DNA of 64,000 bases from Acidobacteriota bacterium. GTDB taxonomy: Bacteria > Acidobacteriota > Terriglobia > Acidiferrales > UBA7541. The notes under the pieces are model-generated. The model was not told the DNA's origin. It did not search any database and was given only the letters and a program-made list of their open reading frames with translations. The stretch spans positions 62,001-126,000 of the forward strand of contig JABCZK010000012.1 in the NCBI GenBank assembly GCA_013289695.1, written 5' to 3'. Positions 1-64,000 of this stretch are shown piece after piece; positions within the stretch are counted from its first letter, which is position 1, and the number at the start of each line of letters is the position of its first letter. Position numbers and translations under genes: made by a program.

Positions 1-67
1 GGTAGCCGCGCTCCAGCTGCCTTTTACTCCCTGCTAACAACTCAGGCACTCCTGTACTTCGACTTTG

Positions 68-96
68 TTGACGCCCTTGCTCTGGGGTGCTGCAAT
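68..96 (+). promoter_or_regulatory. Candidate sigma70-type promoter for the first response regulator
   Basis: A TTGACG -35 box at 68-73 is followed by a 17-base spacer and TGCAAT at 91-96, about 60 bases before the GTG start at 154. The -35 is good and the -10 is weak. A GGGGG run before the GTG could act as ribosome binding site. Seen by eye only. Confidence 0.35.
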
Positions 97-153
97 AGCT
101 ATGTTCAGGGCTAGGCGCGTCTCGTAAGGGGGCTTGCCGCCCGGGGGATTACA

Positions 154-2574
154 GTGCCCAGAATTTTGGTTGCGGACGACAACACCAATATCCAAAAAAT
201 GGTCGTGCTCGCGTTTCAAGAGCGCGGCATAGAAGTCATCACCGTCGGCAATGGAGAAGCCGCGGTGCGCCGCCTGCCCGATGCGAATCCAGATCTGGTT
301 CTGGCTGACGTGTTCATGCCCGTGCGCAACGGCTACGAAGTCTGCGAATTCGTAAAGAAAGATCCGCGTTTCTCCCACGTCCCCGTAATTCTGCTGGTTG
401 GAGCGTTCGATCCCCTCGATGAAAAAGAAGCTCGTCGCGTAGGCGCGGATGGCGTGCTGAAAAAACCCTTCGTGCCGCCCGACCCGCTGATTGCGATGGT
501 GATGTCCGCGCTGGAAAAAAATCCCAAAGTCGCGGCCGAACTCGCGAAAGCCAAGGAAGTCGCCGCCCATGCGCTTTTGCCGCCAGCCGTACCGGAAGTT
601 CCGCTGAAGGCCGAGCCTAAGCCGCTGCCCGACTTCCCCGAGCCGACCGCCGAAGAAGCCGCCGTGATCTACGGCTTCGGCAAAGGCGTTCGCGCTAATG
701 ATTTCGACGAAGCCGAAGAAGAGGACGAGGAAAAAACTACTAAAACCAGGCAGAACGCCAAATCCTTGAAAGATTCCAAAGCGCCGAAAGCGCCGGCTGC
801 CCCGAAAACACCGCTAGCTGCAGCGCCGGGTGACGAAACCGAAGAAGATGAATTCGACAGCTCCGCCACCGCCAACGATTGGCGCCGCAACGCGGCTGAC
901 TTCGAAGTCCCCGAAAATGTCGCGGCCGATCCAATCTATTCCTACGGGCAGGATTTCAAGCCGATAACTTTTCCGTCGGAGCGCGACGTTCCCCCGCGCC
1001 GTCGTCGCCCGGAAGGAACCGCCTCCGAAGGCTCCGCCACGCAGAAAACCGTAGCGAAAGTTGATGTGCCTGCCGCTACAGAAAAACCCGCAGCGGAGGT
1101 CTTGCCGCCGCCTGTCCGAGCTTCCGCCGAACCTGCGGCGAAATCCCACCCGTGGGACGTAAAGGACCAGCCCGAAATCGAACTCGCGGCCGGATTCTCG
1201 CGCGCCGAAGAGCCGGACACGCAAGCAAAATATTCCGAAGCCGAACTCGCCAACGCGCAGCCCGAAACGCCGGCCGCAGCGCCGCCCGCGGCTCAGCATC
1301 AGGAAGCCGAACCCGAATCGTCCACCGCCCGGCCCACGCTCGTTTCGCGCATGCGCGGCTGGATGGACATGCTCACGCCTTCATCGCCGGATTCCTCTGC
1401 GGACACTTCTGCAAGCGCTTCGGCCAGCGATGCAGACGATACTTCCGCCGGCCGTTCCACCGACACGGCCGACAATCATTGGATGACGAATCTTCCCGCA
1501 CCTTCGGCTGGAGGCGAATCCACGCCAGTTGCGCAATCAAACTCTGCGCTTGTCGAAGCAGCGCCTGCCTCCGCCTCTCGGTCTCTCGACCAAGCCGCGG
1601 AGACGCAACCCATCATCGAAGCCACCGCTTTCGCCGCAACAGAAGCGCCAGCACCAGCCGCTCCGAACGAAGACTTCGCGCCCACCGCAAACTCCGAGGT
1701 TCACGTTGGCGACAGACCCCGCCAGTCCAGCGCAAGCGCTCAGAGCCACGATAAGTTCGGCGGCTCGCCCTACCATTTCTCCAGCGACGCCCACAGCGAA
1801 ACGCATGACGCTGTAATTGACGAGTTCCACGAGTCCACTCAATCCGCATCCGCACAACAAGCGTCCAGCGATTACTCCGCGAGCGCCACAATCTCCGAAG
1901 GCCTCAACGCGGAAGCAGAAACCGAAGCGCAACCCGAACCCATAACCGGCAGCGCGGCTGATTTTTCATCCGCGCCTTCTCACGAAGCCCCGGCCGATGT
2001 TTTGCACGCTCCAGCCGACGTGCCTCTTAACGGCGGCGGCCTCTCCGGCATGTTGCCTGCCGAGCCGCTCTTCGGTGGCGCCCCGCTTCACGATGCCGGT
2101 GATTATTCCCCGTGCGATGAAGATGAGGCACCGCCCCAAGTCGACCCGCGCGAGCACCAAGCCTTCGCCGAAGATACGCACCCCGGCCAGCTCCCGCAGC
2201 CCGCGCCCAGCGAAGAATATTGGGACCGCGAAGCCGCCGCGCACGAAGCAGCCATCCTCGCGCAGTCCGGCGCGTCGCTCTTTGCCGAATCCGCCGCGGA
2301 GCCGCCGGCCCTGCACTCCTTTGACCGCATCCCCACCTTGCCGCCGCCCAATCGCGAAGCGCTCTCGGAAATTCCCTTCCTCATGCCGCCCGTGCTGCCG
2401 CTGCAAACTTCCGAGCAGCCCGCCGCGCGCGCTACCGACGCCGAAGCCGTGGACGACATGGTCCGCAAAGTCATGGAAAAGCTCGGCCCGCATCTCCAGG
2501 AACTCCTCTCCCAAGGCGTAAAGCCCCTGGTAGAAAATCTCTTGCAGAACGAACTGGACAAAAAAGAGCGGTAA
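154..2574 (+). CDS. Receiver-domain response regulator with very long disordered acidic tail
   Basis: Residues 1-120 form a CheY-like receiver domain, with acidic residues D8/D9, phospho-acceptor D52 in LVLADVFMP and conserved K104 in LKKPF. The position that normally carries the switch Thr/Ser (LLTA in most receivers) reads LLVG here, so signalling may be atypical. From about residue 130 to 755 the chain is low complexity, rich in Ala, Pro, Glu and Ser, and probably disordered. The last 45 residues (DDMVRKVMEKLGPHLQELL onward) form a predicted amphipathic helix of the kind that ends similar acidobacterial and deltaproteobacterial proteins. No output enzyme or DNA-binding domain is visible. 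Start is GTG. Exact role unknown; a scaffold or polarity factor is possible, but that is inference. Confidence 0.85.
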   Translation: MPRILVADDNTNIQKMVVLAFQERGIEVITVGNGEAAVRRLPDANPDLVLADVFMPVRNGYEVCEFVKKDPRFSHVPVILLVGAFDPLDEKEARRVGADGVLKKPFVPPDPLIAMVMSALEKNPKVAAELAKAKEVAAHALLPPAVPEVPLKAEPKPLPDFPEPTAEEAAVIYGFGKGVRANDFDEAEEEDEEKTTKTRQNAKSLKDSKAPKAPAAPKTPLAAAPGDETEEDEFDSSATANDWRRNAADFEVPENVAADPIYSYGQDFKPITFPSERDVPPRRRRPEGTASEGSATQKTVAKVDVPAATEKPAAEVLPPPVRASAEPAAKSHPWDVKDQPEIELAAGFSRAEEPDTQAKYSEAELANAQPETPAAAPPAAQHQEAEPESSTARPTLVSRMRGWMDMLTPSSPDSSADTSASASASDADDTSAGRSTDTADNHWMTNLPAPSAGGESTPVAQSNSALVEAAPASASRSLDQAAETQPIIEATAFAATEAPAPAAPNEDFAPTANSEVHVGDRPRQSSASAQSHDKFGGSPYHFSSDAHSETHDAVIDEFHESTQSASAQQASSDYSASATISEGLNAEAETEAQPEPITGSAADFSSAPSHEAPADVLHAPADVPLNGGGLSGMLPAEPLFGGAPLHDAGDYSPCDEDEAPPQVDPREHQAFAEDTHPGQLPQPAPSEEYWDREAAAHEAAILAQSGASLFAESAAEPPALHSFDRIPTLPPPNREALSEIPFLMPPVLPLQTSEQPAARATDAEAVDDMVRKVMEKLGPHLQELLSQGVKPLVENLLQNELDKKER

Positions 2575-2580
2575 GTCCGT

Positions 2581-2701
2581 AGCACAGGCACTCAATCTTG
2601 CCTGTGCTCTCGCCTTTGAACTCGTAGCACAGGCACACGATTGCCTGTGCTCTATCCTTGGAACTTGTGCCACCCCTGGGAACGCCAATCTTCGATTGGC
2701 G
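2581..2701. repeat. Cluster of three hairpins after the response regulator
   Basis: Two near-identical hairpins with arms AGCACAGGCA and TGCCTGTGCT lie at 2581-2608 and 2626-2651, in direct orientation about 45 bases apart, each preceded by GT. A third, unrelated hairpin (CGCCAATC/GATTGGCG) is at 2683-2701. None has a T-tract, so these look like dispersed palindromic repeats rather than intrinsic terminators. Confidence 0.75.
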
Positions 2702-2740
2702 AAAGTAGTCCGCCAGCAACCACGTCTACGCGCGAGCCAC

Positions 2741-2827
2741 GGTAGGGGCGCTGCTTGTGAATCGCGCTGCAGCGCGATTCATCCTGAGATCCCGCGGCGC
2801 GGGATCGAATGGCTGCGCCCCAGCTTG
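2741..2827 (-). repeat. Nested palindromic repeat: ~52-base double hairpin inside a GGGGCGC hairpin (copy A)
   Basis: On the minus strand an outer hairpin with arms GGGGCGC and GCGCCCC, plus flanks AAGCT and TACCGTGGCT, is split by an internal segment at about 2758-2809. That segment holds GATCCCGC..GCGGGAT, CTCAGGATGAAT and the palindrome TCGCGCTGCAGCGCGA. Unsplit copies of the same outer hairpin are at 30030-30051 and 37126-37147. The following bases 2828-3029 hold only degenerate sequence, including a GGTGGTGTGGAAGGATGG stretch related to the repeats at 5.5 kb; no gene is seen there. Confidence 0.8.
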
Positions 2828-3029
2828 CCAGGATGTCCGCGTTACCGAGTGTCGCAGGAGGGCCGTGTCCGCGTTCGCGCCGGACCAGAGGCTGAGGCAA
2901 GCGTTCGACGGGCGACTCAAGCGTCGCCGCATCTTGACCCGCGAAATCCATGGCGTACGTCGAGGTGGTGTGGAAGGATGGGCCACGCGGCTTCGGGCCG
3001 CCTCAAGTATTTCGGATTCTACTTTATCG

Positions 3030-3476
3030 CTAAATCCTCAAGGTCTCGTCTGGAATCGCGCTATCAACGGGCTCCGCCATCAGGCTCGTGACGTGCGCCG
3101 TCAATTCGGTTAAACCACCAGCCTTGGCAAGCACGGCATCAATACGGAAAAGGGACGTCAGATTCCTTTCGATATCCTGAGCGTACATGGTTACCAAGAC
3201 GATGCGAATCTTGGGCAGTGCATACCTCAGGATTCCCGCCACTTCGATGCCATTGAGGCCGGGCATTCTCACGTCCAAGATAATCATATCTGGCGATAGC
3301 TCTCTGGCCTTGGAAACCGCGTCGGTGCCATCAACCGCTTCACCGCAGACTGCGAATTCCGTGTCTCGCTCCAGTGCCTGACGGATCATCGTGCGCACCA
3401 TTTCACTGTCGTCGGCGATAAGAATTGTCTTGGGCTTATTCAATCCCGAATCGCCCGACGCCTCGGTCGTGGTCAC
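3030..3476 (-). CDS. Stand-alone receiver-domain response regulator
   Basis: This is a 148-residue protein that is almost entirely a CheY/NarL-type receiver domain: D22 and D23 in the acidic pocket, phospho-acceptor D68 in MIILDVRMPGLNG, a Thr in VLVTMYA, and the conserved Lys in VLAKAGG. There is no helix-turn-helix after it, so it is a single-domain regulator or has lost its output domain. The start is placed at GTG 3476-3474 because GGGAGGAGGG lies five bases upstream. The frame is open further to 3680, but that part resembles no receiver and has no ribosome site. No partner kinase is nearby. Confidence 0.85.
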   Translation of the reverse strand: MTTTEASGDSGLNKPKTILIADDSEMVRTMIRQALERDTEFAVCGEAVDGTDAVSKARELSPDMIILDVRMPGLNGIEVAGILRYALPKIRIVLVTMYAQDIERNLTSLFRIDAVLAKAGGLTELTAHVTSLMAEPVDSAIPDETLRI

Positions 3477-3610
3477 GTTACCCTCCTCCCGATGAGCTAA
3501 AAACATTATTGTGCGTCCGGCAATACGGTAATTCGTGTAGTCATCAGGCGGATTTGGGAGGACAGCAGTTACTTGGTACGCTGCCCGACTGACAGCTCGA
3601 TATTCCCGAG

Positions 3611-3805
3611 ATGATGTTTCGAGTTCCTCGGGAGTCCGTCGTGGAGGCGAATCACTGGCGAGAGCTATACCGCGCTGCACTTCTTGAACTCGACCTCAAC
3701 AAATTGAGAGAGCGCGTGAAGGCAACGGATGAGGCCATCGGTGTCCGAGTTTCGCTCGACGGCGAAATCCCTAGTGCGAGCGAATCGCCTTCCACGACGC
3801 CATGA
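3611..3805 (+). CDS. Small conserved-type protein (WRELYRAALLELD)
   Basis: A 64-residue frame containing WRELYRAALLELDLNKL and RVKATDEAI. From memory, short acidobacterial proteins of unknown function share the pattern W-x-x-L-Y-x-A-A-L-x-E-L-D followed by an amphipathic helix with ER..A.E.AI; this recollection is the main support. Start is uncertain: ATG 3611 has no clear ribosome site, while GTG 3641 has GGGAG about seven bases upstream. It lies between the divergent response regulator and MFS transporter. The rest of 3477-3966 shows no other gene. Confidence 0.5.
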   Translation: MMFRVPRESVVEANHWRELYRAALLELDLNKLRERVKATDEAIGVRVSLDGEIPSASESPSTTP

Positions 3806-3966
3806 ATGCGTTGAGCATCCTGAAACGAGCGCGGCGTTAAGCGCCACAACTCAGCGATCCGTTTTCGATTACCGGCGCCGCCATTCCTCAAAGTGCGCAT
3901 TCTTACCTCTGCTTCTATCTAACGATTTCAAGCGGCCGCCGACTTGCGTGATAACATCGTCGAACT

Positions 3967-5352
3967 TTGACGCCGAATAACACTCATCCACCGAAAAAAA
4001 CCCTCCCCTCGAGTAACACTCTCGTATCCGTGCTGGTGCTGTGTGCCATCAATCTACTGAACTTCTACGATCGCCAAGCCCCTGGGGCGCTCGTCGAGCC
4101 GATGCGCAGAGAGTTCGGCTTGTCCGACACCCAGATCGGGCTGCTGGGCAGCATGTTCATCTGGATTTATGCCCTGGCCGGCGTACCGCTCGGCCGCGTT
4201 GCTGACGTTTGGAGCCGTAAGAAGCTGCTTGCCATCGGAGTCACTGTATGGTCCGCACTCACAGCCGCGTCGGGTCTGGCCGCTAGCTTCTCGTTTCTCG
4301 TGTTCACGCGGCTCGGTGTGGGCGTTGGCGAGGCCGTCTGTGCGCCGGTGGGGACCAGTTGGATCGGCGATCTGTTTCCGGCGCAGCGCCGCGCGCGTAT
4401 TCTGTCGCTGTTCATGCTGGGCGTGCCGATCGGTGGCGCGCTGAGCTTTTTGTTGTGCGGGCCGATCGCGCAGGCCTGGGGCTGGCGGACAGCGCTCGTC
4501 AGCGCAGCGGCGCCCGCGATCCTCTTGGTGCCATTGTTGCTTCTTGTGCGGGAACCGGCCCGCGGTGCATCGGAGGAGGCTCCCGCTTCCGCGCCCGAAG
4601 TAAACGAGGTCAAGGGATCCATACTCGCCGTCCTGCGCATCCGCACCTTGTGGTGGATCATCTTGTCGGGCGCGCTGTTGAACTTCAACATGTACGCTCT
4701 GGCCACTTTTCTGCCGGCCTTCATGACGCGCGTGCACGGATACTCGGTCGCCCGCGCCGGCGTGACCTGCGGAATTGTCTATCTCATTGGTGGCGTGTGC
4801 GGAGGCCTGCTGGGCGGCCACCTCGGTGATCGCGTGGCCAGCAACGCGCGCAACGCTCGGCTGTCGATGGCGGCGATCATCGCGCTGCTGGGCGCACCCA
4901 TCATGTTTTACGGTATCACGCGCCCGGCGGGCTTCGCGCCTGCGGCTCTGGTGGCCATCGCCATCGGCTACGGTGCGTTCAACACCTATTACGGACCTGT
5001 TTACGCGTCGATTCAGGACATTGTGCCTCCCAACCAGCGCGCCCTCACCATGTCTGTGTACTTCATGGCGATGTATCTCTGCGGTGCGTCATTTGGTCCG
5101 CTGTTGACCGGACACCTCAGTGATTACATGGCCCGGCGCGCCATGCATGCGGCTGGCGCCGTCAGCCTGCAGGGATTCCGCGCCGTCGGCCTGCAGAAAG
5201 CCATGGTCATCATGCCCGTTCTCTCGCTGGCGCTGGCCATTGTGCTCTATTTGGGCTCGCGCACCATGAGCCACGACGTAGAGAGACGCGACGCGAGGCC
5301 GCAGGGTGGTCAGGGTGGTCAAGGCGGCGCAAGCATCACCAAGCGTCCCTAA
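3967..5352 (+). CDS. MFS transporter, spinster/hexuronate-like
   Basis: A 461-residue inner-membrane protein with about 12 predicted membrane helices. The first helix carries NLLNFYDRQ, and the MFS motif A loop reads LGRVADVWSRKK between helices 2 and 3; GVGVGEAVCAPVG follows in helix 4. This arrangement is typical of the Spns/GudP-like branch of the major facilitator superfamily, whose substrates include organic acids, sugar acids and sphingolipids, so the substrate cannot be assigned. The start is a TTG at 3967 with no convincing ribosome site, so the first 15-20 residues are uncertain. The C terminus ends in a Gly/Gln-rich tail. It is isolated from other plus-strand genes. Confidence 0.85.
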   Translation: MTPNNTHPPKKTLPSSNTLVSVLVLCAINLLNFYDRQAPGALVEPMRREFGLSDTQIGLLGSMFIWIYALAGVPLGRVADVWSRKKLLAIGVTVWSALTAASGLAASFSFLVFTRLGVGVGEAVCAPVGTSWIGDLFPAQRRARILSLFMLGVPIGGALSFLLCGPIAQAWGWRTALVSAAAPAILLVPLLLLVREPARGASEEAPASAPEVNEVKGSILAVLRIRTLWWIILSGALLNFNMYALATFLPAFMTRVHGYSVARAGVTCGIVYLIGGVCGGLLGGHLGDRVASNARNARLSMAAIIALLGAPIMFYGITRPAGFAPAALVAIAIGYGAFNTYYGPVYASIQDIVPPNQRALTMSVYFMAMYLCGASFGPLLTGHLSDYMARRAMHAAGAVSLQGFRAVGLQKAMVIMPVLSLALAIVLYLGSRTMSHDVERRDARPQGGQGGQGGASITKRP

Positions 5353-5396
5353 ACGCCCGCCTGAGAACTCGGGAATCTTTGTCGGAGGCGGCTTTC

Positions 5397-5690
5397 GTTC
5401 ATCCTGAGAGCCTGCCTGCGGCAGCCTCGAAGGGCCACGACCTAAACCGCCAAGAATCCGAGCGGCTTTAGCACCCCCACCCTGCGCATGAACCAACGGC
5501 GCGAAGGATGGCCACCCGGAAAATCAACAGCATCGGTTCGGGCGGTGCGGAAGGTTCGGCCACCCGCCCGGAAGTTCAACGGCTCCCGCCTGGGTGGTGT
5601 GAAAGGGTGGGCCTCACCCGCCATCAAAATTGGCATCCCGGAATTCTAAAGTCCAGCGTCTGGGAGGCGTGGAAGAGTGGTCACCCGTCG
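5397..5690. repeat. Tandem degenerate GGTGGCC/CCACC hairpin repeat
   Basis: The 387-base gap between the MFS gene and the nuclease holds no gene. At 5397-5436 there is TTCATCCTGAG, a small hairpin and CGAAGGG, a reduced form of the double-hairpin element at 2758-2809. From about 5500 to 5690 a unit of roughly 50-65 bases recurs about four times, each with a G(C/T)G(C/T)G(A/G)AAGG-TGGCCACCCG-like core. A related two-unit copy lies in the opposite orientation at 13305-13420. Confidence 0.7.
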
Positions 5691-5739
5691 ATCCCTGCGG
5701 AGGCCTTCACGCGCTTCAAAATGAAAATGAACCACTGCA

Positions 5740-6705
5740 TCATTTCCAGACTGCGTTCAGCGCGGCGGCCAAGCGGATCCCCGCCTTCGTCAGTTGCTCT
5801 TGAATCACACCTTCCGCGGCCGCCTGATAATCAGCGCCGACCTGCTCGTGGAGATTGAGCATTCGCGTGGAAATGTGCTGGTCGTCCGAGCAGGCCTTGA
5901 CCTCTACCGGTGTTTCGATGGCCACTTTTCTCGGCAGGGCTCCGTAAACGCTATCCTCGGCGAGTTGGTGGCTTTCCCAAGCCCAGGACACAACGTCAAC
6001 CCGCTCGCGCAGCCATGCAGGAATCTGCCCTTTGAACTTAACACTCATCTCGTCCGCAAACTGCTGGGGCGTCTGTCCGCCAGCGAAGCGTTCGAGAATG
6101 TCGGTATCCCAGATGCCGTGGAGGTTCGGCGCGTAGCTCTCCTTCGTCACGTTTCTTTCCTGAGGCGCAGCGCCGAAGAATGAAACCGGAACACAATTTC
6201 CACCGAGGTCATTGTTGCTTGTTGCATGCAGAGGCTGATGTAGATCGCCAAAGAAGTGAATGATGTATCGCAAGGCGTCAGCTCGCGCCTGTGCGCTCGC
6301 ATTGATATTCCGAAGGATTGCCATCTGATCGTCAATCGCGCGAGTGATGCAACTGGTTGAAGGCGGACAGTACGGTGCGATGGCGCCCTTCGCCACCCCG
6401 CGCGGGATGTCTATAAAGTGCCACCCCGCGGTGTCTGGCTGAATACTGCGCTGGTCATCCGCCCAGGTGGACGAATCCGCAAATGCGTCCAGGGTATTTG
6501 CACCACAGAACCGCCGCAAAGCGGGGTCTATCGGACCCGCGGCAAGAATTTGCGCCACCATATCCCGAGCATGAGGACTGAGATGTTCTTCCGCTATGAC
6601 GGCGACCACTTGGTGTCCTGTACATCCCCAACCCCGCGCGGACGGCGCGAGGCCGACGATCGCGAACAAAAACAACGTAGAACAGGTACGCCGTCTGCGC
6701 TTCAC
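5740..6705 (-). CDS. Secreted S1/P1-family nuclease
   Basis: A zinc-dependent phospholipase C/P1-nuclease fold enzyme that would cut single-stranded DNA or RNA and release 5'-nucleotides outside the cytoplasm. The signal peptide (KRRRR, then LFLFAIVGLAPSARG) is followed directly by Trp26; in this family the N-terminal Trp of the mature protein coordinates zinc. Further metal-ligand motifs are GH at 30-31, HFFGDLHQPLHA and NLHGIWDTDIL. Length 321 is usual. The start is GTG 6705-6703 with GAGGAG five bases before it; the upstream in-frame ATG lacks this. It lies 86 bases behind the TonB receptor on the same strand, probably in one operon. Some family members have phosphomonoesterase activity too. 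Confidence 0.92.
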   Translation of the reverse strand: MKRRRRTCSTLFLFAIVGLAPSARGWGCTGHQVVAVIAEEHLSPHARDMVAQILAAGPIDPALRRFCGANTLDAFADSSTWADDQRSIQPDTAGWHFIDIPRGVAKGAIAPYCPPSTSCITRAIDDQMAILRNINASAQARADALRYIIHFFGDLHQPLHATSNNDLGGNCVPVSFFGAAPQERNVTKESYAPNLHGIWDTDILERFAGGQTPQQFADEMSVKFKGQIPAWLRERVDVVSWAWESHQLAEDSVYGALPRKVAIETPVEVKACSDDQHISTRMLNLHEQVGADYQAAAEGVIQEQLTKAGIRLAAALNAVWK

Positions 6706-6791
6706 GTTGTCTCCTCGAAAATGCGCAAATTTACCCAATCGAGCTCAGTTTTACGATTTCTGCCCGACCCGTACCCCGAACCCGATCCGTA

Positions 6792-9700
6792 CTAGAACAT
6801 CAGATGCAGCGCAAACTGCATGAATCGTGGGCTTCCAATCGAGTTCTGGATCACTCCGAGAGTCCCTCCACTCCCCCCCGGCGGGCATTGATATGCACCC
6901 GTCGCTGGGAAGCATGCCGACGAGTAAGTTGGAGGATTAGCGAAAAAGGGATTAAAACTGGGATTGTTGAAGGGGGTGTCAAAGCTCGGATGGTTGAAGA
7001 GATTGAAGATCTGGGCGTCGAAGCGCAATCCAAACCGTTCGGTTAGCTTGAAGTTCTTCGTGACGCTAAAATCAAAGCGCGTCTGGAAGGGACCTCTGAA
7101 TATGTTACGACCCGAGTTGCTGAATGCCGACTCAAAAGGATCGTCGAGCGGCACACCGTCGGTTCCGGGTGGAATCAACAAGGGCAGGAATGCATTTTGA
7201 TTTAGCACGGGATTGTTCCCATTTACGCCGGTAGTCCCCTGGAGCAGCGCCGTCTTAGGAGTAAATCCGGGTGCCAGGCCGATAATGGGATTCGTGACGA
7301 AGTCATTCGTGCTGAACGCCAAGCTGCCGGCCCCGCCGCTGAAATCGATAACGCTATAGGGCTGACCGCTCTGTGCAACAGTGATGCCGGAGATGCCCCA
7401 ACCATTCGCGACCTGGTTGAGAAGGCCGGTGGCATGAGCAATCGTGGGAAAACTATAGATATAACTAATCGCCAGAACGTGCGTCCGGTCGAAATCAGAG
7501 TTCCCATACGCGGACCGGAGATTTCTCGGATCGTTGCCGTTGAAGAACAGGCTGGTTCCGCTTTGTTCGTCGAGCGAGTGAGAGTAGGTATAAGAACCCG
7601 AGATCTGCAATCCATGACTCAGCCGCTTGGTTACCTGGAACTGCAAAGCATTGTAGTTTGATATTCCCACTGCTTCGTAAAATACCGAGTTCGGACTGTA
7701 TCCCACGAACGGCACGCGAAGATCGGTGTTGCCTCCCGTGCTGGTGTTAAATACTTCGAGCGGACCGGCGTTGTAACCATACGAAGAAGTTTGTCCGTTC
7801 ACTGGGTTCGTAGCTGTTGCGGTGAGTGGCTGGTTGAAGGGCAGAGGTATCGTGCCATGGACACCGCGGTTGCCGACATATCCGAGGTCGAGGAGCAGAG
7901 TGTTGATGGGCTGCCACTGCAGGTCGACTGTCCAGTTTTCCGAGTATGGAATGGAATTCTTCGGATCGTAACCTCCGAACAGAAATGGGCTCGCGCCGTT
8001 TTCAAGTTCAGTAAGGTTGGGCAGAAGAGCCTCTACTTGAGACAAGTTGTTAGGCGGGGCAGGCGGCGCTGCGGTGCCGAACGGGTTGGCGATCGTCGGG
8101 GTGTTTGCGCCTGGGCCGCAGTTCGGGATCGGGTTTGCCGACGCTTTCGGTACGCAGGGCACCACAAACGGGGGCGCGAGCGTAACACCGAATGGTCCGT
8201 TGAACCCGTTTCCGGCACCCGGGGAAAACTCGGTAAAGAATTCGCCGCGATCGTAGTACATGCCGAAGCCCGCGCGAACCACGAAGTTCGTTAAGACGGA
8301 AGGGCTCCAGGCGATTCCGATGCGGGGTGCAAATCCCCACTGGCGTCCGGTTAGCGTGGAATTGCTTATTCCCGGCGTAGGAAACGTTTTGTTATTTCCA
8401 GCTACAACTAGGCCGATGTTGGTAATCGTATCGGTAGCTAAATCAAAAGAATAATTTTGCGGACTAAAATTGGTCAGCAACCCATCTTTTTCTGTGAGCG
8501 GCCCATCCCAATCCCAGCGAAGACCCGCAGTCACCGTCAAATTGTGGCTAACCTTGAACGCGTCCGAGACGAACACTCCGGCTTGATTCGAGCGGTAATA
8601 GCGATTGCTGGCTCCATTGAAGAAGGCCGTGTTCTCTTCACCCGTTCGCAGGTCCCCCAGCAGGAAGCTCGGGAAGTCGTTGAAGGCCAGCTTCGCGGCC
8701 TGGTTGTTCTTATTGATTATGTTGAGCTGGGTGTAATCCCAATTCAGTCCCGTAGAAATCGTCTGCCGGCCGTGGACCCAAATCAAATTTGTGTCACCTT
8801 CCCACTGATTCTGGAAAGCGCCGGCGTTGGCGAACGGCGAATTCGAGCCGATCGTAAGGGAACCGCCGTTGGGGTCAATATTTCCAGCGAAATTGTTGAT
8901 CTGAATTCCAGGAAAGAGGGGGTTGCCAAAAACATTGATCCCGGCAGCCTGAGGCGTGAGGGCTTGGGCCGTATTGGCGTACGCGACTTCGCGGATAAAT
9001 CCTCCCCTCTGTTCCCAGGTGAGATTCGGAGTTAGCACGGTGGTGTTCTCGATTGACACGGTTTGCGCGCCTGCATTCAAGGTCTGTGGGAATCCTTCCA
9101 GGCTCGATTGCGCGAACGGGCTTGTATTCGGATCACGCTGATAAAAATATTTTACAGCCAGCCTGTCTTTCGGGCTGAACTCGTAGTCAACGTTTCCGTT
9201 CACTTGATCGGCCGTAAACCTGGAAGTATCCTGCAACGCCACATTGTGTCCAACACTACTCACCGTAGAGCAGTCCGTCGGCGTACAAGGGAGCACTGGG
9301 TTGGGTATCACAAAATTACCGTTAGGGAGTTTGGCCGAAAGTATGTTGACTGCCTGCTGCGTCACCTGGCTGGGCAGGATATTCGTTCCAAAATCTACAT
9401 TGGCAACGGCGGCCAAACCTGCGGCGCTGCGATCGCTCGTCAAAGTGGTGGGGACGTTAATTTTACTGGTGGCATTCAATTGATCGGAGTCGCGAAGCCC
9501 CTGGTAAGATGCAAAGAAAAACATCTTGTCCTTGCGAATGGGGCCGCCAAATGTGCCGCCGAATTTGTTGTAGTGTATGGCCGGCACGGCGGGAATGGAG
9601 GTATCCTCTTTGCGGAAGAAATCGGCGGAATTAAAAATGGTATTCTGGAAGTACCCGTACACCTGACCGTGGTAATCGTTGGTTCCCGACCTCGTGCTTA

Positions 9701-10535
9701 CCGCAATGTGTGCGCCGCTGTTCGCCCCCTGAGTTGCGTCGTACATTGACGTATTGACCTGCAACTCCTGGATTGTTTCCACCGGAGGAGTGGGCAATCC
9801 CTGTCCGATTGCTCCAAAAACAGATGTGCTGGTTTGAATTGTGGCATCGACAAAGTTTTCGCCGGTACTCAGCACAAAACGATTGTCCAAAACCTGGCTT
9901 GAAGAGTTTCCGTTGAAAATGTTATTGGCATTAATACCGTTGAAAGAGAAGCTGTTGCTGGTGGAGCGCTGGCCATTGGCAAAGACGTTTTGGTTGCCCA
10001 AGCCGGCGCCCGTACCGGAACCGCCAAGAAGATCAGCGTTCACCCCTGGAGCCAGAATCGCCAGCTGCGTGAAGCTGCCGGTTCCAAGCGGAAGCGATTC
10101 AATTTCGTCGGGACCTAGGGTGTAGCCGTTCGTCGTGTCTGTTTGATTCAGCAGTGGGGTAGCGTTCACTGTAACGCTGGAAGTGACTGCACCTGGCTGG
10201 AGCCGCGCGTTCACCGTAGCTGTGCGGTTCCCCTGCACGATGATCTCGGGATAGTTTTCCGTCTTAAATCCGTTCCTGGAAAACGTCACCTCGTATGTGC
10301 CGATGGGAAGATCGGGAATCTGGAATGATCCGTCAGCCTTGGTCTCAGCGGTGACGGTGAGGTTCGTGGCTGTGTTGCGGGCTTTGACTGCTACGTTTTG
10401 CAGGACCCCGCCGCTGGAGTCTGTGACTGTGCCGTCGATCCAGCCCAAGGTCTGCTGCGCAAACGTCGAACCATGACCAAGAACCACAAACAGAAATGCG
10501 ATGACACACCCAACCCGCACGAAATTCAATTTCAT
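6792..10535 (-). CDS. Giant TonB-dependent receptor, Oar-like
   Basis: A 1247-residue outer-membrane protein. It has a signal peptide (residues 1-26, ending in STFAQQ), a carboxypeptidase-regulatory-like beta-sandwich at about 28-115 (GWIDGTVTDSSGGVL, then ADGSFQIPDLPIGTYEV), a TonB plug and a long beta-barrel ending in Phe (QFALHLMF), the usual outer-membrane insertion signal. This architecture is greatly expanded in Acidobacteriota and is used for uptake of large or complex substrates. The start is ATG 10535 with GAGGTG upstream, not the longer frame to 10637. The companion gene downstream encodes a secreted nuclease, which hints at nucleic-acid breakdown products as substrate, but that is inference. 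Confidence 0.93.
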   Translation of the reverse strand: MKLNFVRVGCVIAFLFVVLGHGSTFAQQTLGWIDGTVTDSSGGVLQNVAVKARNTATNLTVTAETKADGSFQIPDLPIGTYEVTFSRNGFKTENYPEIIVQGNRTATVNARLQPGAVTSSVTVNATPLLNQTDTTNGYTLGPDEIESLPLGTGSFTQLAILAPGVNADLLGGSGTGAGLGNQNVFANGQRSTSNSFSFNGINANNIFNGNSSSQVLDNRFVLSTGENFVDATIQTSTSVFGAIGQGLPTPPVETIQELQVNTSMYDATQGANSGAHIAVSTRSGTNDYHGQVYGYFQNTIFNSADFFRKEDTSIPAVPAIHYNKFGGTFGGPIRKDKMFFFASYQGLRDSDQLNATSKINVPTTLTSDRSAAGLAAVANVDFGTNILPSQVTQQAVNILSAKLPNGNFVIPNPVLPCTPTDCSTVSSVGHNVALQDTSRFTADQVNGNVDYEFSPKDRLAVKYFYQRDPNTSPFAQSSLEGFPQTLNAGAQTVSIENTTVLTPNLTWEQRGGFIREVAYANTAQALTPQAAGINVFGNPLFPGIQINNFAGNIDPNGGSLTIGSNSPFANAGAFQNQWEGDTNLIWVHGRQTISTGLNWDYTQLNIINKNNQAAKLAFNDFPSFLLGDLRTGEENTAFFNGASNRYYRSNQAGVFVSDAFKVSHNLTVTAGLRWDWDGPLTEKDGLLTNFSPQNYSFDLATDTITNIGLVVAGNNKTFPTPGISNSTLTGRQWGFAPRIGIAWSPSVLTNFVVRAGFGMYYDRGEFFTEFSPGAGNGFNGPFGVTLAPPFVVPCVPKASANPIPNCGPGANTPTIANPFGTAAPPAPPNNLSQVEALLPNLTELENGASPFLFGGYDPKNSIPYSENWTVDLQWQPINTLLLDLGYVGNRGVHGTIPLPFNQPLTATATNPVNGQTSSYGYNAGPLEVFNTSTGGNTDLRVPFVGYSPNSVFYEAVGISNYNALQFQVTKRLSHGLQISGSYTYSHSLDEQSGTSLFFNGNDPRNLRSAYGNSDFDRTHVLAISYIYSFPTIAHATGLLNQVANGWGISGITVAQSGQPYSVIDFSGGAGSLAFSTNDFVTNPIIGLAPGFTPKTALLQGTTGVNGNNPVLNQNAFLPLLIPPGTDGVPLDDPFESAFSNSGRNIFRGPFQTRFDFSVTKNFKLTERFGLRFDAQIFNLFNHPSFDTPFNNPSFNPFFANPPTYSSACFPATGAYQCPPGGSGGTLGVIQNSIGSPRFMQFALHLMF

Positions 10536-10938
10536 TACACACCTCAGGCAAAGGAATGGCGGGCTCGAGTGGGGAGCATGAGGATTACGAAAGCGATTGT
10601 GACGAACTTCCACCCAAAAAACCGAACCCAAAATCACGCTGCAAGAGGTTTAAGGGACACTCATGAATCGCGGAAGAATACGTTGTCAAAATTGGATTAA
10701 AGGGTCATCCGGCGGCTGGCCGACCCCCATATTCCTAGCGCCTTCCGTCGAGCGCCGTGAACGCGGGCGGGCGGGACACCCTTCCGCACCAGCCAAATGA
10801 ACGCAGTCAAATTTTCAGGTGGGCTGATTAGATGACGTTGTCGGTTCCTTGCTCCGAGTAGACTTGGTAGCGTCAGGAACCAAGGCCTGCCTGCCGCAGG
10901 CAAGCTCGGAAGAAAGGAGCCGAGTCCGCCGCGGCGGA
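10536..10938. other. Gap between TonB receptor and IS110 remnant
   Basis: No gene is seen. A TTGACA box on the minus strand (TGTCAA at 10684-10689) could be the receptor promoter, but the hexamer 17 bases on (TCATGA) is poor. A GCCTGC..GCAGGC hairpin around 10887-10903 resembles the one at 5409-5430. The segment just before 10939 may include the left flank of the IS110 remnant. Confidence 0.5.
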
Positions 10939-11400
10939 ATGATTATAGGATGTGATTTTCACACGCGCTACCAAACGATCGCGGTGCTGGACGAGGCTAC
11001 TGGGGAGTGGACCGAGCGGCGGTTGGATCACCAGACGGGAGAAGCCGACGCGTTCTACCGGAATTTGCAGGGTTCGGTGCGCGTGGGGATCGAAGCCACC
11101 GGGCCGATTTGCTGGTTCGCACGTTTGCTCGCGGAACTGGGCCACGAACTTTGGATCGGCGACGCCGCCAAGATTCGCGCCAGTGAAGTGCGCAAACAGA
11201 AAACCGATGAGCGCGACGCCCGGCTCATTCTCGATCTGTTGCTGACGAAACGCTTCCCGAGGATCTCGGGTTCCCACAGCAGCCGAACGCGACTTGCGGC
11301 AGTTGCTTTGGCATCGTCACAAGCTGGTGCGCCTGCGCACGCTGTTGGGCAACCAGCTGCTCGCCGCTCGCACCCGAGAAGTGTCCCTTGACAGAGCCGA
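10939..11400 (+). mobile_element. Truncated, frameshifted IS110-family transposase remnant
   Basis: Starting at ATG 10939 the translation MIIGCDFHTRYQTIAVLD, then RVGIEATGP and RKQKTDERDARLILDLL, matches the N-terminal DEDD (RuvC-like) catalytic domain of IS110 transposases. After KRFPRI the frame breaks near 11268: the expected continuation (VPTAAERDLRQLLWHRHKLVRLRTLLGNQL) is found in the +1 frame from about 11270. A single extra base explains this. Homology then stops near 11365-11400, so the C-terminal transposase_20 domain with its Ser motif is missing. It is a dead element of about 150 codons out of roughly 340-400. No partner copy or ends were found in the window; 11401-11526 holds nothing recognisable. 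Confidence 0.85.
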
Positions 11401-11526
11401 CGACGTCATAGAGGGTGGCCCACCCGCCAGTTTTTTATCGGCGAAAAAATCCAGAAGCAAAACTGAACAGTTTTTCTGCGTCGAGCCCGTGGCCTCCGCG
11501 CCTGGCAAATATTTTGGAGCAGTGTG

Positions 11527-13152
11527 CTACTGCGCCGCGAGCAGGGCGGCCCAGAATGCGGATTTGTGGTTGGTGGCGAAAGTTGTCTCCTGCATCGGCG
11601 ACGGCGGTACTAGCGACTGGAAATTGCCCTCGAGCGAGTTGAATTGCTGCCATGTCGGCAGGCCCGAACCATTGGGCGTGCCGGATTTGGCGAAATTGGT
11701 CCAGTAGTGCTGCATGCTGCTGGAAAGCTGGAGCTGCTGCGCGCTGAGCGGTGGCCGCGGCACGGTAATCGGCAAATTGAAAAGGTACTGAAGCTCAGAA
11801 GCGTGAGCCGCGCCATAAGGGAAAGTGACGGGAGGCAAGAAATCCTGCGGCGCGTTTTCGTCGTTGAATTCAAAAGTGGAAAGCGGAACGAACTGGGACA
11901 TGGACAAGTCCGCGCCATAGGCGGGGCAGGCAAAGACCACATCGGTCCCAGCGGCGGCGAAAGCCAGATCGGCGGACGGAAAACTGGCCAGGGGATATTC
12001 CGCGGCGACGAACGGAGCGGCGTGCCCGACCAGAGAAGCGAGCGCCGCTTCATAAGCCGTCTCATTGTTGCCGATAGGCCCGATGGTGAGGTCGAAATCG
12101 AGCGCCGTGAACAGCCGCCACTCGTCGTGATTGCTGCCCTGGATGATCGGGACGTGGTGGAACTGGCCGGTAGCGAGAGCGGTGCCCAGCGAGAGCGGAA
12201 GAAATTCGCCGTCAATATTGGGCGTATAGCCTGCGGGATTTTCATTCGCCAGAATCGTGCTCACCGGGAGCGCGCGCAGACACGCGGCAGTCTGACTGCT
12301 GCATCCGGCGGCGGTGGCGAAGGCGGTTCCGGCGGCCTCGGCGGTAGCGAGCGTCTGCGTAGTCAACTGATAGGCGCCGCTTTCGATGATGGCTTTGTGA
12401 AACAAGTTGGCGGATAAGGGTGAAGCGAGTTGCGAGAAGACGCTGAGGCCGCCGGCGGATTCGCCGAAGATGGTGACGTTCTGCGGGTCGCCGCCGAAAA
12501 ACTCGATATTGTCGCGAACCCAGCGCAGCGCCAGTTGCTGATCCATCAGGCCATAATCACCGGCGGAGTTGGGGTCAACATCACGGTCGTGATCGGGATC
12601 GGTTTTTTCCGCGGCGAAGGCCGGATGCGCCAGAAAGCCGAGAGCGCCCAGGCGATAGTTGATAGTGACGACGATGACGCTGTCCTTCACGAACGCGGTC
12701 GGATCGTAGTCGTTGCTCTCCCCATCGATCAGCGCGCCTCCATGGATCCAAACCATTACGGGGCGCGGCTCGCCTATCCCGCCGCCATTCGACTCCGGAG
12801 TGAACACGTTGAGGAACAGGCAGTCTTCCGTGGTGGAGGCGATGCCAAAGGGCGAAGCCGTTTGCGGGCAATGATTGGCGAAATGGATGGCGTCGAGCGT
12901 CTGGAACCAGGGAGCGTGCGGCACGGGCGGGCGCCAGCGAAGATTGGCGACGGGCGGGGCGGCGTAGGGAATGCCCAGGAATTCGCGGACGCCCGCGGAA
13001 GTCACCGTGCCGCGGACCAGGCCGCTGAAGGTGAAGGCCAGTGGATTGGCGACCTGTGCGAGCGAATCGGCAGGCATGCTGGAAGGCATCGCCGCAGCCG
13101 CGAGTATCAACAGCACTGCTACTTTGAATTGGCGCTGGTTATGAAAGGCCAT
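11527..13152 (-). CDS. Secreted type-B carboxylesterase
   Basis: A 541-residue alpha/beta-hydrolase of the carboxylesterase/para-nitrobenzyl esterase family, which hydrolyses ester bonds of small or aromatic esters. The nucleophile Ser232 lies in FGESAGG; the oxyanion-hole segment is VWIHGGALIDGES; EDCLFLNVFTP is the family signature near residue 110; the likely catalytic His is in PYGAAHASEL near residue 450. A signal peptide (VAVLLILAAAAMPSSMPA) indicates export to the periplasm or beyond. ATG 13152 is supported by GGAGG seven bases upstream. It stands alone, 127 bases after the IS110 remnant. The natural substrate cannot be told from sequence. Confidence 0.92.
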   Translation of the reverse strand: MAFHNQRQFKVAVLLILAAAAMPSSMPADSLAQVANPLAFTFSGLVRGTVTSAGVREFLGIPYAAPPVANLRWRPPVPHAPWFQTLDAIHFANHCPQTASPFGIASTTEDCLFLNVFTPESNGGGIGEPRPVMVWIHGGALIDGESNDYDPTAFVKDSVIVVTINYRLGALGFLAHPAFAAEKTDPDHDRDVDPNSAGDYGLMDQQLALRWVRDNIEFFGGDPQNVTIFGESAGGLSVFSQLASPLSANLFHKAIIESGAYQLTTQTLATAEAAGTAFATAAGCSSQTAACLRALPVSTILANENPAGYTPNIDGEFLPLSLGTALATGQFHHVPIIQGSNHDEWRLFTALDFDLTIGPIGNNETAYEAALASLVGHAAPFVAAEYPLASFPSADLAFAAAGTDVVFACPAYGADLSMSQFVPLSTFEFNDENAPQDFLPPVTFPYGAAHASELQYLFNLPITVPRPPLSAQQLQLSSSMQHYWTNFAKSGTPNGSGLPTWQQFNSLEGNFQSLVPPSPMQETTFATNHKSAFWAALLAAQ

Positions 13153-13211
13153 CGGAACCTCCAGGGTGTGACGAATCCACGACCCTTCGCGGCAGAAACT
13201 AAAATAGTGTG

Positions 13212-13240
13212 TGTTTAAAACATTTGTGGGTAACTGTCAA
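13212..13240 (-). promoter_or_regulatory. Promoter of the carboxylesterase gene
   Basis: Read on the minus strand, TTGACA (plus-strand TGTCAA at 13235-13240), a 17-base spacer and TAAACA (13212-13217) lie about 60 bases before the ATG at 13152. A perfect -35 box and correct spacing make this a good sigma70-type candidate. Confidence 0.6.
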
Positions 13241-13304
13241 GAAAAAAGGAACCAAAGAGATTCTCCAGGGTCCAGGACGATCGTGACGAGTTTCCTGCTT
13301 CGAG

Positions 13305-13420
13305 GGCGGGTGGCCAAGCCTTTCAGGCCACCGGAACCGACGCCTTTGAATTTCCGGGTGCCGCATCCTGCGCTTTTTGAAGCGTGCGGGTTTAGACGCA
13401 GCGTCGCTCCAGGCTTCTCG
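13305..13420. repeat. Degenerate palindromic repeat related to the 5.5-kb tandem array
   Basis: GGCGGGTGGCCAAGCC, CAGGCCACCGGAACCGACGC and TTGAATTTCCGGGTG match, in reverse orientation, two units of the array at 5500-5610. The 689-base gap 13153-13841 otherwise shows only the promoters listed and unrecognised AT/GC-mixed sequence. I saw no T-box or other aminoacyl-tRNA synthetase leader in front of valS. Confidence 0.55.
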
Positions 13421-13746
13421 TGGAACTCCTGCCTGGCTCCCTGCTCGAATTTTCGCCTATCGCCGCTGGAGGTTGGCGCGCAGCCAGCCGGCGAAAGCGG
13501 ATTCATCGGGGGTGTTCGCCGTTCGCGGGTCGCGAATCACGCCCGCTCTCTCAGTACTGGTTACTTCCCCGCGCCTCTCCATCCGTAAACCTACTAGGTA
13601 TTTCTACGCACGCGTCCGCCTCCGCGCCATTTCTAATCTACCGTGCGGCGATTAAAAATCAGGCCTAACTCCATGAAAACAAACAGAAGCGACCCATTCT
13701 AATCGATAGTCGTTTCTCCGTTTTCGGGCCCCGCCTGCGCCCTGCG

Positions 13747-13776
13747 TTGACGGCTTGCGTCCCTGCCCCTTATATT
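13747..13776 (+). promoter_or_regulatory. Promoter of valS
   Basis: TTGACG at 13747-13752, an 18-base spacer and TATATT at 13771-13776 give a near-consensus promoter about 60 bases ahead of the valS ATG. No attenuator-like hairpin is evident between the predicted start site and the gene. Confidence 0.6.
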
Positions 13777-13841
13777 CATTGATTCCCTTTCGCAGTAACG
13801 GCGCAGTGTAGCTGCAAAGTCAATTTCACTATGGGGAGCAG

Positions 13842-16646
13842 ATGGCGCGAGAAATTCCGAAAGCGTACGAGCCGCAGGAAATTGAGGAGCGCTGGGCCAA
13901 GGCCTGGTTCGACGAGAAATTATTTCGCGCAGAAAATTCCGGAACCCCGGATGTGCCGAGCGACCAGCAGCCGCGTTTTTCGATTGCCCTGCCGCCGCCG
14001 AACGTCACCGGCTCGATTCATATCGGGCACATGCTGGAGCACACGCAGATTGACATGCTGGTGCGCTGGCATCGCATGCGCGGCGAACGGACTTTGTGGC
14101 TGCCGGGAATGGATCACGCCGGGATTGCGACGCAATTTGTCGTGGAAAGAATGCTGGCGAAGGAAGGAATCAGCCGCAAGGAATTGGGGCGCGAGGAATT
14201 CGAGCGCCGCGTATGGAAATGGAAGGCGGAAAGCGGCGGAGTGATCAAGCAGCAGATGATTCGCCTCGGCGCTTCGTGCGACTGGACGCGCGAGCGATTC
14301 ACGCTGGAGCCGTCGCTGTACCGCGCCGTGCTGGAAGCGTTTCTGCGGCTGTACCGCGAAGGATTGATTTATCGCGGGCGGTACATGGTGAATTGGTGCC
14401 CGCGCTGCCAGACGGCGATTAGTGACCTGGAAGTGGCGCACAACGAGCGTGTCGGAAATTTGTGGTTCATTCGCTATCCCGTTGCGGGCTCGGTTGCGCA
14501 GGAATATCTAGTGGTGGCGACGACGCGGCCGGAAACGATGCTCGGCGATACGGCGGTGGCGGTGCATCCGGAGGATGAGCGTTACCGCCATCTGGTGGGG
14601 AAAAAAGCGCTGCTGCCGTTGATGAATCGCGAGATCCCGATTATCGCGGACGAGTACGTGGACCGCGAGTTCGGCGCCGGCGTGGTGAAAATTACTCCGG
14701 CGCACGATCCGAACGATTTCGAAGTCGGCAAGCGGCATAACCTCGCGCAAACGGATGTGATGACCGACGACGCGCACATGAACGAAGCTGCGGGAAAATA
14801 TGCCGGCCTCGATCGCTTCGTAGCGCGGGCGCGGGTAATTGCGGACCTGGAAGAACTCGGGTTGATGGATCACATTGCCGAGCACACGCATTCGGTCGGG
14901 ACTTGCGACCGCTGCAAGGCGATTGTGGAGCCGCGCGTTTCGACGCAGTGGTTCATGAAGATGAAGCCGCTGGCGGAGGACGCGAAGAAGGCCGTGACGG
15001 GCGCGTTCGGGACGGCGGCGGAAATTGAAGTGGTGCCGGACAATCAGCGCACGATTTTGCTGCAGTGGTTCGAAAATATTCGCGATTGGTGCATCTCGCG
15101 GCAGCTTTGGTGGGGGCATCGCATTCCGATATGGCATTGCGCGGACTGCAGCGAGATGATTCCGGCGACGGATTCGAGCGTGGAAATTGTCGATGGACAC
15201 GCGCGGGCGGCGGGCGTGCCGACGAAATGTCCGAAGTGCGGCGCGGGCGGTGGCAAATTGACGCAGGATCCGGATGTGCTGGATACCTGGTTCAGTTCGG
15301 CACTGTGGCCCTTTTCGACTTTGGGCTGGCCGGACGCGACGGCTGATTTGCGATCGTTTTATCCGAATAGCTTGCTGATCAGCGGGTACGACATTTTATT
15401 TTTCTGGGATTCACGGATGATCATGATGGGGCTGCACCTTTCGGGCGGCGCCACCGAAGCTGAGCGAATTCCCTTCCGCCGGTTGTACCTGCATTCTTTG
15501 GTGCGGACTGCGGAAGGCGCGAAGATGTCGAAGACCAAGGGCACGGGCGTGGATCCGTTGGAGCTGACGCAGAAATTCGGGACCGACGCGCTGCGTTACA
15601 TGCTGGCGAGTATGTCCGCGCCGGGGACGGACATCGCGCTCGCCGAGGACCGGATTCTGGGCGCGCGGGCATTCGCAAACAAGATTTGGAATGCGGCGCG
15701 GTTCTTATTTATGAATTTGGAGAAGGCGGAGGCTGCAGCGGGTTTTACTTTGGAGGAATTGGCGGCTCCGGCCGTGCGCGCTGCGGCACCTCATGCGGTG
15801 AAGGGCGAAGGCGAGTTGGTGCATCGCTGGATTTTTTCGCGCCTGGCGGCGACTGCCGGAGAGGTGAGCAAGGCGCTGGACGAATTTCGTTTTCATGAGG
15901 CTTGCCAGACGATCTATCACTTTTTTTGGGGCGATTTCTGCGATTGGTACATAGAGTGGGTGAAGCCGCAGCTTTCGTCGGCGGATCGCGAAGTGGCGCT
16001 CGCCGCGTGGCGGAATATTTTCGCAGTGCTGGATGCGGCGCTGCGCATGTTGCATCCGGTGATGCCGTTTTTGACTGAAGAGCTGTGGCACAAATTGCCG
16101 CAGCCCGCGGGGGCGCGCTCCGTTGCGCTGGACCGGTTTCCTTCAAGGTGTGAAGACTGGATCGATGCCGGCGCGGACGGCGATATGGGATTGATCCAGG
16201 AAATTATTGCCGCGGCGCGGAACATTCGCGCGGAGATGAAGGTGGACCAGAAGAAGAAAGTCGCGGCGGTTTTTTTTACAAAGGACGCTGCGGTTCGGAA
16301 GTCGGTGGATTCGAACCTGGAGCCTTTACTGCGGTTGGCGAATCTTTCCGGGCTGCAGATTTCCGCGGGGTATCTGGATGCGACGGGAGCGGCGGTGCGT
16401 TCGACTGCGCGATTTGATTTGCGCATTGGATACGACGAGGCAGTGGATAAACAGGTGGAAATTGCGCGATTGAAGAAGGAAATTGGACGACTGGCGAAGG
16501 ATATTGAATCGAAGCAGGCCCGGCTGGCGGATGAGACTTTTTTGAGCAAGGCCCCGGCGAAGATTGTGGAGGATTTGAAAGCTACGCTGGCGGGGCGGGA
16601 AATTGAATATCAGAAGCTGCTGGAACGTTTGAAGCTGCTGGACTAA
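13842..16646 (+). CDS. valS: Valyl-tRNA synthetase
   Basis: A class I aminoacyl-tRNA synthetase of 934 residues that charges tRNA-Val in the cytoplasm. The HIGH signature is H60-I-G-H63 in PPPNVTGSIHIGH, and the KMSKS-type loop is KMSKT at about 561-565 in GAKMSKTKGTGVDPLEL, which is the valine-specific context. The CP1 editing domain lies between (residues about 200-400, with TTRPETMLGDTAVAV). The anticodon-binding helices follow, and the C terminus carries the coiled-coil arm typical of ValRS (IARLKKEIGRLAKDIESK near 870-890). ATG 13842 is preceded by GGGGAGCAG. It appears monocistronic, with a repeat cluster on its 3' side. Confidence 0.98.
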   Translation: MAREIPKAYEPQEIEERWAKAWFDEKLFRAENSGTPDVPSDQQPRFSIALPPPNVTGSIHIGHMLEHTQIDMLVRWHRMRGERTLWLPGMDHAGIATQFVVERMLAKEGISRKELGREEFERRVWKWKAESGGVIKQQMIRLGASCDWTRERFTLEPSLYRAVLEAFLRLYREGLIYRGRYMVNWCPRCQTAISDLEVAHNERVGNLWFIRYPVAGSVAQEYLVVATTRPETMLGDTAVAVHPEDERYRHLVGKKALLPLMNREIPIIADEYVDREFGAGVVKITPAHDPNDFEVGKRHNLAQTDVMTDDAHMNEAAGKYAGLDRFVARARVIADLEELGLMDHIAEHTHSVGTCDRCKAIVEPRVSTQWFMKMKPLAEDAKKAVTGAFGTAAEIEVVPDNQRTILLQWFENIRDWCISRQLWWGHRIPIWHCADCSEMIPATDSSVEIVDGHARAAGVPTKCPKCGAGGGKLTQDPDVLDTWFSSALWPFSTLGWPDATADLRSFYPNSLLISGYDILFFWDSRMIMMGLHLSGGATEAERIPFRRLYLHSLVRTAEGAKMSKTKGTGVDPLELTQKFGTDALRYMLASMSAPGTDIALAEDRILGARAFANKIWNAARFLFMNLEKAEAAAGFTLEELAAPAVRAAAPHAVKGEGELVHRWIFSRLAATAGEVSKALDEFRFHEACQTIYHFFWGDFCDWYIEWVKPQLSSADREVALAAWRNIFAVLDAALRMLHPVMPFLTEELWHKLPQPAGARSVALDRFPSRCEDWIDAGADGDMGLIQEIIAAARNIRAEMKVDQKKKVAAVFFTKDAAVRKSVDSNLEPLLRLANLSGLQISAGYLDATGAAVRSTARFDLRIGYDEAVDKQVEIARLKKEIGRLAKDIESKQARLADETFLSKAPAKIVEDLKATLAGREIEYQKLLERLKLLD

Positions 16647-16716
16647 CGCAGGCAGATCCCTCGATTGGTGCGAAATGCGGCACTGCGGGACGACGGCGTG
16701 TTGACAGATTGCGGCA

Positions 16717-16795
16717 GGCGAGGCAAGCCTCGCCTGTGCGTTTTGTTGCCGGACATTCAGTATCGATGAAAGCGGCGGCAAGCCGCCGTACTCCA
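16717..16795. repeat. Paired CAAG-loop hairpin repeat (copy 1)
   Basis: GGCGAGG-CAAG-CCTCGCC at 16717-16734 is followed by a spacer containing GTTTTGTTGCCGGACA and GATGAAAGC, then GCGGCGG-CAAG-CCGCCG and TACTCC at 16772-16794. The same order, spacer and ACTCC end recur at 22313, 33203 and 43637, and a compressed copy is at 30090. It fills the valS-birA gap. Confidence 0.85.
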
Positions 16796-16894
16796 AAATG
16801 CGCCGCGGCGGGCCGCGGAATTCGCTCCCCTCTCAAATTTCGCAACAGCCTACGAACATTCGGCGACCGACGGATTCTTTTACCCGCGCATGGC

Positions 16895-16923
16895 TTGTTC
16901 GCGCAGCTACGGTCGCGTATGCT
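16895..16923 (+). promoter_or_regulatory. Candidate birA-coaX promoter giving a near-leaderless mRNA
   Basis: TTGTTC at 16895-16900, a 17-base spacer and TATGCT at 16918-16923 place the transcription start near 16930, about five bases before ATG 16935. If right, the upstream ATG at 16890 cannot be used. Hexamers are moderate matches. Confidence 0.4.
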
Positions 16924-16934
16924 TTTTCATTCCT

Positions 16935-17951
16935 ATGGCTACTAGACGGATGGCTAATTTGCCGGGGACTACGGACCGGCGTTTGGACGCGTTGCTTACT
17001 TTGCTGGCTGAGAATTCGACGATCGTGATCAGCGGGGCGAAGATCGCGAAAGAAATTGGGGTGACGCGGCAGCAGGTGTGGCGCTGGATTGAGAAATTGC
17101 GCGAGCTCGGCGTGCGCGTGAAGGGTCATGCCGCGACCGGGTATCACATCGAGCGGGCGCCGGACATTTTGGCGGCGCAACTTTTGAGTCACCGATTGTA
17201 CGGTACGCCGTTTGCGCGGCGGATTTATCATTTTTTCAAAATTGATTCGACGAATACCGTGGCGATGCAGTTGGGCGAGCAGGGCGAGCCGCACGGAGCC
17301 GTGGTCCTCGCAGAAGAACAGACTGCCGGACGCGGACGCGCGGGGAGGAAATGGATTTCGGAGAAATCCGCAGGGATTCACTGCACCGTGTTACTGCGGC
17401 CGGCGATTCCTCCCGCGCATGCTCCATTGCTAACCCTGGTGGCGGGCCTGGCGGCGCGCGACGCGGCTGCGGAGGAACTGGACGCCGCGCCGGATATTCG
17501 CTGGCCGAACGACCTGCTGGTGCGCGGGCGAAAATTTTCGGGGATTCTGACGGAGATGCACGCGGAACCTGACCGCATGCACTACGCCGTCGTGGGCATC
17601 GGGATTAACGTGAACCAGACCAAGATGCCGCCAGGCCTCGAAGACATCGCAACTTCGCTGCGCATGGAGACGGGGAAAACACATTCGCGGCTGGAAGTAC
17701 TGATACGGTTGCTGCGCCACCTGGACCGCTACTACAATCAGTTCCTCAGCGAAGGTGCGACGCCGATGCTGCGGCGCTTCGCGGAAGTCTCCAGTTATTT
17801 TCAGGGGAAACGCGTGCGCATCACGACGGCGCGGGAAACTTTTACGGGAAGCACGGCGGGACTGGAGCCGAGCGGCGTGTTGCGCGTGCTGCGCGACGAC
17901 GGCGGCGGCATCGAGCTGGTGCTTTCCGGCGACGTGGCGGAGGCCGATTGA
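16935..17951 (+). CDS. birA: Bifunctional biotin--protein ligase / biotin operon repressor BirA
   Basis: This enzyme activates biotin to biotinyl-5'-AMP and transfers it to the biotin carboxyl carrier of acetyl-CoA carboxylase and related enzymes. The N-terminal winged helix-turn-helix (about residues 13-65, [23 protein letters not shown]) marks the repressor-type group II BirA. The ligase domain has STNTVA, the adenylate-binding loop GRGRAGRKW at about 132-140, and the C-terminal SH3-like domain ([15 protein letters not shown]). Length 338. ATG 16935 is chosen because the family begins close to the HTH and because of the promoter position; ATG 16950 is also possible. The stop overlaps the coaX start by one base (TGATG), so the two are translationally coupled. 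Confidence 0.93.
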
Positions 17952-18760
17952 TGCTGCTGACGCTGGACGTGGGGAACACGAATACGGTGCTGGGCGTTTT
18001 TCGCGGGAAAGAATTGGTGGCGAACTGGCGGCTTTCGACGGCGCGCGAGCAGACGATTGACGAGTACGGAATTCTGACACGGGATTTATTCACGCTGGCG
18101 GGGCTGGAACCGCGCGAGATTGGCGGTGTGATTATCAGCTCGGTGGTGCCGCAGCTGAATTCGCGGCTGGCGGGAATGGCTGAAAGATATTTCAGCAAGA
18201 CGGCGTTGTTTGTGGAGCCGGGGATTAAGACGGGGATGCCGGTGATGTACGATAACCCGCAGGAGGTTGGCGCGGACCGGATCGTGAATAGCGTGGCGGC
18301 GTTCGAGAAATATGGCGGGCCGTGCATCATTGTGGATTTCGGGACGGCGATTAATTTCGACGCAGTGTCCGCGCGCGGCGAATATATGGGCGGAGTGCTG
18401 GCACCGGGAATCGGGATTTCGGCGGACGCGCTTTTTGCGCGGGCGGCGCGATTGTTTCGCGTGGAGATTAAGGACCCGGGGAAAATTATCGGGACGAACA
18501 CGGCGGCTTCGATGCAGGCGGGACTTTTTTATGGCTACACCGACATGGTGGATGGGATTTTGGAGCGCATGAAGAAGGTGATGGGGGCGAAGACGAAAGT
18601 GGTCGCGACCGGGGGCCAGGCTGCGTTGATCGGCGGGGCTTCGCGACACATTGGGACGGTGGATGAATTTTTGACTTTGGAAGGGTTGCGGATTATTTGG
18701 GATCGGAATCAGGAGGCGGCGCAGAAAAAGGTGGCGCCGGCGGGAAGGCCGAGAGGTTAA
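17951..18760 (+). CDS. coaX: Type III pantothenate kinase
   Basis: A 269-residue ASKHA-fold kinase that makes 4'-phosphopantothenate, the first step of coenzyme A synthesis. Type III signatures are visible: phosphate-binding [11 protein letters not shown] at 5-15, VGADRIVN near 106-113, and [13 protein letters not shown] with the essential D129. CoaX enzymes need a monovalent cation and are insensitive to CoA feedback. The start is ATG 17951, overlapping the birA stop by one base; a TTG directly before it is unlikely. The birA-coaX pair is a common arrangement. A Lys/Arg-rich tail closes the protein. Confidence 0.96.
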
Positions 18761-18838
18761 GTCTGGAGCCGAGTCGGAATGGCGCCGTTCAGAAACCTTC
18801 GACATTCTTGCACCGAGTTCGCAAGCATTCGCACCCTG

Positions 18839-19083
18839 AACGCGAGGCAAGCCGCCGCAGGCCAAAATGGACTGCGAGTGGATGCTAGGTGCGAACGCGA
18901 GAGATCGAATTGCGGGCGGCGCCGAACGAAAGGCGCCCGCCTAAAGCACAGGCGGCCGCAACAAATTCAACGGCAAGTTCGAAGGCGACGGGACGCAAGG
19001 CAAGGCGGCGGCCCTTCGATCCCGCACCGCGGGATCTCAGGAAGTATCGCGCTGTGGCGCGATTCACAAGCCGCCGCACTCCA
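18839..19083 (+). repeat. Repeat cluster with nested double-hairpin element (copy B)
   Basis: The 358-base gap between coaX and the next gene holds no gene. GCGAGGCAAGCCGCCGCAGG at 18841-18860 is a collapsed CAAG-loop repeat; CGCCCGCCTAAAGCACAGGCGGC lies near 18938-18958. At 19005-19082 the hairpin GGCGG..CAAGCCGCC, ending ACTCC, is split by a 55-base insert at 19012-19066: CCCTTCGATCCCGC-ACC-GCGGGATCTCAGG, then ATCGCGCTG/GGCGCGAT and TCA. The right boundary is exactly at CAAG. Confidence 0.85.
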
Positions 19084-19118
19084 AGATAGACTAACCTTAC
19101 GGGAATTTACTCTCCCTC

Positions 19119-19862
19119 ATGGAATCGTTTAACTACTTCAATTATTTTACGGAGATCGAGGAGTATTTTTGGCGGAAGCGCGGGGCGCATCTGCTTGTGT
19201 CTCCCTTGGATTGGGCGATTGTGGAAACTTGGCAGAAGGCGGGGATTCCGATTGGGGCGGTGCTCAAGGGGATTGATCGCGCGTTTGAGAGTTGGGCGCG
19301 TTCGCGGAGGGCTGCTGGCGGGCGACAGCTGAAAAGTTTGGCCTATTGCGTGGACGCGGTTTTGGATGCAGCGACGGAAGCGGCCGAGGCGGCCGCGGGC
19401 ACGGGCCCGGAAGTGAAATCGTCGCGCGCGGGGGTGGAACCATTTTCGCGCGAAGAGCTGCGGAAATACTTGCAGCGGAACGCGGCGCGTTTGCGTGCGG
19501 CTGCTGGGAAGGTACGCGCGAAGGCGGGCGCGGCGGTTCGCGCGGGATTGGCGACGCGGTTTGATGAGGCTGCGCAGAAACTAGATGACGCGTTGCCTTT
19601 GGTCGATGTGCCGGGTGCACTTGATCTGGAAGATTTCGAGCGGCGCATGACGGTGCTGGAGGAAAAATTGGCGGCGGCGCTGGCGGCGGAGGCGGACGAA
19701 GAGGGGCTGCTCGCGATCCGGCGCGAAATGGACCGGTCGCTCGCGCCTTACCGGCGTAAGATGTCGGCGGAGCAATTGGCGCAGTTGGAAAGGCAATATA
19801 CGAAGAAACGGTTGTTCGAGTATTTTGATGTCCCGCGGTTGAGTCTTTTCTATTTGACGTAG
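19119..19862 (+). CDS. Conserved-looking helical protein of unknown function
   Basis: A 247-residue soluble protein. The N-terminal block (FTEIEEYFWRKRG, then LVSPLDWAIVETWQKAGIP and VLKGIDRAFESW) looks like a compact folded domain and, from memory, resembles hypothetical proteins of Acidobacteria and Myxobacteria. Residues 110-220 are strongly helical and Ala/Arg/Glu-rich, with probable coiled coil, and the C terminus (RRKMSAEQLAQLERQYTKKRLFEYFDVPRLSLFYL) is less biased. No catalytic motif, membrane segment or signal peptide is seen. It may be followed in an operon by the rRNA methyltransferase gene at 20016, though a hairpin (GGGGCGG..CCGCCC around 19921-19943) lies between. Confidence 0.7.
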   Translation: MESFNYFNYFTEIEEYFWRKRGAHLLVSPLDWAIVETWQKAGIPIGAVLKGIDRAFESWARSRRAAGGRQLKSLAYCVDAVLDAATEAAEAAAGTGPEVKSSRAGVEPFSREELRKYLQRNAARLRAAAGKVRAKAGAAVRAGLATRFDEAAQKLDDALPLVDVPGALDLEDFERRMTVLEEKLAAALAAEADEEGLLAIRREMDRSLAPYRRKMSAEQLAQLERQYTKKRLFEYFDVPRLSLFYLT

Positions 19863-20015
19863 GCGGATTAGGACAGATGGGCGTGCCGTGTTTAATTCTT
19901 TCGGGCACATTTGCACTTGTAGGGGCGGATCTGAGACCCGCCCTTACTCTTCGCCAGATTCAACCCATTTGTCCGGGACTTAATCGGGGACGGCGCGACG
20001 GGCCAGCACACCTAT

Positions 20016-21323
20016 ATGGACATTACGATTGAAAAATTGATTTATGGCGGCGAGGGGTTGGCTCATCACGACGGGTCCGCTGTTTTTGTGCCGTTTGTAT
20101 TGCCGGCGGAGCGCGTGGCTGTGGAGGCCGTCGAGCAGAAGAAGAAATTCGTGCGGGGGCGTGTGGAACGGATTTTGCAGGCGGCGCCGGAACGTGTGGC
20201 GGCGCGATGCCCGCATTTCGGGGCGTGCGGCGGGTGCGATTACCAGCACATTCCTTACGAAGCGCAGCTGAAATTCAAAGCTGACATTCTGCGCGAAACT
20301 TTGCGGCGGATTGGGAAGATTGAGTGGGCTGCGGAGATTACGACGCATGGATCGCCGCCGTGGGCGTATCGCAATCGCGCGCAGTGGAAAGTGCGGCCGC
20401 TGGAAGTTGTGGGCCACGACGTGTCGTCGGAAACTGGCGCGGACGGTAGCGCCAAGTTGGGCGTCGGATATTTTCGCGCGAATTCGACGGCACTTTGCGC
20501 GGTAGAAGATTGCTCGATTATTTCGCCGCTGCTGCTGAAGACTTTGCTTTCGTTGCGTGCGGCGCTGGCGGCAGGTGCTTTGCCGCGCGGGCTGCGAGAG
20601 ATCGAGGCGTTTGTGGATGCGGCGGACGCGAAGCTGTTGCTGACGGCGACATTCGCGGGATTCCCGTCGCGGGCGGCCGAGCATGCGGAAACATTCCGGC
20701 GCGTGGTCCCCGAAATTGTGAGTTTGCTGTTTCACGATCCCAGCCACGATCGCATGGAGTTATATGGGCCGGGATTTGTGGAGTATGCGGCGGGAGGAAT
20801 TTCGTATCGCGTGGGGCACTTTTCATTTTTTCAGGTGAACCGTTTTTTGGTGGAGGAACTCGCGAGCGAAGTAGTGGAACGTGCAGAGGTCGGGCGATTG
20901 GCGATCGACCTTTTCGCCGGCGTGGGACTATTTTCGATTCCGCTGGCGAAACGGTTTGCGCAGGTGTTGGCGGTAGAATCGAATCCAGCGGCCGCGCGCG
21001 ACCTGGAAATGAACACGCGTGGGAAAGGATCGATCGAAGTGCGTTCGGCGGAAGTGGAACAATTTCTGAAGCGCAACAAGGAGCGGCCGGAATTGGTGGT
21101 GCTCGATCCGCCCCGGGCTGGGATGACGCCGGAGTCGGTGGAGCGGGTGGGCAGGCTGCGGCCGGAGCGAATAACTTACGTTTCGTGCGAGCCGCCGACG
21201 CTGGCGCGCGATCTGGTGTTATTTCGGAACGCGGGATACGATTGCACGGAAGTGCACTTATTTGATCTTTTTCCTCAGACGTTCCACATGGAGACTGTCG
21301 TTCGGTTGCGTAGGCGCGGCTGA
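20016..21323 (+). CDS. 23S rRNA (uracil-C5)-methyltransferase, RlmD/TrmA family
   Basis: A 435-residue SAM-dependent RNA m5U methyltransferase. The N-terminal TRAM domain spans about 1-55 (MDITIEKLIYGGEGLAHHDG). An iron-sulfur ligand set follows, with C65, C71 and C74 in CPHFGACGGC and a probable fourth Cys in CAVEDCSII. The SAM-binding motif is AIDLFAGVGLFSIPLA; the Asp-Pro-Pro motif is VVLDPPRAGM; the catalytic nucleophile Cys is in VSCEPPTLARDL near the C terminus. The family includes RlmC, RlmD and TrmA; the Fe-S cluster and TRAM domain favour an rRNA enzyme of RlmD/RumA type, but the target uridine is not certain. Confidence 0.93.
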   Translation: MDITIEKLIYGGEGLAHHDGSAVFVPFVLPAERVAVEAVEQKKKFVRGRVERILQAAPERVAARCPHFGACGGCDYQHIPYEAQLKFKADILRETLRRIGKIEWAAEITTHGSPPWAYRNRAQWKVRPLEVVGHDVSSETGADGSAKLGVGYFRANSTALCAVEDCSIISPLLLKTLLSLRAALAAGALPRGLREIEAFVDAADAKLLLTATFAGFPSRAAEHAETFRRVVPEIVSLLFHDPSHDRMELYGPGFVEYAAGGISYRVGHFSFFQVNRFLVEELASEVVERAEVGRLAIDLFAGVGLFSIPLAKRFAQVLAVESNPAAARDLEMNTRGKGSIEVRSAEVEQFLKRNKERPELVVLDPPRAGMTPESVERVGRLRPERITYVSCEPPTLARDLVLFRNAGYDCTEVHLFDLFPQTFHMETVVRLRRRG

Positions 21324-21501
21324 ACACCGCGCGAATCTCGTTTGCGCGCCTGGCGCATTCTTGAATGCCGCGCGTTGCGGGCCGCGGCGAGTTACGCCCG
21401 ACCTTGTCTATCGATTCCTCTCGTCCGTATTTCTACGAATATTTCACAACCGCCAAATCTGTTAGCGTGAGTCGCGGCATTCTGCAGGGGTTGCGATAGC
21501 C

Positions 21502-22290
21502 ATGAAGTTACCTACGTTGTGGATACGGGCGGCGTTTGCGGCGGGCATCGCGATTGCGGGGCGGTGGCCGGGGTCGCCGAGATTGTGGGCCGTGAGTGCA
21601 GGGCTGGGGATTCTTGTTGGCGGGCTTTTGTGCGCCTGGTTTAAGACGTGGCGCCACTGGGTTACGGTGGCGTGGGACTGCGCGCTTTTCGCGTGGGCGG
21701 GGATTGGCGGACTCGCTGCGAGCCTCGAGCGCGCGACGGTCCTGTGAATCATATCGCGCGATTGATTGCCGCGGGACGGGTGGATCCTGGCACAGCCCTG
21801 CGTTGGCGCGGGCGATTGCGCAAGGATCCTTAGACGCTGCCTTGGGGGCAGCGATTTGAGATTGACTTGGAGCAGGTGGAAGCGCGGGGCGCGGCCTTGA
21901 GCACGACTGGCGGGCTACGTGTAAATTTTTATCCGCGGGCGCGAATGGCGGAGCCGCCGGCGGGGTTGCGGGTGGGAGATCGCGTTGAAGTGCTGGTGAA
22001 AGCGCGGCCGCCGCGGGATTATTTGGATCCGGGCGCGTTTGATGTGAACGGTTTTTTGGCGCTCGAGAAAATTGATGTGATGGGTTCGCTGCGCAGTGGC
22101 GAATTGCTGCGGTGGATCGACCGGCCTCCCCCTACTATTTCGCAGCGACTGGCGCGCGCGCGTGGAACTTTGCTGGCGCGGCTGGATTCCCAATTTTGCG
22201 GGGCAGCCGGAACGCGAGGCGGTTACGTCGGTTAGCGACGGGCACGAGCTGGTCGTGCATACTTTTGCGGACGAGCATCCGCAGTGAAGT
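21502..22290 (+). pseudogene. comEC: Decayed N-terminal remnant of comEC/rec2
   Basis: ATG 21502 opens a frame with two or three membrane helices (IRAAFAAGIAIAGRW; AVSAGLGILVGGLLCAWF; VTVAWDCALFAWAGIGGLAA), then hits TGA after SLERATVL. In another frame the reading continues VNHIARLIAAGRVDPG, crosses an in-frame TAG at 21831-21833 and runs on as LPWGQRFEIDLEQVEARG, YPRARM, LRVGDRVEVLVKARPPRDYLDPG, GFLALEKIDVMGSLRSGELL, which is the DUF4131 domain of ComEC. It ends near 22235-22290 with no competence (10-helix) or metallo-beta-lactamase domain. One frameshift, one nonsense codon and loss of about two-thirds of the gene make it a pseudogene of the DNA-uptake channel. A functional copy elsewhere cannot be excluded. 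Confidence 0.8.
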
Positions 22291-22312
22291 GGGGCGCTCG
22301 CGGGACGTGGCG

Positions 22313-22391
22313 GGCGAGGCAAGCCTCGCCTAGTTCGTTTTGTTGCCGGACAATCGCCTGCGACGAAAGCAGCGACAAGCCGCCGCGCTGC
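22313..22391. repeat. Paired CAAG-loop hairpin repeat (copy 2)
   Basis: GGCGAGG-CAAG-CCTCGCC at 22313-22330, the spacer GTTCGTTTTGTTGCCGGACA (also in copy 1), then CGACGAAAGC and a partly decayed second hairpin, AGCGACAAGCCGCCGC, to about 22391. The spacer identity with copy 1 shows these are copies of one element rather than chance palindromes. Confidence 0.85.
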
Positions 22392-22443
22392 AAAAGGCGC
22401 CCCGCCACACTGGGTGGTGCGACGATGTTTGCTGCGATGGTTT

Positions 22444-22731
22444 CTAGGCGTTGGAATCGGCGGAGTCGTCGGATTCTTCAAGTGAAACGTTGTTGGCGGA
22501 CTGGTATTCGGCGATGATTTTGCGGGCCTCGTCGGCTTGGGACTCCAGGACGAAGATATCGACGTTGTGGGGGCCTTCGGGATTTTCCGGGATTGGAAAC
22601 GGGTCGGTGGAAACGGAGCCCGGGGACTGGATGCCCTTGCTTTGCAGCAGGCCGCGAATTACCAGGGCTTCGGTGGCGTTTTCGGCCATGTGAGCGATCA
22701 CTACGCGTTCGTTGGAGTATTCCTCGGCCAT
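22444..22731 (-). CDS. DUF2007-type small regulatory protein
   Basis: A 95-residue protein. The pattern ERVVIAHMAENATEALVIRGLLQSKGIQ, followed by a central loop and VDIFVLESQADEARKIIAEY, matches the DUF2007 family (putative signal-transducing, PII-like ferredoxin fold; it often sits near membrane or stress genes). The C-terminal tail is acidic (SLEESDDSADSNA). ATG 22731 is preferred over the in-frame ATG 22746 because GAGGAG lies six bases upstream. It is divergent from the next small gene at 22820. The biochemical role of the family is not established. Confidence 0.75.
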   Translation of the reverse strand: MAEEYSNERVVIAHMAENATEALVIRGLLQSKGIQSPGSVSTDPFPIPENPEGPHNVDIFVLESQADEARKIIAEYQSANNVSLEESDDSADSNA

Positions 22732-22819
22732 GGTGGGGCTCCTCAAAAACAGTGCGACAGTACTATTGTGCGCCTCCGGGTCTTAGGTCCATACTAGTTT
22801 TCGGTAGCCACGGTCAAAT

Positions 22820-23077
22820 ATGGACGACCCCTCGGTTCAGCCCACGCAGCAAGAGATTGACGAAGAGAGCCGCCGCATTCGCAGGCTGCGCATCCTGGTG
22901 CATATTACGCTGGAAACGATCGCGGGTGGAGATCTGTCGCCCGAGGATGCAGCGCAGATGGTGGCGGAGACGCGGAAAATTGCGCTCGATATGTTTCCCG
23001 GGAAAGAGCGGGCGTTTGATTTGATTTACCGGCCGCAATTTCAGCGGGTGATGCATGCGGTTTATCGGTTGCAGTGA
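22820..23077 (+). CDS. Small helical protein of unknown function
   Basis: An 85-residue protein, predicted all-helical: EIDEESRRIRRLRILVHITLE, then DLSPEDAAQMVAETRKIALDMFPGKERAFDLIYRPQF. The helix-turn-helix spacing and conserved-looking FDLIYRPQFQRV end suggest a real protein; similar short hypothetical proteins occur in Acidobacteria as far as I recall. No signal peptide or metal site. It reads convergently with the methyltransferase gene at 23115. Confidence 0.65.
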   Translation: MDDPSVQPTQQEIDEESRRIRRLRILVHITLETIAGGDLSPEDAAQMVAETRKIALDMFPGKERAFDLIYRPQFQRVMHAVYRLQ

Positions 23078-23114
23078 AGCCTGCCAGTTGGCGCGCAGTT
23101 CCCTTCCCGGTTAA

Positions 23115-23708
23115 TTAATAGCCGTAGCGGCGCTCTAGCCACATGCGTAGCCAGACTACGGCCAGCGTGGCGATCGTGCCGACGAGGGCTTTGTATTCGC
23201 GATTGCGGCGGTAGAGTTGCCACGAGAATGCCTGGCGAGACTTAATGTCCGTGGGTGTCATGTGGCCTGAGCCAAAAAAATCTGGCAGGAAGAGCGGGAC
23301 CTTCGCGGCGTATTCATCGAAGACGATTCCGAAGCGGGCGTGCAAGTCTTCTGCTTCGTTGCGCATCACGGCGTAATAAAACACCACAAAATAAATGACG
23401 ATCAGACCGCCTGCCCACCAGGAGTGGCCGGCAATCGCGAATCCCGCGGCGATAAATGCGCTGCCGAGATAGAGAGGATTGCGCGTGCGAGCGTAGGGGC
23501 CGGAGGTGGCAAGTTCGCGATCTTTGCTGAGGTGTCCTGCGGCGATGGCGCGGATGAGGATTCCGAATCCGGCGACGGCTGCGCCCATGGCGATCCAGTG
23601 GTGCGTGGGTTTGGCGAGGAGCCAGTACAGCACCGCGACGGGATAGCCGATGCGCACGCGCCAGCGCATCCAGAATTTTCTGGGTTGGACAGCGGAAAGT
23701 TCGTTCAT
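23115..23708 (-). CDS. Isoprenylcysteine/phospholipid methyltransferase-family membrane protein
   Basis: A 197-residue inner-membrane protein with four to five hydrophobic segments. The signature GPYARTRNPLYLGSAFIAAGFA, followed by a membrane hairpin and NEAEDLHARFGIVFDEYAAKVP, is that of the ICMT/PEMT family, which methylates a lipid or cysteine carboxyl group using SAM bound by the RxxNP and E...F..Y motifs. In bacteria the substrate is often unknown. It sits 24 bases after waaC on the same strand, so it is probably the last gene of the LPS core operon and may act on an envelope lipid (inference). Confidence 0.85.
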   Translation of the reverse strand: MNELSAVQPRKFWMRWRVRIGYPVAVLYWLLAKPTHHWIAMGAAVAGFGILIRAIAAGHLSKDRELATSGPYARTRNPLYLGSAFIAAGFAIAGHSWWAGGLIVIYFVVFYYAVMRNEAEDLHARFGIVFDEYAAKVPLFLPDFFGSGHMTPTDIKSRQAFSWQLYRRNREYKALVGTIATLAVVWLRMWLERRYGY

Positions 23709-23732
23709 GTTTTTGCTGTCACTCGCAGGGCC

Positions 23733-24743
23733 TCAGGTGTTTACGGCTAGGAGACGTGCGACGGCGTCGGCGACCTGGTCAACGGTGATCGAAAGCATAG
23801 GCGCAGAATAGGACGCGCCGCGGCGGTAAGTCGTTTCGCTTCTGCCGGGATTGCGGATGACGATGCTTTGGCTCTGGTTGCCGTATGGGCCGTTGCGCGC
23901 GGGATCGGTGGGGCCGTAGAGGCCGACGACCGGCGCGCCTAGGGCGGAGGCGAGATGCAGCGGGCCGGTGTCCGCCGAGATGACGAATTTCGCGCGACGC
24001 AGCAACGCCATCAGCGGACCTAGACCGAAGGGAATGGCAACGGGCGGACGAGATCCTGCCGCGCTGATGAGTTCTTGCGCCAAACTTTCCTCTCCAGGAC
24101 CGAAGCTGATAATTCCCCGCCAACTATTTAGTGCGGCGAGGCGGTGATGCAGTTCTCCATAGCGTTCGGGCGGCCAACATTTCGAGCGCCAGCCACCGCC
24201 CGGATTCAGGACGTAGAAATCAGCGATGTTGTGGCGGGCGAGTTGTTGCGTGACTTGTTTCTCATCTTCCGGGCGCAGGGTCAAAGGAAATCGCAGCGGC
24301 GACGTGCGTGCGCCGGCGGCGTCGGCGAGGGCGAGATTGTGGTCCACTTTGTGGGCGCCGCGGGGATTGATGCGATCGGTATAGAAAAAAGAAGCGAAAC
24401 CTTCGCGGGCGTAGGTGCTGGGAAAGCCGATGCGGCGTGGGGCGCCCGACGCGAAGGCGGGGAGCGCGGACTTGTAGAGACCCTGAAAATCAATTGCGCA
24501 AGTGTAGCGGGCGGCGCGCAATTTGCGAACGGTGGCGATGAGGCCTGCGGCGCCGTTCCTTTCCAGCGAGATTATTTCGGTGAGATCCGGATTGCCTTCG
24601 AGCAGACGTCGCCACTTGGGCTCGATCAGCCAGTCAATGCGAGCTTGGGGAAAGGCATCGCGCAGCGCGGAGGCCGCGGGCAAGGCGTGGATTACGTCGC
24701 CGAGCGAGCCGAGGCGCACGAGTAGGAAGCGCGCGTCAGGCAT
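23733..24743 (-). CDS. waaC: LPS heptosyltransferase I-like glycosyltransferase (GT9)
   Basis: A 336-residue GT-B fold enzyme. The N terminus FLLVRLGSLGDVIHALPAASAL is the classic heptosyltransferase start, followed by IDWLIEPKW, IDFQGLYKSALPA and the donor-site region ISADTGPLHLASALGAPVVGLYGPTDPARNGPYG. WaaC transfers L-glycero-D-manno-heptose from ADP-heptose to Kdo of the lipid A core at the inner face of the inner membrane. It overlaps the upstream hldE2-type gene by eight bases. Assignment as WaaC rather than WaaF or another GT9 rests on overall likeness and context. Confidence 0.88.
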   Translation of the reverse strand: MPDARFLLVRLGSLGDVIHALPAASALRDAFPQARIDWLIEPKWRRLLEGNPDLTEIISLERNGAAGLIATVRKLRAARYTCAIDFQGLYKSALPAFASGAPRRIGFPSTYAREGFASFFYTDRINPRGAHKVDHNLALADAAGARTSPLRFPLTLRPEDEKQVTQQLARHNIADFYVLNPGGGWRSKCWPPERYGELHHRLAALNSWRGIISFGPGEESLAQELISAAGSRPPVAIPFGLGPLMALLRRAKFVISADTGPLHLASALGAPVVGLYGPTDPARNGPYGNQSQSIVIRNPGRSETTYRRGASYSAPMLSITVDQVADAVARLLAVNT

Positions 24744-25224
24744 TGCCGGGTTGACGCCAGCGCGCGAGCAGATCGCGCGTGGAATGTTGCTTGGGGTCGC
24801 CGACGATTGCGACGCGAATGCCGAGCAGGGCGGCTAGTTCGCGCTCCGGCACGGTGTCGGCAGTGTAGTCCGTGCCTTTGGCGTGGACGTCGGGTTGAAG
24901 TTCTTTGAGCAAGCAGTTCACGTCGAGCTCGTCGAAAATTACGACGTAGTTTACGGATTTTAGCGCGGCTACCAGAGTTGCACGGGCGCGTTCGGTGAGG
25001 ATGGGGCGGCCGGGGCCTTTCAATTCTCTGGTGCTCGAATCGGAATTGATGCCGACTACCAGGAGATCGCCTTCGGCGCGAGCGGCTTCCAGGTAACGGA
25101 CGTGGCCTACGTGCAGCAGATCGAAGACGCCGTTGGCGAATACTATCTTGCGGCGGGCGCGGCGATGCTCTTCGAGGATGGCGGTGAGGCCTTGGCGTGA
25201 AACAATTTTTTCGCGAGTGTCCAT
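24736..25224 (-). CDS. rfaE2: D-glycero-beta-D-manno-heptose 1-phosphate adenylyltransferase
   Basis: A 162-residue nucleotidyltransferase with the HxGH motif at 38-41 in GVFDLLHVGHVRYLEAA, then VVGINSDSSTRELKGPGRPI and DVHAKGTDYT. It makes ADP-D-glycero-D-manno-heptose from the sugar 1-phosphate and ATP. It corresponds to the C-terminal half of bifunctional HldE, here on a separate polypeptide. It lies seven bases after the kinase gene and overlaps waaC by eight bases, giving tight translational coupling along kinase, adenylyltransferase and transferase. Confidence 0.93.
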   Translation of the reverse strand: MDTREKIVSRQGLTAILEEHRRARRKIVFANGVFDLLHVGHVRYLEAARAEGDLLVVGINSDSSTRELKGPGRPILTERARATLVAALKSVNYVVIFDELDVNCLLKELQPDVHAKGTDYTADTVPERELAALLGIRVAIVGDPKQHSTRDLLARWRQPGNA

Positions 25225-25231
25225 GCAGTTC

Positions 25232-26341
25232 TCAGCGCCGCTGCGCTGCGGCCGTTGCTGTGGCGTCCTGGCGCAGAGCGGCTGTCAGTTCGGCGCTGGT
25301 GACCGTGGCGGTGCGGCGCTTCATGACCACGATGCCGCCTGCGTAATTCGCGAGGTGCGCGGCCTCGAGATACGTCGCACCGGAGGCCAGAGCAAGAGTG
25401 AAAACGGCGATTACTGTGTCGCCTGCGCCAGTGACGTCCACGGGAGCATCGGAGCCGTAGATAGGAATATTGCGCGGGACGCGGGAGCGTTCGAAAAGAG
25501 CCATGCCGTCTTTGCCGCGGGTGACTACGAGAGCTTCGAGATTCAGGTCGCGTAGGGCGCCTTGGCCGAGATCCTCTAGCTTGCGAATGTCGGTGCCAAC
25601 GCGGGCGTGGTAGGCGGCTTCGACTTCAGGCTCGTTGGGAGTGGCGGCGGTGATGCCCGCGTCGCGAAATTCGAGCAGGCGGTAGCGCGAGTCGAGAGTT
25701 AGGAGTTTGGCGTTTAGTTTTTTTATTATCGTGGGGGAGGCCGCGCCGAAACCGTAGTCGGATACGAGGACTGCACTGGCGCGTTGCGCGACTTGACGAG
25801 CTTTTCTTGCGACTGCGCTTTCGCTGGTGGCGGAGATCTTTGCCTGCGGCTCGCGGTCAACCCGCAGGACTTGCTGCTCGGTGGTGTGAGTCCATCCGGC
25901 GAGGTAACGCGTTTTCGTGGGGGTGACGCAATCGTGGGTGCGCAGGATGCCGGAAACGCTGATGCGTTTGCGGCGGAAATGATCAAGGAGCTGACGGCCG
26001 GCGTCGTCATCGCCGACTACGCCGACGGGTAGGACGCGCGCGCCGAGATCGGCTACGTTGCATACGGCGTTGGCGGCGCCGCCTGGGTAGGATTCGGTGC
26101 GGCGATGGCGCAGGATCAGGACTGGGGCTTCGCGCGAGACGCGGGAAATTTCGCCGGAGACGAATTCGTCGAGGACGAAATCGCCTACGACGCCGATGGT
26201 TTGGCGGGAGAAGCTGGCGACGATGTCGAGCAGGCGGGTTAGGTCCACGCTGGCGTCGGATTTGGCGTCGGATTTGTTGGCCGCGCCCGCGGGGGATTTG
26301 GGCACCGTGGCGTGTTTGCGTTTTTTTTGTGCTGTGATCAA
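25232..26341 (-). CDS. rfaE1: D-glycero-beta-D-manno-heptose-7-phosphate kinase
   Basis: A 369-residue PfkB/ribokinase-family enzyme that phosphorylates C1 of heptose 7-phosphate, the first dedicated kinase step toward ADP-heptose. Visible motifs are VVGDFVLDEFVSGEISRVSREAPV, YPGGAANAVCNVADLGA (PfkB signature 1 region) and PVDVTGAGDTVIAVFTLAL with the catalytic Asp in GAGD. A Lys/Ala/Ser-rich extension of about 30 residues precedes the fold, so the true start could be slightly further in. It is the N-terminal half of a split HldE. The other heptose genes gmhA, gmhB and hldD are not in the window. Confidence 0.93.
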   Translation of the reverse strand: MITAQKKRKHATVPKSPAGAANKSDAKSDASVDLTRLLDIVASFSRQTIGVVGDFVLDEFVSGEISRVSREAPVLILRHRRTESYPGGAANAVCNVADLGARVLPVGVVGDDDAGRQLLDHFRRKRISVSGILRTHDCVTPTKTRYLAGWTHTTEQQVLRVDREPQAKISATSESAVARKARQVAQRASAVLVSDYGFGAASPTIIKKLNAKLLTLDSRYRLLEFRDAGITAATPNEPEVEAAYHARVGTDIRKLEDLGQGALRDLNLEALVVTRGKDGMALFERSRVPRNIPIYGSDAPVDVTGAGDTVIAVFTLALASGATYLEAAHLANYAGGIVVMKRRTATVTSAELTAALRQDATATAAAQRR

Positions 26342-26479
26342 ACAAGCTCCTTGGCCAATTCATTGGGAATTGCTGTGCCGAAAAATATCACAGGTGCGTC
26401 GCGAACCCGTGTCATAAATGAGGAACGTGTTTATCGACCATAGCTTTGGGAGCCGAAGCGTCCGAGTGAGGCCTGCGAA

Positions 26480-26640
26480 ATCGGAGCTTCAGCGGCTAAA
26501 GCCGTGCGAATTTTGCGCGGTTCATGTCGTGGCTAAAGCCACGACCCACAAAGATTTTCCTATGACGACTAGGGCTGTCCGGTTCGACAATCCTAAACGG
26601 GCCGCTACAAAGTCAAAACCTAAGCCAACGATGCGATGAA
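26480..26640. repeat. AAAG-loop hairpin array with GCTACAAA connectors (block 1)
   Basis: The 333-base gap between rfaE1 and lpxK holds no gene. CGGCTAAAGCCG at 26493-26504 and TCGTGGCTAAAGCCACGA at 26527-26544 are perfect hairpins with the same loop but different stems. They are followed by CCGGTTCG..CGGGCCGCTACAAAGTCAAAACC. The second hairpin recurs exactly at 34665-34682. See the array at 34.6 kb. Confidence 0.8.
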
Positions 26641-26674
26641 TTGTAGTGCGGCAATTGGACGCGCCGTTGCGTTT

Positions 26675-27745
26675 TTATGGTTGCATCGGGAGCTTTCGTT
26701 GCGCAACGTTGAGCCGCGACGAAGCCGCGGACTGCACCGTGCGCCAGAAATCGTCGGCGTTGTCGATTTGCATGGAGATCGAACAGTAGAACGTTGGTAA
26801 TTTGCCGTAATAAATTGCGTGGAGATTGTACAGGTCTTTTTCGGTGCAGATCAGGCCGCTCGCTTCTGCTTCGCTTGCCAGCTGGAGAATTTCCTCGTCG
26901 TCATGGTCGGTGTAGCGGTGGTGATCGGGAAAGAATCTGTGGCCGACTATATCCACGCCCCAGGTGCGTAGGTCATCTAGGAAGGGTGCGGGATTGCCGA
27001 TGCCGCAGAAGGCGAAGAGCTTTGGTAGCGCATCGAGTGGAACGGCGCCACCCAATTGGCCGTCGGTGAAACTGTGGATGGCGTCGAGCTTCGGCCGAGC
27101 ATAGAAAATCGGTGCTGCGGAATCGCGGCGGATCGCGGATTCGATGGCGGGGGCCCGGGCGCTGCGCGTGATTACGATGATATCGGCGCGCGCGAGGGCG
27201 GATCGCGGCTCGCGAAGGTGGCCGGCGGGAAGCAGGCGGCCGCCGCTGAAGGGATTTGTCGCGTCTATCAGGACGATGTCTACGTCGCGAGCTAGTTGCA
27301 GATGTTGGAAGCCGTCGTCTAGGACGAACCAATTCACGCCGCGCTTGGCTAGTTCCCTGCCCTGTTCGTAGCGATTGGCGCCGACGCCGAATTGGACGCG
27401 ATCGCCCAGTCGGGATTGGAGCAGGCGCACTTCGTCGCTGGTTGTGGCTTTGGCGTTCGCTGCGACTGACTGAGGATTATTTTTGGACGCCGGCATGATA
27501 TTTTCGCCGCGATAGCCGCGGGTTAGAATGCCGACGCTTTTTCCTTCGGCCAGGAGGCGCTCGGCGATCCAGAGGACCATTGGAGTTTTTCCGGTGCCGC
27601 CGGTGGTTAGATTGCCGACGCTGATCACGACGCCGTCGAGATGTTGTGATTTCAGGATGCCTTTGCGGTAGGCGCGGGCGCGCAGGTGCGCTGCGGCGCC
27701 ATAGGGCAGCGTGAACGGCCAAAGGACTGATTGCTTCAGCGTCAT
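26675..27745 (-). CDS. lpxK: Tetraacyldisaccharide 4'-kinase
   Basis: A 356-residue membrane-associated kinase that phosphorylates the 4'-position of the lipid A disaccharide, giving lipid IVA. The Walker A loop is GNLTTGGTGKTPMV near residue 50, preceded by the N-terminal hydrophobic amphipathic helix (QSVLWPFTLPYGAAAHLRARAY). FVLDDGFQHLQLARDVDIVLIDA contains the DDGFQH motif (Walker B and catalytic Asp), and GGRLLPAGHLREP follows. ATG 27745 overlaps the waaA stop by four bases (ATGA), so translation is coupled. The 333-base hairpin array separates it from the heptose genes further down the same strand. Confidence 0.95.
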   Translation of the reverse strand: MTLKQSVLWPFTLPYGAAAHLRARAYRKGILKSQHLDGVVISVGNLTTGGTGKTPMVLWIAERLLAEGKSVGILTRGYRGENIMPASKNNPQSVAANAKATTSDEVRLLQSRLGDRVQFGVGANRYEQGRELAKRGVNWFVLDDGFQHLQLARDVDIVLIDATNPFSGGRLLPAGHLREPRSALARADIIVITRSARAPAIESAIRRDSAAPIFYARPKLDAIHSFTDGQLGGAVPLDALPKLFAFCGIGNPAPFLDDLRTWGVDIVGHRFFPDHHRYTDHDDEEILQLASEAEASGLICTEKDLYNLHAIYYGKLPTFYCSISMQIDNADDFWRTVQSAASSRLNVAQRKLPMQP

Positions 27746-29094
27746 GCGCTGTGCTCCTTGGCGGAGCTGCTGTGCCAGACTGCGGCGATGTGGTCGAGCG
27801 AGCGTTCGGTGGCACCGCGATTGCGTTGGGAGATTTCGCGCGCGGCCGCGCCCATGCGTTCGCGCATTGCATTGTCTTGTATGAGCTGAATCCAAACTTT
27901 GCCGAGGCCTGGGCCTGTCGAGACTTGCACACCGGCGTGCGCGTCGAGAAATTGGTCGGCCATCTCTTTGAAATTTTCCATAGAGCCGCCGAAGACCGGC
28001 GGGCGGGCGAACCAGGCCGGCTCAAGAATATTGTGGCCGCCGGCGGCGACTAGCGAACCGCCTACGAAAGTGGCGTCGGAGAGGGAGTAGAGGCCGGCCA
28101 GCTCGCCGATGGAATCTAGGAGCAGGACGTCGGCGGAATCGTCAAGCGTGCTGGTGAGGTCGAGCTCGCTGCGGCGGACGACTTTCCATCCGCCTGCTGC
28201 GGGGATGGCAGCCGCGGCATCGAATTGGGCGGGCTTGCGCGGCGCGAGAATCAGGAGCGTGCGGCGCCACTGGCGTTGCACGAGATCGTATGCGGCGAGG
28301 ACGGCTTCTTCTTCTCCCGCGACTACGCTGCCAGCGATGAGGATTGGCCAACGTTCCTGCTGGCGAATTTGCTGCTCGAGCCAGGAGCCGAAGCGGGATA
28401 TCGCGGGCGGTGCGGCGTCATATTTTAGATTTCCGGCGACGCTGACGCGGGCTTGTTCGGCACCCATGGCTTGGAGGCGCGCGGAATCTTCGGGCGATTG
28501 CGCGAGGAAAAGTTCGGCGTCTTGCATGGTGCGCTGGAAGAACGGGCCGATCAGGAATTCCCATTGCTTGAAGCGCGCGAAAGATTTCTCGGAGATGCGG
28601 GCGTTTGCGAAAACTACCGGGATTTGAGCGCGGCGCGCTTCGCGGAGAAAATTTGGCCAGATTTCGGTTTCCATGACGATTACGAGGGAGGGCTTAATCG
28701 CGCGGAGAGCGCGGCGTACTGGGACTACCCAGTCCAGCGGAAAATAAAAGATGCCGTCGGCGGTTTGCAGACGCTCGCGGGCCAGGCGCTGGCCGGTCTC
28801 GGTGGTGGTGGAGACGAAAATTGTGGCGCCCGGGTAGCGGCGTTTCAAGCCGTCAATTAATGGCTGGGCGGCTAGAACTTCGCCGACCGAGACGGCGTGG
28901 ATCCAGATGGGGCCGTTATGCGTCGGAGTGGCTGCAGCCGCGGTCGCGGCGCGAACGGCGATTTCGGGGGGCAAACTTCCCAGGCGTTCACGAAGGGCGC
29001 GCGTGGGTTCGCCGGCACGCCATCCGCGCAGAGCAAAATACGGCGCTAGGAGGAACATGCCCGCTGCCGTGAGGATGCGATAGAAAAAATACAT
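27742..29094 (-). CDS. waaA: 3-deoxy-D-manno-octulosonic acid (Kdo) transferase
   Basis: A 450-residue GT30 glycosyltransferase that adds Kdo to lipid IVA on the cytoplasmic face of the inner membrane. An N-terminal membrane anchor (MYFFYRILTAAGMFLLAPYFAL) is followed by IWIHAVSVGEVLAAQPL, STTTETGQRLARE, PLDWVVPVRRAL, VIMETEIWPNFL and NARISEKSFARF, all hallmark WaaA segments. The C-terminal domain has SIGELAGLYSLSDATFVGGSLVAAGGHNILEPAW. Start is placed at ATG 29094, downstream of a TATAAT box at 29152-29157; the longer frame to 29205 would begin above that box. It is the first gene of the LPS block. Confidence 0.95.
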   Translation of the reverse strand: MYFFYRILTAAGMFLLAPYFALRGWRAGEPTRALRERLGSLPPEIAVRAATAAAATPTHNGPIWIHAVSVGEVLAAQPLIDGLKRRYPGATIFVSTTTETGQRLARERLQTADGIFYFPLDWVVPVRRALRAIKPSLVIVMETEIWPNFLREARRAQIPVVFANARISEKSFARFKQWEFLIGPFFQRTMQDAELFLAQSPEDSARLQAMGAEQARVSVAGNLKYDAAPPAISRFGSWLEQQIRQQERWPILIAGSVVAGEEEAVLAAYDLVQRQWRRTLLILAPRKPAQFDAAAAIPAAGGWKVVRRSELDLTSTLDDSADVLLLDSIGELAGLYSLSDATFVGGSLVAAGGHNILEPAWFARPPVFGGSMENFKEMADQFLDAHAGVQVSTGPGLGKVWIQLIQDNAMRERMGAAAREISQRNRGATERSLDHIAAVWHSSSAKEHSA

Positions 29095-29151
29095 TCCGTG
29101 GGCGTCTCGCACAGGAGCCGGGAAAGTGGCTTGGCCACGCGCGGACCCGGT

Positions 29152-29157
29152 ATTATA
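29152..29157 (-). promoter_or_regulatory. -10 box for the waaA-lpxK operon
   Basis: A perfect TATAAT on the minus strand, about 58 bases before the waaA ATG. No clear -35 hexamer lies 16-18 bases upstream, so an activator may be needed. It also sits 60 bases from the divergent gene at 29217. Confidence 0.45.
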
Positions 29158-29216
29158 GTGGCAGCGGCGAGAAAACGCGCACAACTTCCGGCGGCGCAGC
29201 GGCATCGCAGAGCAGG

Positions 29217-29900
29217 ATGACGAAGAGCTTACTGACTTCTTTCGCTATGGCGATCTTGCTCGTGTGCGGAGGCGCTGCCGCGCAGAACAATCCTGCGGCG
29301 ACGAAAGTTCAGCACGCAGCGCCGGATCCGGCCGCGGCGCTGGCTCACGATCATCATGATGGGTTGACCGTGCTGGCCGATCCGTACGTGGATAAGGCGC
29401 GCGGCAAGGAAAAATTCGGCAAGGCCAATCCGCTGGACGCGGGAATTCTGCCGGTGGAGATTTTTCTGCGCAACGAAACGAACGAGCCGATCCATGTGGA
29501 TATCAACACGATTCAGCTGGAGGTGCGGTTGCGCAAAGGTGGCCGGCAGGAGATTGACTGGTTGCCCGCCCAGGACGTGGCTGGTTTGGTGGCGCATCCT
29601 GGCGGAGTGACTCCTTCGAACCGGCCGCGGATTGCAGGGATTCCTTTGCCGAGCGGCGACAAGAAAACGGACAAGCTGGCGGAGATTTTGCGGCCGTTGA
29701 CGTTGGATGCGGATGTGGTACCGCCGATGGGCGGGCTGCACGGATTTTTGTACTTCAACGTGAATTATGAGATGTCGCTGGCGGACACGGCCGTGCTTTA
29801 TGTGCCAGACGCGACGGTGATTGCGTCCAAGAAGGCGTTGATGTTTTACGAAGTGCGGTTCGGCAAGACTACGCAGAACCCGGCTAGCCCTTCTCCGTAG
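29217..29900 (+). CDS. Secreted protein of unknown function
   Basis: A 227-residue protein with a signal peptide (KSLLTSFAMAILLVCGGAAAQ). After a His/Ala-rich linker (ALAHDHHDGLTV) comes a domain with beta-strand character: ILPVEIFLRNETNEPIHVDINTIQLEVRL, then GFLYFNVNYEMSLADTAVLYVPDATVI. The pattern 'extra-cytoplasmic factor with NETNEPI and a late LYVPD' is reminiscent of acidobacterial hypothetical proteins; no catalytic residues stand out. It is divergent from waaA with about 120 bases between starts. It could be a periplasmic binding or structural protein, but nothing specific supports this. Confidence 0.75.
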   Translation: MTKSLLTSFAMAILLVCGGAAAQNNPAATKVQHAAPDPAAALAHDHHDGLTVLADPYVDKARGKEKFGKANPLDAGILPVEIFLRNETNEPIHVDINTIQLEVRLRKGGRQEIDWLPAQDVAGLVAHPGGVTPSNRPRIAGIPLPSGDKKTDKLAEILRPLTLDADVVPPMGGLHGFLYFNVNYEMSLADTAVLYVPDATVIASKKALMFYEVRFGKTTQNPASPSP

Positions 29901-30025
29901 GCCCTGTAGCGCGAACCTCCAGACATGATTGAAGCGTTTGCGAAAAGTGTTGTGGCGGCGCGCTCATTTTCGGCGAGCGGTTCGCGACGCGGTGCTACCC
30001 TCCATGACGGCCTGACATTCTGGCA

Positions 30026-30138
30026 CGCCGGGGCGCAGCAAGCAGCGCCCCTACCGTGGCTACCGAGTGAAGGTGGTGCCAGTAGTCACGCGAGGCAAGC
30101 CTCGCTAAATGCAAGGCGGCAGCAAGTCGCCGCACTCC
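30026..30138. repeat. Composite repeat: GGGGCGC hairpin plus CAAG-loop hairpins
   Basis: GGGGCGC-AGCAAGCA-GCGCCCC, then TACCGTGGCT (30030-30060), AGGTGGTGCCAGTAGTCA, GCGAGG-CAAG-CCTCGC at 30090-30105 and GGCGGCAGCAAGTCGCCGCACTCC to 30138. The same order occurs at 37126-37316. The outer hairpin is uninterrupted here, unlike copy A at 2741-2827. The rest of the 468-base gap 29901-30368 shows only the hppA promoter. Confidence 0.85.
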
Positions 30139-30264
30139 CAGATAGCCTCAGCGAGCGAAATCGCGCGGCGAGGTTTTCCTTCGCGCTGCCGCAGCGAACT
30201 TTTCGTGCGCTATTCACTCACGTTTTGTTTCTGCCTCCGCCCCGGCGGAAGGCAGCCTCTTTTC

Positions 30265-30293
30265 TTGACGTTAGAGGGGTTTCCTGATACAAA
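30265..30293 (+). promoter_or_regulatory. Candidate hppA promoter
   Basis: TTGACG at 30265-30270, a 17-base spacer and TACAAA at 30288-30293 put the start of transcription near 30300. This leaves a leader of about 70 bases before the short ORF at 30369. Confidence 0.45.
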
Positions 30294-30368
30294 AAAAAGG
30301 CCATTCAGGTCTGTAACTTCTCGCTGTCAGCAGGCTCCCCGATTAAGGAGTCTTCATCCGGAGGAAGA

Positions 30369-30428
30369 ATGTCGGTACAAGTATGGGGTTACATGTGCGC
30401 CAAGGTGCGCATGGCGGGGGGCGAATAA
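30369..30428 (+). CDS. 19-codon leader ORF coupled to hppA
   Basis: ATG 30369 has a strong ribosome binding site (GGAGGAAGA just before it), reads 19 codons (MSVQVWGYMCAKVRMAGGE) and stops at TAA 30426-30428. That stop shares its last A with the hppA ATG (TAATG). The hppA ATG itself has only a diffuse G-rich upstream stretch. The arrangement suggests hppA is translated by re-initiation after the leader. No similarity of the peptide to anything known was noticed, and it may act only through its translation. Confidence 0.5.
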   Translation: MSVQVWGYMCAKVRMAGGE

Positions 30429-32905
30429 TGCTGCAGGTGGTGCAAATTCTGTGGAAACTGGGATGTCGCGCCGGGCGAGTCGGCGCAGCGGGATGTACCG
30501 CGATTTTATTGAGCGCAGCCACAGCGCAAGCGCGGACGGCGCCGGAAACGGCGGGTGGTGAAGCGAACCTGAAGTTGCCGGATTTGTCGTCGGTAAATTT
30601 TTGGGGGATGGATGGGCACAAGCTTTTGCTTTTTGGCATTTTGTTCTGCGTGTTCGGGCTGGCGTTTGGCATGGCGATTTACACGAAGCTGAAAAACCTG
30701 CCGGTGCATCGCGCGATGCGCGAGATTTCCGAATTGATTTATGAGACCTGCAAGACCTACTTGGTTACGCAGGGGAAATTCCTGCTGCTGCTGGAAGCGT
30801 TTATCGCCGTGGTGATCGTGCTGTACTTCGGCGTGCTGCTGCATTACCAAGCGGCGCGCGTGATTATCGTTCTGGCGTTCAGCATGGTTGGAATCATGGG
30901 GAGCTTCGGCGTGGCGTGGTTCGGGATTCGCGTGAATACGTTCGCGAATTCGCGCACGGCGTTTGCGGGGCTGCGCGGAAAGCCGTTTCCGATTTATCAC
31001 ATTCCGCTGGAAGCGGGCATGAGCATTGGCATGATGCTGATCAGCGTGGAATTGCTGATGATGCTTTTTATTCTGCTATTTATTCCGGGAGATTACGCGG
31101 GGCCGTGCTTCATCGGATTTGCGATTGGCGAATCGCTAGGCGCGGCGGCGCTGCGCATCGCGGGCGGCATTTTCACGAAGATCGCGGACATCGGGTCCGA
31201 CTTGATGAAGATTGTTTTCAAGATCAAGGAGGACGACGCGCGCAATCCCGGCGTGATTGCGGATTGCACAGGCGACAACGCGGGCGATTCGGTGGGACCG
31301 AGCGCGGACGGGTTTGAGACGTACGGGGTGACGGGCGTCGCGCTGATTACGTTTATTTTGCTGGGCGTGAAGAACGCGGACCCTGCGGTGCAGGCGACGA
31401 TTCAGGTGCAATTGCTGGTGTGGATTTTCGTGATGCGCATCGCGATGCTGGTGGCCAGCGCGGCTGCTTACTTTTTGAATGATTTTATTTCCAAGGCGCG
31501 GTTTGCTGCCGCGGACAAGATGAATTTCGAATCGCCCCTGACTTCGCTGGTGTGGATTACTTCGCTGGTTTCGATCGCGATGACCTATGCGATTTCGTCG
31601 GTGATTATTCCGACGCTGAAAGGCGACCCGACCCAGTGGTGGAAACTTTCCACGATTATTTCCTGCGGCACACTGGCTGGAGCGATTATTCCGGAGCTGG
31701 TGAAAGTTTTCACTTCGACCGAATCGCGGCACGTGAAGGAAGTGGTGGCGTCGGCCGAAGAAGGCGGCGCGTCGCTGGGAATTTTGTCAGGATTTGTGGC
31801 TGGGAATTTCTCGGCTTATTACATTGGGCTGGCGATGGTGCTGCTGATGTCCATCAGTTACCTGGTGAGCTTACAGGGGCTGGGCAATCTGATGATTGCG
31901 GCGCCGGTGTTTGCTTTTGGCCTCGTGGCTTTTGGATTTCTGGGGATGGGGCCGGTGACGATCGCGGTGGATTCCTATGGACCGGTGACGGACAACGCGC
32001 AGTCGGTGTATGAGCTTTCGCTGATCGAGACGATTCCGAACATCCAGCAGGAATTGAAGCAGGATTTCAATATTGATGTGAATTTTGAGCGCGCGAAGGA
32101 ATTGCTGGAGGAGAATGACGGGGCCGGTAACACTTTTAAGGCTACGGCGAAACCTGTGCTGATCGGCACTGCGGTGGTGGGCGCTACCACCATGATTTTT
32201 TCGATCATCATGGCGCTGACGAACGGCATCACGCAGGACGTGGACAAGCTCTCGCTGCTGCATGCGCCGTTTTTTCTGGGGTTGGTTACCGGCGGTGCGA
32301 TGATTTATTGGTTTACGGGGGCTTCTACGCAGGCGGTCACCACCGGAGCGTATCGCGCGGTGGAATTCATCAAGGCGAACATCAAGCTGGAGGGCGTGGA
32401 GAAAGCGTCGGTGGAGGACAGCAAGAAGGTGGTGGCCATCTGCACGAAGTACGCGCAGAAAGGTATGTTGAATATTTTCATCGCTGTTTTCTTTGGGACG
32501 CTTTCCTTCGCGTTCGTTGAGCCTTTCTTTTTCATCGGGTATCTGATTTCGATCGCGATCTTTGGATTGTATCAGGCGATTTTTATGGCGAATGCGGGCG
32601 GGGCTTGGGACAACGCGAAGAAAATCGTGGAAGTGGAGATGAAGCAGAAGGGCACGCCGCTGCACGACGCGACTGTGGTGGGCGACACGGTGGGCGATCC
32701 GTTCAAGGATACTTCATCGGTGGCGCTGAATCCGGTGATCAAGTTTACAACTTTATTTGGATTGCTGGCCGTGGAATTGGCGGTGCAATTGACGGCTGAG
32801 AAAGGCGGAAATTTGACGCATATTTTGGCCGCGGCGTTCTTTTTGGTTTCGTTCTTCTTTGTGTACAGATCTTTCTACGGGATGCGGATTAAGGGGTCGG
32901 AGTAG
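30428..32905 (+). CDS. hppA: Membrane-bound ion-translocating pyrophosphatase
   Basis: An 825-residue inner-membrane enzyme with about 16 helices that couples PPi hydrolysis to H+ (or Na+) pumping. The active-site segments are DIGSDLMKIVFKIKEDDARNPGVIADCTGDNAGDSVG with FETYG, and near the C terminus NAGGAWDNAKK and HDATVVGDTVGDPFKDTS. In the cation-selectivity helix, GNTFKATAKP carries Lys at the position that distinguishes K+-independent from K+-dependent (Ala) enzymes; the second marker three residues on is Ala rather than Thr, so subtype and ion are uncertain. ATG 30428 overlaps the stop of a 19-codon leader ORF. Its 3' end overlaps a convergent small gene by 17 bases. Confidence 0.95.
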   Translation: MLQVVQILWKLGCRAGRVGAAGCTAILLSAATAQARTAPETAGGEANLKLPDLSSVNFWGMDGHKLLLFGILFCVFGLAFGMAIYTKLKNLPVHRAMREISELIYETCKTYLVTQGKFLLLLEAFIAVVIVLYFGVLLHYQAARVIIVLAFSMVGIMGSFGVAWFGIRVNTFANSRTAFAGLRGKPFPIYHIPLEAGMSIGMMLISVELLMMLFILLFIPGDYAGPCFIGFAIGESLGAAALRIAGGIFTKIADIGSDLMKIVFKIKEDDARNPGVIADCTGDNAGDSVGPSADGFETYGVTGVALITFILLGVKNADPAVQATIQVQLLVWIFVMRIAMLVASAAAYFLNDFISKARFAAADKMNFESPLTSLVWITSLVSIAMTYAISSVIIPTLKGDPTQWWKLSTIISCGTLAGAIIPELVKVFTSTESRHVKEVVASAEEGGASLGILSGFVAGNFSAYYIGLAMVLLMSISYLVSLQGLGNLMIAAPVFAFGLVAFGFLGMGPVTIAVDSYGPVTDNAQSVYELSLIETIPNIQQELKQDFNIDVNFERAKELLEENDGAGNTFKATAKPVLIGTAVVGATTMIFSIIMALTNGITQDVDKLSLLHAPFFLGLVTGGAMIYWFTGASTQAVTTGAYRAVEFIKANIKLEGVEKASVEDSKKVVAICTKYAQKGMLNIFIAVFFGTLSFAFVEPFFFIGYLISIAIFGLYQAIFMANAGGAWDNAKKIVEVEMKQKGTPLHDATVVGDTVGDPFKDTSSVALNPVIKFTTLFGLLAVELAVQLTAEKGGNLTHILAAAFFLVSFFFVYRSFYGMRIKGSE

Positions 32906-33137
32906 CGCGGGCGATCCGCCGGAGAAATTCGTCGAGAGAATCGGGCTTGGCGCGGCCTGAGTCGAGATTTTCCATTCGGCGGACGATTGCAGCATCCCAG
33001 GCTTTTTCGACTGATTCGTCTTCTACGACATCGAGGCTCTCGACTAGAGAACATGCGAGCTTCGCACGTTCGGTCTCCGAGAGCGCGAGCGCTTTCTTCC
33101 GAAGGTCGGATAATTCTCGGTTCACGCAGTCCATCAT
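32889..33137 (-). CDS. Addiction-module antitoxin-like protein (TIGR02574 type), orphan
   Basis: An 82-residue protein with LRKKALALSETERAKLACSLVESLD, then VEKAWDAAIVRRMENLDSG and a C-terminal SLDEFLRRIARA. This is the pattern of the putative addiction-module component family that pairs with ParE-like toxins: SxxERxxLAxxLxxSL near the start and W..E..RR..E.. in the middle. Normally the toxin follows within a few bases; here the stop codon lies inside the 3' end of hppA on the opposite strand, and no toxin gene is present. ATG 33137 or 33134 is the likely start; the frame upstream of it is Cys/Ser-rich and unlike the family. Confidence 0.75.
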   Translation of the reverse strand: MMDCVNRELSDLRKKALALSETERAKLACSLVESLDVVEDESVEKAWDAAIVRRMENLDSGRAKPDSLDEFLRRIARATPTP

Positions 33138-33202
33138 ACTTCGAAAACAGCTGGACGCGGAGCATTGTTGCGCAATGCGGCAGCCTGTTTGCGAATCGCT
33201 TG

Positions 33203-33288
33203 GGCGAGGCAAGCCTCGCCTGGATCGGGCTCGGCTGAGCTGGGCAGGGCTGGGGTTTTTGCGAAAGCGACGGCAAGCCGCCGCACTC
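33203..33288. repeat. Paired CAAG-loop hairpin repeat (copy 3)
   Basis: GGCGAGG-CAAG-CCTCGCC at 33203-33220, a 44-base spacer that differs from copies 1 and 2 but ends in TTTTTGCGAAAGC, then GACGG-CAAG-CCGCCGC and ACTC at 33269-33288. Confidence 0.85.
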
Positions 33289-33345
33289 GAAATGCGTGTC
33301 GACTCGTCTGCATCCTCGCTGGTTCGCTTCCGATTGCTTCCGACT

Positions 33346-34593
33346 TTACGCTTTGACTAGGCCCAGGAATTGGCGGGGGTCGTTAGCGAAGCCGGGGAAG
33401 ACTGTGGACAGGTCACGGTCGCCTAGATGTTTGTTGATGATTTCGCCTAGGACGCTGCGATAGTCTGTCGTGACTGCCAGGTCGCGGCCTTGGTTGAGCT
33501 GGCCTTCGGCCAGGCCGGGCCAGCGCGTGTAGACTCTGCCGCCCTGGATGTCGCCGCCGATTACGAACATGCAGTTGGCATGGCCGTGGTCGGTGCCACG
33601 GTTGCCGTTTTCCTGCGCGGTGCGGCCAAATTCGGACATGCTGACGAAGACGACGTCGCCCATACGATCGCCCATGTCTTGATTGAATGCGGCGACTCCC
33701 TGCCCGAGATCACGCAGCAAATTCGAAAGCTGGCCCTGCACGCCGCCTTCGTTTACGTGATGATCCCAACCGCCACTATCGAGGAACGCAACTTCGAGGC
33801 CGACATCGGCTTTGAACAGCTCCGCGATTTCCTGCAGGCTCTGCCCGAAACGATTCTTAGGATACTCCGCGCCATTTTCCGGTTGGTACTTGTCCGGATT
33901 TATTTTTTTGAGCTGGTCGATGGCTTCGAAGGTTTCGGTGCCTACGCCGCGCAGCGCGCGATCGACGGTTTGCGCGTACATGGCTTCGAAGCCACCTTCG
34001 GTGGTTTGCTGCGGGCCGTTCATTTTGAATTGTTTCAGGTCGGGGATGGCAACTGCTGATGCGCTGCCTTGTAGCGTGCGCGGGAGATAAGGTCCGAACG
34101 CAACCGCGCGAAATGGCGACGGCTTTTCTTCGGGCATGGTTTGCAGGGCGCGATTGAGCCAGCCGTCGTCAGTGGCTTTGCGGCCGGGAGTGCCCGATTC
34201 CATGAAATCCTGCGCGTCGAAGTGGGAGCGCGTGGGATCGGGCGAGCCGACCGCTTGCACGATGGCGAGTTGTCCACTGCGAAACAGAGGAAGCATTGGC
34301 GCCAGGCTTGGATGCAGCCCGAAGAATCCGTCGAGATCGAGCGCGGCATCAGTGCTGCCCTGGCGCGGTTGGGGAATCGCGATGGTGGGGCGTATGTGAT
34401 AGTAATTCGGTTCGCCGAAGGGCACGACGACGTTGAGACCGTCCATGGCGCCGCGCTGAAACAGCACGACCATTTTCTTGTTGTTGATCGCGGGGGTGCC
34501 GGCGACGGCGCGTCGCAAAAACGAGGGCAGTGCGGCCATGCCGAGCATTGCCACTCCGCCGTTTTTCAGGAAGTAGCGCCGTGAGATTGTCAT
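33346..34593 (-). CDS. DUF1501 Tat-exported protein
   Basis: A 415-residue protein beginning with a twin-arginine signal (ISRRYFLKNGGVAMLGMAALPSFL). The DUF1501 fold, related to alkaline phosphatase/sulfatase proteins, is shown by VLFQRGAMDGLNVVVPFGEPNYY, SHFDAQDFMESGTPG, VAFLDSGGWDHHVNEGG, VFVSMSEFGRTAQENGNRGTDHGHANCMFVIGG and VTTDYRSVLGEIINKHLG. The Asp/His clusters could bind metal. Function is not established. It almost always pairs with a DUF1800 protein, here encoded upstream on the same strand at 34984-36939, with a hairpin array between. ATG 34593 has AGGAGC about eight bases upstream. Confidence 0.92.
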   Translation of the reverse strand: MTISRRYFLKNGGVAMLGMAALPSFLRRAVAGTPAINNKKMVVLFQRGAMDGLNVVVPFGEPNYYHIRPTIAIPQPRQGSTDAALDLDGFFGLHPSLAPMLPLFRSGQLAIVQAVGSPDPTRSHFDAQDFMESGTPGRKATDDGWLNRALQTMPEEKPSPFRAVAFGPYLPRTLQGSASAVAIPDLKQFKMNGPQQTTEGGFEAMYAQTVDRALRGVGTETFEAIDQLKKINPDKYQPENGAEYPKNRFGQSLQEIAELFKADVGLEVAFLDSGGWDHHVNEGGVQGQLSNLLRDLGQGVAAFNQDMGDRMGDVVFVSMSEFGRTAQENGNRGTDHGHANCMFVIGGDIQGGRVYTRWPGLAEGQLNQGRDLAVTTDYRSVLGEIINKHLGDRDLSTVFPGFANDPRQFLGLVKA

Positions 34594-34628
34594 TGCCGTG
34601 CTCCTATGCTGCGCGAAAACCGTACTTC

Positions 34629-34975
34629 AGCGGCTAAAGCCGCTCGTTCTTTTTCACTCTGATGTCGTGGCTAAAGCCACGACCTACAAAGCAACGTCAA
34701 ACACGCCCGCCTGAAAGACAGGCGGCAGCTACAAAGTCAAAAGCGAAACCAACGTCAACGGCTGCCCGGTTCGATGAAACTGAACCGGCCGCTACAAGTG
34801 CAAAGGCAACGTCCACATCAAAGTCCAAGCCAAAGGCGCCGGCCTGAAGGTCGACGCTACCCTTCGATCGCGCACCGCGGGATCTCAGGATGAATCGTCC
34901 TGTGGGGCGCTTCACAAATTCAAAGACAACGTCAACTGCAACAGAGCCGGCGGGACGCCGGCGCTACAAATTCAA
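34629..34975. repeat. AAAG-loop hairpin array with GCTACAAA connectors (block 2), including double-hairpin copy D
   Basis: This fills the DUF1800-DUF1501 gap. In order: AGCGGCTAAAGCCGCT (34629-34644), TCGTGGCTAAAGCCACGA (34665-34682), CCGCCTGAAAGACAGGCGG (about 34707-34725), CCGGTTC..GAACCGG (34766-34788), a CCTTCGATC..GATCTCAGGATGAAT element (34860-34914) and GCCGGCGGGACGCCGGC (34946-34962). Nearly every hairpin is followed by (C)GCTACAAA and then TCAAA or GCAACGTCAA. Stem sequences differ but stay self-complementary. Confidence 0.85.
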
Positions 34976-34983
34976 CGACTAGG

Positions 34984-36939
34984 CTACCGGCGCTGAAATT
35001 CTGGGGTGCCTAGAACTAGGCCTACGATCAGGCCTTCGTTAACTTGCTTTACGGGATCATCGAGGCGCGCTTGCAGAATTTGGGGATCTTTCAGGCGCGC
35101 TTCCAGAGTTTCTTGTGTTGATTGTGAAATCTGGCCATCGAGGAAAATTTGTATCGAGCGGGCCAGGGCTGCGCTGGGATCTTTGGAGGCTGCTTCGCCG
35201 AGCATGGTATTTAGATCTACCGTGGCACCGCCCATTTTGTCTCCGGCGAAGGCGAGCGCGAAATTCAGGCGATTCAGCAGCGCGCCGGTGTTCACCCAGG
35301 TTTCCGCTTTATCGGAATATCCCGTGGGAGGCTGGCAGAGATAGAGCGGCTCGCCCATGCGCGCGACCCATTGCGAGAGGGGCAGCGAGATCGTGGATTC
35401 GGCGTTCAGCGCGCGCGAAGTGCTGGCTACGAGTTCAAAGGGCGTCTTGACTTTTGAGCGATACGCTCCTCGCGACCAAAACTCGGGCGAATAAATCATG
35501 GTGCGCAGTACAACGCGAATGTCCCCGTTGCTTGTCCTGAAACGTTTTGCCATGCGGTCAACGAGCGAGGCGGGCGGATTGTCCGAAACGAACTGGTGTG
35601 CCAGCTCAAGGGAAATGAAATGCGCTGTGGCGGGCTGGCTGGCGAGCATTTTCAGGGCTTCTTCTCCGTCTTTTTCGCCGCCGTAATTGAAGGTGTGGCC
35701 CATCACGACTTTATTGCCCTGCTCGTGGATTTTTTCGTCGAAAAAGAATTGCGGATCTTTGCGCGGCTCGTGAATGGTCCAGCCCGTCAGGCATTCGGCC
35801 ATTTGAATCACGTCCTGCTGCGTATAGCCGCCATCCACGCCGACGGTGTGGAGCTCCATCACTTCCCTGCCGTAATTTTCATTCAGGCCGCGGTCAGGTT
35901 TCTTAGCGGCGGGGTTGGACGCGGTTGGTGGGCCGCTGGAGGCTGGTCCTGGGAACGTGCCGGGAGTGGGCATGGAACCGCCGGCGAATGCGCCTTGATA
36001 GCGGGCGCGACGAAAATTTTTCTCGGCCTCCATGCGCGCGACAGCGGCCGGATCGGCGCTCAAATAATTGTCGAGATAGAAAAGCATTGCGGGACTTTTC
36101 GCTGTGGCCAGAAGCAAATCTTGAAATTTGCCCATGGCGTGCGGGCGAATGGTGTCGCGCTCGTAAGCGGTGAGCAGCCACTTGTCGTCGCCTTTGTTCG
36201 CGAAGACATTGAAGTGATTGCACCAGAAATCTTCCATCACGGCCTGGAGCTGGCGATTGCTGTAAACGGCGCGATCCACTTTGGCCATGGAAAGTTCGGC
36301 GATGATGCGATTGGGGCCTTGCAGTTTAGCCAGTTGCTGCTGGGCTTTATCGAGATTGTCGTTGCCGGTGACGATGATTTGCGATTGGGCTTCTTGCTGC
36401 TTGGATCTCAGCTGCTGTTCGTATTGATCCTTGGCTTGTTCTTTCGTGAGGCCTGGTTGCTTGGCGTTCTGGTCGGGGCGCGGAAATTCTTCGAGCAGGC
36501 GCTTGGACGACATTTCCAGAGTCGGGTAGCGCTGGAGGCGCAGATTCAGGTCCGCGTCGTTGATTGATTCGGGATGCAGTTGCTGTTCGATCCATTTTTC
36601 CAGGCCCATTTGGCGCACTTGCTCGACGTCGCCCGGGCGCGGGCCGTAGGCGAGGCGATTCATGGCGTGGAGGATGGCTTCGTCTTCGGTTAGTTCGGTG
36701 ATGGGGAGCTTGCCTTTAAATTTTTTGTCGAGGGCGACGCGCTCGAGAGCCGCGGCGGAACTCATAGTAGATCGGGCGTTGAACTGACTGGCGTTCGAGG
36801 CGCGGGCGTGCGGGACCGCCATGGTGAGGCCGAGCGCGAGTAGGCCAAAGAGGAGAGCGGCGCCGGGTGCGTCCAGGCGGTCGCGGTTGCTGGTCCGAAG
36901 GATTTTATTCTTCTGCACGGCAGCGGCCTCATGGCGCAC
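34984..36939 (-). CDS. DUF1800 family exported protein
   Basis: A 651-residue protein with a hydrophobic export segment (ALLFGLLALGLTMAVPHARA). DUF1800 signatures are AILHAMNRLAYGPRPGDVEQVRQMGLEKWIEQQLHPE, VMEDFWCNHFNVFANKGDDKWLLTAYERDTIRPHAMGKF, NENYGREVMELHTVGVDGGYTQQDVIQMAECLTGWTI and SPEFWSRGAYRSKVKTPFE. A Gly/Pro-rich insert (GSMPTPGTFPGPASSG) lies near residue 325. The family is of unknown function and is co-inherited with DUF1501 in Acidobacteria, Planctomycetes and Bacteroidetes; an exported oligomeric or polymer-related role has been suggested but not shown here. The start is GTG 36939 without a clear ribosome site, so the first residues are uncertain. Confidence 0.9.
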   Translation of the reverse strand: MRHEAAAVQKNKILRTSNRDRLDAPGAALLFGLLALGLTMAVPHARASNASQFNARSTMSSAAALERVALDKKFKGKLPITELTEDEAILHAMNRLAYGPRPGDVEQVRQMGLEKWIEQQLHPESINDADLNLRLQRYPTLEMSSKRLLEEFPRPDQNAKQPGLTKEQAKDQYEQQLRSKQQEAQSQIIVTGNDNLDKAQQQLAKLQGPNRIIAELSMAKVDRAVYSNRQLQAVMEDFWCNHFNVFANKGDDKWLLTAYERDTIRPHAMGKFQDLLLATAKSPAMLFYLDNYLSADPAAVARMEAEKNFRRARYQGAFAGGSMPTPGTFPGPASSGPPTASNPAAKKPDRGLNENYGREVMELHTVGVDGGYTQQDVIQMAECLTGWTIHEPRKDPQFFFDEKIHEQGNKVVMGHTFNYGGEKDGEEALKMLASQPATAHFISLELAHQFVSDNPPASLVDRMAKRFRTSNGDIRVVLRTMIYSPEFWSRGAYRSKVKTPFELVASTSRALNAESTISLPLSQWVARMGEPLYLCQPPTGYSDKAETWVNTGALLNRLNFALAFAGDKMGGATVDLNTMLGEAASKDPSAALARSIQIFLDGQISQSTQETLEARLKDPQILQARLDDPVKQVNEGLIVGLVLGTPEFQRR

Positions 36940-37101
36940 GATGCGCTAGCAAACATAACTGGCCTTCGTTGCTTGCATCCAGTTTAACCCTGCGATCGCG
37001 CGAAAGTTGCAAGGGGGGCCTAGTGGTCAACACCGGGCAGCGAGCTCAGGTCGTGTGCTAGTTTGCCGTTAAGCGAGTCAGGAGGTCGCGGGAAAAAGGC
37101 C

Positions 37102-37316
37102 GCGAGGCAGACGCCTCGACAAGCTGGGGCGCAGCAAGCGGCGCCCCTACCGTAGCTAACGCGCAGAGGTGGCGCCAGAAATCAGGCGAGGCAAATCTAG
37201 ACTAACTCGTTGTGGCGCGGACGCCGAAGCAACGCGGGGCGTGGCCCTTCGATCCCGCACAGCGGGATTTGAGGATGAATTGCGCTGCAGCACAATTCAC
37301 AAGCCGCCGCATTCCA
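37102..37316 (+). repeat. Composite repeat with double-hairpin element copy C
   Basis: CGAGGC-AGAC-GCCTCG (37102-37118), AAGCT-GGGGCGC-AGCAAGCG-GCGCCCC-TACCGTAGCT (37121-37157), AGGTGGCGCCAGAAATCAGGCGAGGCAA, then a GCGTGG..CAAGCCGCCGCATTCC unit split by a 55-base insert at 37245-37299: CCCTTCGATCCCGC-ACA-GCGGGATTTGAGGATGAAT, TGCGCTGCAGCACA and ATTCA. As in copies A and B, the insert ends directly before CAAG. Together with 36940-37101 and 37317-37375 this gap of 436 bases holds no gene. Confidence 0.85.
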
Positions 37317-37375
37317 GAATGGGCTCGGTACGCGAAGTTCGGTGGAGAAATTTTCGTTCGCGATGCTGGGAGCGT

Positions 37376-38224
37376 TTAACCGAGCAGGGTGTGACTGAGG
37401 CGGTCGAAGGATTTTGCGGACTCGTGCGATTCGGCGTTGTAGGCGGCGCCGATCAGGACGACGAGTGCGGTCAAATACATCCAGAGGAGCAAACCGATTG
37501 CGGCTGCCAGGCCGCCATAGACGACGTCGTAGGGCATTTTGCGCACGTAGAAGCCGAAGACTACGTCAACGACCCACCAGAGGACCGTCGAGACGATTGC
37601 GCCGGGAAACAGGCTCATGAACCCACGATGGCCCGGACGGCCGATGCGATAGAGGAGCACGAGAGCGAACATTGATAGGGCGAATACGACGACTGCCTGG
37701 AATACGATTTCCACTTCGTGAATCAGCAGAGGCTGGCCATATTGGCGGACGAGCCAAGCGCGCAATTGTTTACCGAAGACGGTGAGGATGACCACAATAA
37801 TCGTGGGAACAATCGTCAGCAACAACAGCAAGAGCGCGCGCAGGTGGACCCGCCAGTAGCCGTGGCGGACTTGATCGCCTTCGATGATGCGGAAACCCTC
37901 GATGAAGCCGACCATGACCTGAGAGCCGGCGAGCAAAGTGCCGCCTAGTCCTAGCAGGAACCATTTCCAGGGGTGCGTGCCCTTGCGCACGAAATATTGC
38001 GTGACGACGTCGTCGCTGCCGGGCGGAAGAATGAGCTTCAGGCGTTCCGGAACTTCGTGCAGCGCGCCGTGGAAGGCGGCGGTGCTACTGATCACGCCCA
38101 GGGCCAGCAGCAGCATGGGAAAAAAGGCGAGGAACATGTTGAAGGCGATGGCTTGGCTGAGCGTGATGCAGTCTGGGAAGATGCGGCCGAGGCCACGAAA
38201 CAAATCTTTCAGTAAGCGGTCCAT
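37376..38224 (-). CDS. YihY/BrkB-family inner-membrane protein
   Basis: A 282-residue protein with six predicted membrane helices. The N terminus CITLSQAIAFNMFLAFFPMLLLALGVIS and the motif VSTVLWWVVDVVFGFYVRKMP with YGGLAAAIGLLLWMYLTALVVLIGAAYNAE are hallmarks of the BrkB/YihY family (formerly annotated as RNase BN). Function is unknown; transport or envelope roles have been proposed. ATG 38224 is chosen over ATG 38260 because a TATAAT box at 38241-38246 lies between them, giving a very short leader. Confidence 0.92.
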   Translation of the reverse strand: MDRLLKDLFRGLGRIFPDCITLSQAIAFNMFLAFFPMLLLALGVISSTAAFHGALHEVPERLKLILPPGSDDVVTQYFVRKGTHPWKWFLLGLGGTLLAGSQVMVGFIEGFRIIEGDQVRHGYWRVHLRALLLLLLTIVPTIIVVILTVFGKQLRAWLVRQYGQPLLIHEVEIVFQAVVVFALSMFALVLLYRIGRPGHRGFMSLFPGAIVSTVLWWVVDVVFGFYVRKMPYDVVYGGLAAAIGLLLWMYLTALVVLIGAAYNAESHESAKSFDRLSHTLLG

Positions 38225-38240
38225 TGAGGTTGTCCGCGGA

Positions 38241-38246
38241 ATTATA
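38241..38246 (-). promoter_or_regulatory. -10 box for the BrkB/YihY gene
   Basis: A perfect TATAAT on the minus strand 17 bases before the ATG at 38224, which would give a leader of about ten bases. No good -35 box is seen. Confidence 0.4.
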
Positions 38247-38286
38247 CGGTTAGTGCGCACGAATCGTGTGCGATTTCTGAGCCGCC

Positions 38287-38589
38287 CTATTTAGGGTTTG
38301 AACAGGCGGGTGTGTCGTCCGGCAAATCGGTAATCTTAAGTGTCCTCACCCTGGTGATTTGGTGCTTGCTGCCGTGCGCGTCTTTGTAGATGACTTCGTA
38401 GGTTGGCGGTTCGTCGTCTTTAGGCTCTTTCACATCCGCGATCCACAATGCGCCTCCGCATGCTGTGTAAGTCACGCCATCAGCTTCGAGGAGCTTCGGA
38501 CCGGGGCGGCTGGCATTGCATGAGCTCAATGTCACGGCACTGAAAAATGCCAAGACGATCGGGCACCTGGAACGACGCACGGCGCGCAT
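38287..38589 (-). CDS. Small lipoprotein of unknown function
   Basis: A 100-residue protein. The N terminus (VRRSRCPIVLAFFSAVTLSSC) has a lipobox-like LSSC, so the mature protein would be anchored by a lipidated Cys24. The remainder (DGVTYTACGGALWIADV, then PTYEVIYKDAHGSKHQITRVRTLKITDLP) is beta-rich with two further Cys residues. No family recognised. It is divergent from the pyrimidine-catabolism operon that starts at 38715. Confidence 0.7.
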   Translation of the reverse strand: MRAVRRSRCPIVLAFFSAVTLSSCNASRPGPKLLEADGVTYTACGGALWIADVKEPKDDEPPTYEVIYKDAHGSKHQITRVRTLKITDLPDDTPACSNPK

Positions 38590-38651
38590 GCGACGAATCT
38601 ACGCCAACGTACGCTGCAGAGGGAAGAAAACTTGGCACGAAGGCGGTTCGC

Positions 38652-38680
38652 TTGCCGCTTTTCGCGACGCAGAGTAAACT
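38652..38680 (+). promoter_or_regulatory. Promoter of the pyrimidine-catabolism operon
   Basis: TTGCCG at 38652-38657, a 17-base spacer and TAAACT at 38675-38680 lie 35 bases before the beta-ureidopropionase ATG. I see no convincing inverted-repeat operator over it. Confidence 0.5.
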
Positions 38681-38714
38681 TTGCAGACGACTTGCTGCGC
38701 GCGGGAGGAATTCG

Positions 38715-39620
38715 ATGTCTCGTATGGTGCGTTGTGGCTTGATTCAGGTGCATTGCGAGTGGTCGCCGGAGAAATATTCTATCCGCGATATATCCAAAAA
38801 GATGGTGGAAAAGCACGAGAAACTGATCCACGACGCGGCCAAGAAAAAAACGCAAATCTTGTGTTTGCAGGAGCTTTTCAACGGGCCTTATTTTTGCGCG
38901 GAGCAACAGGCGCGCTGGTATGAGATGACGGAGCCGGTTCCGGACGGGCCGACGGCGGCGCGGATGCAGAAGCTGGCAAAGAAATATGGCATGGCGATGG
39001 TGGTGCCGGTCTACGAGCGCGAAATGACCGGACTTTTTTACAACACGGCGGCGGTGATTGACGCCGACGGGAAATATTTGGGGAAATATCGCAAGCATCA
39101 CATTCCGCAGGTGGCGCCGGGATTCTGGGAGAAGTTCTATTTTACGCCGGGAAATACGGGGTATCTTACTTTTCAAACCAAATTCGCGCGGATTGGTGTT
39201 TATATCTGCTACGACCGGCACTTTCCTGAGGGAGCGCGGGTGTTGGGACTGAACGGCGCGGAGATTGTGTTCAATCCGTCGGCTACAGTGGCCGGGTTGA
39301 GCGAATATCTGTGGGAGCTGGAACAGCCGGCGCACGCGGTGGCCAACGGATATTTTGTAGGGGCCATCAATCGCGTGGGCAAGGAAGCGCCGTGGAATAT
39401 CGGGGAATTTTACGGCAAGAGCTACTTCTGCAATCCGCGCGGGAAGATTGTCGCACAGGCCAGCCGTGACAAAGATGAAGCGCTTGTTGCAGATCTGGAT
39501 TTGGAAGAGATGGATAAGGTGCGACAGACGTGGCAATTTTATCGCGACCGTCGGCCGGAATCGTATGGCGAGATCACGCGGACGCATGCTGGCGTAAAAT
39601 CGCTGGACGCAGCAGACTGA
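38715..39620 (+). CDS. pydC: Beta-ureidopropionase / N-carbamoyl-beta-alanine amidohydrolase (nitrilase family)
   Basis: A 301-residue cytoplasmic carbon-nitrogen hydrolase. The catalytic triad is visible as Glu53 (CLQELFNGPYF), Lys127 (GKYRKHHIP) and Cys165 (YICYDRHFP). In the reductive pyrimidine pathway this enzyme releases beta-alanine (or beta-aminoisobutyrate), CO2 and ammonia from the carbamoyl amino acid. The family also includes N-carbamoylputrescine amidase; the dihydropyrimidinase, PreA/PreT and transaminase genes nearby favour the pyrimidine role. ATG 38715 has GGGAGGA about six bases before it. It is first in an operon with the transaminase (41-base gap) and dehydrogenase. Confidence 0.88.
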   Translation: MSRMVRCGLIQVHCEWSPEKYSIRDISKKMVEKHEKLIHDAAKKKTQILCLQELFNGPYFCAEQQARWYEMTEPVPDGPTAARMQKLAKKYGMAMVVPVYEREMTGLFYNTAAVIDADGKYLGKYRKHHIPQVAPGFWEKFYFTPGNTGYLTFQTKFARIGVYICYDRHFPEGARVLGLNGAEIVFNPSATVAGLSEYLWELEQPAHAVANGYFVGAINRVGKEAPWNIGEFYGKSYFCNPRGKIVAQASRDKDEALVADLDLEEMDKVRQTWQFYRDRRPESYGEITRTHAGVKSLDAAD

Positions 39621-39661
39621 ACGAACGGACAATTGCAAATCGATCGAAAAGGCCGACTGAC

Positions 39662-40975
39662 ATGACTACTACGCCGAAAGTGCTGCCGACGCGCAGCGAC
39701 GAGGTGGTGCGGAAGCATAAGGAGTTTATTTGGCCGTCGGTGACGAATTATTACCAACATCCGCTGGTGGCGGACCACGCTTCGATGCAATACCTGTGGG
39801 ACATCGAGGGTAACAAGTACCTCGATTTTTTTGGCGGGATTGTGACGATCGGCGTGGGGCACTGTAATCCGAAGGTGACGGAGAAGATTAAGGCGCAGGT
39901 GGACAAGTTGCAGCACACCTCGACACTTTTCCCGAACGAAGCTGTCGTGGCTCTGGCGGAGAAGCTGGCGGAGATCACGCCTGGGAAACTGCAGAAGAGT
40001 TTTTTCACCAGTTCGGGCACCGAAGCGAACGAAGCGGCGATCATGCTTTCGCGCATGGCCTCACCCAGTTACGACGTCGTGGCGCTGCGGCATGCTTATT
40101 CGGGCGGGTCGGCGCTGGCGAAGTCGGTGACGGCGCAATCGGCGTGGCGCAAGGGCGGAGTAATCAGCGTGGGGATTTCGCACGCGGTGAATCCTTATTG
40201 TTACCGCTGCCCTTTGCATCTGACGTATCCATCGTGCAACGTGGCTTGCGCGAATGATGTGGAGAGCGTGATTCAGACGACTACTAGCGGATCGATTGCC
40301 GCGTTTATCGCCGAGCCGATTCAGGGCGTGGGCGGATTTATTACTCCACCGCCAGAATATTTCAAGATTGTTTATCGCATCGTGAAAAATTACGGCGGGC
40401 AATACATTTCGGACGAAGTGCAGACGGGTTGGGGACGCACGGGGAAGAAATGGTGGGGGATCGAGCAGTGGGAAGTGACGCCGGACATTATTACTTCGGC
40501 GAAGAGCATGGCGAATGGCGTGCCCGTTGGTTTGACGATCACTACCGCGGAACTGGCGGACAAATTTCAGGGGTTAAACATTGCGACGTTTGGTGGAAAC
40601 CCTGTGACGTCTGTGGCGGCGCGGGCCGTGATTGAAGTGATCGAGGAAGAAAATCTGCGGGAGAATACTTTTGTGGTGGGAGGCTACTTCCGTAAGAAGC
40701 TGGAGGAGCTGCAGCAGAAGTATCCATTGATTGGCGACGTGCGCGGGATGGGGATGATGCAGGCGATGGAGCTGGTGAAGGAACGTCAGACGAAGGAGCC
40801 CGCGGCGCAGGAGACGAATCAGGTGCTGGAACGCACGCGCGCGAATGGTTTGCTGGTGGGCAAGGGCGGGATGTATGGGAACGTGATTCGCATGGCTCCG
40901 CCGATGAATATTTCCAAGGCGGATGTGGATGAGGGGATTCGGCTGCTGGATAAATCTTTCAGTGAGGTTCGGTAG
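39662..40975 (+). CDS. Class III omega-aminotransferase (beta-alanine/3-aminoisobutyrate:pyruvate type)
   Basis: A 437-residue PLP enzyme. The PLP-binding Lys281 is in TSAKSMANGVP; the substrate/cofactor segment FTSSGTEANEAAIMLSR is near residue 120, and FIAEPIQGVGGFITPP with YISDEVQTGWGRTG contains the conserved Asp. The N terminus (KEFIWPSVTNYYQHPLVADHASMQYLWDIEG) and YPSCNVACANDVE resemble mammalian AGXT2. Placed between beta-ureidopropionase and a semialdehyde dehydrogenase, it probably converts beta-alanine to malonate semialdehyde. Alanine-glyoxylate or other omega-amino acid substrates cannot be excluded. Its stop codon abuts the next ATG. Confidence 0.9.
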   Translation: MTTTPKVLPTRSDEVVRKHKEFIWPSVTNYYQHPLVADHASMQYLWDIEGNKYLDFFGGIVTIGVGHCNPKVTEKIKAQVDKLQHTSTLFPNEAVVALAEKLAEITPGKLQKSFFTSSGTEANEAAIMLSRMASPSYDVVALRHAYSGGSALAKSVTAQSAWRKGGVISVGISHAVNPYCYRCPLHLTYPSCNVACANDVESVIQTTTSGSIAAFIAEPIQGVGGFITPPPEYFKIVYRIVKNYGGQYISDEVQTGWGRTGKKWWGIEQWEVTPDIITSAKSMANGVPVGLTITTAELADKFQGLNIATFGGNPVTSVAARAVIEVIEEENLRENTFVVGGYFRKKLEELQQKYPLIGDVRGMGMMQAMELVKERQTKEPAAQETNQVLERTRANGLLVGKGGMYGNVIRMAPPMNISKADVDEGIRLLDKSFSEVR

Positions 40976-42472
40976 ATGGCGACGGCGATAACCACAGATT
41001 TGCTTTGCAGAAATCACATTAATGGGGAGTGGGTGGAATCGAAGTCCACGAAGATTGTGGAGCGGCGGAACCCTGCTAACACCGACGAGGTTGTCGCGCG
41101 GATACCGCTTTCGACGCGGCAGGAAATGAAAGAAGCTATTGTGGCAGCGAAGGCGGCCTTCCCTGCATGGCGGGAGATGCCTGCGCCAAACCGGGGCAAG
41201 ATACTTTTCGCGGCGACACGGATCATGCAGGAACAGAAGGAAGCGCTAGCGCGGCTGCTGACGCGCGAGGAAGGCAAGGCGCTGAAGGATTCGTTGGGCG
41301 AGGTGCAGCGGGCGATCAACATTCTGGAATTTATGGCTGGCGAGGCGCGGCGGTTGAATGGCGAAACACTGACCAGCGAGCTGCCGAAGAACTTCTCTTA
41401 CACGATTCGCCAGCCGCTGGGAGTGGTGGGCGCGATCACTCCGTGGAATTTCCCGGTCGCCATTCCGGTGTGGAAAATCGCGCCGGCGCTGGTGTGCGGG
41501 AACACGGTGGTGTTCAAGCCCGCGACATTGACGCCGCTGACGGCGATGAAGATCGTGGAGATTTTCGAGCAGGCGGGATTGCCGGCGGGCGTGCTGAATC
41601 TGGTGATGGGGTCGGGACGCGAGACGGGCGACGAGTTGGTGCAGAATCCGCACGTGCACGGGTTGTCGTTCACAGGATCGAACGAGGTGGGTTGCGCGTT
41701 GTACGCTTCGGGCGCGGCTCATTTGAAGAAAATTCAGTGCGAGATGGGCGGAAAGAATCCGGTGGTGGTGCTGGCGGACGCTGATTTGCAGCTGGCGATG
41801 GAGTCGGTGCTGTCCGGCGCATTTGCTTCGACCGGGCAGCGCTGCACGGCGACGAGCCGCGTGGTGATTGAACAGAGCGTGGCGGACAAATTCGTTGAGA
41901 TGCTGACAGCGCGCGCGAAGACATATGTGGTGGGCGATGGGCTGGAGCCGGGCACCGACATGGGCCCGTCGGTGGACGAAAGCCAGTTCAACACGGTTTT
42001 GAAATATATTGAGATTGGGAAAGGTGAAGGGAAACTTTTGTGCGGGGGCGAGCGGTTGACGGGGGCGCGCTACGATAAGGGCTGGTTTGTGGCGCCGACG
42101 GTGTTCGATCATGTGACTTGGGACAGCAAACTCGCGCAGGAAGAAATTTTCGGGCCGGTGCTGAGCGTGATTCGCGTGAAGGGATTTGACGAGGCGTTGC
42201 AAGTGGCGAATTCGGTGCGGTACGGGCTTTCGAGTTCGATCTATTCGTCGGATTCGAACAAGATTTTTGAGTTTGTCGACAAGATTGAGACGGGGATGAC
42301 GCATGTGAATTCGCCGACGGTTGGTGGAGAGGCGCATGTGCCGTTTGGCGGAGCAAAGGATAGCAGCGTGGGGCCGCGGGAAGTAGGGCATGCGGCGATT
42401 GATTTTTATACGGACCTTAAGATCGTTTACATTGACTACACGGGGCGCCAGCGCGAGTTGAGCCTTTATTAA
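40976..42472 (+). CDS. NAD(P)-dependent aldehyde dehydrogenase, probable (malonate) semialdehyde dehydrogenase
   Basis: A 498-residue ALDH-superfamily enzyme with catalytic Cys290 (STGQRCTATSR), general base Glu256 (QCEMGGKNPVVV), the cofactor segment ITPWNFPVAIPVWKIAPALVCGNTVVFKPA and FTGSNEVG. The Cys context is that of hydrolytic, non-acylating ALDHs (alpha-ketoglutarate semialdehyde type) rather than the CoA-acylating MmsA family. It would thus oxidise the semialdehyde made by the preceding transaminase to the acid (malonate or methylmalonate). It starts immediately after the transaminase stop with no intervening base, so co-translation is likely. Confidence 0.88.
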   Translation: MATAITTDLLCRNHINGEWVESKSTKIVERRNPANTDEVVARIPLSTRQEMKEAIVAAKAAFPAWREMPAPNRGKILFAATRIMQEQKEALARLLTREEGKALKDSLGEVQRAINILEFMAGEARRLNGETLTSELPKNFSYTIRQPLGVVGAITPWNFPVAIPVWKIAPALVCGNTVVFKPATLTPLTAMKIVEIFEQAGLPAGVLNLVMGSGRETGDELVQNPHVHGLSFTGSNEVGCALYASGAAHLKKIQCEMGGKNPVVVLADADLQLAMESVLSGAFASTGQRCTATSRVVIEQSVADKFVEMLTARAKTYVVGDGLEPGTDMGPSVDESQFNTVLKYIEIGKGEGKLLCGGERLTGARYDKGWFVAPTVFDHVTWDSKLAQEEIFGPVLSVIRVKGFDEALQVANSVRYGLSSSIYSSDSNKIFEFVDKIETGMTHVNSPTVGGEAHVPFGGAKDSSVGPREVGHAAIDFYTDLKIVYIDYTGRQRELSLY

Positions 42473-42519
42473 CACGGCCGCAGCGGCGGATACTGCCACA
42501 GAACTCAAGTCGAACGCGC

Positions 42520-42540
42520 CCATCCCGCAAGGCGGGATGG
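42520..42540. repeat. Perfect 9-bp hairpin
   Basis: CCATCCCGC-AAG-GCGGGATGG, followed by CCACAACTTCAAA, lies between the aldehyde dehydrogenase and the next gene. It resembles the AAAG-loop array cassettes and lacks a T-tract, so it is a repeat copy more than a terminator. Confidence 0.65.
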
Positions 42541-42585
42541 CCACAACTTCAAACCCTGGGCTACCGGAAACGAGAGGACACTTAC

Positions 42586-43119
42586 CTGGCTGGACTATTC
42601 GATCGCGAAATTTACTTGGATATCGAAACGCTGCGGCTTTCGAGTGAAGTGGATGGTGGGTGGGGAAACATTCGCGCCTTCGGGCTAGCGGTGGCGGTCA
42701 CTTGGGATAAGGAGAATGCGTTCCGACGGTGGTATGAAGACGATGCGCTGAGGTTGATTCGGGAGCTGGAACAGTTTACGCATGTGATCACGTTTAACGG
42801 CAATCGTTTCGATATTGAGGTGCTACGCGCTTACGCGCCTGTCGAGGGTGTGCGGAAGCGGTCGCTGGATATTCACGAATTGCTGCACAAGCAGCTCGGG
42901 CATCGCGTGAAGCTCGATCAGCTGGCCAAGGATACGCTGGGGACGGCGAAGAGTGGAGACGGACTAGAAGCTGTGAAATGGTGGCGCGCGGGACAGAAAG
43001 ATCGCGTGGCAGAATATTGCGAGCAGGACGTGGCGATATTGCGTGATGTGGTGGAGCACGGACGGGCTAAGGGATTCGTGGTGATTTCTGCGAAACAAGT
43101 GCGCGTGAAATGGGAATGA
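42586..43119 (+). CDS. RNase H-like (DEDD) 3'-5' exonuclease family protein
   Basis: About 177 residues. REIYLDIETLRLS carries the first D and E of a DEDD exonuclease, FNGNRFDIEVLRAY the second acidic motif, and RVAEYCEQDVAILRDVVEHG the Y-x-x-x-D of the DEDDy type. This matches the predicted exonuclease/RNase_H_2 family, which trims nucleic acid 3' ends. No ATG or GTG is available: a TTG at 42616 would cut off the first beta strand, while a CTG at 42586 has GAGAGGA about seven bases upstream and keeps it, so CTG is preferred. It overlaps the next gene by ten bases. It follows the pyrimidine genes but need not belong to the pathway. Confidence 0.78.
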   Translation: MAGLFDREIYLDIETLRLSSEVDGGWGNIRAFGLAVAVTWDKENAFRRWYEDDALRLIRELEQFTHVITFNGNRFDIEVLRAYAPVEGVRKRSLDIHELLHKQLGHRVKLDQLAKDTLGTAKSGDGLEAVKWWRAGQKDRVAEYCEQDVAILRDVVEHGRAKGFVVISAKQVRVKWE

Positions 43120-43625
43120 ATTTGCTGACGGTGAATGCGCGCCGGGAATGTTCTCGGCGAAGTGTTCTGCATGCGTTCAATCGCGCGGCGGCGCAGACTT
43201 TGGCGATGATTTGCGCTGTTGCGTTTGTGGCCAGCAGTGGGGCTGGCGACAACGAGCGCTTTCTGTGGAAAGCCGTGGGGCGCGCGCAGTTGAAGCTTGA
43301 GAATAAGACGCCGCTCACTTGGAACGTGTATCAAACCGAAAAGAAAAAACAGACGAACCTGGTGTTGGTGCAGCTGGGGCGGCGATATCTGGCGCTGGAC
43401 ATCAAGGGGAAAGTCGCTTATTACGTGTTTCCTTCGGACTTACAGGCGAAGGGTTCCGATTTTGAGAGCGGAGACTTATTTGTGCGGTCGCGGGTGATGC
43501 CGACGACGGCGTGGAGCGTGCGCGACGTGGGGCCGGCGGAGATGATCAAGTTGACACTCGGAGACTACGGCCGGGCGCTGGACGTGGAATTGCCGCACAT
43601 GCCAGATTTGCGCGCGTTTTATTAG
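43110..43625 (+). CDS. Exported protein of unknown function
   Basis: A 171-residue protein with an N-terminal Arg-rich region followed by a hydrophobic segment (TLAMICAVAFVASSGAGD) that looks like a signal peptide or anchor. The mature part has beta-strand character (KTPLTWNVYQTEKKKQTNLVLVQLGRRYLALDIKGKVAYYVFPSDL). No family recognised. It overlaps the exonuclease gene by ten bases and ends just before a repeat; the convergent preA lies beyond it. Confidence 0.65.
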   Translation: MGMNLLTVNARRECSRRSVLHAFNRAAAQTLAMICAVAFVASSGAGDNERFLWKAVGRAQLKLENKTPLTWNVYQTEKKKQTNLVLVQLGRRYLALDIKGKVAYYVFPSDLQAKGSDFESGDLFVRSRVMPTTAWSVRDVGPAEMIKLTLGDYGRALDVELPHMPDLRAFY

Positions 43626-43636
43626 CAGACTACTCG

Positions 43637-43713
43637 GGCGAGGCAAGCGTCGCCTTGGCCGATCACGACGAGGCTGCGGTGTTTACGAAAGCGGCGGCAA
43701 GCCGCCGCACTTC
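43637..43713. repeat. Paired CAAG-loop hairpin repeat (copy 4)
   Basis: GGCGAGG-CAAG-CGTCGCC at 43637-43654 (one mismatch), a spacer ending GTTTACGAAAGC, then GCGGCGG-CAAG-CCGCCGC and ACTTC at 43691-43713. It lies between convergent genes. Confidence 0.85.
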
Positions 43714-43739
43714 ATAAAAATCGCACTGCAAAACCGATG

Positions 43740-45017
43740 TCAGGTTGTGCGGCTCGTTTTTTGTTTCCAGGACATCGGCGGCAGGCCGGTGTGGATTTCC
43801 TCCATCGTGATGCAGCCGTGCACAGGGCACACGAGCGCGCAGAGATTGCAACCTACGCATTCTTCTTCGATGATTCGCGGGACGTGAATTTCCATGCCGT
43901 TGGGATTTTGCTTGCCCCTAGCGTTGTGCTGCGGAGCGCGTTCGATGCATTGGTGCGCGCCGTCTTCGCAGGCGACGTAGCAGAGCTGGCAGCCGATGCA
44001 GAGGCCGGCATCAATTTTGGCGATGATTTTGTAGTTCAGGTCGAGGTCGCCCCAGTCCATCACGTTGGGAACGGCGCGACCGCGGAAACTTTCGGTGGAG
44101 CGATAGGCGTGATCGTCCATGTAGGCTGTCAGGCCGTCGGCCATATCTTCGACGATGCGAAAACCGTAGTGCATGGCCGCGGTGCAGACTTGCACGCAGG
44201 AGGCGCCGAGCGCGATGTGTTCGGCGGCGTCCTTCCAATCGCCGATCCCGCCGATGCCGACGATGGGAATTTTTACTCTTTTCGCGACGCTGGAGAGCAG
44301 ATGCAGCGCGATGGGTTTTACGGCGGGACCGCAATAGCCACCGTGGGAGGACTTCCCCGCCACGTTGGGGCGCGGCGCGAAGGTTTCGAGATCCACACCC
44401 ATCAGCGAATTGATTGTGTTGATCAGGCTGACGGCGTCGGCGCCGCCACGCTCGGCGGCTAGCGCGATGTGCGTGATGTCGGTGACATTGGGCGTAAGTT
44501 TCGAGATGACGGGAGTCTTGGCGACTTCTTTTGCCCACGAGGTGATCATTTCTGTGTATTCGGGGACTTGGCCGACCGCGGCGCCCATCCCGCGTTCGCT
44601 CATGCCGTGCGGGCAGCCGAAATTTAGTTCGAGCGCGTCGGAGCCGGCATCTTCGGCGCGGCGCACGATGTCGTGCCAGGTTTCGCGTTTGGATTCGACC
44701 ATGAGCGAGGCGATGACCAGATGCTTGGGGTAGCGCTTTTTTACTGCCGAGATTTCTGCCAGATTGATGGCGATGGGGCGGTCGCTGATTAGTTCGATGT
44801 TGTTCAGGCCCATCATTTTCACGCCGTTTAGATCGATGGCGCCGTAACGCGAAGACGTATTTTGGATGGGGTCGCCGATCGTTTTCCAGACCGCGCCGCC
44901 CCAACCGGCGTCGAACGCGCGCATCACCTGCCCGCCGGTGTTGGTGGGCGGGCCGGAGGCTAGCCAGAAGGGATTGGGCGAACGCAAGCCACAGAAGTTG
45001 ACGCTCAGGTCTGACAT
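43740..45017 (-). CDS. preA: NAD-dependent dihydropyrimidine dehydrogenase, subunit PreA
   Basis: A 425-residue cytoplasmic flavoprotein that reduces uracil/thymine to the dihydro forms. Residues 1-330 are an FMN-binding dihydroorotate-dehydrogenase-like barrel, with the active-site Cys135 in LNFGCPHGMSERGMGAAVGQ, the segment that matches the catalytic loop of mammalian DPD. The C-terminal ferredoxin domain has two [4Fe-4S] sets: C340, C343, C346, C350 and C387, C390, C393, C397. It forms a complex with PreT, encoded upstream on the same strand; a membrane-protein gene is inserted between them with gaps of three and six bases. Confidence 0.96.
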   Translation of the reverse strand: MSDLSVNFCGLRSPNPFWLASGPPTNTGGQVMRAFDAGWGGAVWKTIGDPIQNTSSRYGAIDLNGVKMMGLNNIELISDRPIAINLAEISAVKKRYPKHLVIASLMVESKRETWHDIVRRAEDAGSDALELNFGCPHGMSERGMGAAVGQVPEYTEMITSWAKEVAKTPVISKLTPNVTDITHIALAAERGGADAVSLINTINSLMGVDLETFAPRPNVAGKSSHGGYCGPAVKPIALHLLSSVAKRVKIPIVGIGGIGDWKDAAEHIALGASCVQVCTAAMHYGFRIVEDMADGLTAYMDDHAYRSTESFRGRAVPNVMDWGDLDLNYKIIAKIDAGLCIGCQLCYVACEDGAHQCIERAPQHNARGKQNPNGMEIHVPRIIEEECVGCNLCALVCPVHGCITMEEIHTGLPPMSWKQKTSRTT

Positions 45018-45020
45018 GCA

Positions 45021-45614
45021 TTACCTCCCCACTGTGTTCTTAGGTGGCGCGACGTCGTTGACGCCGCGCCAGATGAGCCAGACTACTACGGCTAACATGC
45101 CTAGGCCGCCGATTGCGCGAACGATGCTGGCGATTTGGGTGTCGTGTTCCAGGACGCCTAGTTTGCCGAAGAGATAATTCCAGTCGTGGATGACGTATTC
45201 GGCGTCGCCTACGGTTAAGAGCGGCAAATCCTGGGCGCGGGCGTCGGCCATGTATGTGGCGATCGGGATAAACTGTTCGAAGAAAAAGAACAGGCAGAAC
45301 GCTACGGCTTGCGATTGGCGGCGGAAGAAAAAATATGCGGCTAGTGCGATGGGTACGAACAATTGCAGGAAGGTGCCGCCGGCGACCATGATGATTTCGC
45401 CGCCGAGACGGAACAGAAGATGTCCGCCTTCGTGGATCGGGACGAACACGCCGTCCATCAGGAGCAGCAGGCCTGTGCCGCGGACGCGTTGGTAGAGGAA
45501 GAGCGCGTAGAAAATCAGCCAGGCAACCAGGGCGACGCGCGGGACCGGCTCCCAGGGTTGTTCGAGTTCTTCGAGGACTGGCAGGCGCTCGGTCCATGAT
45601 TCGGGGACGCGCAC
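45021..45614 (-). CDS. Membrane protein with HEGGH metalloprotease-like motif
   Basis: A 197-residue protein with about five membrane segments. H61-E-G-G-H65 in DGVFVPIHEGGHLLFRLGG fits the HExxH zinc motif, and IIMVAGGTFLQLFVPIALAAYFFFRRQ follows, the order seen in site-2/M50-type proteases. The third ligand expected for M50 is not obvious; DAEYVIHDWNYLFGKLG near residue 150 may serve. It could be an intramembrane protease or a non-catalytic relative. The gene sits between preT and preA in the same transcription unit with almost no intergenic space, so its product is made together with dihydropyrimidine dehydrogenase. What links them is unknown. Confidence 0.75.
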   Translation of the reverse strand: MRVPESWTERLPVLEELEQPWEPVPRVALVAWLIFYALFLYQRVRGTGLLLLMDGVFVPIHEGGHLLFRLGGEIIMVAGGTFLQLFVPIALAAYFFFRRQSQAVAFCLFFFFEQFIPIATYMADARAQDLPLLTVGDAEYVIHDWNYLFGKLGVLEHDTQIASIVRAIGGLGMLAVVVWLIWRGVNDVAPPKNTVGR

Positions 45615-45620
45615 GGGCGA

Positions 45621-46994
45621 TTAATTCTTTCCGCGCGGCGATTCGAGCCACGCGTCAATACCGCGGGCGGCGGCCATGCCTTCGGCGACCGCGTCCACTA
45701 CTTCCTTGCCGCCGTTCACGCAATCGCCTGCGGCGAAATATTTGGCGTTACCGGTTTGAAAGCGTTCGCTGACGGCGATGGTGCCGTTTTCGCGGACGGC
45801 GATTCCCTGCACGGCGCGGACGAAGCTCGTCACTGGCTCCTGGCCGATGGCGCGCACGACCATGTCCACTTCGAGCTGAAATTCGCTGCCGGCGATGATT
45901 GCGATTTGGCTGCGCTTTTTTTTGGAGTCGGAGCCGGATTCGGTGCGCGTGCGGAGGCATTCGATTGCGGCGACGTTGCCAGCGGCATCGGCGAGGATTC
46001 TGAGCGGCTGCGCGTGCCAGTGAAAACGGACGCCATCGAGTTTCGCGAGATCGTATTCGTAGTGGAAGGCGGACATTTCGTGTTCGCCGCGGCGATAAAT
46101 CAGGTGCACGATTTCGGCGCCGAGGCGTTTGGCGGCGGTGACGACGTCAATGGCGGTGTTGCCGGCGCCGATGCAGGCGATGCGGCGGCCGATGGTCAGT
46201 TGCGCGAAGGGACGAACTTTGGTCGGTTCGATGAATTGCATGGCACCGACGACGCCTTGCAGATCTTCGCCGGGGATTTTGAGAGGGCCCGTATCTCCGA
46301 GACCGACGCCGATGAAGATGGCGTCGAAATCTTTCTCGAGTTGCGCGAAGGTGACGTCCGTGCCGACGGTGGTCTTCTGGCGAAATTCGACGCCGAGGCC
46401 GCGGACCAGCTCGACTTCGCGCTGAGTATCTTGGGCGCGGAGTTTGTACGCGGCGATGCCGTATGTATCGAGGCCGCCGGGGAGTCCGTTGCGGTCAAAA
46501 ATCGTGGTGCGATAGCCGAGCTTCGCGAGTTCGGCGGCGCAGGCGAGCGATGCGGGGCCTGAGCCGATGAGGGCGACGCGCTTCCCATTGGGAGCGCCGG
46601 CGCGAAATAGCTGGATGTTGCGATCTAGGACGTAGTCCACGGCGTAGCGCTGCAGGCGGCCGATTTCGATGGGCTTCTCTTCCTTCTCGTGCATCACGCA
46701 GGCGCCTTCGCAGAGAACTTCGGTGGGGCACACGCGGCCGCAACTGTGGCCCAGGATATTGGCTTCGAGAATTACGCGGGCTGAGCCGCGGAGATTGTCG
46801 GTGGAGATTTTTTTGATGAAGGAAGGGACGTCAATGTGGGTGGGACAAGCCATAGCGCAGGGCGCGTCAAAGCAGAAGAGGCAGCGCGCGGCTTCGACGG
46901 CGGCCTGGCGGGGCGTCATGCGCGGAGATATTTCCGCGAAATTCTTTTCGTATTGCTCGGGCGGAAGCTTGGGAGCAGTCTCGCGCAACGTCAT
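45621..46994 (-). CDS. preT: NAD-dependent dihydropyrimidine dehydrogenase, subunit PreT
   Basis: A 457-residue FAD/NAD-binding, glutamate-synthase small-subunit-like protein that passes electrons between NAD(H) and PreA. N-terminal Fe-S cysteines are C38, C41, C46 and C50 (ARCLFCFDAPCAMACP), with a second set in GHSCGRVCPTEVLCEGAC. The first dinucleotide fold is VALIGSGPASLACAAEL and the second IACIGAGNTAIDVV; AAGDCVNGG near the C terminus binds FAD. It is the first gene of the minus-strand unit preT-membrane protein-preA. The preferred electron donor (NADH in E. coli) cannot be read from sequence alone. Confidence 0.95.
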   Translation of the reverse strand: MTLRETAPKLPPEQYEKNFAEISPRMTPRQAAVEAARCLFCFDAPCAMACPTHIDVPSFIKKISTDNLRGSARVILEANILGHSCGRVCPTEVLCEGACVMHEKEEKPIEIGRLQRYAVDYVLDRNIQLFRAGAPNGKRVALIGSGPASLACAAELAKLGYRTTIFDRNGLPGGLDTYGIAAYKLRAQDTQREVELVRGLGVEFRQKTTVGTDVTFAQLEKDFDAIFIGVGLGDTGPLKIPGEDLQGVVGAMQFIEPTKVRPFAQLTIGRRIACIGAGNTAIDVVTAAKRLGAEIVHLIYRRGEHEMSAFHYEYDLAKLDGVRFHWHAQPLRILADAAGNVAAIECLRTRTESGSDSKKKRSQIAIIAGSEFQLEVDMVVRAIGQEPVTSFVRAVQGIAVRENGTIAVSERFQTGNAKYFAAGDCVNGGKEVVDAVAEGMAAARGIDAWLESPRGKN

Positions 46995-47033
46995 GAGCTT
47001 GTCGTCGTTTCCTTGGGCTGGAAAAGAAACGCC

Positions 47034-47039
47034 ATTCTA
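47034..47039 (-). promoter_or_regulatory. Extended -10 box candidate for preT
   Basis: On the minus strand TG-C-TAGAAT lies about 40 bases before the preT ATG. A TTGACC box is 20 bases further upstream, which is longer than ideal but tolerable with an extended -10. The remainder of 46995-47160 shows nothing else. Confidence 0.35.
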
Positions 47040-47160
47040 GCACTGGCGATTGGGGGTAAGGTCAAGGGATTCGGGGAGGCGTTGGGAAGTGGACAACGCT
47101 GCGCGGGGCGTGCGAACAAATCGAGATCGAGTTGGTTTCTGCAACGCGAACACGGCGGGG

Positions 47161-47976
47161 TCACGGCTTATTTGACAAGTCACGAAGTCGCGTCTGCGCA
47201 TGCTCTCTTCTCAGAGGACTTAGCGCCGGACCCTGCTTTGCCAGCGCCTTTTCATAGTCCGCGACCGCGCTGTTGCTACTACCAGCACGATCGTGAACCT
47301 GCGCTCGATTGTGGTACACCCAAGCATTCTCCGGACTCAGACCTATCGAAGTTTCAAACTCGTTCATTGCCTGCGCAGTTTCACCTAAGCCTGCGAGGGC
47401 AAAACCTTGCCCATCACGAACGACTGCTTCGGCCTCCTGGTACCATTCAGCCCAACTAGAGTTGGCCGCCGATGTAATTGTTAAAGTTTGCAGCGCCAAA
47501 TTCAGTTCCTCGACTGCTCTACGATTCTCTCCGAGTTCGGCCAAGACTTGACCCCGACCCGATAGCGACAATACGTCGTTAGATCTCAACTCGAGTGCGA
47601 GCGAGTAGTCACGAACGGCTTCCTGCAGTTGGCCCGTGTACTATAGGGCGGCTGCTCGGCCGCCATAGGCTGCCGAGTCGTCGGGATAACGGCTGATATA
47701 TTCAGTAAAGAACGAAATGGCATCTTGATACCGTTCCGTAAACAGCCAGGGGGCATCTAACGACGTCAGAATATACTCAATAGCTGTGGGGTCCTGGAGA
47801 CGGTCTCTGGAGTCGAGCGCTTGCAAGAGTCGAGCTCGCGCCTTGTCGTACTGCTCCGATAGAAGATGAGCATGCGCCTCGTGAATGAGCTGATACACGA
47901 TAGCCGTGGATTCGGCTTCGCTGCCGGACCGCGACAATTTTCTCGTGAATACCTCTGGAAATTTCATCGGTCGCAA
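47161..47976 (-). pseudogene. TPR-repeat protein gene interrupted by an in-frame TAG
   Basis: One continuous minus-strand frame of 272 codons. The first part ends DDSAAYGGRAAAL and meets TAG at 47643-47641; reading straight on in the same frame gives YTGQLQEAVRDYSLALELRSNDVLSLSGRGQVLAELGENRRAVEELN and further TPR-like helices (LGETAQAMNEFETSIGLSPENAWVYHNRAQVHDRAG). The stop falls inside a TPR unit, so this is one gene with a nonsense mutation (or a sequence error), not two genes. TAG ends several normal genes here, so recoding is unlikely. N-terminal half: HEAHAHLLSEQYDKARARLLQALDSR. The intact protein would be a small protein-interaction scaffold. Confidence 0.8.
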
Positions 47977-48204
47977 GTGCCGTCGGGAGAATATTGGCTC
48001 GTCAATGCCAGCTCCGATTCTAGAGGCTGGCGTGTCGTCATTCAGGTTGGCGTCGCGGAATCAAATAACCTGTCCCGACTCATTTGAGCCAAGGGCTCGG
48101 AAATCATGGGCTGTCCCCGAATCCCGCGACTGCCGCCTGCAAAGAAATGTGGAAGAGGTGTAAGCTACAACGCTTCATGGGAATTGTGAGGAGGATCGCC
48201 GGTT

Positions 48205-49596
48205 ATGCGCTTTGACACTTTGATTCGCGGCGGAACGATTGTTACGGCTACTGATACTTATGTTAGCGACGTGGGGATTGTTGGCGGGAAGATTTCCGCG
48301 ATTGGGTTGAATTTGCCGATGGAGGGCGCGGGTAAGGTGATTGAGGCGCGCGGGATGCTCGTGATGCCCGGCGGGATTGACGTGCATACGCATTTGGATA
48401 TGCCGTTCGGCGGGACTACCAGCGCTGACGATTTCGAAAGCGGGACGGTGGCGGCGGCTTACGGCGGGACGACTAGCTTGATTGATTTTGCGATTCAGTA
48501 TAAAGGGCAGACGCTGCGGCACGCTTTCGATACGTGGATGAAGAAGGCGGATGACAAGGCGGTGATTGATTATTCGTTTCACTGCATCATCACGGATATT
48601 GCGGGGGCGCAGCTCGATGAGATGAAGGCGTTCGTGCGCGACGGCGTGCCTACTTTTAAATTGTTCATGGCGTATCCGGGTGTGTTCATGCTGGATGACG
48701 CTTCGATTTTCAAGGCGATGGGAGTGGCGGCGGACTGCGGCGGAATGATTTGCATGCACGCGGAAAATGGCGGCGCGATTGATGTGATCGTGCAGCGGGC
48801 TCTGGCGGAGGGAAAACGCGCGCCAAAATATCATGCGCTCACGCGGCCGGTGACGGCCGAGGCGGAAGCGACGTCGCGGGCGATTGCGCTGGCGGAAATG
48901 GCGGGGACGCCAGTGTACATCGTGCATTTATCGTGCAATGAGGCGCTGGAGAAAGTACGCGAGGCGCGCGATCGGGGATTGCGCGTTTATGCGGAAACTT
49001 GTCCGCAGTATTTATATTTGTCACTGGAAAATATGGATGGGCCGGGATTCGATGGCGCGAAATATGTGTTCACGCCGCCGCTGCGTGAAAAGTGGCATCA
49101 GGAAAAATTGTGGCAGGGGCTGGCAAAGGATGATTTGCAGGTGGTTTCGACGGACCATTGTCCATTTTGCATGAAGGAGCAGAAGGAATTGGGGAAGGAC
49201 GATTTCACGAAGATTCCTAACGGCGGACCGGGGATCGAGCATCGCGTGAGTTTGGTATATAGCGGCGGAGTGCATGGCGGGAAATTTTCGCCGAACCGGT
49301 TTGTGCAGTTGGTCTCTACGGCGCCGGCGAAGTTGTTTGGTTTGTATCCGCGCAAGGGGACGGTGGCCGTGGGGTCGGATGCGGATTTGATTGTGTTTGA
49401 GGCGAATGAGGAGCAGACGATCAGTGTGAAGACGCATCATATGCGCGTGGATTATTCGATGTTTGAGGGGACGCGGGTGAAGGGCGTGCCGAAGACGGTT
49501 TTGTCGCGGGGGCGGGTGATTGTGGAGGGCGGGCGGTTTGTGGGCAAAGTTGGGGCGGGGGAATTTTTGAAGCGGGAGAATCCGGCGAGGGTTTAG
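48205..49596 (+). CDS. pydB: Dihydropyrimidinase (D-hydantoinase)
   Basis: A 463-residue cyclic amidohydrolase that opens dihydrouracil or dihydrothymine to the N-carbamoyl amino acid. The binuclear zinc site is complete: H61 and H63 (DVHTHLD), carboxylated-Lys candidate K152 (TFKLFMAYPG), H185 (MHAENG), H241 (YIVHLSC) and D317 (VSTDHCPF). It provides step two of the reductive pathway; PreTA (step one) lies on the opposite strand upstream and beta-ureidopropionase (step three) 9.5 kb away. ATG 48205 follows GGAGGATCGCCGGTT. Many homologues also hydrolyse hydantoins. Confidence 0.95.
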   Translation: MRFDTLIRGGTIVTATDTYVSDVGIVGGKISAIGLNLPMEGAGKVIEARGMLVMPGGIDVHTHLDMPFGGTTSADDFESGTVAAAYGGTTSLIDFAIQYKGQTLRHAFDTWMKKADDKAVIDYSFHCIITDIAGAQLDEMKAFVRDGVPTFKLFMAYPGVFMLDDASIFKAMGVAADCGGMICMHAENGGAIDVIVQRALAEGKRAPKYHALTRPVTAEAEATSRAIALAEMAGTPVYIVHLSCNEALEKVREARDRGLRVYAETCPQYLYLSLENMDGPGFDGAKYVFTPPLREKWHQEKLWQGLAKDDLQVVSTDHCPFCMKEQKELGKDDFTKIPNGGPGIEHRVSLVYSGGVHGGKFSPNRFVQLVSTAPAKLFGLYPRKGTVAVGSDADLIVFEANEEQTISVKTHHMRVDYSMFEGTRVKGVPKTVLSRGRVIVEGGRFVGKVGAGEFLKRENPARV

Positions 49597-49790
49597 TTGC
49601 GGAATTGCCGCATTGCGCTAAAGAAAAAGCAGATCCCTCTCTGCGTCCCGCGCCCGCCAAAATGCGGCGGGCAAGAATATGCGCGGGACTCCGTTCGTGA
49701 TGACAGCCACTGCTCTTTTCCGCGAGCGGTGGAGTTCCGACACCGTGCGACGGGGTTGACCCTGCGGCTACGATCGAGAAGCGTGGCTTC

Positions 49791-49814
49791 AGGGGCTGAG
49801 GTCCCCTTTTTTTT
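49791..49814 (+). terminator. Rho-independent terminator downstream of pydB
   Basis: AGGGG-CTGAGGT-CCCCT followed by a run of eight T, 195 bases after the pydB stop. Short stem but a good T-tract. Confidence 0.55.
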
Positions 49815-49826
49815 GCGGGGTTTTAC

Positions 49827-49846
49827 GGCGGGGCTGCAGCCCCGCC
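49827..49846. repeat. 20-base perfect palindrome
   Basis: GGCGGGGCTGCAGCCCCGCC is self-complementary over 20 bases. Together with CCCGCC..GGCGGG near 49657-49675 it belongs to the dispersed palindromes of the region 49597-49878; no gene is seen there. Confidence 0.7.
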
Positions 49847-49878
49847 CTGCCGGAGCGCGGCCAATCATCTGACAGTTT

Positions 49879-50466
49879 TTAATCGCGGGAGACGCCGGCT
49901 ACCCAGGGGATGCTTACCAGGCCGTCTTTTACCTGGACATCCACGATGTCGCCGGTGGTGAAGCGATCGAAATCGCTGCGGTCAACTGGAATGCGTTCGA
50001 AGCGATGGCCTGCGCGCCAGGAATTTACGATGAGGCGGCGGCTGGGAACCGGGCCGGTCATCGAGAATCTGCTGATCACGCGAGCTTTTTCGATGTGGGC
50101 GGGGGAACGATCGAGCGCGCCGTTAGCGTAGAGCAGTGCGGCGAGCAGCCACGGCAGCGGGAGAAGTCCGTAATAAATGCGTTTCAGGGATTCAACTTCT
50201 TGGTGACGGAGCGCGCGGCGCTCGACGATGATGGCCACGCCGAGCGTTAGAAAAAAAACCACGCCGATGAAAATCACGATGCCGTCGAGTTCGAGGGCTG
50301 GGTAGCGGCCGCTGGCGACGATGAAGGCGATCGCGCCGACGAGAAATAGCGCGGTGCGATTAAGCAGCGAGCGTCGCAGCGAAAATTCCGCGGCGGAAGA
50401 ACTGAGGCCGCAGGCGTCGCATGTGTCGCTGAGCCGTTCAGCCCCACAGTTCAAACAACGCGTCAT
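49879..50466 (-). CDS. Zinc-ribbon membrane protein of unknown function
   Basis: A 195-residue protein. The N terminus CLNCGAERLSDTCDACGLS is a CxxC..CxxC zinc ribbon. Two membrane helices follow (FLVGAIAFIVASGRYPALEL, VIFIGVVFFLTLGVAIIVE) and probably a third (LLPLPWLLAALLYANGAL). The C-terminal soluble part (TGPVPSRRLIVNSWRAGHRFERIPVDRSDFDRF..GDIVDVQVKDGLVSIPWV) looks like a small beta domain on the outer side. No family function known to me. Confidence 0.75.
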   Translation of the reverse strand: MTRCLNCGAERLSDTCDACGLSSSAAEFSLRRSLLNRTALFLVGAIAFIVASGRYPALELDGIVIFIGVVFFLTLGVAIIVERRALRHQEVESLKRIYYGLLPLPWLLAALLYANGALDRSPAHIEKARVISRFSMTGPVPSRRLIVNSWRAGHRFERIPVDRSDFDRFTTGDIVDVQVKDGLVSIPWVAGVSRD

Positions 50467-50620
50467 CGTGAAGTCTGTCCCCCGTGGTGTGACGGTTTGA
50501 TGTTATGAGGCAGCCGCTTGAGTGTCAATTCGCCCCGTCATTGTCGACGCCTACGTATGCCACGCTCGCCGGACGCACGCCTGCTCCGTTTATTAGACAC
50601 CGGAATGCGATGAGTTGGCT

Positions 50621-50899
50621 CTACTTGACCTGGCGCTCGCTGGTGGGAGGAGTGTCGAGGCAGACGATGTTCTCGTCGCGGCCGTTGGCGAGCATCTCGC
50701 AGTCAATTCCTTGGGCGCTGCGGATGGCTTCCTGAGCGGTGGCGCCGGAGGCGGTGGCGCAGTGCATGGCGCCTTTGAAGGTTTGGCAGACTTCGTATTC
50801 GTTTTTGGTTTGTTGGATCGAGGAATAAAGGAGGACGCCGATGAAAACGGCGGCACCAAGAGTGATGATTACGCGGATTTGGGTTTTGCGATCTGGCAT
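50621..50899 (-). CDS. Small membrane-anchored protein with four cysteines
   Basis: A 92-residue protein with one N-terminal membrane segment (VIITLGAAVFIGVLLYSSI) and a short outer part containing EVCQTFKGAMHCATASGATAQEAIRSAQGIDCEMLANGRDENIVC, where four Cys could form two disulfides. ATG 50899 is used; the frame upstream to 50941 is Arg-rich and lies in repeat sequence. Function unknown. Confidence 0.65.
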   Translation of the reverse strand: MPDRKTQIRVIITLGAAVFIGVLLYSSIQQTKNEYEVCQTFKGAMHCATASGATAQEAIRSAQGIDCEMLANGRDENIVCLDTPPTSERQVK

Positions 50900-50931
50900 G
50901 GAGCCTCTTTTATTTTCTGCGACGCGTCGAT

Positions 50932-51104
50932 GGCGCAGCAAACTGCGCCGCTACAAAAACCACATCAATGGCTGCCCGGTCCCGCGAGGCGGGACCGGGC
51001 GCTACGAAAGTCAAAGGCGCCCAGCTAAAGCTGGCCGCTACAGAGTCAACGGCAACGTTAAAAACGACTACCACCGAGCCGGCGGGACGCCGGCGCTACA
51101 AAAC
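50932..51104. repeat. AAAG-loop hairpin array with GCTACAAA connectors (block 3)
   Basis: GGCGCAG-CAA-CTGCGCC (50932-50948) then GCTACAAA; CCCGGTCCCGC-GAG-GCGGGACCGGG (50974-50998) then CGCTACGAAAGTCAAA; CCAGCTAAAGCTGG (51021-51034) then CCGCTACAGAGTCAA; GCCGGCGGGACGCCGGC (51078-51094) then GCTACAAAACCAACGG. The last hairpin with its connector is identical to the one at 34946. Confidence 0.85.
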
Positions 51105-51142
51105 CAACGGCTGGGCCACGAGCTACAAAAATTCTCCTGTGG

Positions 51143-51916
51143 TTATTTTGCACCTGGCCTCCGCGAAAGTTCCTTTTGAATATAACGCCGAACGTGGGGC
51201 GAGAGGCCTTCTAGCGTCGCCAGGTCTTTCAGGTCGCGCAGCGTGAGATTTGGTAGAAACGCCAGGACTACCGGAATGGGCGTGTGCGGATTTCGAACTA
51301 ACGCGACGCGGACATTGTACTGAACGGCCCAGCGCGGATGTTGCGCGACGGCGGCGACGACGCGTTCCGGCACGCCGGGTTTTGCCAGGACTTTCAGGAC
51401 TTGGCTCTCGGTGAGAAACGCGTTGGCTAGCGCGAGCTTGATCGCCTGCGGGAGGCCTTCGGCGAGGAGCGCGCCGACGACGCGGGCGGGGCCGCGGCGA
51501 GCGAGCGTCAGTTTTTGGCCAATCGGAAGTTGCGGCACGCGCGTGATCATTAATTCTTCGGCCACGCGACGGATTTCGGCGGGCGTGGAGGGCTGCAAGC
51601 TCAGGCGCACGAGGTCGAACAAATATAACTGGCGTAGCAGCGCCATCGCGAAGCGGCGCGGCGTGCGCGGATGTCGCGCGAGGCGGAAGCGCACGCCTTC
51701 GCTGGCGGTCCACTTCCCTTTTTCAGCGATGGCTGTGAGGACGTTCGCGGAAAGATCGAGGCGCTCGAGCATTTGGGAAATGTGCGGTTCTTCGATCAGC
51801 GGATTTTCAAGAAGTGCGAGGAGAGTCACTTCTTCGGGCTCGTGGATTAGCGCTTGCAAGTCTTCTTTCGGCGCGGATTGCGCACTTTGCGCCCGCGCGG
51901 GAAGTTCATCCGGCAT
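51143..51916 (-). CDS. Helical-repeat (LRV/HEAT-like) protein
   Basis: A 257-residue all-helical protein with irregular repeats of about 20-25 residues: LALLENPLIEEPHISQMLERLDLSANVLTAIAEKGKW, then VLKVLAKPGVPERVVAAVAQHPRWAVQYNVRVALVRNPHTPIPVVLAFLPNLTLRDLKDLA. The recurring 'ALVRNPHTP..VV..LL' pattern resembles leucine-rich-variant or DUF2336-type repeats, usually protein-binding scaffolds. No catalytic motif. It overlaps the amino-sugar kinase gene by 11 bases, so it is co-translated with it and may be part of the peptidoglycan-salvage unit, though its role there is not clear. Confidence 0.75.
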   Translation of the reverse strand: MPDELPARAQSAQSAPKEDLQALIHEPEEVTLLALLENPLIEEPHISQMLERLDLSANVLTAIAEKGKWTASEGVRFRLARHPRTPRRFAMALLRQLYLFDLVRLSLQPSTPAEIRRVAEELMITRVPQLPIGQKLTLARRGPARVVGALLAEGLPQAIKLALANAFLTESQVLKVLAKPGVPERVVAAVAQHPRWAVQYNVRVALVRNPHTPIPVVLAFLPNLTLRDLKDLATLEGLSPHVRRYIQKELSRRPGAK

Positions 51917-52865
51917 GAGCCTTGCGCTTCCCGAGATTAATCGCCATTTTCGCCGCAGCTTCGGCGGATTTCATTTGCAGCGCGACGACGCTGGCATGCG
52001 GCGCGAGGTCGTGGAGTCGCGCGTCAATCGCGGCGTCGAAGAATTTGCTGCGCCCGATGGTGCCGCCGGCCTTGGCGATGGAGATCTCGCAATCCTGCAT
52101 GGCGAGTTTTTCGATCACGCTGGCGGCGAGGTCGCCGAGCGATGCGGCGGCGGTGGTGAGGAGTTCGCAGGCGACCGCATCACCTTTGTCGCCAAGCTCG
52201 CCGACCAGAGGAAAGATGCGCGGGAAGACGTCGTCCGGATTTTTCACGACCCAGTCGAGGACGCGAGTCCATTCATTGCACCCGAGCCACTTTAGCATTT
52301 TGTCGCAGAGGGCGGTTTGCGGGCCGCGATTTTCTTCGGCGCGAACGACCGCGGCGAGAGCGCGACGTCCGATGTCGAAGGCGCTGCCTTCATCGCTGAA
52401 CCACGGACCGCGCCCTCCGGCTCGAGCGGTATGGCCGTGCGTATCGCGGCCGTATGCGGCGGAGCCGGTGCCCACGACCAGGATGACGCCTTCGCCTTCA
52501 CCTACGGCGGCGTTCAATGTGATCGCGAGGTCGGTGGTCACCGTGACTGCGGCTTCAGGAAAAGCGCGTTCCAGAAAAGTGGCTATGCGTTTCGCGACGG
52601 ATTCGCGGCCCGCGCCACCGATTCCCGCGCAGATACCGCGAATATCGCTGGCCTTCAGATGATGGCGTTCGAGGACCACGTCGGCTGCGTCGCTGAGCGT
52701 GAACCAGGCCTTCGCATATCCGGCGCGGAGCGGATTCGACGGGCCCGCGGTAGCGCGCGCCAGAACGTTCGCATCCGCGTCCATCAAAATGCAATCAGTT
52801 TTCGTGCCGCCACCATCGAAACCGAGATAGAACGAGGTTTCTGGCGCGGAATCTTGCTCAGTCAT
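51906..52865 (-). CDS. BadF/BadG-family N-acetylhexosamine kinase (MurK/GlcNAc-kinase-like)
   Basis: A 319-residue ASKHA-fold kinase. Phosphate-1 motif LGFDGGGTKTDCILMD at about residues 14-29, CAGIGGAGRESVAK, phosphate-2 region VTTDLAITLNAA, adenosine motif VILVVGTGSAAYGRD, and GGRGPWFSDEGSAFDIGRRAL, which is typical of GlcNAc kinase-like members. Characterised relatives phosphorylate GlcNAc, and MurK of Clostridium acetobutylicum acts on both MurNAc and GlcNAc. With NamZ, NagZ and MurQ nearby, a role in making MurNAc-6-phosphate and GlcNAc-6-phosphate from recycled murein sugars is the best guess. It is divergent from the symporter gene at 52950. Confidence 0.88.
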   Translation of the reverse strand: MTEQDSAPETSFYLGFDGGGTKTDCILMDADANVLARATAGPSNPLRAGYAKAWFTLSDAADVVLERHHLKASDIRGICAGIGGAGRESVAKRIATFLERAFPEAAVTVTTDLAITLNAAVGEGEGVILVVGTGSAAYGRDTHGHTARAGGRGPWFSDEGSAFDIGRRALAAVVRAEENRGPQTALCDKMLKWLGCNEWTRVLDWVVKNPDDVFPRIFPLVGELGDKGDAVACELLTTAAASLGDLAASVIEKLAMQDCEISIAKAGGTIGRSKFFDAAIDARLHDLAPHASVVALQMKSAEAAAKMAINLGKRKAHAG

Positions 52866-52949
52866 TCAGTTCACCATGCTTGACAGCGTTCAAAGCGGAC
52901 AGTTAGCATCCCGCGACCCACGGCCGCGATCGGAAACTAGATCAGCGCG

Positions 52950-54398
52950 ATGCAAATCAGCCCCATTGACCTCGGCATTCTGGTGCTCTATCTCGCGGGC
53001 ATCACGCTTTTCGGCGCGCGTTTCCGGCGCGGTCAGCAGAATCTGCGCGACTACTTTTTAGGCGGCCGCACGGCACCGTGGTGGGCGCTAGCTTGTTCGA
53101 TCGTCGCAACCGAAACTTCCACGCTCACTATCATCGGCACGCCGGCGATTGCCTATGGCGGAAACCTGGGATTTCTGCAACTGGTGCTGGGCTACCTCGT
53201 GGCGCGAGTGATCCTCTGCGTGGTACTTATACCACAATACTTCCAAGGCGAATTTTATACCGCCTACCAGCTTCTGGAAAAGCGTTTCGGTGCGCGGATG
53301 AGGTCGGTGGCGGCGGTAGTTTTTATGGGAACGCGGGCCCTGGCGGAGGGCGTGCGGATTTCGGCAATCGGGAAAGTGGTGAGCGTCGCGTTTGGGACCG
53401 GAGACCGCATTTCGATTTTGATTATCACGGTGCTGACGATGTTTTATACGTTTGAGGGCGGGATGCGAGCGGTGATTTGGACGGACGTGGTGCAATTCTT
53501 TTTGTATTTGACTGGCTCGGTGGCGGCGTTCTTTCTGTTGTTGCACAAAATTCCCGGCGGCTGGCCGGAAGTGACGCAAGTGGCTGCGGCGGCGGGCGGA
53601 AAATTGCGCGTGTTCGATTTCGCTTTCAGTTTGACGCAGAGTTTTACGTTTTGGTCCGGACTGATTGGGGGAACTTTCCTTACGATGGCGAGTCACGGGA
53701 CAGATCAGACCATGGTCCAGCGATTGCTCGCGGCGCGGAACGAACGCGATAGCAAGAAGGCGCTTTTGCTGAGCGGCGTGATTATTTTGGTGCAGTTCAC
53801 TTTGTTTCTGGTGATCGGCGTGATGCTTTTTGTGTACATGAGGAGTGGAATGCTGGTTGTGCCTGGAGGCGACCCGGATAGGATCTATCCTGCGTTCATT
53901 GTTCACGGCATGCCCGTAGGGCTTGCGGGAATTGTGCTGGCTTCGATTTTTGCAGTTGCGATGTCGAACGCCAGCGGCTCGTTGAACTCGCTGGCTTCAT
54001 CGAGCATGATGGATATGGGGAGGCGCCGCGCGGAAACCACGGCACAGTCGCTTGGCGCTTCGCGGCGGATGACGCTGGTATGGGGCGTCGTGTTGGGGCT
54101 GCTGGCGCTGGTGCCCTGGGGGCCGGTGCTGGTGGCGGGGTTGACGGTTGCATCCATCACCTACGGTGCTTTGCTGGGCGTGTTTTTGCTGGGGACTTGG
54201 AATGCACGGGCAAATGAAACGGGCGCGCTGCTGGGATTTGCGGCAGGACTTGCGACGATGATGGCGGTGAATCGGTTTACGCCGTTGGCGTGGAGTTGGT
54301 ATGTGCTGGCTGGAACGATTGTGACTTTTTTTGTAGGCACTATTGCGAGTGAAGTGGCGCGCGAGTCGAGAAATGTGGCGAGCGGCTCGGCGGATTAG
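52950..54398 (+). CDS. Sodium:solute symporter (SSS family)
   Basis: A 482-residue inner-membrane protein with 12-13 helices. The N terminus GARFRRGQQNLRDYFLGGRTAPWWALACSIVATETSTLTIIGTPAIAYGGNLGFLQLVLGYLVAR and the SSS hallmark SHGTDQTMVQRLLAARNERDSKKALL are clear; AVAMSNASGSLNSLASSSMMD contains the Na+-site Ser residues of helix 8. SSS proteins import sugars, amino acids, carboxylates or sialic acid with sodium. Located between the amino-sugar kinase and NamZ/NagZ genes, MurNAc, GlcNAc or a muropeptide sugar is a plausible substrate, but the sequence does not prove it. The gene begins 84 bases from the divergent kinase gene. Confidence 0.92.
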   Translation: MQISPIDLGILVLYLAGITLFGARFRRGQQNLRDYFLGGRTAPWWALACSIVATETSTLTIIGTPAIAYGGNLGFLQLVLGYLVARVILCVVLIPQYFQGEFYTAYQLLEKRFGARMRSVAAVVFMGTRALAEGVRISAIGKVVSVAFGTGDRISILIITVLTMFYTFEGGMRAVIWTDVVQFFLYLTGSVAAFFLLLHKIPGGWPEVTQVAAAAGGKLRVFDFAFSLTQSFTFWSGLIGGTFLTMASHGTDQTMVQRLLAARNERDSKKALLLSGVIILVQFTLFLVIGVMLFVYMRSGMLVVPGGDPDRIYPAFIVHGMPVGLAGIVLASIFAVAMSNASGSLNSLASSSMMDMGRRRAETTAQSLGASRRMTLVWGVVLGLLALVPWGPVLVAGLTVASITYGALLGVFLLGTWNARANETGALLGFAAGLATMMAVNRFTPLAWSWYVLAGTIVTFFVGTIASEVARESRNVASGSAD

Positions 54399-54429
54399 GT
54401 TTTTGTGCTCTGCGAGAGGCTTTTTCGGA

Positions 54430-55836
54430 ATGCCGGCAAAGAGTGGCGAAAGACTTGAGCTGATACGCGCGCTGGGGCCTTGGGCTGCTGCGGCCATCGT
54501 GATTGGGACGATGGTAGGCACGGGAATCTTTTTGAAGCCGGGTGAGATGGCGGCGGTGGGCGGATCGGTGAGCGTCGTCTATGCCGCGTGGATCGTGGGT
54601 GGGTTGCTGTCGCTTTTTGGGGCGCTTTCGTTTGCGGAACTGGGCGCGGCGTTGCCGGAAGCGGGCGGGCAGTACGCTTATTTGCGGAACGGGCTTGGGC
54701 CGTTGTGGGGATTTCTTTTTGGGTGGATGCATTCGACGGTGGGCGAATCGAGTTCGGCGGCGTCCATCGCGGCGGGATTCGCGCGATTTTCGAGTTTTCT
54801 GATTCCGGTGATTGCTGCGCCGATTTTTACGTGGCACGTCACCAATCCTTTCTCGGGCAAACCTTACGATTACGCATTCACCTGGGCGCAGCCACTGGCG
54901 GTGGCGGCGATCGCGCTTTTTACGTTCATCAATTATTTGGGAGTGCGGCTGGGCGGTCGCGTGCAGATTGCGTTGACGATTTTGAAGATTGCTTCGGTTC
55001 TGGCAATCGTCGCGGCTGGATTTTGGTTTGGACATGGAAGCATGGAACACTTTCATCCCTTCTGGCCAACTGGATCTGGCATTGGCACGATGGCTAAGTT
55101 CTTTGCGGCGCTGGCGGCTGCGCTGTGGGCTTATGACGGGTGGGAGGATCTGAACCGCGTCGGCTCGGAAGTGGAGCGGCCGCAGCGCAATATTCCCGTG
55201 GCGCTGATCGGCGGGACGATTCTGGTCGGCGGCATTTATTTGATGTTTAGCGCGGTTTGTTTTTATGCGCTGCCGTTTGCTAGCGTCGCGAGTTCGTCGC
55301 ATGTGGCTTCGGACGTGGTTTCCAGCTTCGCGGGGCGGGACGCGGCGGGCTGGATTACGATTGCGATGGTGATCGCGGCGCTGGGTACGCTGAATTCTTC
55401 GCTATTGAGTGGGGCGCGCGTGCCTTATGCGATGGCGCGAGACGGATTATTTTTTCGTGTCACGGGGATTGTGCATCCCAGATTTCGCACGCCGGGTGGG
55501 GCTTTGATTTTTCAGGGGACTTTGGCGGGATTCATGGCTTTGACTGGGACGTTTGAGGAGCTGACTTCCCTTTTTGTGTTTGCGGCTTGGATTTTTTATG
55601 CGCTGTCCGTTGTGGCGATGATGCGGCTGCGGCGTATCTCGCCTGAGCTTGCGCGTCCGTATCGAACGTGGGGTTACCCGGTAGTGCCGGCGTTGTTTGT
55701 GGCTGGGGCGTTGGCGCTTACGGTGAACATTTGGATTGAGCGGCCGGTGCGGTCGTCGATTGGGTTGGCGTTGATACTTTCGGGGCTTTTATTTTATCGC
55801 GCGTGGCGGGATCGGGGTGTGGAGACTCCTGGTTAG
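54430..55836 (+). CDS. APC-family amino acid permease
   Basis: A 468-residue inner-membrane transporter with 12 helices. IVIGTMVGTGIFLKPGEMAAVGG in helix 1 is the APC substrate-backbone motif; helix 6 has FFAALAAALWAYDGWEDLNRVGSEVERPQRNIPVALIGG. The APC/LAT-like branch handles neutral amino acids or exchanges them. ATG 54430 is chosen, 31 bases after the symporter stop; the frame extends upstream into the symporter gene but is not needed. Together with the symporter it may take up the sugar and peptide parts of murein fragments, which is inference from location. Confidence 0.92.
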   Translation: MPAKSGERLELIRALGPWAAAAIVIGTMVGTGIFLKPGEMAAVGGSVSVVYAAWIVGGLLSLFGALSFAELGAALPEAGGQYAYLRNGLGPLWGFLFGWMHSTVGESSSAASIAAGFARFSSFLIPVIAAPIFTWHVTNPFSGKPYDYAFTWAQPLAVAAIALFTFINYLGVRLGGRVQIALTILKIASVLAIVAAGFWFGHGSMEHFHPFWPTGSGIGTMAKFFAALAAALWAYDGWEDLNRVGSEVERPQRNIPVALIGGTILVGGIYLMFSAVCFYALPFASVASSSHVASDVVSSFAGRDAAGWITIAMVIAALGTLNSSLLSGARVPYAMARDGLFFRVTGIVHPRFRTPGGALIFQGTLAGFMALTGTFEELTSLFVFAAWIFYALSVVAMMRLRRISPELARPYRTWGYPVVPALFVAGALALTVNIWIERPVRSSIGLALILSGLLFYRAWRDRGVETPG

Positions 55837-55913
55837 AGTCCGGCGGCTATTCGCGGGAAGCTGAGGAAAAGATGTGTCGCACTTCGGGCGCTCGGGATTT
55901 ATTCGCGACTGTT

Positions 55914-55933
55914 CCCAGACCTTCCGGTCTGGG
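55914..55933. repeat. Perfect hairpin after the permease
   Basis: CCCAGACC-TTCC-GGTCTGGG, 77 bases after the permease stop. No T-tract. Further GC-rich partial palindromes (GCGCCTACGGCGC near 55946) fill 55837-56041; no gene seen. Confidence 0.6.
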
Positions 55934-56041
55934 CTCACTTGTGCCGCGCCTACGGCGCTCAGGCATGCGCTGGCGCGGTGCCACGGCGGCGTCTCGCCCT
56001 TCCGGGTCTGGAGGTCGTGACTTCGCTGGCAGCTGCACGGC

Positions 56042-57016
56042 TCAGAGTTTCACGTATGTGGCTGCGGGTGGGCGCGGCTGCGATCCTTGTGGGTCGAGCA
56101 GGTGCACGAGCAATTGAACGCCCTCGGCTAGACGCGGGCCGGGACGCGAGAAGTGGCTGTTGGCATCCACTGCGAAGATGCGGCGATTGCGGATGGCGGG
56201 GAGATTTTCCCAGTGTGTTGGGATTTTCGCGGCTTGGAATTCTTTCGCGTTGCGCGTCGCATCGTAGCCGCAGAGCATCACCAGGATCACATCGGCGTTG
56301 CTTTGCGCGATATCGTCCGCTGAAACTTTGAATGACGGGTGCCCTGCCCGGCCGAGTACATCATCGCCGCCTGCAATTGCCACCATTTCTGGAACCCAGT
56401 GGCCGCCTACGTAGAACGGGTCAAGCCATTCCAGGCAGGCCACGCGTGGGCGGACGGAAAAACCTCTAGCGGCTTGCGTGGTCGTGGACGCGCCAGCTTG
56501 CGCTGCGGCGGACGCTTGCCCGTTCGTGGATGCGGTGCGGGACGCGACGGCTTGCACTTTCGCCGTAAGCTCGGCGGCGAGCGTTTCGGCGCGTACGCGC
56601 GTGTTGGTTGCTTCGCCTGTGCGAATGATGTCCTGCCAAACGTCATCCAGTGAGTGAGGAGTAAGCGTCAGGACGCGCGGCGGGCGCGAGAAACGCGTCA
56701 ACGCTGTGGCAAGATCGTCGGGCGATGCGGCGCAGACGTGGCACAGATCCTGGGTGACGATCAAGTCGGGCGCGAGGGACGCAAGCAGGTCGGCGTCAAC
56801 CGCGTAAATGCTTTCGCCGCGGGCGACGAGTTCGCTAACCTGGCGATCGATTTCCGCGGGCGCAGCGGTGGGATCCACGCGTGGCCTAATCAGCGCGGGT
56901 TTGCTGGCCGCTTCCGGCGGGAAATCACATTCGTGCGTGATGCCGACGACCTGATCGCCGACGCCGAGCGCGTACAGGATTTCGGTTGCCGAAGGAAGCA
57001 GCGAGACGATTCGCAT
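56042..57016 (-). CDS. BtuF-like cobalamin/metal-chelate binding protein
   Basis: A 324-residue periplasmic-binding-protein fold of the BtuF/FepB/TroA class: MRIVSLLPSATEILYALGVGDQVVGITHECDFP, ESIYAVDADLLASLAPDLIVTQDLCHVCA, then CLEWLDPFYVGGHWVPEMVAIAGG and FAVDANSHFSRPGPRLAEGVQLL. These segments fit the cobalamin-binding subgroup. There is no signal peptide, so it is either cytoplasmic or uses an unrecognised export route, an oddity shared by many relatives. A low-complexity Ala/Thr/Gln insert (about residues 170-195) lies in the linker between lobes. No ABC permease or ATPase genes are adjacent. The in-frame ATG at 57034 is an alternative start. Confidence 0.82.
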   Translation of the reverse strand: MRIVSLLPSATEILYALGVGDQVVGITHECDFPPEAASKPALIRPRVDPTAAPAEIDRQVSELVARGESIYAVDADLLASLAPDLIVTQDLCHVCAASPDDLATALTRFSRPPRVLTLTPHSLDDVWQDIIRTGEATNTRVRAETLAAELTAKVQAVASRTASTNGQASAAAQAGASTTTQAARGFSVRPRVACLEWLDPFYVGGHWVPEMVAIAGGDDVLGRAGHPSFKVSADDIAQSNADVILVMLCGYDATRNAKEFQAAKIPTHWENLPAIRNRRIFAVDANSHFSRPGPRLAEGVQLLVHLLDPQGSQPRPPAATYVKL

Positions 57017-57075
57017 GGAGTTATCGTAACGCATACGCGCGCGGTTTGCAGCGGCGCGCGTCCGACATAAGCGAT

Positions 57076-58353
57076 CTAATCGTAGAGCAGATACTTCGCG
57101 CGGAGCGCGCGGAAATCCGCGAGGTCGCTATCCCAGCTGACGATGATGCCGGCGGGGGCTTGATACTGGATCAGGGCGTCCAACGTGGTCTGCGAGGCAA
57201 GCAAATCCATCAGCTTCGTGACCTGGAAGCGTTCGGGATAGAGGCGGTGGAGCGCGTCGGTGATCTCGAGGCCGGTGCGGATGGAGTCGAACGCGTCGTG
57301 GTCGGTGATTGCGAGTTTCACGCCGGCGCAGACTTCACCCTTGTAGAGACCATCGCTGGGAGTAAAACTGGCAGAGGCAAGGCTCACGCCGGGAATTTGT
57401 CGCGGGGTCAGCGAATTCAGCAAGACATCGGAATGGATCCAGGGTGCGCCCAGTTGTTCGAACGGCGCATCGGTGCCGCGGCCGACGGACACTCCAGCGG
57501 GCTGCAGGATTTCGATGCCAGGGTACAAGAGGGCTTCGTTGAGCGTGCGCAGATTGGGCGAGGGCGGGATCCATGTGAGGCCGGTCTGGTCGAATGTCTG
57601 ACTGCGACGCCAATTTTTCATGGCGATGACGTGCAGGTCGAGGCCCATTTTATTTTCGCCGTTAAACATGCGGGCCAACTCGCCGAGCGTCATGCCATAG
57701 ATGACCGGCAAGCGAAAATATCCGACGAAGGAAATGCGCGATGGATCGAGCATCGGGCCTTGGATTTTTTCGCCGCCGAGAGGGTCGGGGCGATCAAGAA
57801 CGAAGAACGGGATTTTGTGCTTTGCGGCGGCTTCCATACAATAGCCCATGGTGGTGATGAAAGTGTAGAAGCGCACGCCGGCGCCTTGAATGTCGAAGAC
57901 CAGAGCGTCGAGGCCCTGCAACATTTGGTCGCTGGGGCGGCGCGTGTCACCGTACAGGCTGAAGATTTGTAGTCCGGTGGCGGAGTCCGTGTCGTTTCCG
58001 ACTTTCGCGTCGAGTTGGCCGGCGATGCCGTGCTCGGGGCTGAAGAGCGCGACGAGTTTTACGCCGTCGGCGTGGGCGAGGACGTCGATGGTGCGGCGGC
58101 CCTGCGAATCCACTCCTGTTTGATTGGTGATCAGGCCGACGCGTTTGCCGCGCAGTGCGGCGAAATTTTGCTCTTCGAGGACGTCAATGCCGGTTTTCGT
58201 GCGATCGGTGCCCTGCGCGGACTCTGCTAACGCTGTCGCGCGAGGCGCGGGGCGGAGCGCAAGGCTGCCTACGCCTAGGACGCCCGCGAAGACGAGCAAA
58301 ATTGGAACGAAACCGATACGAAACATTGTGGGGGAGGATTCGTTGTGCGCCAT
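57076..58353 (-). CDS. namZ: NamZ-like exo-beta-N-acetylmuramidase (DUF1343, GH171)
   Basis: A 425-residue exported protein with an N-terminal hydrophobic segment (IGFVPILLVFAGVLGVGSLAL). DUF1343 signatures are GKRVGLITNQTGVDSQG, VALFSPEHGIAGQLDAKVGND, LDALVFDIQGAGVRFYTFITTMGYCMEAAAKH, VLDRPDPLGG and SVGRGTDAPFEQLGAPWI. The founding member, NamZ of Bacillus subtilis, releases MurNAc from the non-reducing end of murein fragments. Beside NagZ, MurQ and a MurK-like kinase this role fits very well. It is divergent from the nagZ fusion and shares its promoter region. ATG 58353 (near-leaderless) or ATG 58326 could be the start. Confidence 0.9.
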   Translation of the reverse strand: MAHNESSPTMFRIGFVPILLVFAGVLGVGSLALRPAPRATALAESAQGTDRTKTGIDVLEEQNFAALRGKRVGLITNQTGVDSQGRRTIDVLAHADGVKLVALFSPEHGIAGQLDAKVGNDTDSATGLQIFSLYGDTRRPSDQMLQGLDALVFDIQGAGVRFYTFITTMGYCMEAAAKHKIPFFVLDRPDPLGGEKIQGPMLDPSRISFVGYFRLPVIYGMTLGELARMFNGENKMGLDLHVIAMKNWRRSQTFDQTGLTWIPPSPNLRTLNEALLYPGIEILQPAGVSVGRGTDAPFEQLGAPWIHSDVLLNSLTPRQIPGVSLASASFTPSDGLYKGEVCAGVKLAITDHDAFDSIRTGLEITDALHRLYPERFQVTKLMDLLASQTTLDALIQYQAPAGIIVSWDSDLADFRALRAKYLLYD

Positions 58354-58394
58354 GCGACCGTGTGTTATATACAGCCGCGGGATGCGAGCGTCAA
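58343..58394. promoter_or_regulatory. Overlapping divergent promoters sharing one palindromic -10 box (namZ/nagZ)
   Basis: TATATA at 58366-58371 is its own reverse complement. For the plus-strand nagZ gene, TTGTGC at 58343-58348 lies exactly 17 bases upstream. For the minus-strand namZ gene, TTGACG (plus-strand CGTCAA at 58389-58394) also lies exactly 17 bases away. RNA polymerase could bind in only one direction at a time. The nagZ -35 box lies at the start of the namZ coding region. Confidence 0.6.
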
Positions 58395-58409
58395 CATGGA
58401 AGGTTCCGA

Positions 58410-61346
58410 ATGGGTGCGATGCGTAAACTCGGACTTTCCGCGCTGCTCCTGCTCCTTCTCATGACAGCCTACGCCCGTTCGCAAAAAACCTCCGTCACGA
58501 AAGCACGAAGCTCAGCCGCAACAGCCGCCAATGCGAATTCCGCGTGGGTGGAATCCAGCCTGAAGAAAATGACTTTGCGCGAGAAGCTGGGACAGATGCT
58601 GATGCCCTACTACTTTGGCGCGTTCACATCGGCGCAAAGCGCGGAGTACAAGAACTTGGTGCATGAAGTGGAAGAAAATCAAGTGGGTGGATTTATTCTC
58701 GGCACGACACGCGGGCCGCTGGGCATCGAGCGCAGCCAAGTCTATCCTACGGCGGAACTGACGAACGAACTGCAACGGCGCGCCAAAATCCCACTGCTAA
58801 TTGGCGCGGATTTCGAGAGCGGTACCGGGATGCGGCTGGATGAAGGCACGTCGTTTCCTTCGGCGATGGCGGTGGGTGCGACGAACGATCCGAAGCTGGC
58901 GTACACGATCGGCAAAGTGATCGCGCTGGAATCGCGCGCTGCGGGCGTGCACTGGATTTTCGCGCCGGACGCGGACGTGAACAACAATCCGGATAATCCG
59001 ATCATCAACATTCGTTCGTTTGGCGAAAACCCCAACAGCGTGGGGGAATTTGTGGCGCAGGAAATTCGCGGCATTGAAGAGAATGGCGGGCTTGCGACCG
59101 CGAAACATTTTCCGGGGCACGGGGATGTGAGCGTCGATTCGCACCTGGCGCTGCCGACTGTGCCGGGAGACCGCAAGGAACTCGAGGCGACCGAGCTGGT
59201 GCCTTTTCGCGCGGCGATTGGCGCGAGCGTGGGGTCGGTGATGCCAGGACATTTGGCCGTGCCGGCGTTTGAGCCGGATGCGAGCGTGCCGGCGACGACT
59301 TCGCGAAATATTCTGACTGGATTGCTGCGCGACGAATTGAAATTCAAGGGGCTGGTGGTGACCGACGCGATGGACATGGGCGGAGTGACGTCGCGTTATC
59401 CGCCGGGCGAAGCGGCGGTGCGCGCGGTGGAAGCGGGCGCGGACGTGCTGTTGATGCCGCCGGTACCGGATGCGGCGATGGCGGGACTGGAGCGCGCCGT
59501 GGGGTCCGGGCGAATCACTGAAAAACGCGTGGATGAATCGGTGCGGCGGATTTTGCAGGCGAAGTCACGGTTGGGGCTGGATCGCAATCGGTTGGCGAAT
59601 ATCGAGCAACTGGACGAGAAGTTTGCGCGGCCGGAATTTGCCGCGCAGGCACAGAATATCGCGGACCGCGGCGTGACTTTGTTGCGCGATACGGCGCACC
59701 TGTTGCCGCTGGACGCGACCAAACCCTTGCGCGTGCTGCTCGTTTCGCTTTCGGCTGACGCCGATCCTTATCCGGGAGAGACCATCGAGCCGGAGATTCG
59801 TTGGCGCGTGGACTCGCTGAAGGCGTTGCGCGCGGACACGCAATTCGCGAACGTGAGCACGCTGAAATTGCCGCCGGCTGATTCTTATGACGTGGCGGTC
59901 GCCGCGCTGTTCGTGCGTGTCGCTGACCGCAAAGGGGACGTCGGCTTGCCGGACGAGCAGCACGCGTTTGTGAATCAGATGATCGCGTCTGGGAAGCCGA
60001 CCGTGGTGATTGCTTTCGGCAGCCCTTATTTGATCGAGGGATTTCCGGGTGCGAAGACTTGGCTCGCTGAATTTTCGACGAATTCCGTTTCGCAGCTGGC
60101 GGCGGTGCGCGCGCTTTTTGGGCAGGTGGCCGTGCAGGGACAGATTCCCGTGACTGTGCCAGGGACGGTGAAGCGCGGAGATGGTTTGCGCGTCGCGGCG
60201 GATCCTATGACGCTGCGGCCCGTGTCGTCCGAGATGGAAGACCAGCTTCATCCGGTCTTCGGTCTGCTCGATGGCTGGGTGAGTGCTGGAGCTTTTCCGG
60301 GCGGCGTGCTGGCGGTTGGATATCACGCTGCGCTGACGGTTTATCCGTTCGGGTCGTTGACGCGGGATGCGAAGGCAGCGAAGGTTACGGAGAAGACGAT
60401 CTATGACATGGCGTCGCTGACGAAAGTGGTGGTGACGACCACTTCGGCGATGATGCTGGCGCAGCAGAAACGGCTGGATCTGGATGCGCCGGTCGAGCGT
60501 TATCTGCCGGAATTTTCCGCGGCGGCGAAGTCCGATCCGACGCCTTCCTGGCGGGCGCGCATCACCGTGCGCATGCTGATGCTGCACGATTCGGGATTGC
60601 CGGCGCACCGCGATTTCTACAAGGAAGCGAAAGGCCACGATGAGGTGCTGGCGAAAGTACTGGCGGAGCCGCTGGTGCACGAGCCAGGCACGCAAGTCGA
60701 ATACTCCGACCTGGGATTTATTCTGCTGGGAGAAATCATCGAGCGGTTGACGGGAGAGACGCTGGAGCAATTCGCGAAGGGGCACATTTTCGCGCCTCTC
60801 GGGATGAGCGATACGATGTATAACCCGCCGGCGTCGTGGCGCGCGCGAATTGCGCCTACGGAACTGGATACGGAATTCCGCAAGCGTTTGCTGCGCGGCG
60901 AAGTGCACGACGAGAACGCGTTCGCGCTGGGTGGCGTATCTGGGAATGCTGGGCTTTTTTCTACTGCACGCGACGTCGCGGCGTTTGCGCAGATGTTGCT
61001 GAATGGCGGCATTTACGCGCATCATCGCTTGCTGGCGCGGGAGACGATTCAGGAATTTACGGCGCGGGAAACCGTCGGCGATTCGGCGAGGACGCTGGGA
61101 TGGGACGTGCCGACGCCGCCGAATTCGGCCGCCGGGCATTATTTTTCGTCGAGCGCCTATGGGCACACCGGATTCACCGGAACATCGCTGTGGATTGACC
61201 CGGAACGCGACTTGTTCGTGGTGTTGCTGACGAACCGCGTGAACCCCACGCGCACCAACGAGCAGATTCGGCAAGCGCGGCCGGCGATTCATGACGCGAT
61301 CATACAGGCCCTGGGCCTGGCGAATGGTTCCGCAACCGCTCGATAA
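58410..61346 (+). CDS. Exported NagZ (GH3 beta-N-acetylglucosaminidase) fused to a serine beta-lactamase-like domain
   Basis: A 978-residue two-domain protein with a signal peptide (KLGLSALLLLLLMTAYA). The N-terminal GH3 domain (about 45-390) has KHFPGHG at 231-237, the Asp242-Ser-His244 acid/base dyad that distinguishes NagZ, and nucleophile Asp319 in VVTDAMDMGG. A linking sandwich domain follows (to about 600). The C-terminal domain is a class C beta-lactamase/esterase-like serine hydrolase: Ser669-L-T-Lys672, Tyr765-S-D and His919-T-G. The pair would remove GlcNAc from murein fragments and act on the peptide or an ester. Such fusions are known in Bacteroidetes. ATG 58410 has GGAAGG six bases upstream. 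It is followed by murQ after 111 bases. Confidence 0.93.
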   Translation: MGAMRKLGLSALLLLLLMTAYARSQKTSVTKARSSAATAANANSAWVESSLKKMTLREKLGQMLMPYYFGAFTSAQSAEYKNLVHEVEENQVGGFILGTTRGPLGIERSQVYPTAELTNELQRRAKIPLLIGADFESGTGMRLDEGTSFPSAMAVGATNDPKLAYTIGKVIALESRAAGVHWIFAPDADVNNNPDNPIINIRSFGENPNSVGEFVAQEIRGIEENGGLATAKHFPGHGDVSVDSHLALPTVPGDRKELEATELVPFRAAIGASVGSVMPGHLAVPAFEPDASVPATTSRNILTGLLRDELKFKGLVVTDAMDMGGVTSRYPPGEAAVRAVEAGADVLLMPPVPDAAMAGLERAVGSGRITEKRVDESVRRILQAKSRLGLDRNRLANIEQLDEKFARPEFAAQAQNIADRGVTLLRDTAHLLPLDATKPLRVLLVSLSADADPYPGETIEPEIRWRVDSLKALRADTQFANVSTLKLPPADSYDVAVAALFVRVADRKGDVGLPDEQHAFVNQMIASGKPTVVIAFGSPYLIEGFPGAKTWLAEFSTNSVSQLAAVRALFGQVAVQGQIPVTVPGTVKRGDGLRVAADPMTLRPVSSEMEDQLHPVFGLLDGWVSAGAFPGGVLAVGYHAALTVYPFGSLTRDAKAAKVTEKTIYDMASLTKVVVTTTSAMMLAQQKRLDLDAPVERYLPEFSAAAKSDPTPSWRARITVRMLMLHDSGLPAHRDFYKEAKGHDEVLAKVLAEPLVHEPGTQVEYSDLGFILLGEIIERLTGETLEQFAKGHIFAPLGMSDTMYNPPASWRARIAPTELDTEFRKRLLRGEVHDENAFALGGVSGNAGLFSTARDVAAFAQMLLNGGIYAHHRLLARETIQEFTARETVGDSARTLGWDVPTPPNSAAGHYFSSSAYGHTGFTGTSLWIDPERDLFVVLLTNRVNPTRTNEQIRQARPAIHDAIIQALGLANGSATAR

Positions 61347-61408
61347 CTCCCTCGTCACATACCCTGCGGGAATTCATCACAAGCCCCATACTGGAAGATG
61401 CGTATCGG

Positions 61409-61414
61409 TATAAT
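61409..61414 (+). promoter_or_regulatory. -10 box ahead of murQ-murA
   Basis: A perfect TATAAT lies 43 bases before the murQ GTG, with a poor -35 (CCATAC) at 17 bases. It may give murQ-murA a transcript separate from nagZ. Confidence 0.4.
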
Positions 61415-61457
61415 TAATGGAAGGCTGTTTACAGGCCGATGAGCGGCTGAGGGCGCG

Positions 61458-62384
61458 GTGACACCAACAAGGACGGAACAGCGCAATCCGCGGACGCGCG
61501 GGCTGGACACCAAGTCCACGATTGAGATTTTGCGCGTGTTGAACCATGAGGATCGGCGCGTGGCGCTGGCGGTGCAGCGCGAATTACCGCGGATCGCGCG
61601 CGCTGTGGATGCGATTGTGAAGAGTTTTCGGCGGGGCGGCCGGCTCGTCTATATCGGCGCGGGAACGAGCGGGCGGCTGGCGGTGTTGGATGCGGCGGAA
61701 TGTCCGCCGACGTTTGGCACGCGGCCGAAGATGGTGCAGGCGCTTATAGCGGGGGGCGCGAAGGCGTTGCGCGGCGCTGTGGAGGGCGCGGAGGATTCTA
61801 CGTCGAATGGCGCGAGAGATTTGGCCAAGGCCGGGGTTACACGGCGAGACGTGGTTGTGGGCATTGCGGCAAGTGGGACCACGCGGTACGTGCTGGGTGG
61901 CATGGAATGGGCGAAGCGGCGAGGGTGCCTGACGGTGGCCGTGACTTCCAATCCGAAATCGCCACTGGCGCACCTGGCGAAAATCGCCATCACGCCGGAG
62001 ACGGGACAGGAAGCGATTGCCGGGTCCACGCGGATGAAGGCCGGAACGGCGCAGAAGATGGTGTTGAACATGCTTTCCACTACGGCGATGGTGCGGCTCG
62101 GCAGAGTCTATGAGAACTGGATGATCTACGTGGCACTGACAAATCAGAAGTTGCACCGGCGGGGCGCGCGCATTTTGACGGAGGCTGCGGGAGTGAGCGC
62201 GTCTGCGGCGGAACACGCACTGCGGCAGACCGGACACGATCTGCCGGCGGCGCTGGTGATGTTGAAGACTGGCGCAAACGCCGTGGCGGCGCGGAGATCG
62301 TTGCGCAAGTCCGGCGGAAATGCCAGACAGGCGCTCGCGCTGCACCCGAAGCGACGAGTGAATTTAAAAGGTCAGGGGAAATAA
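61458..62384 (+). CDS. murQ: N-acetylmuramic acid 6-phosphate etherase
   Basis: A 308-residue SIS-domain lyase that splits the lactyl ether of MurNAc-6-phosphate, giving GlcNAc-6-phosphate and D-lactate. Family segments: [46 protein letters not shown], the active-site region [40 protein letters not shown] and [19 protein letters not shown]-like [24 protein letters not shown]. It is the defining gene of MurNAc salvage. The start is GTG 61458. It ends two bases before the murA ATG, so salvage and new murein synthesis are translationally linked. Confidence 0.95.
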
Positions 62385-62386
62385 TC

Positions 62387-63661
62387 ATGGATCGGTTCAG
62401 GATTCAGGGCGGGCGAAAACTGGAAGGGACGGTGCGGATCAGCGGCGCCAAAAATGCGGCGCTGCCGGCGATGGCTGCGGCGCTGCTGACCAGCGACACC
62501 GTGACGCTGCAAAATATTCCGCATGTGCGCGACATCATCACGATGGCGAAATTGCTGGCGCACATGCGCTGCCGCGTCGAGAGCCCCGATTTGCCGCCTA
62601 GCGAATTCATTATTCAGGCGGAGACGGTGTCCATGCGCGAGGCGCCGTACGAGCTGGTGAAGACGATGCGCGCTTCGGTGCTGACGCTGGGGCCACTGGT
62701 GGCACGATTTGGCTATGCGCGCGTTTCGCTGCCCGGCGGATGCGCGATTGGCGCGCGGCCGATTGATTTGCACATTCAGGCGCTGGAGCAACTGGGCGCG
62801 GAAACTAAAGTTGAGCACGGATATGTGGAAGCGCGGGCGAAACGCTTGCGCGGGACAACTTTGCGTTTTCCGAAAATTACGGTGACGGGCACAGAGAATA
62901 TTTTGACGGCGGCGGTGCTGGCCGAGGGCGAGACCGTGCTGGAGAACGCAGCGATGGAGCCGGAAGTCACGGATTTGGCGGAATTGCTGATCAAGATGGG
63001 CGCCAAGATCGAGGGCGTCGGCACGTCCACGTTGCGTGTCCAGGGCGTGGAAAAGCTGCATGGAGCGACGCACGCGATTATCCCGGACAGAATCGAGACG
63101 GGGACGTTCTTGGTGGCTGGGGCGATCACCGGCGGAGAATTGCTGCTGACCGATTGCGAGCCGGGCCATTTGAAGGCGGTGATCGAAAAGCTGCGGGCTT
63201 GCGGCGTGGAAATCAAGTGCGAAGGCCAGGGCAAGTTGCGCGTCCGGGCGGCGAAGAAGCTCGTGGCCGCGGACGTGACGACGGAAGAGTATCCCGGCTT
63301 CGCGACCGATATGCAGGCGCAATTCATGGCGCTGGCGACGCAGGCGCAGGGCGTGTCGCAGGTGCGCGAGACGATTTTTGAAAATCGTTACATGCACGCC
63401 AGCGAAATGGTGCGCATGGGCGCGAACATCGCGATTGATGGAAGTCTGGCGGTGGTGACCGGGCCCACTCCGTTGAGCGGCGCGCCGGTGACAGCTTCGG
63501 ATTTGCGAGCTAGCGCGGGGCTGGTCTTGGCTGGATTGGTGGCGGACAACACGACTTGGATTGACCGCGTTTATCACATTGACCGCGGCTACGAACAAAT
63601 TGAGCTGAAGTTGCAGGATGTGGGCGCGCAGATCGAACGGCTTAGCGGGCGGGAAGAATAA
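62387..63661 (+). CDS. murA: UDP-N-acetylglucosamine 1-carboxyvinyltransferase
   Basis: A 424-residue EPSP-synthase-fold enzyme that adds enolpyruvate from PEP to UDP-GlcNAc, the first committed step of peptidoglycan synthesis. [27 protein letters not shown] at the N terminus carries the substrate Lys and Asn; the catalytic Cys119 is in [15 protein letters not shown], so the enzyme should be sensitive to fosfomycin. RFATDMQAQ-like [32 protein letters not shown] and [18 protein letters not shown] follow. It begins two bases after murQ. A hairpin with an A-run on its 3' side overlaps the gene end. Confidence 0.97.
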
Positions 63662-63687
63662 AAAAGGGAGGTGATTGCTCGCCTCCC
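63660..63687 (-). terminator. Rho-independent terminator between murA and pnp
   Basis: On the minus strand GGGAGGCGA-GCAA-TCACCTCCC (one G-T pair) is followed by TTTTTT. It would end transcription of the minus-strand pnp gene; on the plus strand it lies directly after the murA stop but has no T-tract. Confidence 0.65.
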
Positions 63688-63719
63688 TGTCTAAAGCGCA
63701 AAAAATGGCCGAGCCCTCT

Positions 63720-63789
63720 GTAGCGGCGGTCTTCATACCGCCATCGGCCATCGCCGTGCCACCGATAGCGCACTAAAGTGCGCCGCTAC
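63720..63789. repeat. Hairpin pair within an outer GTAGCGGCG/CGCCGCTAC palindrome
   Basis: An outer 9-bp inverted repeat at 63720-63728 and 63781-63789 encloses GGCGGT..ACCGCC and GCGCACTAAAGTGCGC (63768-63783). The latter has the same AAAG-type loop and CCGCTAC end as the arrays at 26.5, 34.6 and 51.0 kb, and shows their outer boundary. Confidence 0.8.
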
Positions 63790-63828
63790 GAAGCCAACAC
63801 CCTCGCTCGCTCACACCAGTCTTGCGAT

Positions 63829-64000
63829 TAGGTTGCGGCTTCGGACTTGGTGGCTTGCTTGTCGCGCAGGACGGCTTTGCGGCTAAGGCGGATCTTGTTG
63901 CCCTCGATAGCCAGAACCTTCACGAGGATTTGATCGCCTTCCTTCAGCTCGTCGCGAACGGCGCGAATGCGCGCTTCGGCGATTTCGCTGATGTGCAGCA
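63829..64000 (-). CDS. pnp: C-terminal S1 domain, probable polyribonucleotide nucleotidyltransferase (partial)
   Basis: The last 57 codons of a gene that continues beyond the window. The translation LHISEIAEARIRAVRDELKEGDQILVKVLAIEGNKIRLSRKAVLRDKQATKSEAAT is an S1 RNA-binding domain, with the GDxxxVKVL and KIRLSRKA segments that close PNPase. PNPase degrades RNA 3' to 5' by phosphorolysis. A ribosomal protein S1-type gene would look similar in this short piece, but the ending so soon after LSRK favours pnp. Confidence 0.7.

Follow-up and report, generated by a model that had tools for sequence, protein, structure and literature searches.

The window analysed here, a stretch of 64,000 nucleotides, contains four copies of a short element made of two hairpins in series, CCTTC-GATCCCGC..GCGGGATC-TCAGGA-TGAATCGCGC..GCGCGATTCA, with a length of 54 bases plus one ambiguous C. 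The copies lie at 2758..2811 (- strand, 82.1 bits), 19013..19066 (+, 78.9 bits), 34861..34914 (+, 73.0 bits) and 37246..37299 (+, 75.0 bits), where the initial annotation had placed them, and their E values in the window (4e-20 to 1e-17) were obtained with a covariance model built in part from these same four copies. A strict pattern that is independent of the covariance model matches 8 places in the genome (7 outside the window) and none in a reversed control. The ends of the element are CCTTC and TTCA/TGAA. It has no GT[AG]G tetranucleotide 5' of its hairpin; GTAG is found on host hairpins A and B, described below, and nowhere on the element itself. The two hairpins have unlike sequences, neither being an inverted copy of the other, so that the element does not have the structure of a REPIN. 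A looser cousin, CCTTCGAGG..CTCAGGATGAA, scores 21.5 bits with the covariance model at 5372..5433 (-). No Rfam family reaches its gathering score on any of the window copies, and elsewhere in the window only Acido-Lenti-1 does so. A narrow search of full-text literature did not find a printed description of CCTTCGA..CAGGATGA palindromes.

Two of these copies interrupt an older hairpin that is also present in uninterrupted form, and the splits reported previously (2741-2827 and 19005-19082) were confirmed, the arms matching in each. The copy at 2758 splits host hairpin A: 2742..2757 holds GTAG GGGCGC TGCTTG (+ strand), the half whose CTTG abuts the element, and 2812..2827 holds the other half, GCTGCGCCCC AGCTTG. 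Whole, empty A hairpins are present at 30030..30051 (+) and 37126..37147 (+). The copy at 19013 splits host hairpin C (GCGGCGG-CAAG-CCGCCGC), with the left arm GCGGCGGC at 19005..19012 and CAAG plus the right arm GCCGCCGC at 19067..19077; empty C hairpins lie at 16773..16788 (+) and 43691..43708 (+). The copy at 37246 had been grouped with these two as abutting the CAAG of an older hairpin. CAAG indeed adjoins the element there, but the flank on the left, GGGGCGTGGC, is A-like and the one on the right, CAAGCCGCCGCATTCC, is of type C; since the two do not match, this copy is a hybrid and not a split hairpin. The copy at 34861 lies outside any loop; its flanks, CTAC on the left and CAAATTCAAAG on the right (CTAC^AAATTC), define the context denoted B. 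In the genome as a whole, hairpin A (GGGGCGCAGC^AAGCAGCGCCCC) was found uninterrupted 30 times (reversed control, 0), and 15 element copies split it, with A arms flanking both sides. The surroundings of the A units are unrelated past about 45 bases. Whole A hairpins also occur in 12 of the 19 other genomes of the genus, and one relative, G024, has 37 of them without any match to the element model. The claim that the unit was inserted at one exact position is borne out by these forms.

At least 79 distinct copies are present in the genome. Matches were listed to E 1, the best 150 of 7123 candidates were scored, and 80 rows were kept at 37.5 bits or more; one of these (C4:165202, -) overlaps C4:165226 on the opposite strand, and subtracting it gives 79, although this shadow row is still included in the rows behind the junction, flank, Mantel, polarity and gene-neighbour analyses. 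Only 2 of the 62 copies within tiles fall inside an open reading frame of at least 200 aa, as befits a short intergenic palindrome of high copy number. With 150 candidates scored per genome, 5 of the 19 other genomes of the genus have one or two element matches each (42-69 bits) and the remaining 14 have none at E<=1e-6. These counts favour a recent spread in this one species, which forms part of the insertion explanation given below. In 343 kb of G024, a loose pattern that tolerates 2 substitutions gave 11 matches, none of them within hairpin A; by eye, three of the matches resemble distant cousins (TCTTCG..CTCAGAATGA). Cousins of the element were also seen to overlap the stop codons of dnaK (L082 of this genome and L114 of G009) and of groEL (L112 of G021 and L116 of G002).

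The junctions of these copies were compared in the 66 rows that end in TTCA, a set that omits the other 14 of the 80. The base to the left of the element is C in 60 of them, and 39 have RC before and CAAR after, which we refer to as an intact junction; in 27 the junction is not intact. When a fixed rule is applied to the 39, 12 are in a loop, 6 are just 3' of a hairpin and 21 are neither, and the largest flank class is CTAC^AAATTC (CTAC..CAAATTC), beside GTAG-type REP hairpins; this B class was assigned by a loose rule and includes a few tandem copies. The hairpin loop, which the initial annotation proposed as the target, is not supported by this distribution as a general one. A CAAG loop by itself does not suffice, since GGCGG-CAAG-CCGCC, with 22 whole hairpins in 860 kb, shows one clear fill (three further copies carry a flank of this type on the right side only) and GGCGAGG-CAAG-CCTCGCC, with 19 whole hairpins, shows none. 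Judged from the sequences, the feature common to the insertion sites is a short motif, RC^AAR, most often GCWRC^AAR. It is common to the copies mainly because they share two host repeat families. The junction is also identical to the base across the unlike hosts A, B, C and C2:160532, the last being a hairpin of different sequence that is filled at the identical position. NNRC stands to the left of most copies, although a single base, C, could be a target duplication.

Strand polarity is a new result of the present analysis. The CCTTC..CAA strand is on the G-rich side of the local GC skew in 72 of 79 copies (73 of 80 with the shadow row). When copies are sorted by their gene neighbours, the same polarity is seen in 24/24 with both genes opposite, 8/10 with both the same and 25/28 in mixed arrangements; since it holds in all four gene arrangements, gene direction is ruled out as its cause. 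Transcription is likewise ruled out as the cause of the skew, because the skew at fourfold sites has the same sign from + and - genes in 20-kb stretches of this genome with bulk skew of at least 0.1, wherever both gene strands were measured. Along the genome the skew forms a sawtooth. The host hairpins show the same polarity as the element, and the polarity of copies in A and B contexts could therefore be inherited from the host; outside these contexts it is 12/15, and 8/9 where the skew exceeds 0.05. Other recurrent hairpin loops are polar in this genome as well (CAAG 25:1, TGAA 23:2, TAAA 14:1, GGA 14:0). The element's polarity fits what would be expected of single-strand insertion by a Y1 transposase. 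Together with the presence of a RAYT gene in the genome, it lends support in kind to the earlier suggestion of a single-stranded target. It is conceivable, though we regard it as doubtful, that the REP-type hairpin families of the genus and the element nested in them were laid down one way by single-strand insertion at the replication fork, each copy recording fork direction. If this were true, such a record would outline numerous skew domains of about 100-200 kb along this genome, which would point to an unusual replication pattern, and the element would be the first asymmetric REP unit to reveal, by sequence alone, its insertion into other REPs on the lagging strand.

A RAYT-like transposase had been suggested as a candidate, and a single intact RAYT gene is indeed present, on C15 and coding for 182 aa (NCBIfam NF047646, 97.6 bits against a cut-off of 80); a full element and a partial one lie immediately 3' of it. 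Among 80 RAYT-homologue loci (kept from 394 found), none carries the element at E<=0.1 within flanks of up to 3 kb, so the elements beside the present gene may be there by chance. By eye, a GGGTGCC..GGCACCC-type hairpin adjoins the gene in the 12 homologue loci viewed and is also found between the present RAYT gene and its elements. A proven role as cognate enzyme was accordingly downgraded: the homologues have another hairpin and lack adjoining elements, and for that reason the enzyme is given only a putative part in what follows.

The genome thus holds many copies, precise filled and empty forms, strand polarity and one intact RAYT gene. The explanation that we prefer, and to which we assign roughly even chances, is that this asymmetric REP-type unit is non-autonomous and spread recently in this one species, each copy entering precisely between RC and AAR on whichever strand carries the G excess of the local skew. 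Should the skew reflect replication, this target strand would be the lagging-strand template. A RAYT-like Y1 HUH nuclease would cut after NNRC at the left flank (CTAC, CAGC) and after the similar tetranucleotide TCAC at the right end of the element, and the unit would move as single-stranded DNA. By coincidence, the target motif would be present both in the wide loop of one old REP family, A, and immediately 3' of the foot (CTAC) of another, B, and copies would therefore be found both inside and beside hairpins.

Three other explanations must be weighed against this one. The element and the A and B hairpins may be blocks of BIME-like mosaic arrays peculiar to the species, in which recombination and gene conversion between repeats yield filled and empty forms without transposition. 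This would account for the hybrid flanks judged by eye in five copies, whose left and right sides belong to different host families, and for the near restriction of the B junction to this species (16 matches, with one each in 2 of 19 relatives). It is also favoured by the 19013 locus. In the orthologous gap, both flanks of which were found at 18 loci in 17 relatives (one additional genome lacks one flank), loose patterns detected no element, and hairpin C was not found within 2 substitutions in any of the 17; at that resolution, the two therefore came together. At the 2758 locus relatives match one side only. No orthologous filled/empty pair was found. Against shuffling stand the whole A hairpins in relatives with no element match, the unrelated surroundings of the A units and the same exact junction in four unlike hosts, and we consider it unlikely. 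The trees of arms and elements, built on 45-54 columns and with poor resolution, bear on whether hairpin and element spread as one. In the arm tree (30 empty and 17 filled, after removal of 5 filled rows whose flanks were odd and of 8 empty sites belonging to relatives) the filled/empty label needs 14 changes, compared with a shuffled mean of 14.1. In the element tree (50 rows of 54 bases, 43 labelled) A versus B context needs 12 changes, with a shuffled mean of 14.1 and 83-87 of 500 shuffles as low. Derived states common to arms and element do not exceed chance (p 0.56, n 15). A Mantel correlation suggestive of composite spread (r 0.84, p 0.0024, n 15) was due to two mis-framed copies and falls to r 0.09 (p 0.36, n 13) when they are removed. 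Since neither tree contains a single spreading composite, the sequence comparison favours repeated insertion over one composite lineage.

The machinery might instead recognise the extruded hairpin or its loop, with sequence of minor importance. Among RCAAR sites outside genes, 12 are filled and 69 unfilled in loops, compared with 21 and 1037 where there is no hairpin (odds ratio 8.6, p 8e-7; filled sites counted genome-wide, unfilled sites over 1.2 Mb on the G-rich strand). The loop is wide (8 bases) in hairpin A, which is often filled, and tight (4 bases) in the hairpins that rarely are, and C2:160532 is filled at the same position despite its different sequence. However, the events behind this odds ratio are not independent, as most loop fills come from one family; moreover, 27 of the 39 intact-junction copies are outside loops by the fixed rule, and CAAG tetraloops are almost never filled. 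We judge structure-guided targeting improbable. We think equally little of the notion that insertion was broad and that only copies of one orientation in the loops or feet of REPs were tolerated or useful, for example as structures at mRNA 3' ends. The cousins over the dnaK and groEL stop codons suggest selected 3'-end copies, but the orientation of the element is independent of its neighbouring genes, in all four arrangements.

The movement of REPs has been deduced mostly from RAYT biochemistry and genome statistics. If precise insertion at RC^AAR is the correct explanation, a young asymmetric unit with exact filled and empty sites and strong polarity yields a testable prediction, namely that NNRC is cut in a strand-specific manner and that insertion takes place at RC^AAR. 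The polarity of hairpin loops is not described in the parts of the literature examined and, if confirmed, would provide a cheap readout of fork direction.

Insertion of REPs into loops, which had been thought undescribed, is already on record: the parts of PMC3733652 examined report REPs inside palindromes, with some targets empty, in T. roseum (GTAG-23, with the target palindrome in hundreds of copies), A. variabilis (GTAG-15 dimers) and H. neapolitanus (CGTC-1 dimers). The present case resembles these in placing small palindromic repeats within larger palindromes and differs in that its element, a double hairpin, is asymmetric and also occurs in a second context outside loops; those same parts do not describe a target motif, strand polarity or a test of independence. 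Insertion sequences that use the REP palindrome as target (PMC1525189) are full insertion sequences rather than 55-base units. With RAYT/REP systems (REPtrons and REPINs; PMC6006769, PMC3116915, both in part) the element shares many-copy short hairpin repeats, one full-length TnpA_REP gene and adjoining hairpin copies, and a related polarity is noted for REP tandem arrays, whose direction, forward or reverse, depends on the side of the genome (PMC3116915). In contrast to those systems, it has two unlike hairpins in direct order instead of inverted REPs, it lacks the 5' GTAG foot, and its RAYT clade has a different flanking hairpin. Finally, as far as the portions of PMC6006769 on IS200/IS605 elements such as IS608 extend, the likeness comprises two subterminal hairpins and, putatively, a short left target tetranucleotide and a preference for the lagging-strand template, whereas the present element carries no gene and its cleavage sites and guides are putative.

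All four copies of a double-hairpin element that the initial annotation had reported in the window are present as described. On the CCTTC strand, each comprises two hairpins joined by the linker TCAGGA; hairpin 1 reads CCTTC-GATCCCGC-NNN-GCGGGATC and hairpin 2 reads TGAATCGCGC-loop-GCGCGATTCA. At least two versions of hairpin 2 occur, CGCGC..GCGCG and CGCCC..GGGCG, and both preserve the base pairing. A search of the incomplete assembly of this genome (64 contigs, 4.5 Mb) with a model built from 11 copies returned at least 80 rows at 37.5 bits or more, representing at least 79 distinct places, from the 150 candidates that were scored. Tandem pairs were also observed (C25:41979/42035, C9:85858, C10:95648/95706 and C15:32996); in these the leading copy is missing its final arm and is connected through CCAAC to the following one. 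The window also contains an Acido-Lenti-1 RNA (55914-55959, + strand, 44 bits).

The flanks of the element fall into two main classes. In class A, a wide-loop hairpin, the element is preceded by CAAGCTGGGGCGCAGC and followed by CAAGCAGCGCCCCTACC, with both sides found in 15 copies. In class B, GGCCGCTAC stands before and CAAATTCAAAGGCAAC after; by a loose rule, both sides are found in 22 copies and one side in 18 more. Smaller classes are hairpin C, at 19013 in the window, and an unlike hairpin at C2:160532, TCGCAGCGTGGC^AAGCTGCGA, where the caret marks the junction. Hybrid flanks are seen in five copies, one of which is at window position 37246. There an assembly join is unlikely, because the flanking genes are still adjacent on one contig in several relatives, for example G001, G002, G010 and G012.

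Comparison of filled with empty sites leaves one base, a C, of ambiguous placement and defines the insertion site on the CCTTC strand as RC^AAR (GCAGC^AAGC in A, GCTAC^AAAT in B and GCGGC^AAGC in C). RC before and CAAR after are kept in 39 of the 66 copies that end in TTCA. The annotation had proposed that hairpin loops are the target, and this held in part. By a fixed rule, 12 of these 39 intact junctions lie in a loop, and loop sites are over-used relative to hairpin-free sites with an odds ratio of 8.6, but the other 27 lie outside loops, 6 of them immediately 3' to a hairpin and the remaining 21 in neither position. Sites 3' of a hairpin are mildly over-used (odds ratio 3.1, p 0.026). CAAG tetraloops of two other families, whole 22 and 19 times in 860 kb, yielded one clear fill and none. 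Since most loop fills belong to family A, CAAG tetraloops are nearly unfilled and 21 of 39 junctions are in neither class, sequence together with local exposure accounts for more than loops do by themselves.

These arrangements might reflect many separate insertions or the spread of one composite of arms and element. Whole A hairpins number 30 in this genome at one mismatch or fewer (none in the reversed control), and 12 of 19 other genomes of the genus also have them; in G024 there are 37 without any element match at E<=1e-6, although three distant cousins occur in the 343 kb examined. An early signal of co-inheritance, as a composite would give, was traced to two mis-framed copies and disappeared once they were removed. 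In trees of 45-54 columns, and hence of low resolution, filled and empty A units are intermixed and elements from A and B contexts are not separated. Because neither tree separates the classes and the co-inheritance signal vanished, the sequences favour many separate insertions, within that low resolution. The gap orthologous to 19013 contains neither element nor hairpin C in 17 relatives. Around 34861 the gap measures about 390 bases in this genome versus roughly 12-110 in G002, G009, G010, G011 and G012. There the block was gained in this lineage, and the order of its parts is not visible. Comparison between species thus does not separate the two readings.

The CCTTC strand is the G-rich strand at 73 of 80 rows, or 72 of 79 without the row at C4:165202 (-), which overlaps another, with skew measured over 16-kb windows in tiled stretches and 3-kb flanks elsewhere. 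With 3-kb flanks throughout, the count is 71 of 80; when rows are thinned to one per 20 kb, it is 48 of 55. Six of the seven exceptions have an absolute skew below 0.12, and the largest (0.132) is a copy fixed behind dnaK. Cousins of the element overlap the dnaK stop codon here (locus L082, 1501-1555) and in G009 (L114), and that of groEL in G002 (L116) and G021 (L112, groEL by likeness); hairpin 2 therefore provides the stop codon. Gene direction does not explain the orientation, and genes of at least 200 aa show no preference for the G-rich strand (219 against 286). The host repeats are also polar: A in 26 of 28 cases, C in 21 of 22, GGCGAGG-CAAG-CCTCGCC in 18 of 19, the B junction in 44 of 52 and the B hairpin end in 47 of 61. 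Among perfect hairpins with stems of at least 7 in 860 kb, each of the four loop classes that number at least 12 cases is oriented with respect to skew (CAAG 25:1, TGAA 23:2, TAAA 14:1, GGA 14:0). In the G024 sequence (343 kb), A is polar in 19 of 23 cases, and in 14 of 14 at skew above 0.05, with TGAA at 16:1 and TAAA at 10:0; one G001 contig examined has no recurrent loop class. Among copies that lack A and B flanks, 12 of 15 are positive (8 of 9 at clear skew), which suggests that the polarity of the element may be independent of its host.

The skew itself has a sawtooth form unusual for a bacterium, with domains of roughly 100-200 kb, and is seen on contigs C1, C2, C5, C9 and C12 and at about 4-8 kb of the window. 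It is weaker and less regular on a 328-kb G001 contig. In strongly skewed stretches, fourfold sites of + and - genes share the sign of the skew. No upshift coincides with dnaA (C5:77397).

The annotation had also called for a search for a RAYT/IS200-like or other transposase. A Pfam search found one Y1 transposase gene, a RAYT by NCBIfam, and three further stretches that are weak fragments. A weak, broken RAYT-like stretch scoring 23.9 bits is at C9:12763-13131, about 1 kb from the element copy at C9:14125. The nearest relatives of the RAYT are from Acidobacteriota, three of them Candidatus Acidiferrales. Directly after the gene come a full element and a partial one, but none occurs within up to 3 kb of flank at the 80 homologue loci kept of 394 found, and all 12 of these loci whose flanks were judged by eye carry GGGTGCC-type hairpins instead. 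Genes of this clade (L149-L163) have inverted GGGTGCC..GGCACCC hairpins on their flanks, and one also follows the RAYT of this genome (locus L009, about 2039-2075); this hairpin is likely the cognate REP of the clade. The mover of the element is most likely a RAYT-type enzyme.

In a limited search of open papers, we found neither replication-strand polarity across REP families nor an asymmetric double hairpin having an RC^AAR site described. REPs inside palindromes, with the target present in many copies, are already on record (PMC3733652), and unusual hairpins flanking RAYT-like genes in Acidobacteria have been reported too. PMC6006769 cites a paper about transposon orientation and replication, and REP arrays that run one way on one side of a genome and the opposite way on the other have been described (PMC3116915).
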